From Nanobdellota archaeon (GTDB lineage Archaea > Nanobdellota > Nanobdellia > Woesearchaeales > UBA11576): 37,221 bases of DNA. The stretch is from contig JAHJSS010000075.1 in the NCBI GenBank assembly GCA_018830225.1, forward strand, positions 1 through 37,221. Reading direction: 5' to 3'. A program made the position numbers and the translations under genes. Position 1 is the stretch's first letter. Every line of letters starts with the position of its first letter. Below are positions 1 to 37,221 of the stretch, in pieces. The notes below the pieces were generated by a model. It did not search any database and was not told where the DNA came from. It worked only from the letters and a program-made list of their open reading frames with translations.

Positions 1-32
1 CTGATTATTCTTTCAGTTCAAGACCGAATGGC

Positions 33-55
33 CAGCAAATCTCTGATTTGCGCTG
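33..55. repeat. Hairpin (7-bp perfect stem)
   Basis: GCAAATC (35-41) is followed by TCT and then GATTTGC (45-51). The stem extends outward by CA/TG after a two-base bulge. Function unknown. The dyad reads on both strands, and there is no T-run after it on the plus strand, so it does not look like a terminator in that direction. Confidence 0.45.
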
Positions 56-153
56 CCGGAAGGCCTCAAGATCGAGATTGAGATGGTCGATTAAGCATCT
101 AATTCTCCATTACGAACCCAACAGTCAGCGCCAGCACCACCAGTTCTTTTGAA

Positions 154-167
154 GTGGCAGCTGCCAC
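154..167. repeat. 14-bp perfect palindrome, copy 1
   Basis: GTGGCAGCTGCCAC is self-complementary over 14 bp and recurs identically at 292-305, 138 bp away. Two exact copies inside about 150 bp are unlikely by chance. They could be a dimeric protein site or two stems of a structured RNA; nothing in the sequence decides between these. Confidence 0.6.
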
Positions 168-291
168 CGCTCCAAGCGCGTCCTCTGATAATCAGTGAGG
201 GATGGGCTGCACTTGATCCAAACCAGGCAGGTACTGCGCAAGCACGCTCAGAAAAACCCGCGGTTAGCATGCCTGAATGACCAATAGCAGC

Positions 292-305
292 GTGGCAGCT
301 GCCAC
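292..305. repeat. 14-bp perfect palindrome, copy 2
   Basis: Identical to the palindrome at 154-167. It lies about 40 bp upstream of the TATA box of the tRNA-Met gene. Confidence 0.6.
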
Positions 306-342
306 AGGAGTCCGATAACGCGGCGCTGCGTCTATCAAAACA

Positions 343-350
343 TTTTTAAA
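343..350 (+). promoter_or_regulatory. TATA box for tRNA-Met
   Basis: TTTTTAAA lies 27 nt before the tRNA 5' end, a normal spacing for an archaeal box A with a very short 5' leader. Confidence 0.55.
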
Positions 351-415
351 ACATCCCTTATTCTTCAATGCCAGATGCCGCTGTAGCTCAGCCTGGTTAG
401 AGCGCTAGACTCATA

Positions 416-473
416 AGTTGCTTGAGTGATGAGGCACTAGCCGATGATATGAACTCAAACGCGCAACTGGGCT
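416..473 (+). other. tRNA-Met intron 1 (37/38), BHB
   Basis: A textbook bulge-helix-bulge: outer helix CTAGA/TCTAG, central helix CTCA/TGGG (410-413 with 468-471), three-base bulges at 414-416 and 472-474, inner helix GTTGC/GCAAC (417-421 with 463-467). Cutting after the second base of each bulge gives a 58-nt intron and restores a seven-base anticodon loop. Confidence 0.85.
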
Positions 474-495
474 ATCTAGAGGTCGCGGGCTCAAA

Positions 496-530
496 TATCC
501 CAGAGGATGCCAAAATCCTCAGGTTGAGTG
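496..530 (+). other. tRNA-Met intron 2 (59/60, T loop), BHB
   Basis: Central helix CTCA/TGAG (490-493 with 525-528), three-base bulges 494-496 and 529-531, outer helix CGGG/CCCG. Cutting after the second base of each bulge removes 35 nt and rebuilds a seven-base T loop. The distal part folds by GAGG/CCTC (503-506 with 517-520). Confidence 0.8.
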
Positions 531-546
531 TCCCGTCAGCGGCACC

Positions 547-557
547 TTTTTATATTT
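547..557 (+). promoter_or_regulatory. T-run ending tRNA-Met and TATA-like box
   Basis: TTTTTATATTT directly after the tRNA can serve as the archaeal T-run terminator of the tRNA. It also lies about 30 bp before the small reading frame at 587, so it may double as that gene's TATA box. Confidence 0.4.
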
Positions 558-586
558 CTAGGGCTTATACTGCTTAGGGTGGTACC

Positions 587-724
587 ATAAAGATAGAAAA
601 CTGTCCGAAGAGGCTCAACCGCTGCCCTGAATCTGTCTGTCCGATGTATCCCTGCTGGGCTTATGAGAAGCATCTGGACGAACAGGACAAGGCCAATAGA
701 TCAAGAGACGACGGTTGGGAATGA
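587..724 (+). CDS. Small four-Cys protein, unusual start
   Basis: A 45-codon frame ends at a TGA at 722-724 and reads IKIENCPKRLNRC, then ESVCPMYPCW, then a charged tail. Four Cys with spacing C-x6-C-x4-C-x3-C look like a small metal-binding or disulphide-bonded protein. The Cys/Pro pattern resembles the C-terminal Cys cluster of the opposite gene at 733-1053. No ATG, GTG or TTG is in frame before the Cys cluster; the first in-frame ATG (644) would cut off two of the Cys. An ATA at 587 has a GGTGG-type motif just before it and could be a rare start, or the start may have been lost. Function unknown. Confidence 0.4.
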   Translation: MKIENCPKRLNRCPESVCPMYPCWAYEKHLDEQDKANRSRDDGWE

Positions 725-732
725 ATAAGATA

Positions 733-1053
733 TCATTGTGAATCAATCTTCTTGTTTAGAGGACATCCTTCAAACTTACATGGGCCGTTCTGTTTCTTGC
801 AGAAGAAGTCCAGTTCGCCGCCTTCTGTCTTCTCGACCTTGAAAGGGCAGCTGTCCCAGATATATTTTCTCCAGTCCTCTATATTGTTGAACTCGAGATT
901 CACTGTCTCGTCAAGCTCTTTGAGTTCACGGTCTTCCTGCTGTTCTATCTTTTTCTCTTCAGCAATCTCTGTCTCTTCCTGCTCATAGATCTTCTTGATG
1001 AGCTCTTCCATCCTGTCGAGCTTCTTCATGATGTCTTCGTTTGAGACCGGCAT
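733..1053 (-). CDS. Coiled-coil protein with C-terminal Cys cluster
   Basis: A 106-residue protein from the ATG at 1053 (start MPVSNEDIMKKLDR). GAGGTG lies five bases before this ATG, which decides the start; a longer reading to 1179 would run into the tRNA exons at 1078 onward. Residues about 5-60 form a highly charged, Glu-rich helix or coiled coil. The C-terminal part has five Cys (one in WDSCPF, then FCKKQNGPCKFEGCPL), suggesting a small zinc-binding knuckle. The start lies only 25 nt downstream of the tRNA-Ser 3' end on the same strand, so the mRNA may come from the same transcript after tRNA 3' processing. Family not recognised. Confidence 0.7.
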   Translation of the reverse strand: MPVSNEDIMKKLDRMEELIKKIYEQEETEIAEEKKIEQQEDRELKELDETVNLEFNNIEDWRKYIWDSCPFKVEKTEGGELDFFCKKQNGPCKFEGCPLNKKIDSQ

Positions 1054-1151
1054 GGTAACACCTCGTTTGATTGTGAACGCCGCAGCCCGGACTTTCTCAC
1101 TGACGTTCGAAGCATTGTCGCCTCGGGCGCCAATATTTGAACCGGGATACA

Positions 1152-1170
1152 ACAAACGCAAAGCGTTTGT
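1152..1170 (-). repeat. Hairpin between nested tRNA and T-arm exon
   Basis: ACAAACGC (1152-1159) and GCGTTTGT (1163-1170) form an 8-bp stem with a 3-nt loop. It lies in the 3' part of the interruption that houses the nested tRNA-Ser, just before the T-arm exon of the outer tRNA. Confidence 0.7.
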
Positions 1171-1194
1171 GTACAACAACAGCCTGACCTATTA

Positions 1195-1278
1195 CGCCGC
1201 AGCCCGGATTTGAACCGGGATATCCTTGCGGAAACAAGCTTTCCAGGCTTGCGCAGTACCAGGTTGTGCCACTGCGGC
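1195..1278 (-). tRNA. Nested intact tRNA-Ser (GGA)
   Basis: A complete intron-free tRNA: acceptor GCCGCAG (1278-1272) pairs with CTGCGGC (1202-1196), discriminator G at 1195; D arm with loop AACCTGGTA; anticodon stem CAAGC/GCTTG with loop CTGGAAA (anticodon GGA); long variable arm TCC-GCAA-GGA typical of tRNA-Ser; T arm CCCGG-TTCAAAT-CCGGG. It lies wholly inside the third interruption of the outer tRNA-Ser. A 15-bp perfect inverted repeat flanks it (1299-1285 with 1189-1175). CCA is not encoded. Confidence 0.9.
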
Positions 1279-1427
1279 ATGTTGGGTCAGGCTGTTGTTT
1301 GTATCCTTGCGGGAACAGGATTTCTTGAAACCCCGCTTCAAGAATTTGAAAACGAAGTTCAATTTTCCAGTCCTGCGCATTTGGCTAGCGAGCCTCGCTT
1401 TTGCAAAGCTCGGCATGTACCAGGTTG

Positions 1428-1641
1428 TGCCACGGCGGCAATATGAGCTTTAGCGAGTAATGCTGACGTGGCGACCAGACCCGAAGGGACTGAGTATGCC
1501 ACGGCGGCAAGTGAGTGTAACGAACGCAGACGACGTGGCGACCGAAGCAGCAGCTTCGAGTATGCCACGGCGGCAAGTGAGTGTAACGAACGCAGACGAC
1601 GTGGCGACCGAAGCAGCAGCTTCGAGTATGCCACGGCGGCA
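1428..1641 (-). repeat. Tandem 66-bp repeats re-copying the tRNA-Ser 5' end
   Basis: The 12-nt tRNA 5' sequence GCCGCCGTGGCA occurs four times on the minus strand: 1640-1629, 1574-1563, 1508-1497 and 1439-1428. The first two intervals are exactly 66 bp and identical; the third is 69 bp and diverged. Each unit can fold as CGTGGC/GCCACG closing an inner hairpin: CGAAGC/GCTTCG in the identical units, a CCC-TTCG-GGG type in the diverged one. All copies lie between the TATA box at 1679-1688 and the tRNA, so they should be transcribed. They may be duplicated leader plus 5' exon, or a D-stem (12/13) intron multiplied in tandem. Confidence 0.75.
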
Positions 1642-1678
1642 ATTTATTGTATATTGTAGAAATAGAAGGAAAAGGCCT

Positions 1679-1688
1679 CTTTATAAAG
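1679..1688 (-). promoter_or_regulatory. TATA box for the tRNA-Ser locus
   Basis: CTTTATAAAG, palindromic. It lies 39 nt before the first copy of the tRNA 5' end (1640) on the minus strand and just after the stop of the HIT gene. The same box-to-tRNA spacing is seen at the tRNA-Ala gene. Confidence 0.6.
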
Positions 1689-1695
1689 ATTTTCC

Positions 1696-2091
1696 CTATT
1701 TCAAGGCCTGTTCAACCTTCCTGCGCCACTCTTCCATCTCGCCTTCTGCGTATTTTCCTTCAGGCCAGAACTTGAGCCCGTCACCATGGAACTTAGGTAT
1801 GAGGTGTATGTGGGCGTGCGCCACTTCATCCCCTACGACAGTCATGACTACAAGGTCGCATCTTGTCGCTTTCTCCACTGCTTTTGCTATCTTCTGCAGC
1901 TTTGGCATCAGCTCTTTTGACTCTGCTGCAGGCACATCCCATAGCCACCTGTGGTGCTTCTTGGGTATAACCAGAACATGACCTTTGTGGACCGGCCCTA
2001 TGCTAAGGAAAGCAAGAGTGTCCTTGTCTTCGTACACCTTTGCGCAGGGTATCTGCCCCGCAACTATCTTGCAGAAGATGCAATTATCCAT
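1696..2091 (-). CDS. HIT family hydrolase
   Basis: A 131-residue histidine-triad protein. The active site HAHIHLIP is near the C-terminus, and an N-terminal CxxC (CIFC) is the zinc pair of the PKCI/HINT-like branch. Family members hydrolyse nucleotidyl phosphoramidates or dinucleoside polyphosphates; the substrate cannot be told from sequence. Two ATGs are adjacent (2094 and 2091). The RBS GGTGA is four bases from the second and one base from the first, so 2091 is preferred. It is the last gene of the operon that starts at 5008, seven bases downstream of the EamA gene. Confidence 0.9.
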   Translation of the reverse strand: MDNCIFCKIVAGQIPCAKVYEDKDTLAFLSIGPVHKGHVLVIPKKHHRWLWDVPAAESKELMPKLQKIAKAVEKATRCDLVVMTVVGDEVAHAHIHLIPKFHGDGLKFWPEGKYAEGEMEEWRRKVEQALK

Positions 2092-2100
2092 CATATCACC

Positions 2101-3000
2101 TTAAATCGACAGGAACACTATTCCCGCCACAGCAAGCGCTATGCCGAGGTACTGGTGTATCCTTACCCTCTCTTTCAGCAGTATCGCTGCTCCTATTACC
2201 GCGACCGCGGGACCTGCCGAGATGATTGGCGCGACCATTGAAAGCGGGGAGTATTTCATCGCGAAATACATCCCGAGCACTCCTGCTGTGAAGAGCAGCG
2301 CGCTGGGGAGCAGCCATTTGAGATGCTCTTTCTTAGGCATAGTGACCAGCTCTTTTGCAGGCTTTGTCAGGAATGCGAGCATCAGGAAGAAGAACACGAG
2401 GCTCTCCATGTAGACCATCGCCTTGTGCGGGCCGATTGATTGCACGTTGTATTTCATTACCAGGTTGTAGAATGCCCAGCAGAATGAGACCAGCAGGGCG
2501 AGCGCCGCTCCCTTGGACCAGATGTCGCTCTTGAGGAAATGGAGCACGTGTTTCTCGTCGAATTTCTTCGGCAGCCCTATCTTCTCCATTGCGATGAGGA
2601 CCGCGCCTATGAATATCGCCGCGATAGCCAAGTATTTCGTCACTGGAAGCTTCTCGTCGAACAGGAAGTACGACAGCAGGACTGTCCATATCACGTTCGT
2701 GGCTGCGAGCACGACCACGACAGAGACATTGCCTGTGTTGAGCGCCTTGTAGTATATGTATATGGCCACTGCGCCGACTATCGCCCCGACGATTATCGCC
2801 GCGGTCACGTAGTCTGTGGGCAGCTTGAAGCGTATCGTCAGCACAGCTGTTATCGCAAGGAATATTATGAGGACAAGGTAGTTGAACACGAGGCAGGTGT
2901 ATTCGCCGAGCTCATTGACCACTTTCTTAAGAAGTACGGGATATATTCCCAGGCCTAGAAGCGCGACAACTGCCAATACTATTCCTATCTCGCCCGCCAT
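2101..3000 (-). CDS. EamA/DMT-family membrane transporter
   Basis: A 299-residue protein with about ten hydrophobic segments in two similar halves, typical of the drug/metabolite transporter superfamily. The first half holds IYYKALNTGNVSVVVVLAA and LSYFLFDEKL; the second half has the matching MYFAMKYSPLSMVAPI and AILLKERV. These proteins export or import small metabolites; the substrate is unknown. The gene sits between the HAD phosphatases and the HIT hydrolase with gaps of ten and under ten bases, so translation is probably coupled in one transcript. Confidence 0.9.
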   Translation of the reverse strand: MAGEIGIVLAVVALLGLGIYPVLLKKVVNELGEYTCLVFNYLVLIIFLAITAVLTIRFKLPTDYVTAAIIVGAIVGAVAIYIYYKALNTGNVSVVVVLAATNVIWTVLLSYFLFDEKLPVTKYLAIAAIFIGAVLIAMEKIGLPKKFDEKHVLHFLKSDIWSKGAALALLVSFCWAFYNLVMKYNVQSIGPHKAMVYMESLVFFFLMLAFLTKPAKELVTMPKKEHLKWLLPSALLFTAGVLGMYFAMKYSPLSMVAPIISAGPAVAVIGAAILLKERVRIHQYLGIALAVAGIVFLSI

Positions 3001-3010
3001 GACATGACCC

Positions 3011-3679
3011 CTATTTGTGCAGGGTTTTTAAAATTTCCCTTTTTTCAAACTCTTCTATATGATGGAGTATCTCCCTGAGGTCTGGCTTGTCCACGACCGC
3101 TGTGGCGACCTTCCTGAGCTCCTGGCTGTCTGTGCAGAACGCGATGCCGAGGCCCGCGAGCCGCATCATCTTGGCATCACTGTCCGAGTCTCCGACGACT
3201 ATTATCTCGCTCAGGTGTAGATGGTGCTCCTCTGCCCATTGCCGCAGCACAACCGCTTTCCGGTCATGCGCTACCGGCCATCTGAATTCTCCGCTGACTT
3301 TCCCTTCCTTTATGACCAGCTCATTAGTATATATATAGTCAATCCCGAGCTCTCTCTGCGCCCGGAGAGCGAGGTCTTTGGCTCCTGAGCTCAATATTGC
3401 TGTCTTGTATCCCTTTTTCTTGAGCGCAGACACTGTCTCCTTGACCCCTGCAATGTAGTTGATCCTGCTGACGAGCCCGTAGTACCTGTCTGCAGGCTTG
3501 CCTTTCCAGAGCCTTCCGACCACTTCCTCGACCAGCTTTGCGTAGTCTGTCTTGACATACTTCTTTGTCAGCTCAAGGCCTTCCTTGTATGTGCCGAACT
3601 CCTTGTGAAGCTCCATCCAGAAGTTGCAGTGCTCGAATATGACCCCATCCATGTCAAAGACTATCAGCTTGTATTTCAT
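3011..3679 (-). CDS. HAD phosphatase, SerB-like (1)
   Basis: A 222-residue HAD-superfamily phosphohydrolase. Motif I is FDMDGV (nucleophile Asp plus Asp+2), motif II ILSSG, and motif IV GDSDSD near residue 165; a helical cap lies in between. The size and motifs fit phosphoserine-phosphatase-like enzymes, but no substrate residues are diagnostic. Its start overlaps the stop of the upstream HAD gene by four bases, implying coupled translation. It shares N-terminal MKYKL with that neighbour, consistent with a local duplication followed by divergence. Confidence 0.9.
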   Translation of the reverse strand: MKYKLIVFDMDGVIFEHCNFWMELHKEFGTYKEGLELTKKYVKTDYAKLVEEVVGRLWKGKPADRYYGLVSRINYIAGVKETVSALKKKGYKTAILSSGAKDLALRAQRELGIDYIYTNELVIKEGKVSGEFRWPVAHDRKAVVLRQWAEEHHLHLSEIIVVGDSDSDAKMMRLAGLGIAFCTDSQELRKVATAVVDKPDLREILHHIEEFEKREILKTLHK

Positions 3680-4335
3680 TTTTCCAGTATGTGTGGCAGT
3701 ATCGCCCGCACGTCCTTTATATCATTAGGTATTAAAACGTCTGCTATCTCTGCCAGCCTCTCGCTCTTGCAGTTGAATGCTATCGAAAGGCCTGCCGTCT
3801 CTGCTATATGAATGTCATTGTTGTTGTCTCCGACAAAGATGCACTCCGAAAGGTTGAAGCCGTATCTTTCCGCCAGGTGTTTCAAGCCTGAAGCCTTGTG
3901 TTCCATGTCATATGGTGTAGCCACGCCTCGCACCAGCTTTCCGTCTTCATCGAACTCGAACTGGTTTATCAGGACATCATCGAAAGGGTGGTCTGGGAAC
4001 AGTATATCGAGCACCAGGCCCAGGCTGCCGGAGACCACTGCGAGCTTCAAGCCAGTTTTCTTGAGCTCATTGACTGCCTCTTTCGCCCCTTTCATGAGCT
4101 TGAGCTTTTGTATTATCCCCACCATCTCTTCTTTTGTAGCTCCTTTCTGCTGGAGAAGCGAGACGTCGTGGTCCACCCATTCCTGGTAAGTGACCTCTTT
4201 GTTGAGATACTTGCCAAGCATCTTCAGTATCTCTTCCTCGTCAGTGCCATAGTGCTCGTGCAGAGTCTTCCATATATAGATAGTATCGTCCACAAGAGTA
4301 CCATCAACATCAAAACACACAAGTTTGTATTTCAT
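3676..4335 (-). CDS. HAD phosphatase, SerB-like (2)
   Basis: A 219-residue HAD phosphatase with FDVDGTL (motif I), VVSGS (motif II), a Lys in EHKASGL (motif III region) and GDNNND (motif IV). All catalytic positions are present, so it should be active on a small phosphorylated metabolite. Second of three tandem HAD genes. It is more distant from the first (4346-5008) than from the third (3011-3679). The gap to the upstream gene is ten bases; it overlaps the downstream one. Confidence 0.9.
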   Translation of the reverse strand: MKYKLVCFDVDGTLVDDTIYIWKTLHEHYGTDEEEILKMLGKYLNKEVTYQEWVDHDVSLLQQKGATKEEMVGIIQKLKLMKGAKEAVNELKKTGLKLAVVSGSLGLVLDILFPDHPFDDVLINQFEFDEDGKLVRGVATPYDMEHKASGLKHLAERYGFNLSECIFVGDNNNDIHIAETAGLSIAFNCKSERLAEIADVLIPNDIKDVRAILPHILEK

Positions 4336-4345
4336 ATCACACCAT

Positions 4346-5008
4346 CTAAAGAAGTTCCAGCACGCCTCTCAGCTGCTTGGGTGATGTCAGGTTGTATGTC
4401 GCGGTCTGTCCTGCGTCTTCGTCGTGCTTTCCCCACTTCGCGAGCGCGAACTTGATGCCGAGCTCCTTGCACGCGTCTGCGTCCTTCTGCTCGTTGCCGA
4501 CATAGAGCGCAGGCTTGCCGACATCCTTTGTGAATTTCTTGAGCATCTCGAGCTTTGATGGCTCCTGGTTGAGCGGGCTGCGGTAGATGTAGTCAAAGAG
4601 CTTCTTTATGCCTATTATCTCGAGCGCAGGCAGGACCATGTCTTCCGGAGCAGTTGTTATGAGCGCTATCCTGCATTTCTGCTTGAGGTCGATGATCATG
4701 TCAACCATCTCAGGCACGAACGCGTCCTTTCCCTCTTTCTTCAGCTCTGCGAGGTAGATCATCTGGTACAGGTTTCGGGCGTACTTGACCATGACGCTCT
4801 TCTCGAAGCTGTCTTTCTGGTCCAGGCCTGTGAGCCTCTCCATGACGCCCAGCACATCAGGGAAGTAGTCCTTCTTGCCTGCGAGCTTGCTGATGGAATC
4901 ATCTTTCAGGAGCACGCCCATGAACCCGAACCATGCCTTATGGGCATTGGCAGAAGCTTCGCTGCTTATGATGGTGCCGTCCATGTCGAATGCGATGATG
5001 GGTTTCAT
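4346..5008 (-). CDS. HAD phosphatase (3), first gene of operon
   Basis: A 220-residue HAD hydrolase: FDMDGTI motif I, ITTAPED motif II, and a motif IV region reading VGNEQKDADACKEL, where the usual GDxxxD is relaxed to GNEQKD. The cap is helical. It resembles phosphoglycolate-phosphatase/beta-phosphoglucomutase-like HADs more than the SerB-like neighbours. The TATA box at 5031-5039 is 23 nt upstream of the ATG, so the transcript is probably leaderless. It heads an operon of three HADs, the EamA transporter and the HIT protein. Confidence 0.88.
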   Translation of the reverse strand: MKPIIAFDMDGTIISSEASANAHKAWFGFMGVLLKDDSISKLAGKKDYFPDVLGVMERLTGLDQKDSFEKSVMVKYARNLYQMIYLAELKKEGKDAFVPEMVDMIIDLKQKCRIALITTAPEDMVLPALEIIGIKKLFDYIYRSPLNQEPSKLEMLKKFTKDVGKPALYVGNEQKDADACKELGIKFALAKWGKHDEDAGQTATYNLTSPKQLRGVLELL

Positions 5009-5030
5009 GGTGCATGAATTAATCTGGCAG

Positions 5031-5039
5031 TATTTATAA
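5031..5039 (-). promoter_or_regulatory. TATA box for the HAD-EamA-HIT operon
   Basis: TTATAAATA on the minus strand, 23 nt before the ATG at 5008, consistent with a leaderless mRNA. Confidence 0.7.
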
Positions 5040-5050
5040 CCATTCCTATA

Positions 5051-5078
5051 ATAATCACCCCCATGAAAAGATAATCAC
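5051..5078. repeat. Direct repeat in divergent promoter
   Basis: ATAATCAC occurs at 5051-5058 and 5071-5078, exactly 20 bp apart (about two helical turns), between the two divergent TATA boxes. It is a candidate operator. ATAAAATCAC at 7971-7980 is a loosely similar motif. Confidence 0.4.
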
Positions 5079-5103
5079 TCAAAAGTGGTGCTAAAACAAA
5101 AAT

Positions 5104-5111
5104 CTTTTAAA
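5104..5111 (+). promoter_or_regulatory. TATA box for guanylate-kinase/HAD gene
   Basis: CTTTTAAA ends about 22 nt before the ATG at 5134. No Shine-Dalgarno sequence precedes that ATG, which fits a leaderless transcript. Confidence 0.6.
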
Positions 5112-5133
5112 CACCAAAAACCTACTAATCAGG

Positions 5134-7011
5134 ATGGCAGGCACGCTTGAGCTTCTTTGTGGTCCTAGCGGAGTGGGTAAGACTTCTCATGAAGCTAAGA
5201 AGAATAGAGCATATACATATACGACCAGGCCTATGAGAGAAGATGAACATGACGGGACTGATAGGCGGTTTGTCACAGAGGATGAGTTTGAAAGGCTGGT
5301 GCAACAAAGATTGATTCTTGCGCCGTATGATTGTTTAGGCCACAGGTATGGTTTCGCAGCAGACTTAAGAGAAAAGCTGTCAAGAGGTGAAACAGTATCT
5401 GAACAGATTGTCCCTTACGAGGCAATAGATGGTGTTGTGGATGCCTTTCAAGGCAGCGGTTTGGTGAAAAAGCACTTGTTCCTTGCTTTTCCGCAGGAGA
5501 TTGAAAGAAGGATTATAGTCAGGAGCGATGGCCATCCTGATGAGCGGAGGATACTCGCAATAAGGGATTCTCTGAAGAAAGGCATGGAACGCTTGTTTGA
5601 TTTCGATGAGGTTACCTTCAACTGCATAATACTCGACTTCTACGCCAGCGAGTTTGTCCTGCTGGACAATTTTTTTTCTGCAATGTTGAGGGAGAGCTAT
5701 GAATCGTTGCTTTCAGGAACCAAGATAAGGATAGGTAATTACAAGGACGAGCTTGATTATGCAGTTGAGTGCCCGCACAACTTTCATGACCGCGGAATCC
5801 CCAACCCGTACTTGCCGATCCTTGCTAGACCTTCATTTAAGAGGCTTTACCGCTCAGTTGTCTGTGCTGCAAACAGGAGAAATGCTCTCGATGCGCTCAA
5901 TCTAGTCATGGAACGAACCGCGGATTACGCTCAGTTCAGGGATGGCATGCCTAAATCAAGCCAAGACCTGATGGATATAGTTGAACCATATCCTAAATAC
6001 CAGCATCTGCAGTTTATATTGAACCAAGTGATGTACTTCTCCCATTCGAGAGGTATAGATCCACAGGAATGCACTCCATATTTCCTGCCTTTATTTCTGC
6101 GCACGTTAGCATGTGAGATAGGCATGCCGCTTGATTATGTTTTGTCTATCAACGAGAAGGTGGTCGGCCAGCTAAGCCTTAAGAGTGGGTTCTACTACAA
6201 AGCGATGAGACGTTGCAGGAATGTTCTGCCTGAGGAAGTTCTCCATCACTTTAAGGAGGATATTAAAGAGGCAGAGAAGAGGCAGACGGTGATGGGATTC
6301 GAGAACAGACTGGTGTCAGGACTTGAGGATATGCCTGCCCATGGAAAGTCGGTCTATGTCATTCCGGGCGTGAACAGAAGCACCGTTGATATCTTCCCAA
6401 AGAACAAGATTGCGCTGCTTATGGACTTTGAACAGACATTGACTCCAGATGATGCTATGCTTGCTCTTAAACAGCGGGCTAGGGATATCCGTAGCAAGGA
6501 ACAACGTGAAATGACTCTGAAAGAGATATCCGCAGTCGGTAAAGACCTGAAGATTTTTGATGGTATTGATGAGCTTGTTCAGAGGCTGAGAAGAAAGCTG
6601 TCAGATGACGAGGAATGCCAAAGATATGGGATAGGTCTATATTTTGCAGTTCAGAGTAATTGTCCATCTCACCTCGTAGAAGGAACATCTCTGGGGCAGC
6701 ACCTTCAAGGGGTCTTGGCTCCGGAATGGTTCGACCTCGGGGAGTTTTTTGGCTTCGGCGGTCCGTCTTTGGTTCTGAGATCTCCTGTGCGTGTGGAAAT
6801 AAGAAGAGGTATATACATCCTGAACGTGAATCCGGAAGATAATTTCACTGAACGGCTTGCCAGAGAAATAAAAGAAAGCAGAAGGTCGAAGAAGATTTTC
6901 ATCGGGGAGGGTCAGGTTCCAGACTTCTCTCGCTGTTCTTCGCTGGCGAGTGAAATTGAAGAGACAGTCGATGAGATGGCCGCATGGGTGATGCAGAGGA
7001 ACTGGCAGTAA
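5134..7011 (+). CDS. Guanylate-kinase-like / HAD-like fusion protein
   Basis: A 625-residue protein. Residues 5-200 look like guanylate kinase: P-loop GPSGVGKTS (10-18) and the GMP-binding stretch TTRPMREDEHDG with the following F. Residues about 200-420 are helical and unrecognised. Residues about 425-610 look HAD-like: LMDFEQTLTPD (nucleophile Asp 431), SNCPSHLVEGTSLG, APEWF and IFIGEGQVPDF. The Asp+2 acid/base is Glu (DFE), and motif IV is GEGQ rather than GDxxxD, so phosphatase activity is doubtful. Codon use is less C/G-ending than in the flanking genes, suggesting separate ancestry. It is monocistronic, with its stop five bases from the convergent AbrB-PhoU gene. A nucleotide or nucleoside role is inference. 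Confidence 0.75.
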   Translation: MAGTLELLCGPSGVGKTSHEAKKNRAYTYTTRPMREDEHDGTDRRFVTEDEFERLVQQRLILAPYDCLGHRYGFAADLREKLSRGETVSEQIVPYEAIDGVVDAFQGSGLVKKHLFLAFPQEIERRIIVRSDGHPDERRILAIRDSLKKGMERLFDFDEVTFNCIILDFYASEFVLLDNFFSAMLRESYESLLSGTKIRIGNYKDELDYAVECPHNFHDRGIPNPYLPILARPSFKRLYRSVVCAANRRNALDALNLVMERTADYAQFRDGMPKSSQDLMDIVEPYPKYQHLQFILNQVMYFSHSRGIDPQECTPYFLPLFLRTLACEIGMPLDYVLSINEKVVGQLSLKSGFYYKAMRRCRNVLPEEVLHHFKEDIKEAEKRQTVMGFENRLVSGLEDMPAHGKSVYVIPGVNRSTVDIFPKNKIALLMDFEQTLTPDDAMLALKQRARDIRSKEQREMTLKEISAVGKDLKIFDGIDELVQRLRRKLSDDEECQRYGIGLYFAVQSNCPSHLVEGTSLGQHLQGVLAPEWFDLGEFFGFGGPSLVLRSPVRVEIRRGIYILNVNPEDNFTERLAREIKESRRSKKIFIGEGQVPDFSRCSSLASEIEETVDEMAAWVMQRNWQ

Positions 7012-7015
7012 TCAT

Positions 7016-7924
7016 CTAAACCTTCTCAGTCAGCAACGCGCTCTTCATCTCAAATGTCGCGTCGAATATCTGGACGAGCATGAAGAAGACCTTCAGCTCT
7101 TTCCTGTCGACCTTTTTCAACATCTGGTCTGCAGATTCACTCAGTTTTCTTCTTTCGAGGCCCAGCTCATTCACCTTGGCAAAATCGAAGCTTATGAATA
7201 TGTCGAAGAAGAACCCTAGGTGTGCATTGACCTTCTTGAAGAAATCAAGCGATTCCTTGCTCAGCTGCAGCCTCTTGTCGGCGACCTCCCGGCACATCTT
7301 CTTGTAGATGTCGCCCACTATCTCTATCTCCTCTACGATGTAGTATATGCAGTGAGGCCTGGCGTACCCCACGTCTATGTTCTTGTTCAGGTATCTCCTG
7401 CAGAAGTCGGTGTATTTGTCTATGCTTTTGTCTCTCAGTGCTATGCTCCTTAGCTCATCATACTTCTTATGTGAGATGGCTGTCAGAGTATCCTGTGCTG
7501 TGCTTTTGAGGCTGAATATTGCTCTCTTGAGCACTGTGTCAAATTGTTCTGGCGCCAGCTTGGATATCGCCCGCAGCTTGACCGCGTGAGGCAGGTAATC
7601 AACGATGTCAAACTCTGTGAGGTGCCTCTCAACAGCGGTCTGGATATAGTCAAGCTGCTCTGAATCGGCATATCTTACAGTGACCTCGTCATAGCCTGCC
7701 TTGTATGCTGCGGTTATTATCCTGCGGATCATCCAGTCTTGCCCTGAGATATCTATGGTCGTCGATTTAGGGGACGGCTTGTAGTCCGCTCCCAGCACAA
7801 GGTTCTTTCCTGCTATGTTCAGCTCTATCTCGTCGCCTTTGTTTATGTTGTTCTCCTGGACCCAGCAGGAAGGAAGGCTGACTGTGAGGGTGTTCTGCCC
7901 CACTCTATTGACTTTCCTTTTCAT
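7016..7924 (-). CDS. AbrB-PhoU regulator (1)
   Basis: A 302-residue protein. Residues 1-45 form a SpoVT/AbrB swapped-hairpin DNA-binding domain (KVNRVGQNTLTVSLP, then GDEIEL). Residues about 105-300 are a PhoU-like helical bundle with the acidic/His stretches typical of metal-binding PhoU (IVEEIEIVGDIYKKM). Archaeal proteins of this architecture are annotated as phosphate-uptake regulators. No pst transporter lies nearby, so the regulated process is open. A second, diverged copy lies upstream (8036-8941). The promoter is 20 nt from the ATG with an operator-like inverted repeat behind it, so autoregulation is likely. Confidence 0.85.
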   Translation of the reverse strand: MKRKVNRVGQNTLTVSLPSCWVQENNINKGDEIELNIAGKNLVLGADYKPSPKSTTIDISGQDWMIRRIITAAYKAGYDEVTVRYADSEQLDYIQTAVERHLTEFDIVDYLPHAVKLRAISKLAPEQFDTVLKRAIFSLKSTAQDTLTAISHKKYDELRSIALRDKSIDKYTDFCRRYLNKNIDVGYARPHCIYYIVEEIEIVGDIYKKMCREVADKRLQLSKESLDFFKKVNAHLGFFFDIFISFDFAKVNELGLERRKLSESADQMLKKVDRKELKVFFMLVQIFDATFEMKSALLTEKV

Positions 7925-7943
7925 GATATAGTTTACGCACTCC

Positions 7944-7995
7944 AGATATAAATACTTTACGGAAGTAATTATAAAATCACCAAAAAATAATTACT
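7944..7995 (-). promoter_or_regulatory. Promoter and inverted repeat of AbrB-PhoU (1)
   Basis: TATA box GTATTTATATC lies about 20 nt before the ATG at 7924. Behind it is a perfect 9-bp inverted repeat, AGTAATTAT (7964-7972) and ATAATTACT (7987-7995). The arrangement nearly matches the promoter of the paralogue at 8941. AbrB-type domains bind as dimers, which suits an inverted repeat. Confidence 0.6.
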
Positions 7996-8035
7996 AAACA
8001 AGAAGTATATACAAAATCAGGAAATAATCAGGCCA

Positions 8036-8941
8036 TCACAGGAATATCTCTATATAGATATAGCTGAGGTCATACACGCCGATGGTTATGTAGATGAGAT
8101 GGTGGGCCAGGATTGCATCATCCTTGTTCTTTCCGATCAGGAAGCGGTTCAGCTGCTCGACAATGCCCTGACCTTCCTTAAGTATGGTTTCCAGCTTTTC
8201 CTTGTTATACTTGTAGAAGAGCTCATAGAATGTCCGCAAGTATAGGTTGAGCTGGTGGTACAGGTCCAGGATCTCTTTGCTTGCAGGCCGGCGCTCTCTT
8301 GAGAAATGGTCGCAGATCCTCTTGTACTCATCGCCTATGCGTTCAAGGTCGTGCACCAAGGTATACACCACATTGGTCTTCCTGCTGTCAGCGTAGCCTT
8401 TCTTGTTCAGGATCCTCCTGCAGTAGTCGGTGAACTTGTTGTTCATGGACTCGAGGAGCCTTATCTCCTTCAGCCTCTCGAACTCCTTCTTCCTGATTGC
8501 CTCTTCGCACTTCTCTGACATCTCGATGAGCAGAATGAAGGTCCGTCTGAGGACATTGTCAAACTCAAGCTCAGATGTCTGGCTTATGTCCTTGATCACG
8601 CAGTAGTTCTCTCCCTGGTCGACGATCTCGAACCCTATATATTGCGGAAGCCTAGCCTGTATATGGTTGAACTCCTTGTCCTCCTTGAAATGCACCTCTA
8701 CCTCATCAAAACCTAGGTGGTACACGTTTGACAGGAAGTTCTGATGGAAGAACCCGAATTTGTGGATGTCTATCTTGGTCTTGCCCCATGTCACGCCAGT
8801 GGCGTGCCTTATCACCAGGTCACTCCCCTGCTCAAATAGGGAAAGGTTGTCGCCAGGCCTTATACCAAGCTTCTTGACCCATTTCGCCGGCAGGCTTACT
8901 GTAAGCGTGTTGTGCCCCACCCTGTTGACTTTCCTGTTCAT
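8036..8941 (-). CDS. AbrB-PhoU regulator (2)
   Basis: A 301-residue paralogue of the downstream gene with the same order: AbrB hairpin (KVNRVGHNTLTVSLPAKW, GDNLSLF) at residues 1-45, then a PhoU-like bundle (DNVLRRTFILLIEMSEKCEEA; LVHDLERIGDEYKRI, the PhoU acidic motif). The two share YCRR.LNK and a similar length but differ across the C-terminus, so the duplication is old. No SD is needed: the TATA box is 20 nt upstream and GGTGG directly precedes the ATG. Confidence 0.85.
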   Translation of the reverse strand: MNRKVNRVGHNTLTVSLPAKWVKKLGIRPGDNLSLFEQGSDLVIRHATGVTWGKTKIDIHKFGFFHQNFLSNVYHLGFDEVEVHFKEDKEFNHIQARLPQYIGFEIVDQGENYCVIKDISQTSELEFDNVLRRTFILLIEMSEKCEEAIRKKEFERLKEIRLLESMNNKFTDYCRRILNKKGYADSRKTNVVYTLVHDLERIGDEYKRICDHFSRERRPASKEILDLYHQLNLYLRTFYELFYKYNKEKLETILKEGQGIVEQLNRFLIGKNKDDAILAHHLIYITIGVYDLSYIYIEIFL

Positions 8942-8960
8942 GCCACCAATAAGGAAGAGC

Positions 8961-9013
8961 AGATATAAATACCTTCCTATAAGTAATTATGTAATTACCA
9001 GTAATAATTATAA
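8961..9013 (-). promoter_or_regulatory. Promoter and GTAATTAT repeats of AbrB-PhoU (2)
   Basis: TATTTATATC (8961-8971) is the TATA box. Immediately behind it lie AAGTAATTAT (8981-8990), the palindrome GTAATTAC (8991-8998) and GTAATAATTAT (9001 on). The same CAGATATAAATAC plus AGTAATTAT pairing occurs at the other AbrB-PhoU promoter, pointing to a shared regulator. Confidence 0.6.
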
Positions 9014-9020
9014 TTGGAAA

Positions 9021-9033
9021 AAATATATATTTA
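9021..9033 (+). promoter_or_regulatory. TATA-like box for the kinase-radical SAM operon
   Basis: An A/T run, AAATATATATTTA, divergent from the AbrB-PhoU promoter. If it is the real box, the first gene (ATG 9237) has a leader of about 180 nt, unlike the leaderless genes around it. Confidence 0.45.
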
Positions 9034-9096
9034 TTGGTTGTCTACTTGTTCAGGGGCAAAGAAAGAGGTTCTTAGAGAAAAGTCAGATTCGCAAAA

Positions 9097-9159
9097 GACA
9101 GGGTAATTGACGCGTATCAGCAGCAACGACACACCCTGTCACAAATTATCCGCCGCGTC
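9097..9159 (+). promoter_or_regulatory. Structured 5' leader, possible pseudoknot
   Basis: GACAGGGT (9097-9104) pairs with ACCCTGTC (9133-9140). GACGCG (9109-9114), inside that loop, pairs with CGCGTC (9154-9159), giving an H-type pseudoknot. GGTAATT/AATTATCC offers an alternative helix. The structure lies between the probable promoter and the first gene of the operon, so a leader control element is plausible. It matches no riboswitch class that I recognise. Confidence 0.4.
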
Positions 9160-9236
9160 TGATGACCGCTCAATGTCTAGTGGAACGAAGGTAGGCTAAT
9201 CAAAGCGAATACCAACCAGCTCGCTGAAGGACCAAG

Positions 9237-10433
9237 ATGAAAATTGCAATAACCGGGACGCACTCTACAGGAAAGACAACATTGGCAAGAGCTATCGCTG
9301 AACGATTTGACATGCCTTATATCAGAGGGGATAAGGCAGTAGATATATGCAAGATCTTGTTTCCAGGAAAGGATGTAAACCTCCTCACTGTGGAAGAGCA
9401 GTGGAAATTTCAACATGAGATGTTCCGTGCGTTTGATGAAGCAATTGAACATGCCGGAAGCTGTGTGACCGACGGTTTTCACCTCACCTGCATACCTTAC
9501 GGTGAGACATTCACCAATGGGGGGATAAGGGCTATGAATGGATACAGAGAGTTCTGTCAGAAAGTCCACGAAGCTTCGCGGAAGATGGACCTCATAATTT
9601 ACCTTCCTCCAGAGATATGCCTGGAAGATGATGATTTTAGGCCAAAATCAGAGGGTCTCAGGCTAGATATAGACAAGAGTATTCTTCAACTGCTTGAAGA
9701 GTATAATTTCAACATAGTACATGGAAGTGTTGACGAGCGCGTCAGGCAGTTCGGTTCGATAAGTGGTCTTGAAAAGACATTCATGGACAATTACATAGCG
9801 TTGGAGGGTCTTCCGCGAAGCGGTAAGAGCACCCAGTTGAAAATGCTGCAGGAGAAATCCGCAAAAAAAGGTCTTGAGTTATATGTTTGCAGAAGGAACA
9901 ACAGCAGTTTTATGAAGGAATTCAAAAAGATACGCGCAGAGGACTCATATGCCAACACCAGACATCTCATAGAGATGAACGTGAAGTCTTTGCTGTATGA
10001 TTTTGAGAGCAATGATGTCCTTGAAAGACTTGACAAAGGGCAGGTCGTTGTTTGTGACAGACAAAAATTCACTGTCATCACCATGTTTTGCGCCCTCGGC
10101 AATGAGCTGCATGAGCTATATGCTACGACATACGACTTACCTATGCCGGGCAAGGTAATCTATCTTGATATATCCCCTGAAACGTCAGTTTCTCGGTCAA
10201 TACTCACGCGTCAGGGCTCAGCACTGAAACTAGACAGGGATTTCCAGACAGAAGTCAAGAGGTTGTATGAATGGCTTGCACCAAAGCACGGCTTCCACAA
10301 GATAGATGCCCTGCGCATGAGAGAAGAGATCACAGAGGACATCTTTAGAGAAATAATTCAAGAGGAGCCGCATGATTGGGGCAGGGGCACATACCGTATT
10401 GAAAAAGAGAACAGCACTATAAGAACATGGTGA
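9237..10433 (+). CDS. Twin P-loop kinase (NadR/AAA-like + thymidylate-kinase-like)
   Basis: A 398-residue protein with two complete kinase-type P-loops. The N-terminal half (1-185) starts ITGTHSTGKTTLA and continues like the AAA_28/NadR-kinase group, with a DGF-type Walker B. The C-terminal half (188-390) has ALEGLPRSGKSTQ and CDRQKFT, typical of thymidylate/deoxynucleoside kinases. Either half could phosphorylate nucleosides or nucleotides; a single chain may carry out two successive steps. The start at 9237 follows GAAGGACCAAG. The next gene begins four bases after the stop. Codon use is more A/T-ending than in the 17-37 kb block. Confidence 0.8.
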   Translation: MKIAITGTHSTGKTTLARAIAERFDMPYIRGDKAVDICKILFPGKDVNLLTVEEQWKFQHEMFRAFDEAIEHAGSCVTDGFHLTCIPYGETFTNGGIRAMNGYREFCQKVHEASRKMDLIIYLPPEICLEDDDFRPKSEGLRLDIDKSILQLLEEYNFNIVHGSVDERVRQFGSISGLEKTFMDNYIALEGLPRSGKSTQLKMLQEKSAKKGLELYVCRRNNSSFMKEFKKIRAEDSYANTRHLIEMNVKSLLYDFESNDVLERLDKGQVVVCDRQKFTVITMFCALGNELHELYATTYDLPMPGKVIYLDISPETSVSRSILTRQGSALKLDRDFQTEVKRLYEWLAPKHGFHKIDALRMREEITEDIFREIIQEEPHDWGRGTYRIEKENSTIRTW

Positions 10434-10437
10434 GATA

Positions 10438-11442
10438 ATGGAAGAGCGCAGCAAATGGTTTGTAAGGTTCGCTATAACTCCCAGATGTAATTTCAGATGC
10501 ACTTACTGCAACCCGAAAGGGAATAAAGAGATAAGTGACACTGTGAGTGAAGATGACATAATAAGGATAATAAGCGGCGTGCATAAAGCTGGAGTCAACA
10601 GGGTACATTGGACAGGGGGCGAACCGACATTGATGGACCTTGAGCGGCTTGTAAAGACAGCAAAAGATATCGGCTTCGTCGAGCAGGTCATGACCACGAA
10701 CGGTTCGAAAGGCGGCAGATACCTAAGAAGTCTTGCGGACAAGGGACTGAATAGGCTCATAGTGAGCCTTGACACTCTTAATCCGGAGCGTTTCAGGAAT
10801 CTGACCCGTTCAAGCTCGTTTTATGAAGTGCTCGGGACTATCGAACAAGGTGTGGCGATTTTCAGCGATCCTACAAAAATGAATATTGTCTACATGGAAG
10901 AGACTAAGAAAGAGGTTCCTGCATTTGTCGAGTTCAGCAGAAGAGTGAACACAGACCGTAACGGGAAAGGCAAGCTGATAATTAAGTTCATAGAGATGTC
11001 ACAAAACAACCCCGCATTCTTTGATGATGACGGGCAGAACCTGTACCGTGAGTCTCATTCAAGCAGGGAAGAGCTTATTTCATTGCTTTCTGATTACGGC
11101 AGCATGGAGAGGGTGAGAGTCAGGGGCAACAACCCAAACACAGAATATTACCGTTTCCCAGAATTAGGAATTGACATCGGACTCATAACAATACCCTCGC
11201 TAGGATACAAATGCGGCGGAGAAGGATGCACAAAGATACGTTTGAATCCTTATGGCGCAGCAGGGGTGTGCATATCACAGGAGCCCGTGTCACTCATGCA
11301 TAAGAGCGAAGATAAAGCTGCAGAGATTTTCAGGGGCCTCATTGAATATAAGGCAGTCTTTGCAAGAGAATGTCCAGACAGGAAACATTACAAAGGTGAG
11401 TTCGGTTTCTGGAGATTCGGTGACTGTAAAGGAAACAAATAA
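10438..11442 (+). CDS. MoaA-like radical SAM protein
   Basis: A 334-residue radical SAM enzyme. CxxxCxxC (Cys 16, 20, 23) binds the SAM cluster; WTGGEPTL is the GGE SAM motif. The C-terminal Cys 259, 264 and 278 (KCGGEGCTKIRLNPYG...VC) match the second-cluster region of MoaA. No moaC or other molybdopterin gene is nearby, and the C-terminal tail ends in CKGNK, not the GG of MoaA. With a twin nucleotide kinase upstream and an HD hydrolase downstream, a nucleotide substrate is a reasonable inference. A viperin-like role is possible but not supported, because viperins lack this C-terminal Cys set. Confidence 0.85.
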   Translation: MEERSKWFVRFAITPRCNFRCTYCNPKGNKEISDTVSEDDIIRIISGVHKAGVNRVHWTGGEPTLMDLERLVKTAKDIGFVEQVMTTNGSKGGRYLRSLADKGLNRLIVSLDTLNPERFRNLTRSSSFYEVLGTIEQGVAIFSDPTKMNIVYMEETKKEVPAFVEFSRRVNTDRNGKGKLIIKFIEMSQNNPAFFDDDGQNLYRESHSSREELISLLSDYGSMERVRVRGNNPNTEYYRFPELGIDIGLITIPSLGYKCGGEGCTKIRLNPYGAAGVCISQEPVSLMHKSEDKAAEIFRGLIEYKAVFARECPDRKHYKGEFGFWRFGDCKGNK

Positions 11443-11495
11443 ATTATGGATAATACATAATCTTAATAAGATGGCTGTTTTGAAGGAGGAATTAA

Positions 11496-11906
11496 ATGAA
11501 TTCAGCAAGAAGCAGCGCATACGAGAAATCCCGTTCATTCTTCCTCAAGGAATGGGGTGACGAAGCGATGCTGGTGCATTCAGAATGTGTAGTGGACATC
11601 TGCGTGAATGCTATAAAGAACACCGATTTGAATCCGGACGTTCTGATAATCGCGGGTTTTATCCATGACCTTGGCAGAAAGATAGATAAGGACCGGCATC
11701 ATGAGATAGGCGTAGGTTTTCTTGATAAGTTCATTGAGGAATTTCCTGAGTACGTTAAGTTGCGTGAAGATATCGCTGACTGCATACTCAACCACCGCAC
11801 CAACGGAAATCCAAATACGGTCTATGGCAGGATTATACAGGCAGCAGATAAGGTCGCTAAGCATCATCAAAGGTGGCTGGACTATAAGGCTAAAAAAGAA
11901 AAGTAA
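11496..11906 (+). CDS. HD-domain hydrolase
   Basis: A 136-residue single-domain HD protein. His 28, the HD pair at 57-58 (GFIHDLGRKID), a later His (ILNHRTNG) and Asp (AADK) form the metal site. HD enzymes cleave phosphomonoesters or phosphodiesters of nucleotides. A strong RBS, AAGGAGG, sits ten bases before the ATG. It is the last gene of the kinase-radical SAM operon, 53 nt after the radical SAM stop. The stop is one base from the convergent hydrolase gene. Confidence 0.85.
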   Translation: MNSARSSAYEKSRSFFLKEWGDEAMLVHSECVVDICVNAIKNTDLNPDVLIIAGFIHDLGRKIDKDRHHEIGVGFLDKFIEEFPEYVKLREDIADCILNHRTNGNPNTVYGRIIQAADKVAKHHQRWLDYKAKKEK

Positions 11907-11907
11907 A

Positions 11908-12678
11908 CTACCTCACCCACCTTCTCACCCAAGTGACAGCTAATTCCAGCAGCTGGCTCCTCGCCTCTTCCCCCCTGAACCAGTGATCTGCGCCTTCCAG
12001 CTCCTCAAGCGCTTTGGGCTCGTTCGCTGCCAGGAAGAGCTGTCTTGTCTCTTCTATCCTGACGCGGAGGTCTGCTGTGCCGTGGATGAATAGGACTGGC
12101 GCGTGCATCTTGCCGAGCTCGTCTATCACGTCGTGCATGCGTGCGCTGTCGACGTATTCCTTGCGTATCTTGAATGCGTGGTGCTGGTAAACTCCTTTTG
12201 CCATCAGCTCGCTCAGGTCGTGCGGCTGGAACCAGCTGTTTATGTGCTTGTCGAAGTGGCTTCTCGCTCCCTGCACCACCAGCGCCCTGATGCGTGCGTC
12301 CTTCGCTGCTGCGAGCATGGCTATGTTCCCTCCGATGTCAGTCCCAACCACTGCTATCCTGTCCTTGTCTGCGTATGGCAGCTCAGACACAAAGTCAAGC
12401 GCTGCGAACACGTCATCGACCTGCTGGTGTATGGTGTGCTCCTCGAACTCGCCCTCGCTGTCGCCATGGCCGTGGAAGTCGAACCTGAGCGTGAGAAAGC
12501 CATAGTGGACCAGGCTGTTGGCGAGGTCTGCTGTAAGGTCATGGTGCTTGTGCTCTGCGAAACCGTGCAGCACGATGATGACCGGGTACTTGACAGGCTC
12601 GACAGGCTCTGAATACCTGACAATGCCAGACAGTATCTGCCCTCGAGAATTTGTGAAAGTGATTTCTTGAGTGGTCAT
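11908..12678 (-). CDS. Alpha/beta hydrolase with Asp at the nucleophile elbow
   Basis: A 256-residue alpha/beta hydrolase of the dienelactone-hydrolase/YqiA-like size class. The oxyanion HGF is at 38-40, Asp 203 (HGTADLRV) and His 232 (GADHWF) complete a triad. The nucleophile elbow is GTDIGG with Asp 114 in place of Ser, which is the arrangement of epoxide hydrolases and haloalkane dehalogenases rather than esterases. It overlaps the upstream paralogue, which keeps Ser, by four bases (ATGA). Confidence 0.85.
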   Translation of the reverse strand: MTTQEITFTNSRGQILSGIVRYSEPVEPVKYPVIIVLHGFAEHKHHDLTADLANSLVHYGFLTLRFDFHGHGDSEGEFEEHTIHQQVDDVFAALDFVSELPYADKDRIAVVGTDIGGNIAMLAAAKDARIRALVVQGARSHFDKHINSWFQPHDLSELMAKGVYQHHAFKIRKEYVDSARMHDVIDELGKMHAPVLFIHGTADLRVRIEETRQLFLAANEPKALEELEGADHWFRGEEARSQLLELAVTWVRRWVR

Positions 12679-13466
12679 TTTAGATGCTTAGAGAACCAGT
12701 TGACAGTAAGTGATGCGATTTCTTTAAGGTGCTCTGGTTCTTTGAAAGTGTGTGGCGCGCCTTTTATTATATGCAGTTCTTTCTCACACCTGAGCGTCTC
12801 GAACAGTTTATGTGCTGTCTCAACCGGGACCGCCTCGTCATTCTCGCTGTGTATCACCATAGTGGGAACTTTGATTGCCGCTGCCAGGCGCTTCATCTTT
12901 TTGCCAGGGTAATTCATTCGGTCCTCATAGAAGTGATAAGATAACTTGAACTCTTTTCCGGTTGTTTTGCTCTGGAATATCTTATATCCTTTCTTCTTCC
13001 ACCCATCAGAATCCTCATTAAGGCTGTGGGAGAACTCAGGGAGGAAGACTGCGCACTGCGGTACAGCGGTCTTGACTCTCGCGTCATTTGCAGCCATTAT
13101 GATTGTGACTTGTCCACCGAAGGAGTGCCCGGTCATGCCGATTCTCTGCTTGTCGACATAACGGAGTGTCTGGAGAAAATCAAGTGCACATTTTGCATCA
13201 TCGACGAAACCTGTGAGGTCACAGTCGAATATATCTCCATCCGATTCTCCCAATCCATTGGAGGAATCAAAACGTAGCGCCACAAAACCTGCCTTGCACA
13301 GCTCTTTTGCGCATACATCGATATGCGGCTGCTCTTTGAGTCCTTTGAAGCCATGCAGCACAAGGACTGCAGGGCAAGGTTGCATTCTGTCTATATTGTC
13401 AGGGATGTCAAGAAGGCCTACGATTTTCTGGGCTTTGCTGTTCCTGAAGAGCACCTTTTGCTCCAT
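12675..13466 (-). CDS. Alpha/beta hydrolase (Ser type)
   Basis: A hydrolase of about 263 residues with LHGFKG (oxyanion), a GHSFGG elbow (Ser), HSENDEAVPV (Asp) and GAPHTF (His): a complete esterase/peptidase-type triad. The ATG at 13466 overlaps the TGA of the upstream lipoprotein gene; a GTG three bases earlier is possible. Middle gene of a three-gene minus-strand operon. Substrate unknown; the Ser/Asp difference from its downstream neighbour suggests the two act on different bonds. Confidence 0.88.
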   Translation of the reverse strand: MEQKVLFRNSKAQKIVGLLDIPDNIDRMQPCPAVLVLHGFKGLKEQPHIDVCAKELCKAGFVALRFDSSNGLGESDGDIFDCDLTGFVDDAKCALDFLQTLRYVDKQRIGMTGHSFGGQVTIIMAANDARVKTAVPQCAVFLPEFSHSLNEDSDGWKKKGYKIFQSKTTGKEFKLSYHFYEDRMNYPGKKMKRLAAAIKVPTMVIHSENDEAVPVETAHKLFETLRCEKELHIIKGAPHTFKEPEHLKEIASLTVNWFSKHLK

Positions 13467-13942
13467 CACTCACACGCCCCTAAGACATATCCCTTTGCAT
13501 TCCCTTCTGACTTCAGGCATGCCTTGCATGCGTTGTTGAATGTCTGCCAGTCGTCAGGGTCGTCTCCTGTCTTTGCGCACACAGGATTATAGTCCTGCGG
13601 GCAGGTGGTCTTGGCCCAGTACTCGCCTTCGCAGCTGGTCATGTTCATGCCTGGCTGGCACTCGCCTCGATAGTATGCCCACTCCTCGCACCAGCTACTG
13701 TCAGAGAATGTACACACGCCGTACTGCCCTCCTGTGCCCTCTTTTGTCGTCCATGCTGCTCCGGTCGTGTTCATGCAGTGCAGTGTTGCAGGGTTCGCGA
13801 CCCCGCTCCTCTCTATCACTCTCTCCTTCTGCGCATCTTCCTTGGCGAGCATGTATTTCTGCGGCGGAGAGCCGCATCCTGATATAAAAAGGATGAGAAG
13901 TAGGGTTAATGCTGCTATCATCACTACCTGTTTGTCTGCCAT
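13466..13942 (-). CDS. Lipoprotein with DUF333-like and Kazal-like domains
   Basis: A 158-residue protein from the ATG at 13942; a longer frame to 14041 would overlap the divergent promoter. Residues 1-24 are a lipoprotein signal with lipobox ISGC. Then comes a DUF333-type domain (NPATLHC, GQYGVC, CEEWAYYRGEC), as in the YoaF/putative hemolysin group, and a C-terminal Kazal-like module with regularly spaced Cys (CPQDYNPVC, NNACKAC, GAC). Kazal domains often inhibit serine proteases. The protein should sit on the outer face of the membrane. It heads the operon with the two hydrolases. Confidence 0.8.
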   Translation of the reverse strand: MADKQVVMIAALTLLLILFISGCGSPPQKYMLAKEDAQKERVIERSGVANPATLHCMNTTGAAWTTKEGTGGQYGVCTFSDSSWCEEWAYYRGECQPGMNMTSCEGEYWAKTTCPQDYNPVCAKTGDDPDDWQTFNNACKACLKSEGNAKGYVLGACE

Positions 13943-13962
13943 GCTGTCCAGGACAGCTTCAC

Positions 13963-13976
13963 AATATTTAAATATT
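13963..13976. promoter_or_regulatory. Shared palindromic TATA region, divergent leaderless promoters
   Basis: AATATTTAAATATT is self-complementary and lies 20 bp from each of the two divergent ATGs (13942 minus, 13997 plus). One palindromic element therefore appears to serve both leaderless genes. Confidence 0.55.
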
Positions 13977-13996
13977 TCTGGTTTCCCCAACACATC

Positions 13997-14491
13997 ATGA
14001 TACTCATACTCGGCAGGTTCCAGCCGCTGCACAACGGCCACATGAAGGTCATCCGGGATGTATTGGCAGAAGACAATGATCTGGTCATAGCGATCGGCAG
14101 CCCTGGAAAGAGGAACCAGAAGAACAACCCTTTCAGCGGTGAGGAGCGCAAGGACATGCTGGAGAGGACTTTGAAAGCGCTAAAGATACCTGCCAGGATA
14201 TTGTTTGTGCCTGACCGGCCTTCTGATGAAGGCTATGTCGAGCATGTCATTGAGCAGATCGGCAGCAGGCCTGACAAGATAATCACAGAGAACCCGTGGA
14301 CGATAGACATTTTCGGCAAGGCAGGCTACAAGGTGGTCGTGACCGAGAGGCATTTCGAGCTTTCTTCCACTTACATCAGGAACAGGATATCAGAAGGAAA
14401 AGAATGGGAGCATCTTGTCCCGAAGCAGGTCGCTGAGTTCGTAAAGAAGATAGGGGGGATTGAAAGGATCAAGAAGGCGTATTCTGGCTAG
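13997..14491 (+). CDS. nadM: Nicotinamide-nucleotide adenylyltransferase (archaeal)
   Basis: A 164-residue NMNAT that makes NAD from NMN and ATP. Nucleotidyltransferase motif GRFQPLHNGH (6-15) and the C-terminal STYIRNRI motif (ISSTxxR type) are both present; the length matches archaeal NMNAT. The ATG is 20 bp from the shared TATA element, so the mRNA is probably leaderless. The 3' end overlaps the convergent RdgB-like gene by four bases. Confidence 0.93.
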   Translation: MILILGRFQPLHNGHMKVIRDVLAEDNDLVIAIGSPGKRNQKNNPFSGEERKDMLERTLKALKIPARILFVPDRPSDEGYVEHVIEQIGSRPDKIITENPWTIDIFGKAGYKVVVTERHFELSSTYIRNRISEGKEWEHLVPKQVAEFVKKIGGIERIKKAYSG

Positions 14492-15063
14492 CTGTGCTTC
14501 TCCAGGTATTCTCTGAGCTTCTCGAGCGCTAGCCTGCGGTGGCTTATCCTGTTCTTCTCTTCCTCAACCATCTGAGCGTATGTCTTGTCGTGGCCGTCGG
14601 GCAGGAATATGGGGTCGAAGCCGAACTTGCTCTCTCCCGCAGGCTCGACCATCCTTCCTTTGACAGAGCCTTCAAAGACGATTATCTTCTCTTTCTTCCT
14701 GTCACGCGCAGGGATGCCGTACCCGATGTAGCACTTTGCGTATGCTGTCTTGTCGTCGTAGGCAGAGAGCAGGTCGAGCAGCCCTCTCCTTCCTGTGCGC
14801 TCCAGGAACCACTTGACAAATGGTCCAGGGAGGCCGCCGAGCGCATCATAATACAGTCCTGTGTCCTCGACGAATACCGCGTCATCGACAAGCTTCAATG
14901 CCCGACGGATCTTGTCCTCCACGATCAACGCGCCGCTGGTCTCCTGCAGTTCCGGCAGGTCTATGTCCCTGTCCCGCACCTCGAACCCTTTTAGTATGCC
15001 TCTGGCTTCGCGGAGCTTGTTCTTGTTCCCTGTTATGAAGATGAGAGTTCTTTTCTGTGCCAT
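14488..15063 (-). CDS. XTP/dITP pyrophosphatase (RdgB/HAM1 family)
   Basis: A 191-residue house-cleaning nucleotide pyrophosphatase that hydrolyses ITP/XTP to monophosphates. Family motifs: ITGNKNKLREA near the start, FVEDTGLYYDALGG, GPFVKWFL, and SKFGFDPIFLP with a following SHR. It is twelve bases downstream of the phospholipase gene on the same strand, probably co-transcribed. No SD before the ATG. Confidence 0.93.
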   Translation of the reverse strand: MAQKRTLIFITGNKNKLREARGILKGFEVRDRDIDLPELQETSGALIVEDKIRRALKLVDDAVFVEDTGLYYDALGGLPGPFVKWFLERTGRRGLLDLLSAYDDKTAYAKCYIGYGIPARDRKKEKIIVFEGSVKGRMVEPAGESKFGFDPIFLPDGHDKTYAQMVEEEKNRISHRRLALEKLREYLEKHS

Positions 15064-15075
15064 CTTGGATGCGTA

Positions 15076-16146
15076 TTATTGTTCGTACTCGTCCAGGTTA
15101 AGGTCCTTGCGCGCGAACTCCAGGAAGCTCTTCGTGGCTTTGCCGACCAGGACCATACGGCTCTCGATATCCTCCTGGAACGCTTCTGCTGCAGGGTCTG
15201 CTCGGTGTATGTCCTCGAAGAATTCATCTTTGGTCATCGCAGCTCCTCCAGGGCCGAGGTATCTCTCGCCGAAGAAGTCTATTGAGCCCTTCATCGTAAC
15301 TGAGCTCTTCCAGTAGCTCCTTCTCGCTATGTATTTCGCGAGGTCTGAAGGGCTGTCTGTCTCGACAGGCAGCGAGTATCTCAGTGCGCTGACCAGCCTT
15401 TTCGGCATCGCGTCCTGCTGCTCGAGCCTGAATAGGTTCGCCGTGTATGATTCGTATGTGAAGTGGTAGTTCTTTATGGTCTGTATTGTTCCGTAGTATG
15501 GGTCCTTGAGGCTTATGAACCTCCAGTATAGCTGACGTGTGTGGTATGGCTGTGCCATGTCCTGCAGGTAGTGCAGCGTGCGGGCCAGATACCTAAATCC
15601 CCAGTAGGTGTCTCCTCTTTCGAATGCCATCTTTGCCATGCTGTAGAAGTGGTCCGCCCTCTCAGGGGTCTGTCCTTGCGCGATGAATCCCATCGGGACA
15701 TGGAAGCTCCACGTCGGGTAGTACATGTGCCTGTATCCTTGGCTCTCTCCGCTGAAGCCTTGCATCCAGCTGAGGTCGAGGTTCTGGTCCATCTCCCAGT
15801 CAGGCTCGTCTGAGAAGTCAGTGAGTATCTGCCTTGCGTCTGTCTTCTCTGCCAGCTTTGCCCCTTTGAAGAACAGCACTGGCTCGTACAGCGCGTGGTA
15901 GTAGAAATCATCAGGCCCCAGCTCTCCTGGTCTCTCGTTATAGTATCTCATCCGCACCTGGTTTATTGTAGGATCATCATATCCGTATTCTGTCACGGTC
16001 ACGCTGTCGAACCTGTCAAGCCAGCCCAGATCCCTGACGACTTCTGCAGTCATCTGGTCGTGGCGCGCCCATGCAAGAGCATTAGAAGAGAATATCGGAA
16101 TCAGGATGAGCAGTATGCAGACAGTAGTGATATATTTTAATCCCAT
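15076..16146 (-). CDS. Secreted zinc-dependent phospholipase C-like protein
   Basis: A 356-residue exported protein. A signal peptide (residues 1-25, NALA then W) would leave a mature N-terminal Trp, as in the zinc-dependent phospholipase C/S1-P1 fold where that amine ligates zinc. Further ligands: His 29 (WARHD) and the HYLQDMAQPYH stretch near residues 190-200. The family cleaves phospholipids or nucleic acids outside the cell. GAGGG precedes the ATG. The gene lies only 23 bp after the tRNA-Ala 3' end on the same strand, so it may be read through from the tRNA promoter. Confidence 0.82.
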   Translation of the reverse strand: MGLKYITTVCILLILIPIFSSNALAWARHDQMTAEVVRDLGWLDRFDSVTVTEYGYDDPTINQVRMRYYNERPGELGPDDFYYHALYEPVLFFKGAKLAEKTDARQILTDFSDEPDWEMDQNLDLSWMQGFSGESQGYRHMYYPTWSFHVPMGFIAQGQTPERADHFYSMAKMAFERGDTYWGFRYLARTLHYLQDMAQPYHTRQLYWRFISLKDPYYGTIQTIKNYHFTYESYTANLFRLEQQDAMPKRLVSALRYSLPVETDSPSDLAKYIARRSYWKSSVTMKGSIDFFGERYLGPGGAAMTKDEFFEDIHRADPAAEAFQEDIESRMVLVGKATKSFLEFARKDLNLDEYEQ

Positions 16147-16160
16147 GTTCCCTCTTTTTG

Positions 16161-16168
16161 AAAAAAAA
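16161..16168 (-). terminator. T-run after tRNA-Ala
   Basis: Eight T on the minus strand directly after the discriminator base, the usual archaeal T-run stop signal. Termination here must be partial if the phospholipase gene downstream depends on the same promoter. Confidence 0.55.
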
Positions 16169-16329
16169 TGGACTCTGCGGGACTTTCGTGAGCTCCTGCG
16201 AACGAAAGAATCGAACGCAGTAAGTTCTTTCGAACCCGCGGCCTCCCGATCTTTGGGCTTTGCACAAAGTCCGCGGACTTTGTCCGCCGCATGCCAACCG
16301 GACGCTCTACCAGGCTGAGCTAAGAGCCC
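16169..16329 (-). tRNA. tRNA-Ala (GGC), two introns
   Basis: Acceptor GGGCTCT (16329-16323) pairs with AGAGTCC (16176-16170), including the G3:U70 pair that identifies tRNA-Ala; discriminator A. D arm GCTC/GAGC; anticodon stem TCCGG/TCGGG (two wobbles), anticodon GGC at 16295-16293. Intron 1 (16291-16251, 41 nt) is canonical 37/38 with BHB central helix TTGG/CCAA. Intron 2 (16228-16183, 46 nt) is in the T loop at 59/60, splitting GCGGG-TTCGAA from T-CCCGC. CCA is not encoded. Confidence 0.88.
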
Positions 16330-16365
16330 ATAGTTTAATAATTTTCTTCAAAAGAATAAAGACCA

Positions 16366-16373
16366 TTTATAAA
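16366..16373 (-). promoter_or_regulatory. TATA box for tRNA-Ala
   Basis: TTTATAAA, self-complementary, 37 nt before the tRNA 5' end on the minus strand. It lies in the gap after the L35Ae stop. Confidence 0.6.
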
Positions 16374-16389
16374 TTATTTGCTCACTCGC

Positions 16390-16647
16390 TTACTCAATCT
16401 TGACTTTGGTGCCAAGTGCCTGACCTGGCATGCCGGTCTCAAAGAGCACCCTGAGTGCGCCCTTGTTGCCGTGCGCTGACCTGACTTCGCCTTTTATCTC
16501 CTTTCCTGCTGTTGAGCTCCACACAACCTTCTTGCCCAGCAGCTTCTGCGCCTTGTCTTTGCTGTCAACACCTGCAGCCTGGACTATCATCTGATTGCCG
16601 GACTTGACATGGTGGCTTCCCTTGAAATTGACTATCACTCCTTCCAT
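16390..16647 (-). CDS. rpl35ae: Ribosomal protein L35Ae (eL33)
   Basis: An 85-residue large-subunit ribosomal protein found in archaea and eukaryotes. It starts MEGVIVNFKGS, has KLLGKKVVWSS and GEVRSAHGNKGALRVLFETGMPGQALGTKV, matching the family along its whole length. RBS GGTG lies five bases before the ATG; the TATA box is at 16679-16686. Confidence 0.95.
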   Translation of the reverse strand: MEGVIVNFKGSHHVKSGNQMIVQAAGVDSKDKAQKLLGKKVVWSSTAGKEIKGEVRSAHGNKGALRVLFETGMPGQALGTKVKIE

Positions 16648-16678
16648 ACAAACACCATCTTCCTGGATTTAGGGCTGG

Positions 16679-16686
16679 TTTATAAA
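16679..16686 (-). promoter_or_regulatory. TATA box for L35Ae
   Basis: TTTATAAA, 31 nt before the ATG at 16647, leaving room for a short leader with the GGTG ribosome-binding site. Confidence 0.65.
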
Positions 16687-16810
16687 GTTTTTGGGGTAGA
16701 GGCTCTGCCCTAAATACATTTCTTAGGCCACCAGTCAGAACCGAAACATATTTATACCAATCTGTATATATACCAAATAATTAAAACATCAAACAAACCA
16801 AAACAAAAAG

Positions 16811-16818
16811 TTTAAATA
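16811..16818 (+). promoter_or_regulatory. TATA-like box for candidate small RNA
   Basis: TTTAAATA, about 25 bp before the start of a compact two-hairpin stretch. The TTTAAATAA at 16962-16970 is similar and may drive the ATPase gene. Confidence 0.35.
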
Positions 16819-16844
16819 TTAGTATACCATCTGGAATAAATGTC

Positions 16845-16944
16845 TAACAACCTATATACCAATAGAAATAACGCAAGGCTAAGATCAGCCTTTGCCGTGG
16901 TCTTCAGAAACATGCCCTTCCACCCACCCCCGGAAGGGCTTTTT
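16845..16944 (+). ncRNA. Candidate small RNA (two hairpins, T-run)
   Basis: No reading frame of note is present. An inner hairpin (AAGGCT pairing with AGCCTT near 16875-16892) is followed by a strong GC hairpin and five T, with a TATA-like box upstream. The arrangement looks like an independent transcript of about 100 nt. The 5' end is a guess from promoter spacing. Alternatively the region is only the leader of the ATPase gene with an internal terminator. Confidence 0.35.
16914..16944 (+). terminator. GC hairpin followed by T5
   Basis: GCCCTTCC (16914-16921) pairs perfectly with GGAAGGGC (16932-16939) across a 10-nt loop, then TTTTT. It has the form of an intrinsic terminator. No convergent gene ends here, so it would end the upstream small transcript or attenuate the gene block. 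Confidence 0.5.
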
Positions 16945-17025
16945 ACTCTCAAACCGCAAGGTTTAAATAATATTATACCCAACGACATATATACCAATTG
17001 GTAAACAACTGACAGAGACTGTTAG

Positions 17026-18207
17026 ATGCTGCAGCCGAATTACACAGAAAAAGAGAGTAAGCTCTTTACAGGCAGGACTTATTATATCAGGCAGGTTGAA
17101 GATATCATCTCAAAGAAGAATCTGGCGGCTGTCATCGCTCCTTCTGGTCTCGGCAGGACAGCACTGCTCAAGCATCTTGCAGCCAAGCACAGGTATATCT
17201 ATCTCGACCTGCGCAGGTTCAGCACCACGCCCGAGAGCTTCTCTGTCGAGCTGATCGGCACAGTCTGCTTCTTCCACCTTGCAAAGGACCCTTCTGAGCT
17301 CAGTGCGTTCCAGGGCATCGAGAGGCTCAAAGAGCTCAAGCTCGGCAGGAGGTGCGCGGATATCATCAGCACCGTCGACAACGAGCTGCAGAAGATAAAG
17401 CCCGACCAGGAGCTCCTCCTCAAATCTGCGTTCGGTTTCGCAGAGGAGTTCGCTGCAGAGCACAACAGGAAGATGACCCTCATCATCAACAGTTTCGACG
17501 AGCTTCTCAAGCTGAACAACTTCTCGCAGGTCAAGGACATACTCGGCCTCTTCTTCAATTCCATATCGAAGAACAAGAGCTGCTCTTTCATCATCTCATC
17601 ATCATCAGCGCACCTGATGAAGAATGCGCTCAAGAAATACACTCCCGACATCGTCGAGCTGCAGCCGCTCTCGCTGCCGGAGACCAAAGAGCTATTCGAG
17701 AAGGTAACTGGGAAGTCCGACGAGAGGGTCATCAAGGAGGCGCACTCCATAAGCGCGGGCATGCCTCTCATCGTCAGGAGCATCGCTTCCAGGTTCAAGG
17801 AAGAGCGGTCAGCTGACGCGCAGAAGAACATCGGGCTGGTCAGGCACATCCTCACATCTGAGCTCGCGACCGTCGGCTCAGCTTCATATTCATACTGCAG
17901 CAGATTGTTTACCGGTTCCCTCAACAGGGCGAGGGGAGAGTCTCTTCTGAAGGCTATCCTGAAGGCGGTTTCCCAAAACAGGCCTTTGAGGTTGACAGAG
18001 ATAGCAAGGCTCATCTACAGGTCAGGCCCTGTGACCAAGAGCCTTCTCGAGAGGTTGATGGAGGTTGACCTTCTGGTCAAGACAGGCAACACCTTCGACT
18101 TCGCCAACCCTGTGCTCAAGCTTTGGTGCAGGCTGATGTTCAGCAATGTCGAGTTCGACGAGACGCCCGACGAGAGGTCGCTGGCAGGCTTCGGAGGTCT
18201 GCCATGA
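17026..18207 (+). CDS. Archaeal STAND-like ATPase with variant P-loop
   Basis: A 393-residue member of the archaeal ATPase (arch-ATPase) group. It opens with F-T-GR (residues 14-17), a P-loop APSGLGRT (38-45) in which the catalytic Lys is Arg 44, and a Walker B LIINSFDE near 155. Sensor-type SFIISSSSAHLM follows. The C-terminus is winged-helix-like (LTEIARLIYRSG) and ends FANPVLKLWCRLMFS, typical of the group. With Arg for Lys, ATP hydrolysis may be weak. First gene of the right-hand block; its stop overlaps the next ATG by four bases (ATGA). Confidence 0.82.
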   Translation: MLQPNYTEKESKLFTGRTYYIRQVEDIISKKNLAAVIAPSGLGRTALLKHLAAKHRYIYLDLRRFSTTPESFSVELIGTVCFFHLAKDPSELSAFQGIERLKELKLGRRCADIISTVDNELQKIKPDQELLLKSAFGFAEEFAAEHNRKMTLIINSFDELLKLNNFSQVKDILGLFFNSISKNKSCSFIISSSSAHLMKNALKKYTPDIVELQPLSLPETKELFEKVTGKSDERVIKEAHSISAGMPLIVRSIASRFKEERSADAQKNIGLVRHILTSELATVGSASYSYCSRLFTGSLNRARGESLLKAILKAVSQNRPLRLTEIARLIYRSGPVTKSLLERLMEVDLLVKTGNTFDFANPVLKLWCRLMFSNVEFDETPDERSLAGFGGLP

Positions 18208-19532
18208 GAAAGAGCGGCGACACCTCAATGACGAGAAAAGCAGGCCATAGCGAGAGCAGGAAGAAGATGTTCATGTTCATGCTGTTCGCATTCGTGTTCC
18301 TGTCGATAAGCTCGACATTCGCAGAGGCCGCTGTGCGCGACAGCATAAGGAATGCCTGGGGTCACATGCGCACTTATGTTTTCAGCGCCCCCTTCTGGGT
18401 GAATGCGCTGATAATCTTCGCAGTAGGCTTCATACTCTACACAGTGCTCATAGCGAAAGCGATGGGCTACGGCTCTGACAACTCGACAAAGATAATGATG
18501 TACATAGTGCTGGCGTTGATAGCGATAGTCATAGCTACTAAGTTTGTCGGCGCGAACGGCGCTCCTGAATACCTATGGAACAATGACCAGTTCAGGAACT
18601 TTACGCGTTTCCTGATAGGCCCGAAGGAGTCTTTGGGCACATGCTCTGGAAGCCACTCGGGAATCAGGGCCTGGCTCGGATGGGAGCCCAATCCTCCATG
18701 CTGTGGCACTGGATCTTATTTCACCAGCGCCGGCGGCCAGAGGGTATGCAAGCAGGCCATCCTGCGCACGAACCAGAACGGTACAGGCCTGCCTGCGCTG
18801 ATAATCGGGTTCCTGGCGCTCTATCTGCTGTTCGGCGCTTACGGCAGCAAGCTTGGGTTTGACAGGATGGGCTCAAGCGGCGGCAAATGGTTCCCTATAA
18901 TGCTGTCTCTTGTCCTCGCTGCGATGATCGCGAATGACCGCATACCAAAGAACCACATACTGATGATAGCCGGCTGGGTAGCTTTCCTGCTGATAGGCAG
19001 CTCACTGAGCAAATCCTTCGGAGGAGATGACAAGAAAGGTGGCAAGAAAGGGATAGGATTCGGCCTCGCTTATGCACTAGTCCAGCTGGTGCTGAACATG
19101 CTCGGCACGTCGCTGTGGGGAGGACACGTCAATGCAAGTGATTTCGGTGCCTCCACCGTCGTCTGGAACCTCGCTATAGGCCTGGGAATCGGCTACCTGT
19201 ACAGTGCGATAAGCGGCGGTAAAGGGATACTCGGCACGATATCAGAGGAACGCCGCAAGAAGAGGGAGGAAGATGTGAAGGAGCTCGCAAGGCGGGGCGA
19301 GTTGGCAAAGGCAATACTGAGAGGGATGCCTATCTTCGGATCTCACTGGAGCCCCAAGAACCAGGCAGAGGATCTCAGGAAGAAGGTAAAGGAATTGACT
19401 GATGACCTGGACATGGTCAACTGCTTGTACACTACCACGCCTCCACCCAGCCCGACGCTGAGGGCAGAGATCAAGAATAAGATAACACGTCTCCAGGACA
19501 AGCTCAAGGAAGAGATCAAAAAGAGCCCATGA
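18204..19532 (+). CDS. Multi-TM membrane protein with cytoplasmic coil
   Basis: A 442-residue protein from the ATG at 18204, chosen because it overlaps the ATPase stop; a longer frame adds only an Arg-rich shadow. Residues about 20-45 are a signal or first TM; roughly seven more hydrophobic segments follow (WVNALIIFAVGFILYTVL, IMMYIVLALIAIVIATKF and others). A Cys-containing loop (LGTCSGSHSG, PPCCGTG) lies between TMs. The C-terminal 80 residues are a charged coil. The first TM pair resembles the modules in the proteins at 21305 and 29722, suggesting common ancestry. Function unknown. Confidence 0.75.
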   Translation: MRKSGDTSMTRKAGHSESRKKMFMFMLFAFVFLSISSTFAEAAVRDSIRNAWGHMRTYVFSAPFWVNALIIFAVGFILYTVLIAKAMGYGSDNSTKIMMYIVLALIAIVIATKFVGANGAPEYLWNNDQFRNFTRFLIGPKESLGTCSGSHSGIRAWLGWEPNPPCCGTGSYFTSAGGQRVCKQAILRTNQNGTGLPALIIGFLALYLLFGAYGSKLGFDRMGSSGGKWFPIMLSLVLAAMIANDRIPKNHILMIAGWVAFLLIGSSLSKSFGGDDKKGGKKGIGFGLAYALVQLVLNMLGTSLWGGHVNASDFGASTVVWNLAIGLGIGYLYSAISGGKGILGTISEERRKKREEDVKELARRGELAKAILRGMPIFGSHWSPKNQAEDLRKKVKELTDDLDMVNCLYTTTPPPSPTLRAEIKNKITRLQDKLKEEIKKSP

Positions 19533-19562
19533 TGATTCAATATGATGATGAGGTAAAATAAG

Positions 19563-21299
19563 ATGGCTGAACCCGCGATGCAGGAAACAAGGCAGGGAAC
19601 TTCACAAGGAACAATGCAAGGAAATATTGATGCTGAGAAGAGGAAGAAAGCAGAGTTCTTAGGCCACAGGGCAGACTTCACGCACCACCTCGCAGACGTG
19701 CTCGAAGAGGATTTCGCAAAGAGCCCTGAAGGCAAGGAAGCAGCGTACCTGAAGAGGACTGTGCTGGAGAGGTCTATAGATACTTCTGAGCATTTCGTAG
19801 AGTATGTGGTTGCAGGAACTCCTGGAGATAGAGGGGTCCATCATCTGATATCTTTCCTCGAGAATCCCTCCCAGGGCATGGCCAAGGATGAAGCGCTTGT
19901 CAAGAGGATGCGGAAGCTTGCCGACGAGATGGAAAAAGCCAAGCTGCCTGGCCCGGATGAGCTTAAGCACTATACTCAGCTCAAGAGACTGATATTGCAG
20001 CTTGGAGACACTGCTGACATACACGAGTTCATCGTAAATTTCAACAATCTTCTGCGTTCTGCGGCAGCGTATCCAGAGACTTTGGTGGCCAAGAAAGTGA
20101 AGAGCAGGTCAAGCAAGGAGATCCCTGCGATAATAAGGATGGAGAACTTCGAGTTCACAGCAGTCCTGCTGAAGTTAATGCTCTCGAGGCTGTTCATGCC
20201 TGACCAGAGGGATATGGCTCTTAGGGTCATCGGCCGCCAGGACTTCAGGGATCTGGCAGGCAAGATGGCTGCAAAGCTCAAGATTGGTGAAGGTGATGTC
20301 CTGTCTTATATCAAGAAGTGCTTCCCGCTCGACCAGGAGACAGACGACAGGACCAACATAATCGCATTCACTAATGATGTCGCTCGCGAGCAGAAGAAGG
20401 ACATCTTCATAATGTTGATCACAGAGCTTGGCAATGAGCCGTTTGCCGACGCCATCAGGAAGATGTGCGGCAGTAAGGGCAAAGAGAAGGCTGATCCTGA
20501 GGTAGTAAAGAAGATTGCCAACCAGATAATAGGCATGAACACTAATGATGTCAAGAGGAAAGTCGAGCATGCCGCCAAGGCTGAGCTGGTTGAGGCAGTC
20601 GAAAAGACCCTGAAGGGAATGGAGGATTCTGTCGAGGATGAGCGTAAGAAGTTCGTCAAGCTGATATCTGACAGGGTGGATGAGCTGCAGGAGGCCCACT
20701 CCAAGAACTTGAAGAGGATCGAGAATCAGAGCAAGGCGCTTGAAGCGGCTGGCGAGCGTCTGGCTGTCCCGATGGAGCTTGCCATGGAGGATTATGCCGA
20801 GATCAAGAAGATAGAAGGTTCGATGGGCGAGTTCATGCAGAGGGCGATTGACGTGACTGGCTTGATATACGCCAGGCTGACCCTGCAGAGCCTTGAGGAA
20901 CATGAGATAGACCCAGGCACTACTATCGCTGAGCTGAACAGGTTGATATCTGCAGGGATGTCAGGTTTCTTCCTCGAGGAGGTCGTAAGGATGAGGGATG
21001 CTGTAAGCATGCCGCCCGAGGAATATCACCAGGCAATGGCGCGGGCTGACAAGCTGATCGAGAAGCTCAAGGCACAGGTACCTCAGATAATCTCGAGCAT
21101 GCGCAGGCTGTCAGAGAAGGGCGTGAGAGTATCTACAGAATTTGAGGGTCTCAGGGGAGAGTCTGAATACGAGCTTGAGAGCGGATACAAGGAGGCTCTC
21201 GACGCACTCAATGAGCTCAAGAGGATGAAGCTGGACAAGGAGAGGTATCGTGAGGAGATATCTCCGGATGAATATGATATGTTTGAGGAGGCTGCCTGA
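19563..21299 (+). CDS. Soluble all-helical protein
   Basis: A 578-residue cytoplasmic protein without signal or TM. The N-terminal 25 residues are Gln/Thr-rich (TRQGTSQGTMQGN); the rest is predominantly charged helix with long heptad-like stretches around residues 340-420 and 470-560. The start has GAGGT ten bases upstream. It lies between two membrane-protein genes with gaps of 30 and 5 bases, so it is likely a cytoplasmic partner of those proteins. I recognise no domain. Confidence 0.7.
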   Translation: MAEPAMQETRQGTSQGTMQGNIDAEKRKKAEFLGHRADFTHHLADVLEEDFAKSPEGKEAAYLKRTVLERSIDTSEHFVEYVVAGTPGDRGVHHLISFLENPSQGMAKDEALVKRMRKLADEMEKAKLPGPDELKHYTQLKRLILQLGDTADIHEFIVNFNNLLRSAAAYPETLVAKKVKSRSSKEIPAIIRMENFEFTAVLLKLMLSRLFMPDQRDMALRVIGRQDFRDLAGKMAAKLKIGEGDVLSYIKKCFPLDQETDDRTNIIAFTNDVAREQKKDIFIMLITELGNEPFADAIRKMCGSKGKEKADPEVVKKIANQIIGMNTNDVKRKVEHAAKAELVEAVEKTLKGMEDSVEDERKKFVKLISDRVDELQEAHSKNLKRIENQSKALEAAGERLAVPMELAMEDYAEIKKIEGSMGEFMQRAIDVTGLIYARLTLQSLEEHEIDPGTTIAELNRLISAGMSGFFLEEVVRMRDAVSMPPEEYHQAMARADKLIEKLKAQVPQIISSMRRLSEKGVRVSTEFEGLRGESEYELESGYKEALDALNELKRMKLDKERYREEISPDEYDMFEEAA

Positions 21300-21304
21300 A
21301 GGAA

Positions 21305-23482
21305 ATGTTGGCTGAACTGAAGGATCAAGGACGTGAATCCGGCGGACAGGGCTTAAGGATAGCGACGCTGCTCCTTGTCGCGCTCATCTTAATAGCCTTG
21401 CTGACCCAGACCGCCCTTGCCGCGAACATCGGCGACGCGTTCAGGGGCGCAGGAGGAAGGATCGGAGGTTTCTTCGGCAGCTATGCTGAGAGTGAAGGCC
21501 CGACGCTGATCGACTTCTTCATCTTCACAGTGATATTCTTTGCGCTGTGCTGGATAGCGTTCAGCACAGTGTTCAAGGATACCAAGAACGCCAATGTGGT
21601 CCTGAGCCTTGCGGTGGGCCTTGCCCTGTCGATCGCGCTGGTCTATGGCGGCAAGTTCACGCTGAAGAAGCTGCTGCCTTTCGCGATGGTCATACTGTTC
21701 CTACTGCTGGTAGTCGGGATATATGCCGTGCTGAAGAAGTTCGTGTTCACCAAGGACACTGCGTTCAGCAAGATAATCTCATTCATAATAGCGATAGTGG
21801 TGGCGATCGCGCTGCTGTTCGCTTTCTGGAGCTTTGTGTGCTCTGACAACAACTGCGAGAACAACGCGTTCCTGAGGAAGGTGCTGGGCTCCGAGTCTAT
21901 AATCAACAGGCTGTTCGGAGGGATCAACAACCTGTTCGAAGGTGGGCCTTCTGGACCGTCTGCGCCTGGCGGAGGCGGCACAGGGCCAAGGCCCAGCGGC
22001 GCAGTGTGCGGCAACGGCGAGAAGGAAGGCGGAGAAGCGTGTGATTTCGTCGGTGGAGACCCATTCCAGTCAGTCGGCTGCCCTGGCGAGTACTATGCCT
22101 GCAACAACTGCGCCGGCTGCGAGGAGTTCTCTACACTGGACAAGATAGGGAAGTGGTCCGGGAACAACTGGGGCAAGCTCCTCATAGCGTTCATCCTTAT
22201 AGCCGCAGCGATGACCTTCCTTTTCGTGAGGAGGACAAAGAGGTACAAGGACCGGAGATCGAGGCGCAGGAAGAAGAAGGAACTCAGCGCGCTCAGCAGA
22301 CTGCTGAAGAGGCTTGATGCCGACGAGAGGGAGCTCGCCCATGACATGGCGCAGCTGATCGAGAATGTCAGGCAGGAGAAGACTCCTTTTGAGGCGTCCA
22401 GGCACATCGTGGACAACATCACGAAGGACATCAAGCAGACGATAGGCGAGGAGATCGAGCTCATAGAGACCGGCAAGAAGGAAGGGCTGGTCAATGAAGT
22501 GAAGAAGCTGCACTCCCTGAACCATCATGAGAAGGCGCTGATAACCTCGAAGATAATACCGACGATACAGCGGGAGCTGCACACGATAGGGGACGAGTTC
22601 GCAGGCAAGGCAGATCTTTTGGGGAGGATCAACGAGTTGGAGGCTGTCGAGGAGCATCTCGATGAGAGCACAAAGATACTCAAGTCGTTCCAGAACTTCA
22701 ACTTCCGTGAGAAGGACGTGATAAACAACATGATCAAGGACCTGGAGGAGAACATAGTGCAGTTCAACAGGTTCAGCGGGCTCTGCGCCGACATGCTCAA
22801 GGTCATCGACGACGAGCTGAACAAGATAGACACGATAGCTGAAGGCAAGATACGTTACGAGGAGGTCGTGGGCCGCATCAGGGAGATAAGGAACAATGCG
22901 ATAAGGCTCAACGGCTATTTCGCGCAGAAGGTCAACGAGCTCAGGTACATCGTCAAGAGGATGGAGGACATAAAGCACCATGTCCACGCACTGCACGAAG
23001 CAGAGATACAGAACATCAAGGAGTTCCTCAGGAAGGCAGAGGAGGTTTTCGCCCAGGCTGAGCAGGCGACGAGCCTGCACGGCTACGACACCGCGATGTA
23101 TCTCGCGACTCATGTCGCAGAGAACGCGAAGTTCCTGCTCCACACAGAGCTAAGCCCCGAGAAGAGGACAGAGCTTGAAGGCATGATGGCGCGCGCCAAG
23201 CAGATTGTCAAGGACTGCATACCCAAAGTTTTCAACTCATTCGTCCCGAAGATCGAGAGGGAGCTGATCAGGGGCAGGTTCGATGAGGTGAAGCAGACCA
23301 TCGACCAGATCGACAGGATAGAGTTCCTCGACAAGGAATTCGAGGCAGAGCTCGAGCTCCCGCCGATAAAGGAGTACCAGGAGAAGATGAAGCTGCTGAA
23401 GGACATCTGCGAGAAGATGGAAGCAGGCAACATAATGCTTAATGACGCAAGAAGGATGATAAGGGACCTGATAAATCCCTGA
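21305..23482 (+). CDS. Membrane protein: multi-TM module, Cys-rich exterior domain, cytoplasmic helical domain
   Basis: A 725-residue protein. A signal or TM at 18-40 is followed by four TMs (LIDFFIFTVIFFALCW, NVVLSLAVGLALSIALV, LLPFAMVILFLLLVV, IISFIIAIVVAIALLF). A Gly/Pro linker leads to a Cys-rich module beginning CGNGEKEGGEACDF near residue 236 (the CGN-x-ExGE-x-CD type seen in exported proteins). A last TM at about 289-308 is followed by basic residues (RRTKRYKDRRSRRRKKK), then a 400-residue charged helical cytoplasmic domain. The same architecture recurs in the protein at 29722. Likely a structural component linking exterior and cytoplasm. Confidence 0.75.
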   Translation: MLAELKDQGRESGGQGLRIATLLLVALILIALLTQTALAANIGDAFRGAGGRIGGFFGSYAESEGPTLIDFFIFTVIFFALCWIAFSTVFKDTKNANVVLSLAVGLALSIALVYGGKFTLKKLLPFAMVILFLLLVVGIYAVLKKFVFTKDTAFSKIISFIIAIVVAIALLFAFWSFVCSDNNCENNAFLRKVLGSESIINRLFGGINNLFEGGPSGPSAPGGGGTGPRPSGAVCGNGEKEGGEACDFVGGDPFQSVGCPGEYYACNNCAGCEEFSTLDKIGKWSGNNWGKLLIAFILIAAAMTFLFVRRTKRYKDRRSRRRKKKELSALSRLLKRLDADERELAHDMAQLIENVRQEKTPFEASRHIVDNITKDIKQTIGEEIELIETGKKEGLVNEVKKLHSLNHHEKALITSKIIPTIQRELHTIGDEFAGKADLLGRINELEAVEEHLDESTKILKSFQNFNFREKDVINNMIKDLEENIVQFNRFSGLCADMLKVIDDELNKIDTIAEGKIRYEEVVGRIREIRNNAIRLNGYFAQKVNELRYIVKRMEDIKHHVHALHEAEIQNIKEFLRKAEEVFAQAEQATSLHGYDTAMYLATHVAENAKFLLHTELSPEKRTELEGMMARAKQIVKDCIPKVFNSFVPKIERELIRGRFDEVKQTIDQIDRIEFLDKEFEAELELPPIKEYQEKMKLLKDICEKMEAGNIMLNDARRMIRDLINP

Positions 23483-23495
23483 AGAGATACACAAG

Positions 23496-24563
23496 ATGGC
23501 TGACAGACCAAGTCCGGAAGAAGTGAAGAAGAAAACAGGGGAATACATAGAGGCAGTCACGAAGATAGTCAATGATTCCAACAGGCTGAACATGGCGAAG
23601 CTGCTGGAGTTCATGAACACCAGATATGTGGAAGTGAAGAACATAGAGAAGATGGCTGACATCCATGTCCTGCTGGAGCAGGCAGCTGAGAAGCAGGCGA
23701 AAGGCAAGCTCAAGGACGCTGAGAAGAGCGTGAGGAAGGCCGTCGACATGATGAAGGACCTGCCTGCAGAGGATGCATTGGTCATGGCTCTCAGGGACAG
23801 GACGAATGATTTAGCCAAGAAGATTGGAGTTGTCTTGGAAGAGAGTGCTGCTGCGCCCGCCAGAGCCGCCGCAGGTGCCACAGGTGCCACAGCCACTACC
23901 GGTGCCACAGCTGCTGCCCCGAAGAGAAAAGAGGAAGCAAGGGCGGATGATGCCGCTCGGGAGATCAGCAACCTGGTCGCTGACGCGCATAGGCTCATCA
24001 AAGAAGGTAAGACCAGGGAAGCTGCAGACGCGCTCGGAAAGGCAAGGTCCCTCGCCGCCAGATACAACATGCAGGAGCTGAAAGAGAAGATAGAGCATGA
24101 AGCAGAAAGCATGACCGAGAGAACAGATGCTGCGGAGAGGTTGAAGTCGCTCGACGCGCTTTTCGAGGAGAACATGTTCATGTCACCGGATAAGATAACA
24201 AAAGAGGCCCTGACCCTGGTTACCATACCCATCAAGGACAGGAAGGAGCTGACTGATGAGTATATATTGTCTGTAGCTAAGGTCGAGAAGGAGATCAGAA
24301 AGACCAAAGAGGCGCTTGCAGATGCAATAAGCGGTTCCGACAATCACGAAGAGGTTAAGAGCAGGATATCTGCAAGGATAGATGAAGTGAAAGAGGCACT
24401 GGCCAAGTTCGGCGAGTCACTTCCAGGGAATATGGGCAGGACCCGGCAGATACTTGCAGGCGCAATATCCCCTGACCTCGCATCAGACGACGAGAAGAAG
24501 GCGTATTTGATATCAAGGCTTGACATGATACTTTCAAAAATAAAGGAGGAAGTCCTGAAGTGA
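23496..24563 (+). CDS. Soluble helical protein with Ala/Thr/Gly linker
   Basis: A 355-residue cytoplasmic protein. Two helical halves are separated by a low-complexity linker of Ala, Thr and Gly (about residues 112-150, including GATGATATTGAT). Each half has helical-hairpin character (AAEKQAKGKLKDAEKSVRKA; LIKEGKTREAADALGKARSL), resembling TPR-like repeats. No signal or TM. It ends five bases before the giant coiled-coil gene, so the two are probably translated together and may interact. Family not recognised. Confidence 0.7.
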   Translation: MADRPSPEEVKKKTGEYIEAVTKIVNDSNRLNMAKLLEFMNTRYVEVKNIEKMADIHVLLEQAAEKQAKGKLKDAEKSVRKAVDMMKDLPAEDALVMALRDRTNDLAKKIGVVLEESAAAPARAAAGATGATATTGATAAAPKRKEEARADDAAREISNLVADAHRLIKEGKTREAADALGKARSLAARYNMQELKEKIEHEAESMTERTDAAERLKSLDALFEENMFMSPDKITKEALTLVTIPIKDRKELTDEYILSVAKVEKEIRKTKEALADAISGSDNHEEVKSRISARIDEVKEALAKFGESLPGNMGRTRQILAGAISPDLASDDEKKAYLISRLDMILSKIKEEVLK

Positions 24564-24567
24564 GGAC

Positions 24568-27500
24568 ATGGATGATATGAACCTGAGGAAGACTGGAGTT
24601 TTCGGCGGATATGGAGCCATTTTTGTCGTGATAGCTGTAATAATGTTCGCTACAGGCAGGACATTCGCAGGCATAATCATCCTCCTCGTCGGCATGTGCG
24701 GAGGTTTCGGCTTCCTCGCGTTCAGGGATAAGTTCAAGGGCATGGAGGACTGGATGGAGGGCGGTGCAGTCAGAGGGCCGTCCTCGCTTGATGAGTTCAG
24801 GAAGAGGTTCGCCGCGCTTGCCGGAGATGAGGCTGAGAAGGCGGCGAAGGAAGAGGTCCAGAGGGAGTCCAGGCTGCAGGCCGCCGTGAACAGGGTCGTG
24901 GCCATCAAAGACAGGATACTCGGATCGATATCCAGGGAGAAGATAGAGACCGTCGGCCAGAAGAGGGAGCTGCTCGACAAGGAGAGGCCAGAGGCAGACA
25001 AGAGCCTCGAGGTATTGGCTATCGAGAAGGCAGCTCTTATGAAGGTCCACTCGAGGAGCGCACAGGACCTTAAGCAGAAGAGGGACCAGCTGAAGGCAGT
25101 CCTCGACGAGATGAAGAAGAGGACGCCAAGGATGAGGAAGCAGGCGGACAGCCTTGAGAAGGATATTGCTGCATATTCAAAGATCCTTGAGGAAGGTCCT
25201 GAGAAGGACAAGAAGATTGAGAGGCTGAAGAAGCTTGAGGAAGGGCTCTTGAGCGAAAAAGGAGCCAAGGTCAGGGAAGCGATACTCTCGTTCAGCGAGG
25301 CTGAGAAGCAGGATAAGTATCTGACAGAGCTGTTGGCTGACGTGGACAGGATAAGGTCCCATCTTGATGATGACTTCTCTGAGAAGCACAGGGGCGATGA
25401 CTACGCGCACCTGCAGAGGGTCATCGAGGACATAAGGGGCTCTGTCGACAAGCTGAAGCTGATCCCTGGCGAGCACAGGGAGGCTGCTGCGCGGTTCCTG
25501 CAGAGGATACATGAGTTCGGCGACAGCGTCGTTGGGCTGAAGAACTCGGAACTTGCATTGCTGCGCCGTGAGCACACGGCTGCGGCTGAGCATGCAGAGG
25601 CATTACGCATCCAGGCACAGAGGCGCGCAGACGGTCTTGATGCGGATCTGAGGAGGACTGAAGGAGAGAGAGCACGCTGGCAGAGCGATGCTGAAAGGCT
25701 CTCTTCACAGCTGCAGGATGTCAACAAGCTCGTTGCGAAGTGGAAGTCAGACCTCGCCAAGGCGCGAGAGCTCGCGAAGAGTAACAAGTCTCTCGAGTCG
25801 ACAGTCACTGAAGCACTGAGCAAGAATATATCCGAACAGGCAGATGTGCTGACTTTAGTGATGGCTGCTCTGAACGCAAAGCAGGCTTTGGCAGACTCAT
25901 TGTCGACAGAACTCACAGAGACTAAAGAGAAAGCAGGGGCGCTTGATACGCAGAAGAGCGCGCTTGAAACGCAGAAGGAGAGCAACCAAAGGGCGCTCGA
26001 GACAGCGAATGAAGAGAAAGATGCATTGATCGAGAGGATCAGAGAGCTGAAAGAGCGGACAGCACAGGCTGTAAGAGACGCACAGACGACGACTGAAGAG
26101 AGCGTACAGCAGGAGAAGAGGAGAGAGATAGAGAAGCTTTCTGGACAGCTCGAGGAAGCGGAGGAGCAGCTCGGTGAATCGCAGGCAGAAGCTAGAAGAT
26201 TAAGAGAGGAGAATGATAGATTGAAGGATCAGGCAGGACCTATAGACGAGCAAATTATAAAACAGAGAGATAAGATAATCCGGCTTGAGAGAGAATTAAC
26301 GGATGCGAAGACTGATGCTCAGAGATGGAAGGATGATTCTGAAACGCTTGAGAGGGCGAACAAGGAGCAGAAGGCAGCGTTCGAGGAAAGGATAAATGCT
26401 CTTGAAGCGAGTGAGAGGAAACTCCAGGATGAGGCTGGCCAGAAAGAGCTGGAGATAATCCGCCTCAGCACCGACCTGACGAAAGCAGAGGAACAGAAAG
26501 ATTATTTTTTCAGGAAAGCTGATGAGGCATGGGGCAAGATGGGTTCTTTCGAGAGCCAGACCCTCAACTTCAAAGAGGCGAATGAGAAGCTTCAGGAGCA
26601 TCTTAAGGAAGAGAGGGAAAAGAGCACAGCTCTCGCAGAGGCCCGTGATGCCAAAGCAAGGGACCTTCTTCAGCAGAAGCTCAAGGTCATGCAGCTCGAA
26701 AGGCTGTATAGGACAGAGGCCGCAGAAGCGCAGGCCACTATAGATAGGCTTATGCAAGAACGCAAGATGAATGGATTGCATCTCAGGGATACGAAAGAAG
26801 AAGTGAAACAGCTGAAGGCTCGGATGAAATCTCTTGAGTCGATGGCTGCAGATGATGCCACAAGAGCAGAGATGGAAAGGCTCAGGGTCCTGCTTGCAGG
26901 TAAGGAAAGGGATGTCAGATCATTATCAGAAAAGGGAAGTCAGGATGAATCTATGATCAGGGATGCATTGAAGCGTGCTGATGATACTGAAAAAGAGGCC
27001 AGAAGGCTGCTCAAGGAAGCAGAGAGTATTGAAGAGAGGCACAAGGTAGCCCTTGCAGAGCTGAAGCAAGCGGCTGAGACACAGAGGGAAGAGGCTGAAC
27101 ACCAGGCCGGAGAGATTGAGGTGCTGAACGGGCAGATAACAGAACAGAGACGCAAGAATGAAGGCATCAAGACAGAGCTTGACAGGATAACTGCCCAGGT
27201 TGACATCAAGGAGCAGGAGATCATGAAGGCTCTTGCTGATAAGGACATAGCTGCTGCGACCCAAGTGGAGAAAGAGAAGGCAGCGCTGCTGGCTCGGGAG
27301 AAGGAGCTTCTTGACGAAGGCGCGGACACTGAAGAGGATCTGCTGAAGCTGACAAGGAGGCTGTTCGAGGCTACGCAGAGGCTGTTCCACGTGCTTGAGA
27401 GCTTCAGGATCGTCGCTGAAGCAGAGAGCAGAGGGCTCAACAGTTCGATTGAGACTCTTGCACAACAGCTTGAGGTCGCCGAGAACGGGAAGAAGGCACT

Positions 27501-29610
27501 GGAAGAAGAGACAATCCCTCAACTGCGGCGCAGTATCAGTGACCTGGAGAGCCAGCCCCGCATAACTCCTGAGATAAGGGCAGCCATAGCTTCGACAGAA
27601 GCTGACCTCAGGACGGCGCAGGAAGCGGTTCAGATCCAGACAGCGCTCAAAGATGATGCGAGAAGGGATATTGAACAGGAGCAAGAACGGGTGAGGCAGT
27701 TGAAGCAGGAGTTGGAACGTCTCCGCTCGCGTGCTGCAGGAGAGAAGAGTGCTGAGGAGATAGAGAAGGAGCGGCTCAGGATGGAGAGACAGGCCTGGTT
27801 CGACGAGATAACCAGCCCTGCCAGGACAAAGCTTGTCGAGGCCAAGATGAGCGCAGCTGAAGAGCCTGACGAGGCGTTGAACCTGCTCCAGGAAGGCATG
27901 GAGACTACGAGAAATGCAAGCGAGGTCTACAAGAATGACTTCACATCAGATGAGCGCAGGTCTATGGACTCGCTGATAGGGGAGCTGCACGAGCTAGAGG
28001 CCAGGATAAAGAAGGACCTTCTCGATAAGGAGATCGCTTCGAGGAGAGAAGTGACTCAGCCGACAGTGCCCAAGCCAATCAGGGTAGGGGTTCTCACACC
28101 ATTCACTGTCGGAGAATATAAAGCGTCTGTAAGGCAGTTCGACTCGCCTGCTGATGCAGGCAAGGAAGTCCGGTGGGTCGCCCTGGACTACACCAAGAGG
28201 AGTATCCTGTTCGGCAGGACTCAGACGCACGACCCTTCCAAGAGAGACCTTAAGGCAGAGAAGTGCGATGTCGTGATAACCGGAGCTCGGGAGGACATCG
28301 TCCAGATAAGTCGGAACCATCTGGAGATCGTAAGAGTGGACAAGATGGAGGGGGAGAAGGGAGAAAAGAAAGAATGGGAGATAGAGAGGGAGGTTTATGT
28401 CCTCCATTACCACGGACCTTACCCGGTAAATGTCGCTATGAAGAACACGAACATCAGCAGGCTGAAGCCAGGGACAAAGCTCAAGCTTGAGGACGGCATG
28501 AAGTTCTTCCTTGACCCTGAAGGATCGTTCGGTTTCACTTTCAGTGTCCTTCCTGCAGTTAATGTCGAGAGAGGCCAGTCCTTGAGCTGGTTCAAGACAG
28601 TCGTCGACTTTTCAGTCAAGCCTCCGGGGCCGGAGAACCTCGGCTACCTCATGCTTCCTTCGCACGCGAAGTGTGCAGAGGAGCTGAAAGGTGAGACTAC
28701 AAGGCCCAGCGACACAAAGATGGTAATACTTAACAAAGCCGTGAAGATAGGCAAGAAGACGGGCAATGACATCGCTATCGACGCGCAAGAGGACATGGAG
28801 AGAGTGGTCCACGAAGGAGGAAAGCTGCGGATAAAGAAGACCAGCACGATGATATCAGCAAATCATGCGCTCATAAAGAATGAAGGGGGGGATTATTTTG
28901 TCTATAATGACAGCAAGGAATTCGGCACTTTCGTGAACTACCGCCCTGTGGGCGAGAAGCAGAAGCTCAATCCCGGCGACGTGATACACTTCGGCGAGAA
29001 CGAGCCTGTGTTCTTCGTGTTCGGGATCAAGGAGTTCCAGCCCTCCGAGCTGAAGAGCTGGGACAAGTACAGCGTCCTGTTCGACAATGAGAACTTCAAC
29101 TGCCCGGTCACCTCATATTTTACAGGAGTCATATCATTTGGCAGCGCAGGCGTCAGCGTGAGTGTCAGGGACCTCAAAGGCAATGTTAGGAAGAGTAAAG
29201 ACAGGAACCTCCTGCTGAACAAGCATGTCATGAGGTTCGGGAAGGACAGCAAGAATGAAGTTATAATCAAGTTGGACCCTGGCCTGGCAGACTCGCAGGG
29301 GAAGAAGCTCATTGAGCTGATGGGCGACGAGCACTTCATGATCAGGAGGGAGTTCGGCCACATCTACCTGTTCAAGTCATTGAACAAGTTGGGAAGCATA
29401 ATGATAGTGAGCGGCGGGAAGAAGATGAAGGCAGAGGCAGGCAATGTCTGCCTGTTCCAGTCAGGTGATGTTGTCCAGCTGTTTGACAACAAAGAGACAG
29501 TTATCACTTTCAAGCTGGAGCAGGTGGAATGGAAAGAAGGAGAATACTGGCAGCAGGCAGAGATAGTGTTCAAGAGACCTTCTGCGTTCCGCAGGCTCAT
29601 AGGAGGATAG
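24568..29610 (+). CDS. Giant membrane-anchored coiled-coil protein with three FHA-like domains
   Basis: A 1680-residue protein. Two TM segments near residues 12-52; then about 1,100 residues of almost uninterrupted coiled coil rich in Glu, Lys, Arg, Ala and Leu. Residues about 1195-1325 are FHA-like with LFGRTQT and the phosphothreonine signature ISRNH. Residues about 1370-1490 are a second FHA (IGKKTGND, MISANHALI, GTFVN). Residues about 1535-1655 are a third, weaker one (MRFGKDSKNE, GDEHFMIRR). The coil could span over 100 nm if extended as one rod (inference). FHA domains read phosphothreonine, so assembly may be controlled by a Ser/Thr kinase not seen in the window. Last gene before a new promoter. 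Confidence 0.85.
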   Translation: MDDMNLRKTGVFGGYGAIFVVIAVIMFATGRTFAGIIILLVGMCGGFGFLAFRDKFKGMEDWMEGGAVRGPSSLDEFRKRFAALAGDEAEKAAKEEVQRESRLQAAVNRVVAIKDRILGSISREKIETVGQKRELLDKERPEADKSLEVLAIEKAALMKVHSRSAQDLKQKRDQLKAVLDEMKKRTPRMRKQADSLEKDIAAYSKILEEGPEKDKKIERLKKLEEGLLSEKGAKVREAILSFSEAEKQDKYLTELLADVDRIRSHLDDDFSEKHRGDDYAHLQRVIEDIRGSVDKLKLIPGEHREAAARFLQRIHEFGDSVVGLKNSELALLRREHTAAAEHAEALRIQAQRRADGLDADLRRTEGERARWQSDAERLSSQLQDVNKLVAKWKSDLAKARELAKSNKSLESTVTEALSKNISEQADVLTLVMAALNAKQALADSLSTELTETKEKAGALDTQKSALETQKESNQRALETANEEKDALIERIRELKERTAQAVRDAQTTTEESVQQEKRREIEKLSGQLEEAEEQLGESQAEARRLREENDRLKDQAGPIDEQIIKQRDKIIRLERELTDAKTDAQRWKDDSETLERANKEQKAAFEERINALEASERKLQDEAGQKELEIIRLSTDLTKAEEQKDYFFRKADEAWGKMGSFESQTLNFKEANEKLQEHLKEEREKSTALAEARDAKARDLLQQKLKVMQLERLYRTEAAEAQATIDRLMQERKMNGLHLRDTKEEVKQLKARMKSLESMAADDATRAEMERLRVLLAGKERDVRSLSEKGSQDESMIRDALKRADDTEKEARRLLKEAESIEERHKVALAELKQAAETQREEAEHQAGEIEVLNGQITEQRRKNEGIKTELDRITAQVDIKEQEIMKALADKDIAAATQVEKEKAALLAREKELLDEGADTEEDLLKLTRRLFEATQRLFHVLESFRIVAEAESRGLNSSIETLAQQLEVAENGKKALEEETIPQLRRSISDLESQPRITPEIRAAIASTEADLRTAQEAVQIQTALKDDARRDIEQEQERVRQLKQELERLRSRAAGEKSAEEIEKERLRMERQAWFDEITSPARTKLVEAKMSAAEEPDEALNLLQEGMETTRNASEVYKNDFTSDERRSMDSLIGELHELEARIKKDLLDKEIASRREVTQPTVPKPIRVGVLTPFTVGEYKASVRQFDSPADAGKEVRWVALDYTKRSILFGRTQTHDPSKRDLKAEKCDVVITGAREDIVQISRNHLEIVRVDKMEGEKGEKKEWEIEREVYVLHYHGPYPVNVAMKNTNISRLKPGTKLKLEDGMKFFLDPEGSFGFTFSVLPAVNVERGQSLSWFKTVVDFSVKPPGPENLGYLMLPSHAKCAEELKGETTRPSDTKMVILNKAVKIGKKTGNDIAIDAQEDMERVVHEGGKLRIKKTSTMISANHALIKNEGGDYFVYNDSKEFGTFVNYRPVGEKQKLNPGDVIHFGENEPVFFVFGIKEFQPSELKSWDKYSVLFDNENFNCPVTSYFTGVISFGSAGVSVSVRDLKGNVRKSKDRNLLLNKHVMRFGKDSKNEVIIKLDPGLADSQGKKLIELMGDEHFMIRREFGHIYLFKSLNKLGSIMIVSGGKKMKAEAGNVCLFQSGDVVQLFDNKETVITFKLEQVEWKEGEYWQQAEIVFKRPSAFRRLIGG

Positions 29611-29653
29611 AAAGCATTCAGAAGGCATCATTTAAAAACAATTTATAAAACAA

Positions 29654-29661
29654 TATATAAA
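29654..29661 (+). promoter_or_regulatory. TATA box for second half of the apparatus block
   Basis: TATATAAA. Two further A/T boxes (TTTAAAAA near 29632 and TTTATAAA at 29642-29649) stand just upstream. The only gap of more than about 35 bases within the gene block lies here, so this probably starts a separate transcript. Confidence 0.6.
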
Positions 29662-29721
29662 TGGAATCAAAACAAATATAAAAGGAAAAAGATGTTGGAA
29701 AACCCAGAAAAGAGGAGTTTC

Positions 29722-31995
29722 ATGAACAAGAGACAGTTTTTGGCACTGTTTGTGTTAGTCTTACTTTTGTCAGTCCTCATTAGCGGCTGCGCTGGCATGA
29801 GCCGCGTAGATTCCTTCTTTGCCAATGGAGAGTACATGCAGCACTCGAAGATGATAGACTTCGGCCTGTTCTTCACGATCTTCTTTGCGATGTGTTATCT
29901 TGGCTTCACTGTTGCTTTCGGCAAGGGTTTCGGCAAGCCTGCTGAGGCGAAAGGCGCCATCGTGGGTCTCTCGCTCGCGCTCTCGCTCGCGCTTTCTTTC
30001 GCGATAGTGACGCAGACGCAGTTCTCTATCACGACGATATTCCCTCTTGCTAAGGCATTGTTCTTCCTGATAATATTCTTCATACTCTATGGTCTCATCT
30101 ACCTGAGCAAGGTGTTCGGCGAGCACTGGGGCGGGAAGATTGCCGCGGCGATACTTGCCTTGATGCTCACTTACATACTCTTGAGCATATTCACGCACAT
30201 GGCCTGCCAGATGTCCAACAACATGGATGACCCTGCGTGCGAGTCTGATTTCTTCAATGCGATATTCACTCTTACTGAAGGCTGGTTTAAGTGGGACTGG
30301 GGACCGCCAGGTCCTGGTGTCACTCCATCTCCCTCGCCTAGTGCTATAGGTCCTGGAGGTGGAAGAGGAGAAGCGGCCCAGCCTAGAGGCCCGATAGAGG
30401 GCGGCTGCAGGCTGGACATCTTGTTTGAGGTCAACTCCGCGGTTCTGCAGAACCCGACTGTTGTCCAGGAGTTCGGCAGGAAGGCTAAAGATAAAGGCGC
30501 GAAGGTCTTGTTTGCGAATGGTTTCGCGAGCAGGGAAGGTGAGAAAGGGCTCAACTTCCTGCTTTCGCTGAACAGGGCGTTGGCTGTGATGAAAGAGACA
30601 GGCATTATCACATTGCCTTTTGGTCACGGCGCGACCACGCTCTTCGACACCGCGTCATACCCCCCGAACAGGAGAGTGGTTATCTCGACAGAGTCAATCA
30701 GCCATTTCGTCCCTGCACCGGCGCCCGGCAGCATTGTCGGCTGCGAGGTCAACAAGACAAACGAGACTGGAGAGCCAGGGAAGAACGAGACAGAGGATGC
30801 TTGCGGCAATGAGAGACGTGACCCTGGAGAGGCCTGCGATCCTACTGTTGCAGACTCCTGCCCTGACGGCCAGCAATGCAGCACTGACTGTTCACGCTGC
30901 GAGGAGGAAGGTGTCAGCAAGAAATGGCTCTGGCTGCTGCTGTTGATACCGTTGCTGCTGCTCTGGCTTGCGGTGCGCAGGAAGACAGGAATAAAGAGGG
31001 AGGCAGCGATGGCGATGAAGGATCACTTCCTCGCTCATCTGCGCAAGATAGCCTCCGCAAAAGAGTTTGCCTGGCATAACATCATAATCGCTGACCCGAC
31101 TGTCATGGGCGACAAGGAGGTCGAGGACAAGGCGCAGGAAATCATCGAGATGCTCAACAAGGAGCTGTTGGAGAAGGGCTGGGTCGAGATAAAGGAGCTC
31201 GCGTTCAGGTACGCGGATGACCTTGATAAAATCAGGAAAGAAGCCCACGCATTCAACGATAAGAGGATTGTTGATGAGCATCGCGATGACAAGCACATGG
31301 AGATGATAGTGAAGATACTCCGCGAGTTCAAGAGGCGTCATGCGCAGAACAACACGAAAGTCCTGAAGCATATAGTGAAGCAGTGGGACAAGCTGATGTT
31401 CTACTCCAGGCTGAAGGAAGTGGTCAAGGATGTTGTCCACGCGAACAAGCTGACCAAGGAATACCATAATTTCTTCAGCCTGCAGGTCAGGCTGAATAAG
31501 AGTGTCGAGGAGTTCTCTGCGAACGAGGAGAAGATACTTGTCAAGCTCAGGAAGACGCATTACTCCACCATGTTCGGCAAGCGGTTCTGGGGAACAAGGC
31601 ATATCGTGAGGAGGAAGGGTTTCCCCTGGATGACCACCAAGAAGGAAGTTGAAGGCGAGCTCGAGCAGACTATTGAGACTCCGCCGACCACGTTCGGGCT
31701 CATCGAGGTCACGCAGACCGTCCGCAACCTGTGCCAGGAGCTTCTTGCCAAGATAGCTGAAGTGATGGATGAGGAGCAGAACGTCACGCACGACGCAGGG
31801 AGCAGGCGCAACCTGAGCAATGTGGACGAGACAGGCAAGTACGACGAGGAGAAGAGGATAATCAAGAGGATGGAGAGGGCCATTGAGCTCCAGAAGAGGA
31901 TGCTGTCAGAGGACTGGGAGCCGGTCATCGACAATATTGACCCGAGGAACGGCAGCATGAAAGGCCATATCCGCTACACGAGGGTGCGGACATGA
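29722..31995 (+). CDS. Lipoprotein with multi-TM module, OmpA-like and Cys-rich exterior domains
   Basis: 757 residues from the ATG at 29722. GAGGAG four bases before it and the short lipoprotein signal (MNKRQF... to LISGC, Cys 23) favour this over the ATG at 29692. Four TMs parallel those of the protein at 21305 (MIDFGLFFTIFFAMCYLGF; GAIVGLSLALSLALSF). Residues about 225-325 are OmpA-C-like: LFEVNSAVL, GFASREGEKGLNFLLSLNRALAV and NRRVVIST. A CGNERRDPGEACD Cys-rich module, a TM near 400-424 and a helical cytoplasmic domain follow. OmpA-type domains usually grip peptidoglycan; in an archaeon the ligand must differ. Confidence 0.78.
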   Translation: MNKRQFLALFVLVLLLSVLISGCAGMSRVDSFFANGEYMQHSKMIDFGLFFTIFFAMCYLGFTVAFGKGFGKPAEAKGAIVGLSLALSLALSFAIVTQTQFSITTIFPLAKALFFLIIFFILYGLIYLSKVFGEHWGGKIAAAILALMLTYILLSIFTHMACQMSNNMDDPACESDFFNAIFTLTEGWFKWDWGPPGPGVTPSPSPSAIGPGGGRGEAAQPRGPIEGGCRLDILFEVNSAVLQNPTVVQEFGRKAKDKGAKVLFANGFASREGEKGLNFLLSLNRALAVMKETGIITLPFGHGATTLFDTASYPPNRRVVISTESISHFVPAPAPGSIVGCEVNKTNETGEPGKNETEDACGNERRDPGEACDPTVADSCPDGQQCSTDCSRCEEEGVSKKWLWLLLLIPLLLLWLAVRRKTGIKREAAMAMKDHFLAHLRKIASAKEFAWHNIIIADPTVMGDKEVEDKAQEIIEMLNKELLEKGWVEIKELAFRYADDLDKIRKEAHAFNDKRIVDEHRDDKHMEMIVKILREFKRRHAQNNTKVLKHIVKQWDKLMFYSRLKEVVKDVVHANKLTKEYHNFFSLQVRLNKSVEEFSANEEKILVKLRKTHYSTMFGKRFWGTRHIVRRKGFPWMTTKKEVEGELEQTIETPPTTFGLIEVTQTVRNLCQELLAKIAEVMDEEQNVTHDAGSRRNLSNVDETGKYDEEKRIIKRMERAIELQKRMLSEDWEPVIDNIDPRNGSMKGHIRYTRVRT

Positions 31996-32022
31996 TGTCG
32001 ATCTCATAATCGAGGTAATAAG

Positions 32023-32646
32023 ATGCCAAGATCAGAAAGACCAGGGAAAGGGAAAGAGGATGTCGCTTATGGTTCGATAAGAGGGACAGTGATAGGTTTC
32101 ATCGGAGAGAAGATGACGCGGCCGATCTATCCCGCGAATGTCTTCCTGCTGGTGCAGGTGACTGGTGAGGACGGGAAGGCCGAGCTTTACTACCCTGCTG
32201 ACGAGGACAAGCTGGGCCGCCTGAAGAAGTCCAAGGTGCTGGGCATCGAGTCCCTGCAGAGGAAGCATCCTGATGTTTACCCCCCCATCAATGAAGCTTT
32301 TGAGAGCTTCACACCAGTGCACATCGATGAGAACAACAATCTGGGAAGGTTCGAGTTCAAGGATATCCCTGCTGGCAGTTGGGGATACATAGCTGTTGCA
32401 TATGTCGAAGATGAGCTCTACATGCATACCGACAAGATGGGCGATAACGGCCTTGGGAAGAATGAAGTGATCTATGGGAGGGATATTCTCAGTCAAGAGG
32501 GAAATATCCTCGACAATGTCGTCATCCCTGTGAAGGATGTCTGGATTGAGAAGGTCAAGCCGGCCCCGAAGGTCAAGGTCAAGGAGACTGACAAGGACAT
32601 GGACCAGCCGTCCCACTTGAAGAGCATGCTCATCGAGGATGTTTAG
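32023..32646 (+). CDS. Small beta-rich soluble protein
   Basis: A 207-residue protein without signal or TM. Its first 130 residues look like a beta sandwich of the carboxypeptidase-regulatory/transthyretin type (GSIRGTVIGFIG, ANVFLLVQVTGEDGKAELYY, RFEFKDIPAGSWGYIAVAYVE). The C-terminus is charged and flexible (KPAPKVKVKETDKD). RBS GAGGT lies seven bases upstream. It sits between the OmpA-like lipoprotein and the papain-like protease genes, so it may be a substrate or adaptor of the apparatus. Domain call is by pattern only. Confidence 0.65.
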   Translation: MPRSERPGKGKEDVAYGSIRGTVIGFIGEKMTRPIYPANVFLLVQVTGEDGKAELYYPADEDKLGRLKKSKVLGIESLQRKHPDVYPPINEAFESFTPVHIDENNNLGRFEFKDIPAGSWGYIAVAYVEDELYMHTDKMGDNGLGKNEVIYGRDILSQEGNILDNVVIPVKDVWIEKVKPAPKVKVKETDKDMDQPSHLKSMLIEDV

Positions 32647-32678
32647 GTGTCCAGAATAGAGTATAGAGTGAGAATCAC

Positions 32679-35291
32679 ATGGTGAACGCAAACAATATCG
32701 CGGAACTGAGAAAGAGAGGAGTGAGGCTCCCGCCAGTAGACCTGAGAAGGTTCATGTACCAGGTCAGGAACCAGAACCCCTTCTGCGCCTGCACCAGTTT
32801 CGCAGCCGCAGCCATACACGAGTATTATCTTTTCAGGCGTGACGGAAAGCACAGCAAGGATCACATCAGCTCGCCGAGCTTCCTCTGGCATGAGTTCAGG
32901 AAGACTGTCTGCAACATGCAGGGGCACCAGAACCCTGACGGGAGCTTCAGGAAGGACAGGGATGAAGGAGGGAACTACCCTGATTATCTTGACATGTTTG
33001 TCAGGAAAGGATGCTGCCGTGAGAAGCTGAACGAGTTCGACTACAGGGAAGTGAAGTACCCTGGATTCGACATACCTGGCGACAGGTTTGCGTCTCATTA
33101 TTACAACAGGAACACTACAAAGCCCAGCCTCAAGGCTTACAAGGAGGCTGCCAGCAGGAGGATATTCAGGAATCATGTCGAGCTTCCTGACAGTCCTGAC
33201 GCCTGGCTTGCCGAGCTTTACAACGGCAATGTGCTTGAGGTGAGGATCGATAAGTACTGCGCTGGATTCTTTGACAGGGGCGGTGACGCTGTTCTTGACA
33301 GCTCTCCTGCGGGTGATGTCGGCGGCCATGCCATGGTGATTGTAGGATACCTTCCTGACAAGGATGGGCAAGAGGTACTCATCGTCAGGAACAGCTGGGG
33401 TGAAGGATGGAAAGATAGAGGTCACTGCTATTACACTTTCGATGCGCTGTCAGCCAGCCTGAAAGGCCCGATCATCAGGTTCGTGCCTGATTTCACTCCC
33501 AAGCCATTGCCTGGACTGCCGAAGCTGCCTTTGTCTCCGCCGATGCCAGCACCCGGTCCTGCACCGTCTGCAGGAGGAAGGTCAAACATAGTGATAAAGA
33601 GTGTCACGCCAGGCTCAGCCCAGCAGGATGCAGGGACAGTTACCTTGCGTGTCAAGGGAACTGGCTTCAATGAGCTCGCAGGCGTCGATTTCCCGTTCCA
33701 TGACGACAATGACAGGACCTCATTGCACGTGACAAGTGACTTGAAGAACTGGTCCAATAGTTCCTTTGAGCTTGAGATAGACACAACGACCGATGTATAT
33801 GGTCACCACTCTGTTTTAGGCTTCTATGATATACACATCACCGACAAGTCAGGCAGGAGCAGCACTTTGGAGAATGTGTTTGAGATATTGGGCAGCGGTG
33901 GAGTCAGCCCGCCTCACCCGACTCCGACACCGCCTCCGGGTCCAACACCCACCCCTCCTCCAGGTCCGGCGCCCACACCTCAGCCCACGCCGACTCCGAC
34001 TCCTGTTCCTACTCCAATCCCCATGCCAGGCCCTGCTCCGCATCACGGCGAGTTCCTCTACCAGTGGTGGCTGTTCGATGACACAGCACAGTTCGACCTT
34101 GCGAACGGCCGCGGTCTGAGCCCTCACACGCTGAAGCACAGGCACAACCTGGGAAGGAAGCTGGACGGCCCTGGCGTTAACGACGATGACAATTTCGGGA
34201 TAAGGACCATCGCAAACACTCCTTTCGTGAACATTGAGCAGCTCATTGCCGACCCGCGCAACAGGGGCAAGATTGTCGCTCTCGGCGCTTGCAGGCTTGT
34301 CGAGCTGCCTCCGTCGCAGAGGCACATAGCCGCTGCATCTGACGGCTTCTGGAAGTGGACGAGCAGGAAGATCCCTGGAGGTACGCCTCCTCCTCCGCCA
34401 CAAGGAGGTCAGCAGCTGACGATAGAGAAGACAATCAAAGGAAGGCTGGACAATCCTCTTAAAGTTAAGTTCAAGGTTGAGCTCCCCGACGGCAGGGTCA
34501 CTGACACTGAAGTTAATGTGCCTGCCGGCGAGAACAGGACAGGGTCGAAGGCATTCAGCACAGTCCCTGGTCTGCATAAGATTGACGAGCAGGAGCTGAA
34601 GGGTTTCAGGAGCGTGACTCCATCGCATGTAGAGGTGACAGTGCCTCCCAATGGCTCTGCCAAGGCCAGCTTCACCGACGCTCCAGAAGGTCCTCCGCCG
34701 CAATCGTCGAGGAATGATATGATGGTAATACCCAAGAAAAACCCGAAGGACCATCCGCGGGAGTATGGCGCGAACAGCAGGCCGGTGCTTGAGGTCGGCC
34801 AGGAGATGAGCACGCCTAATCCTTCTGAAGAGACTGGCGGCAGGCCGAAAAGCCAGCAGGATCTTGATTTCATGATAATAAAGAAGTTCGAAGGGAAGGT
34901 CCGCCTTGGGTGGACCTGTTATGTCCAGCGCATGTCAGATGATGAGGTGATGAATCCTGGGAAAGATCATTTTAACCTGAGGATTTTCACGTCATTCGAC
35001 AAGAAAACATATGATTACAGCGGAAAAGGTGAAGAGCTCGGCTACAAGTACAACTGGTTTGAGACTGGAAAATTGCCGTCGGATTTGGATTCAAGGTATA
35101 AGATAATATTCTTCCCTTGTCTCAAGGTTCCGCAGAACGCGCAGCCGGGTAAATACAAGATTCTCTTTGAGTTGCATTTATGGCCCAAAGGATGGGGACG
35201 GTGGGGCATCCTTGATAAGAGATTAGGTGAATTAGGGACCCCCTTTGACGTGAACTTCATCGAGTTCGAGGTCGTGCCGAGGAAGGCGTGA
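32679..35291 (+). CDS. Papain-like cysteine protease with IPT-like and Pro-rich regions
   Basis: An 870-residue protein. Residues 1-270 are a C1 (papain) peptidase: oxyanion Gln 32, nucleophile Cys 38 (NQNPFCACTSFAA), His 217 (GGHAMVIVGY) and Asn 238 (NSWGEGW), so it should be active. Residues about 305-410 look like an IPT/TIG beta domain; about 415-455 is a Pro/Thr linker; more beta domains follow to the end (including VTVPPNGSAKASF). There is no signal peptide or TM and no obvious propeptide, so it is either cytoplasmic or exported by a route of its own. It may process block components. Confidence 0.82.
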   Translation: MVNANNIAELRKRGVRLPPVDLRRFMYQVRNQNPFCACTSFAAAAIHEYYLFRRDGKHSKDHISSPSFLWHEFRKTVCNMQGHQNPDGSFRKDRDEGGNYPDYLDMFVRKGCCREKLNEFDYREVKYPGFDIPGDRFASHYYNRNTTKPSLKAYKEAASRRIFRNHVELPDSPDAWLAELYNGNVLEVRIDKYCAGFFDRGGDAVLDSSPAGDVGGHAMVIVGYLPDKDGQEVLIVRNSWGEGWKDRGHCYYTFDALSASLKGPIIRFVPDFTPKPLPGLPKLPLSPPMPAPGPAPSAGGRSNIVIKSVTPGSAQQDAGTVTLRVKGTGFNELAGVDFPFHDDNDRTSLHVTSDLKNWSNSSFELEIDTTTDVYGHHSVLGFYDIHITDKSGRSSTLENVFEILGSGGVSPPHPTPTPPPGPTPTPPPGPAPTPQPTPTPTPVPTPIPMPGPAPHHGEFLYQWWLFDDTAQFDLANGRGLSPHTLKHRHNLGRKLDGPGVNDDDNFGIRTIANTPFVNIEQLIADPRNRGKIVALGACRLVELPPSQRHIAAASDGFWKWTSRKIPGGTPPPPPQGGQQLTIEKTIKGRLDNPLKVKFKVELPDGRVTDTEVNVPAGENRTGSKAFSTVPGLHKIDEQELKGFRSVTPSHVEVTVPPNGSAKASFTDAPEGPPPQSSRNDMMVIPKKNPKDHPREYGANSRPVLEVGQEMSTPNPSEETGGRPKSQQDLDFMIIKKFEGKVRLGWTCYVQRMSDDEVMNPGKDHFNLRIFTSFDKKTYDYSGKGEELGYKYNWFETGKLPSDLDSRYKIIFFPCLKVPQNAQPGKYKILFELHLWPKGWGRWGILDKRLGELGTPFDVNFIEFEVVPRKA

Positions 35292-35298
35292 TGCTGAT

Positions 35299-36672
35299 AT
35301 GGCTCTGTTCAACACAGCAAACATCGCGTACACCATAGTCGTGGTGATCCTGCTAGGCATGACCATCTGGTTCTTCCTTGTCTGGCGGAAGAAGGTGCGT
35401 TCTGAGAAGCAGCTGAAGGAGTCTGAGCAGGTCCTGGACAAGGATGAGGATAAGTACAAGGTGCTTATCGGGAAGAAGATGCGCCTTCTTCATGAGTTGA
35501 GCAGCGGTCTTGGCAGGCTCATGGAGATCTTCGACAGGAAAGGCCTCAAGGAGATGAAAGAGGAATGCGCTGTCCATGAGAAGCGGCTGAAAGAGATCAA
35601 GGATGTGCTGTCAGAACAGCTGCATCTTCTCAAGGAGATGACAAGCATCGACAAGAAGGACCTCGAGTACCTGAAGCACATGGAAGTGGACATAGCAGGA
35701 GAGAAGGAGAAGGTCCACGTGTCTGAGTTCATCGGCAAGCTTGAGGAGGTGTGGGGGAAGTTTGATGACAGCGCCGCAAGGAAGCAGATATATGACAGGA
35801 TAATGGAGGACAAGGACCCCATCAGGCAGGCTGTCAAGCTGATCGCTTTCAATCTCATCCATGTATATTTCCTTTTCCACGAGCTTACTGGCATGATAAA
35901 AGGAGTGAAGGCCAGCAAGGGGCAGAAGAAGAAGGAAGGGCAGGAAAATGTTCTCGATGCTGTTGAGAAACGGTTCAAGGAGCTGAAGGCAGGAAAGTTC
36001 AGGAAAGGCAATAATGTCGAGTCTACAGTCAAGGCAATCAGGGAAGAGCACATCCCAAAGCTCCACAGCCTGGTCGAGGATGAGCTATATCACTTCAACC
36101 TGACTGTCAGGCACACAGAGACCATCCGCCACCATCTCGCTCAGCTCAGCCGTGTGGAAGCGGCAAGGAACATCGCAAGGGGCCCGTTCCTCACTGTTGA
36201 GAACCATCCTGTTGATGTAGTTATGAGGCTCGAACCGCGCGAGGCAAAGAGCTTCGGCAAGGGTGAGAAGATACCTCTTGGCAATCTTCCTAAGGATTTC
36301 CCTCTTGGCTCAGACCAGGACAAGTGCGTCATTGTACTCGGCCATGGTGCGCAGGAAGTGCATGCGCTTGTGAACAGGGATGGCGCGAAGTGCTACCTCA
36401 CCCCATATAAAGATACTCCTGGTGTTTTCATCATCCGTCCTTCGCATGGCCTTCTTGTGGTCTGCTTAGACACCGAGGACAAGAAGCGGATGAAGGCCCT
36501 GCTGGACAAGTCTGCAGCAGGGTATGATATCATGTATGATGATCTCAAGAAGCATGTCCTGCCAGGCCAGAAGAAAGAGAGCGACATGTACACAGGGAAG
36601 ACTGTCCAGCTGAAGGAAGGTGACAGGATAGTGCTTGCCTTCGGCTATGAGTTCGTGTTTTCAGCCAGATGA
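35299..36672 (+). CDS. Membrane-anchored coiled-coil protein with C-terminal FHA-like domain
   Basis: A 457-residue protein. One TM at about 7-28 (YTIVVVILLGMTIWFFLVW), then charged helical and coiled-coil segments to about residue 295. The last 140 residues look FHA-like: PLGSDQDKCVIVLG, then AQEVHALVNRDGAKCYLTPYKDTPGVFI, and LKEGDRIVLAFGYEFVFS. The plan (N-terminal TM, cytoplasmic coil, C-terminal FHA) is a short version of the 1680-residue protein, so the two may be partners. The start is eight bases after the protease stop. Last complete gene of the block. Confidence 0.78.
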   Translation: MALFNTANIAYTIVVVILLGMTIWFFLVWRKKVRSEKQLKESEQVLDKDEDKYKVLIGKKMRLLHELSSGLGRLMEIFDRKGLKEMKEECAVHEKRLKEIKDVLSEQLHLLKEMTSIDKKDLEYLKHMEVDIAGEKEKVHVSEFIGKLEEVWGKFDDSAARKQIYDRIMEDKDPIRQAVKLIAFNLIHVYFLFHELTGMIKGVKASKGQKKKEGQENVLDAVEKRFKELKAGKFRKGNNVESTVKAIREEHIPKLHSLVEDELYHFNLTVRHTETIRHHLAQLSRVEAARNIARGPFLTVENHPVDVVMRLEPREAKSFGKGEKIPLGNLPKDFPLGSDQDKCVIVLGHGAQEVHALVNRDGAKCYLTPYKDTPGVFIIRPSHGLLVVCLDTEDKKRMKALLDKSAAGYDIMYDDLKKHVLPGQKKESDMYTGKTVQLKEGDRIVLAFGYEFVFSAR

Positions 36673-36726
36673 GAGTGCTGGAGGTTATTATATAATGGCG
36701 GGCTGAGGCGCTGAATCAGCAAAACC

Positions 36727-36734
36727 TTTAAATA
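36727..36734 (+). promoter_or_regulatory. TATA box before the last, partial gene
   Basis: TTTAAATA in a 144-bp gap; the leader would be about 60 nt with RBS GAGGTG at 36805-36810. Confidence 0.6.
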
Positions 36735-36816
36735 CCTATGAAGCAATCATTTTCATACAAAAGAGGGCTGGTGCCTTCTTATGCTTATGCTTGATGAATG
36801 ACAAGAGGTGTTATGT

Positions 36817-37221
36817 ATGGAAGAGGCAAAGTTCAATGAGCTCAAGAAAGAGGTTGCAGAAGGCTTGAGAAAGCTGCATCTGGGTGGGTTGAAGGGAGAG
36901 GTCCTTCATGAGCACCTGCGCGCTGCTGCGACAAGCTTCCACATCAGAAGGATTGAGAAGAACGAGATGCGTGCTGACAAGATAATAGATCAGCTTGAGG
37001 AGCATATCAGGCAGCATCTTGTGAGCAAGGCAGAGCTTGATGAGCATAACGCAGTCCATCTGATAGTGAGGGATTATGTCTATATCTATCTTACTGTCCA
37101 CAGCATTCTTCTTTATGAGAAGCGTGATCTTGAGGAGATAACAGTCCTGGCCGCTGAGTTCAGGAAGATGTGCAAGAAGAGGGCACTGCCCGAGGATGTG
37201 ACCAAGCAGGTCTATGAGGTC
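36817..37221 (+). CDS. Helical protein, truncated by the window end
   Basis: 135 codons remain open to the last base. The ATG at 36817 is chosen by the GAGGTG site seven bases upstream; another ATG at 36813 is out of frame. The protein (MEEAKFNELKKEVAEGL...) is charged and helical, with a more hydrophobic helix VRDYVYIYLTVHSILLY. That segment resembles LIAFNLIHVYFLFHELT in the FHA protein just upstream, so it may belong to the same block. Function not recognised. Confidence 0.7.
   Translation, partial: MEEAKFNELKKEVAEGLRKLHLGGLKGEVLHEHLRAAATSFHIRRIEKNEMRADKIIDQLEEHIRQHLVSKAELDEHNAVHLIVRDYVYIYLTVHSILLYEKRDLEEITVLAAEFRKMCKKRALPEDVTKQVYEV

Follow-up and report, generated by a model that had tools for sequence, protein, structure and literature searches.

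We report a block of at least 13 genes from an uncultured dwarf archaeon (Woesearchaeota). In our leading reading, to which we give slightly less than even weight, it encodes an envelope-spanning scaffold particular to the Woesearchaeales lineage, which is privately regulated and modulated by phosphorylation. No secretion, pilus, archaellum, ESCRT or defence set was matched in searches of Pfam, NCBIfam and PADLOC, in agreement with the initial annotation, which had recognised no such secretion, pilus, archaellum or ESCRT set here. Searches of an open-access library also yielded no description of the system, which is limited evidence.

Extent and distribution of the gene block

The gene block is genuine, and it extends further than first annotated. 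Within the window (the whole 37,221-nucleotide stretch analysed), positions 17026-37221 hold 10 complete co-oriented ORFs, bearing out the claim of at least ten, and one further ORF truncated by the contig end. The block is not confined to the window, as contig C25 of the same genome, with an exact 141-bp overlap with the window contig, continues it with the remainder of P12 (helical; 36808..37221, +; 138 codons in the window), followed by Ptm (4 TM), P13 and PAC2. Orthologues of the whole block are fully co-linear in the sister genome G001 (JAFGJH010000007) and dN/dS lies at 0.10-0.36 in every gene, from which we conclude that the ORFs are real genes. Tight spacing was correctly noted, with intergenic gaps of 4-32 bp except for 81 bp ahead of P7 and 144 bp ahead of P12, but the start-stop overlaps described alongside it come down to a single one, between P1 and P2 (ATGA, 18204-18207). 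Two of the products, P3 (19563..21299, +) and P5 (23496..24563, +), are predicted soluble helical proteins, the latter seen in the window's genus alone.

A scan of genome contigs returned a single relative, G001. Elaborated forms of the block occur in 8 of the 9 other genomes of the family; G003, G004 and G008 have the elaborated block and G002, G005, G007 and G009 pieces of it. A reduced core of P1, P2, helical proteins and P7-type TM-core proteins is found in ~10 families of Woesearchaeales. Every genome compared is a MAG, and in several cases the block is divided between contigs. The P7 core is present in 54 of 353 genomes and P1 in 40 of 353; the core accompanies P1 in 32/40 genomes (10 of the 12 P1 families) and occurs in 22/313 genomes lacking P1. 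Neighbourhoods sharing none of these genes had been named as the outcome that would speak against a common system; what we found is the reverse, the set being shared among relatives.

Multi-TM proteins and their exterior modules

P2, P4 and P7 are predicted from sequence to place Cys-rich or OmpA-like modules outside and helical domains inside. P2 (18204..19532, +) is a multi-TM protein with an exterior Cys loop; a longer ORF beginning at TTG 18123 was considered an unlikely start, and the start within the ATGA overlap with P1 was preferred. P4 (21305..23482, +), for which a Pfam search gave no match, consists of a signal/TM segment and 4-TM core, a Cys-rich exterior module of the CGNG..GE.CD type (22007..22120, +), a further TM and cytosolic helices. 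P7 (29692..31995, +) has a lipobox-like signal (ISGC), the 4-TM core, OmpA-like (30409..30699, +) and Cys-rich (30802..30900, +) exterior modules, a TM and cytosolic helices. Of the three multi-TM proteins initially described as related, P4 and P7 share the 4-TM core (hhalign probability 99.3%), but the relation of P2 to P4 is weak (34.6%). The P7 orthologue of G004 matches TIGR04201.

The OmpA-like module is confirmed by PF00691 matches above the cut-off in the P7 orthologues of G087 (4.5e-9) and G004 (2.4e-7), the window's own P7 falling below it, and by Foldseek against the PDB, in which the top matches of this part, the only usable one of a P7 model with a mean pLDDT of 45.7, were exclusively OmpA/Pal/OprF-type domains. 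In bacteria, the Asp of OmpA-like domains binds peptidoglycan, together with an Arg; in P7 the Arg of LS..RA is kept and the Asp is replaced by Ser or Ala (GFAS/GYAS). Archaea are not known to have peptidoglycan. CBM48-like ends of P7 in G003, G004 and G008, suspected by eye, were not found by Pfam.

These modules could belong to a host- or cell-contact apparatus for adhesion or attack, whose exterior parts bind another microbe and whose cytosolic enzymes act upon contact. The OmpA-like and Cys-rich modules do differ among relatives and diverge fast, the Cys-rich module of P7 being missing in G001, and many DPANN archaea are symbionts (PMC9258230). We nevertheless consider such an apparatus unlikely, though it is the strongest of the alternatives, since no adhesin repeat, injection tube or pore is seen, the enzymes have no secretion signal, and G006, with a genome of 0.9 Mb, lacks the P7 core but keeps both P1 and P2.

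A giant coiled coil with FHA domains

P6 (24568..29610, +), with a TM hairpin, a giant coiled coil and three FHA repeats, is predicted to form a long membrane-anchored coil carrying its FHA domains at the cytosolic end. All three repeats of the initial annotation were recovered. FHA2 (28741..28995, +) is identified by PF00498 (5.1e-13) and by fold, the listed fold matches of the P6 model being FHA proteins, in a tail model with a mean pLDDT of 43.6 of which the FHA2 part alone is usable. FHA1 (28180..28542, +) and the degenerate FHA3 (29059..29520, +; model confidence low), both with approximate limits, match the FHA2 profile in hhalign at 94% and 93%, respectively (controls <1%), and FHA1 of the P6 orthologue in G009 exceeds the Pfam cut-off.

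A conserved Arg and Ser belong to the pThr site of FHA domains (PMC6509490). FHA1 alone keeps both, as Arg1217 and Ser1248 (GR...SRNH) in the window's genome (G000) and likewise in G001, G002, G003 and G009, while the P6 FHA of G004 and G008 has Thr in place of Arg. Phospho-docking would thus be limited to FHA1, as the Arg that binds the phosphate is missing from FHA2 (Lys for Arg), from FHA3 and from FHA of the P10 type. P10 itself (35299..36672, +), annotated as a second TM-coil-FHA protein, does have an N-terminal TM and cytosolic helices, but its FHA-like C-terminus remains a candidate that profile comparison did not confirm, a Pfam FHA (28 bits) being seen in the G009 protein in the same position. 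A C-terminal FHA-like stretch suspected by eye in an 1800-aa protein of G408 was not found by Pfam.

A search beyond the window for a Ser/Thr kinase and phosphatase, as first suggested, was successful in part: three Hanks-type Ser/Thr kinases are encoded in the window's genome, not linked to the block, and PP2C_2 was not found there, but the P6 orthologues of G004 and G008 carry a PPP-type phosphatase domain fused beside FHA. Control by phosphorylation, as implied in the initial annotation, is consistent with these kinases and fusions, but narrows to FHA1. Pfam searches of 30 genomes detected FHA only within family f1 and in a single further genome, indicating an elaboration rather than the ancestral function.

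The giant TM-anchored coil and the many helical partners also fit a cytoskeleton-like scaffold for cell shape, division or membrane organisation, its turnover controlled by proteolysis and phosphorylation. The FHA-plus-coil proteins KIF1A and KIF13A (kinesin-3) are among the fold matches, and the block is linked to housekeeping PAC2. Most Woesearchaeales, however, lack the P7 core or P1 (counts above), which would be odd for a division machine, and the OmpA-like exterior modules are left unexplained, so that we rate this alternative as improbable, below the contact apparatus.

An exchangeable cytosolic enzyme

The scaffold genes are co-encoded with helical partners and a cytosolic papain-like protease. 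P9 (32679..35291, +) is a C1 protease whose long tail is variable; its papain domain (32754..33431, +) is recognised by Pfam (E=1.1e-7) with the active-site Gln, Cys38, His and Asn aligned, and this, together with the lack of a signal peptide, vindicates the initial description as a cytoplasm-type enzyme. P8 (32023..32646, +), a small soluble partner, is kept next to P9 in G022. An S protein replaces P8/P9 in relatives; comparison showed that they are not its homologues.

The cytosolic enzyme is exchanged among relatives, a papain protease in some, a PPP-type phosphatase beside FHA or a GT4 glycosyltransferase in others, and this swapping had been overlooked in the initial annotation. In G408 a papain domain is fused in frame to a P7-type TM core, linking P7 and P9, and in G476 GT4 is fused to the TM core.

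P1 and a private operator

P1 (17026..18207, +) is a STAND/arch-ATPase-like protein with a C-terminal winged helix. Its assignment as an arch-ATPase holds as a resemblance, but the Pfam profile scores fall below the gathering cut-offs (nSTAND1 26.1/27.1 bits, NACHT 25.9/26.7, ATPase_2 24.8/33.2) and Walker A is eroded (GLGRT), the Lys being replaced by Arg throughout the window's genus (GRT), with GKE, GKR and CKA in other genomes and an intact GK[ST] in G007, G008, G091 and G379. Identity across relatives is 0.54 in the winged helix vs 0.34 in the NTPase part.

Ahead of P1 lies a conserved palindromic operator, TATACCAATTGGTATA, which is new in this analysis and sits at a fixed distance downstream of the P1 TATA box. 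In the window, the archaeal TATA-box-like TTTAAATA (16962..16969, +) lies 28 bp 5' of the proximal operator TATACCAATTGGTAAA (16990..17005; 1 mismatch), which covers the expected transcription start of P1; the operon is predicted to begin at P1, behind this operator. Further upstream lie the copy TATACCAATCTGTATA (16753..16768; 2 mismatches) and two degenerate copies with 3 mismatches each, TATACCATCTGGAATA (16823..16838), 12 bp past the start of another TATA-like TTTAAATA at 16811, and TATACCAATAGAAATA (16855..16870). None of the four copies is assigned a strand. The window's TATA-operator spacing recurs in G001, G003, G091, G133, G073 and G006, the distance being constant (25-28 bp; in family f10, 18-19 bp).

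The operator half-site is present in 27 of 30 P1 upstream regions from 7 families (66 sites vs a shuffled mean of 1.24), and in 10 of 272 other upstream regions. Both genome-wide copies with <=2 mismatches in the window's genome are upstream of P1. Across 14 P1 genomes, 28 of 32 such sites are upstream of P1 and one more is in the same locus; at <=1 mismatch, 11 P1-bearing genomes gave a match, and all 12 of their sites are upstream of P1. By its sequence distribution, the operator appears to be private to the P1 locus and a marker for it.

Most likely, P1 would sense the state of the ATGA-coupled P2 and repress its own operon via TATACCAATTGGTATA. We suggest P1 as a candidate autoregulator; conservation within P1 is highest in the winged helix, and its ATP site is eroded. 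The true repressor could instead be unlinked to the block: the winged helix of arch-ATPases possibly has no DNA role, and contact between P1 and DNA is putative.

The resemblance of P1 to nSTAND1/NACHT also raises a defence or conflict system, with P1 as sensor, TM proteins and exchangeable effectors (papain, GT4). P1 has a weak match, well under the cut-off, to EruA, an antiphage NACHT protein (2.7e-7), the GT4 domain also matches PF20706 GT4-conflict (7.2e-7), and effectors are swapped among relatives. PADLOC, however, returned one weak candidate-family match for P1 (8.3e-5), one marginal match for P2 and nothing meaningful otherwise; the neighbourhood is fixed rather than mobile; viral contigs yielded no relatives of P7 or P1; the private operator is kept over at least 7 families; and Walker A is eroded in several P1s. 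Defence is thus a very unlikely function. A mobile element or virus was rejected on account of the fixed synteny and the lack of relatives in viral contigs. Equally slim is the prospect that these are separate housekeeping neighbours with no joint function, for although several genomes have the P1-P2 and wHTH-P7 parts on separate contigs or split by unrelated genes, and Ptm-PAC2 also occurs apart from the rest, gene order is conserved across genera, papain and the P7 core are fused in frame, P7 core and P1 co-occur as counted above, and P8-P9 stay paired beside multi-TM genes in G022.

A working model for the scaffold

In the envelope-spanning scaffold that we favour, the exterior modules would bind a surface polymer, either the wall of another cell or an S-layer or glycan belonging to the cell itself. 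The coil of P6 would extend into the cytoplasm, where FHA1 may dock partners that the Hanks kinases have phosphorylated on Thr; the PPP domain found in the same place in the sister genus would remove the phosphate. Such a phospho-controlled scaffold could place an exchangeable enzyme at the membrane, papain P9 here and a phosphatase or GT4 glycosyltransferase elsewhere. A bolder proposal, which we regard as possible but doubtful, is a new class of archaeal envelope machine, restricted to Woesearchaeales and run as a private-operator regulon, in which the STAND-derived, ATP-site-eroded regulator P1 ties its own transcription to the state of a multi-TM scaffold, with OmpA-like modules outside and an exchangeable enzyme docked inside under phosphothreonine control.

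Most of the widespread Woesearchaeota have yet to be cultured, and names are lacking for the bulk of their surface and signalling genes. The block offers a defined gene set with a recognisable core, a locus-marking operator and fusions that link membrane, protease, phosphatase and glycosyltransferase parts. Three questions thereby become directly testable: how DPANN archaea construct and regulate their envelope, whether OmpA-like domains are used at the archaeal cell surface, and whether, in these or other archaea, a structural machine is run by FHA/kinase/phosphatase signalling.

Comparison with known systems

The post-translational module of bacterial type VI secretion consists of PpkA-Fha-PppA, with TagL as OmpA-like anchor. 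The block resembles it in the parts combined at a membrane complex (kinase, FHA, phosphatase and an anchor of the OmpA type), and TagL is among the OmpA fold matches. It differs in that no sheath, tube, spike or TssJLM homologue is present (no Pfam/NCBIfam match to TssB/C, Hcp, VgrG or TssJLM), the kinases are unlinked and the archaeal cell has a single membrane. A TssN match of P2 (0.047) was noise.

The archaellum network of Sulfolobus comprises ArnA (FHA), ArnB, the kinases ArnC/ArnD and PP2A (PMC6509490, PMC7472852, PMC5300886). The likeness lies in an archaeal FHA phospho-reader, Hanks kinases and a PPP-family phosphatase, and the ArnA FHA (5a8i) is among the top fold matches of the P6 model. 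The Arn proteins, however, are soluble regulators acting on archaellum genes, whereas in P6 FHA is part of a giant TM-anchored coil, encoded in a structural operon that lacks both a vWA partner and archaellum genes; profile searches for the archaellum or type IV pilus did not find a FlaI/PilB-type ATPase, FlaJ/PilC or pilins.

P1 shares the P-loop NTPase and winged helix architecture of STAND/NACHT and archaeal ATPase_2 proteins, but has sub-threshold matches, an unconserved Walker-A Lys, a constant place after a dedicated operator and ATGA coupling to a membrane gene. P7 has the domain fold of the peptidoglycan-associated proteins Pal, OprF and YfiB (PF00691) and the motif N..LS..RA...NRR; unlike in those proteins, the domain is joined to a multi-TM core and belongs to an archaeon, which lacks peptidoglycan, and its DAP-binding Asp is replaced (GFAS). 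P9 retains the catalytic Gln/Cys/His/Asn of papain-family C1 peptidases and is set apart by the absence of a signal peptide, its pairing with P8, its tie to a TM apparatus and the TM-core fusion in G408.

Extent and conservation of the gene block

The window is the entire contig C74 of a MAG (1.32 Mb, 92.6% complete) whose nearest named relative is Candidatus Woesearchaeota MAG Zod_Metabat.265 (the sister genome, G001). Ten full-length co-oriented ORFs and one truncated ORF, named P1 to P10 and P12, run from 17026 to the contig end, with which contig C25 shares an exact 141-bp overlap; C25 completes P12 and adds Ptm (134 aa, 4-TM), P13 and a PAC2 gene. One contig of G001 holds the full gene set in unchanged order, and dN/dS between the two genomes is 0.10-0.36 for every gene, indicating purifying selection. 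The tight spacing reported in the initial annotation stands, whereas its start-stop overlaps reduce to the ATGA shared by P1 and P2 at 18204-18207, the remaining gaps being 4-32 bp except for 81 bp ahead of P7 and 144 bp ahead of P12. A P1-P2 overlap of 4-8 bp is also present in G006, G087, G091, G132, G133, G379, G408, G454 and G086, and thus recurs in further genomes and families. Elsewhere in the window, 7016-8941 encodes two adjacent proteins that are MazE/AbrB-like at the N-terminus; the second of them contains a PhoU domain too.

Gene neighbourhoods bear out the grouping of these families: beyond the full set in G001, order is kept within the window's family (f1), with replacements. As far as their contigs extend, G003, G004 and G008 read P1-P2-P3-P4-P6-P7-S-(OmpA lipoprotein, TM)-P10-like-P12-Ptm-P13-PAC2, where the window and G001 carry P8-P9 in place of the soluble protein S; G002, G005, G007 and G009 hold partial blocks. 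We conclude that these genes form a conserved system. Across the order, the P7-type core (the 4-TM part of P7-type proteins) occurs in 54 of 353 genomes and P1 in 40; both occur in 32, on one contig in about two thirds of these (counted from coordinates), and the core in 22 of the 313 genomes without P1. The genome-level odds ratio is inflated through relatedness, and the safer figure is the family-level overlap of 10/12 for P1 and core (hypergeometric p ~4e-6, with 88 families as the assumed total). Ptm-PAC2 is more widely distributed than the other block genes, so these two may be neighbours rather than parts of the system.

A palindromic operator upstream of P1

A feature missing from the initial annotation is a cluster of palindromic elements at 16648-17025, conserved in at least seven families: four copies of TATACCAATTGGTATA, with 1-3 mismatches, lie in the 380 bp ahead of P1. 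Of 30 P1 upstream regions, drawn from seven families, 27 contain the half-site, at 66 sites in all, against a mean of 1.24 and a maximum of 6 in dinucleotide shuffles. Among 272 upstream regions of other genes 10 contain it, and some of these precede P7 or Ptm within the same loci. Genome-wide, at ≤2 mismatches in 14 P1-bearing genomes, 28 of 32 sites are directly upstream of P1, including both sites in the window's genome (G000); of the other four, one precedes the P13-like gene of G091 and the remaining three are at other positions. At ≤1 mismatch in 242 genomes, all 12 sites in the 11 matching P1-bearing genomes are upstream of P1, and six further genomes have one site each. Measured from where a TTTAAATA-like box starts, the proximal copy lies 25-28 bp downstream (18-19 bp in family f10), a spacing that puts it across the expected transcription start.

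Only sub-threshold profiles identify P1 as an ATPase, and its Walker lysine is not conserved; the most conserved part is a winged helix (RLTEIARxIYRSGPVTKSLLERL, identity 0.54 vs 0.34). The operator accompanies P1 even in G006, a genome that has P1 and P2 but lacks the P7 core, and no site at ≤3 mismatches precedes the G213 P1 homologue, which has no P2 after it. In family f58 (G122, and contig C54 of G153) the element has diverged, and the second copy in G153, on C2, has a near-perfect site. Most simply, P1 would be the autoregulator and would be coupled to P2, the membrane protein; an unlinked regulator is a possible alternative.

Membrane frame and exchangeable enzymes

P4 and P7 have the 4-TM core in common (profile comparison 99.3%, 2e-20), and P2-P4 similarity is weak. 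In both P4 and P7 an exterior segment is followed by a single TM and a basic stretch, which by the positive-inside rule would make their long helical ends cytosolic. The proposed OmpA-like module of P7 is confirmed by orthologues over the Pfam cut-off (G087 4.5e-9, G004 2.4e-7), the G087 copy being matched by solved structures, and by the P7 model, whose sole confident part (pLDDT 72-82) matches the OprF, Pal, OmpA and TagL domains. An Asp of bacterial OmpA-like domains binds peptidoglycan; in P7 this position is substituted, within a GFAS motif. The Cys-rich modules resemble CGNG..GE.CD repeats, and the G004 P7 orthologue matches TIGR04201. Giant proteins matching the OmpA-like module profile (1366 aa in G003, reverse complement 969-5069, loci L031/L032; 1611 aa in G004, reverse complement 1099-5934, L028) are encoded divergently, immediately upstream of P1.

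The P8-P9 pair is also found outside the family, adjoining Ptm-PAC2 in G022 (P9 1e-73, P8 5e-31). In G408 (f10), a single 1800-aa protein joins a P7-type TM core to a papain domain with an active site identical to that of the P9 papain, and in G476 a GT4 glycosyltransferase is fused to the core. Together with the replacement of S by P8-P9, these fusions indicate that the enzyme slot changes while the membrane frame stays. At the G022 locus (L136) the P8-P9 homologues are accompanied by a different multi-TM set, whose exterior is Ig-like (Big_1); this suggests a parallel version of the apparatus. In many other families the first gene before the P7-type core encodes a conserved winged-helix protein of ~172 aa (L087, L089, L090 and L092 in G132, G165, G408 and G476, and others); the window's family has no such gene at that place.

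FHA domains, kinases and phosphatases

In P6 a TM hairpin is combined with a very long coil and with the three FHA-like domains originally described: FHA2 is detected by Pfam and by fold, and FHA1 and FHA3 by their match to FHA2 (profile comparison, 94% and 93%; controls <1%). ArnA and Rad53 bind pThr through Arg, Ser and Thr (PMC6509490). FHA1 retains GR and Ser in G000, G001, G002, G003 and G009; the Arg position is Lys in FHA2, Thr in the G004 and G008 copies and Leu in the P10-type FHA of G009. Judged by these residues, FHA1 alone is a plausible phosphothreonine reader, and the earlier proposal of control by Thr phosphorylation narrows to that domain.

The kinase and phosphatase expected beyond the window were recovered in part: G000 encodes three Hanks-type kinases, all outside it (contigs C62, C9 and C73), and PP2C_2 was not found in that genome. 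The P6 orthologues of G004 and G008 carry a PPP-type phosphatase domain immediately after the FHA, with the motifs GDIHG, GDYVDRG and GNH[ED]. Kinase profile matches are weak in the tested f10 genomes and G006 (best 2e-9 and 2e-7) and are read as RIO/Bud32-type kinases; FHA was not matched in these genomes. The joint occurrence of FHA and Hanks kinases is suggestive but phylogenetically non-independent. On C62 (L116:821-5000) the gene after that of the 649-aa kinase encodes a TM protein in which another OmpA-like domain is seen by eye, with no Pfam match. In G087, a relative with a reduced system, a PP2C phosphatase, a Hanks kinase and a TM protein are encoded consecutively, apparently as an operon (contig C23, L122:1151-4531).

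Relation to known systems

Our best reading, to which we give a little less than even credence, is a phospho-modulated scaffold whose frame would span the envelope and which would position an exchangeable enzyme at the membrane. A host-contact role is a possible candidate. We found no description of the gene system in an open-access library; on that basis, the novelty lies in the system as a whole and the individual domains are known. Familiar parts (FHA, OmpA-like, papain, PPP and GT4) here sit on an unfamiliar TM frame under private transcriptional control.
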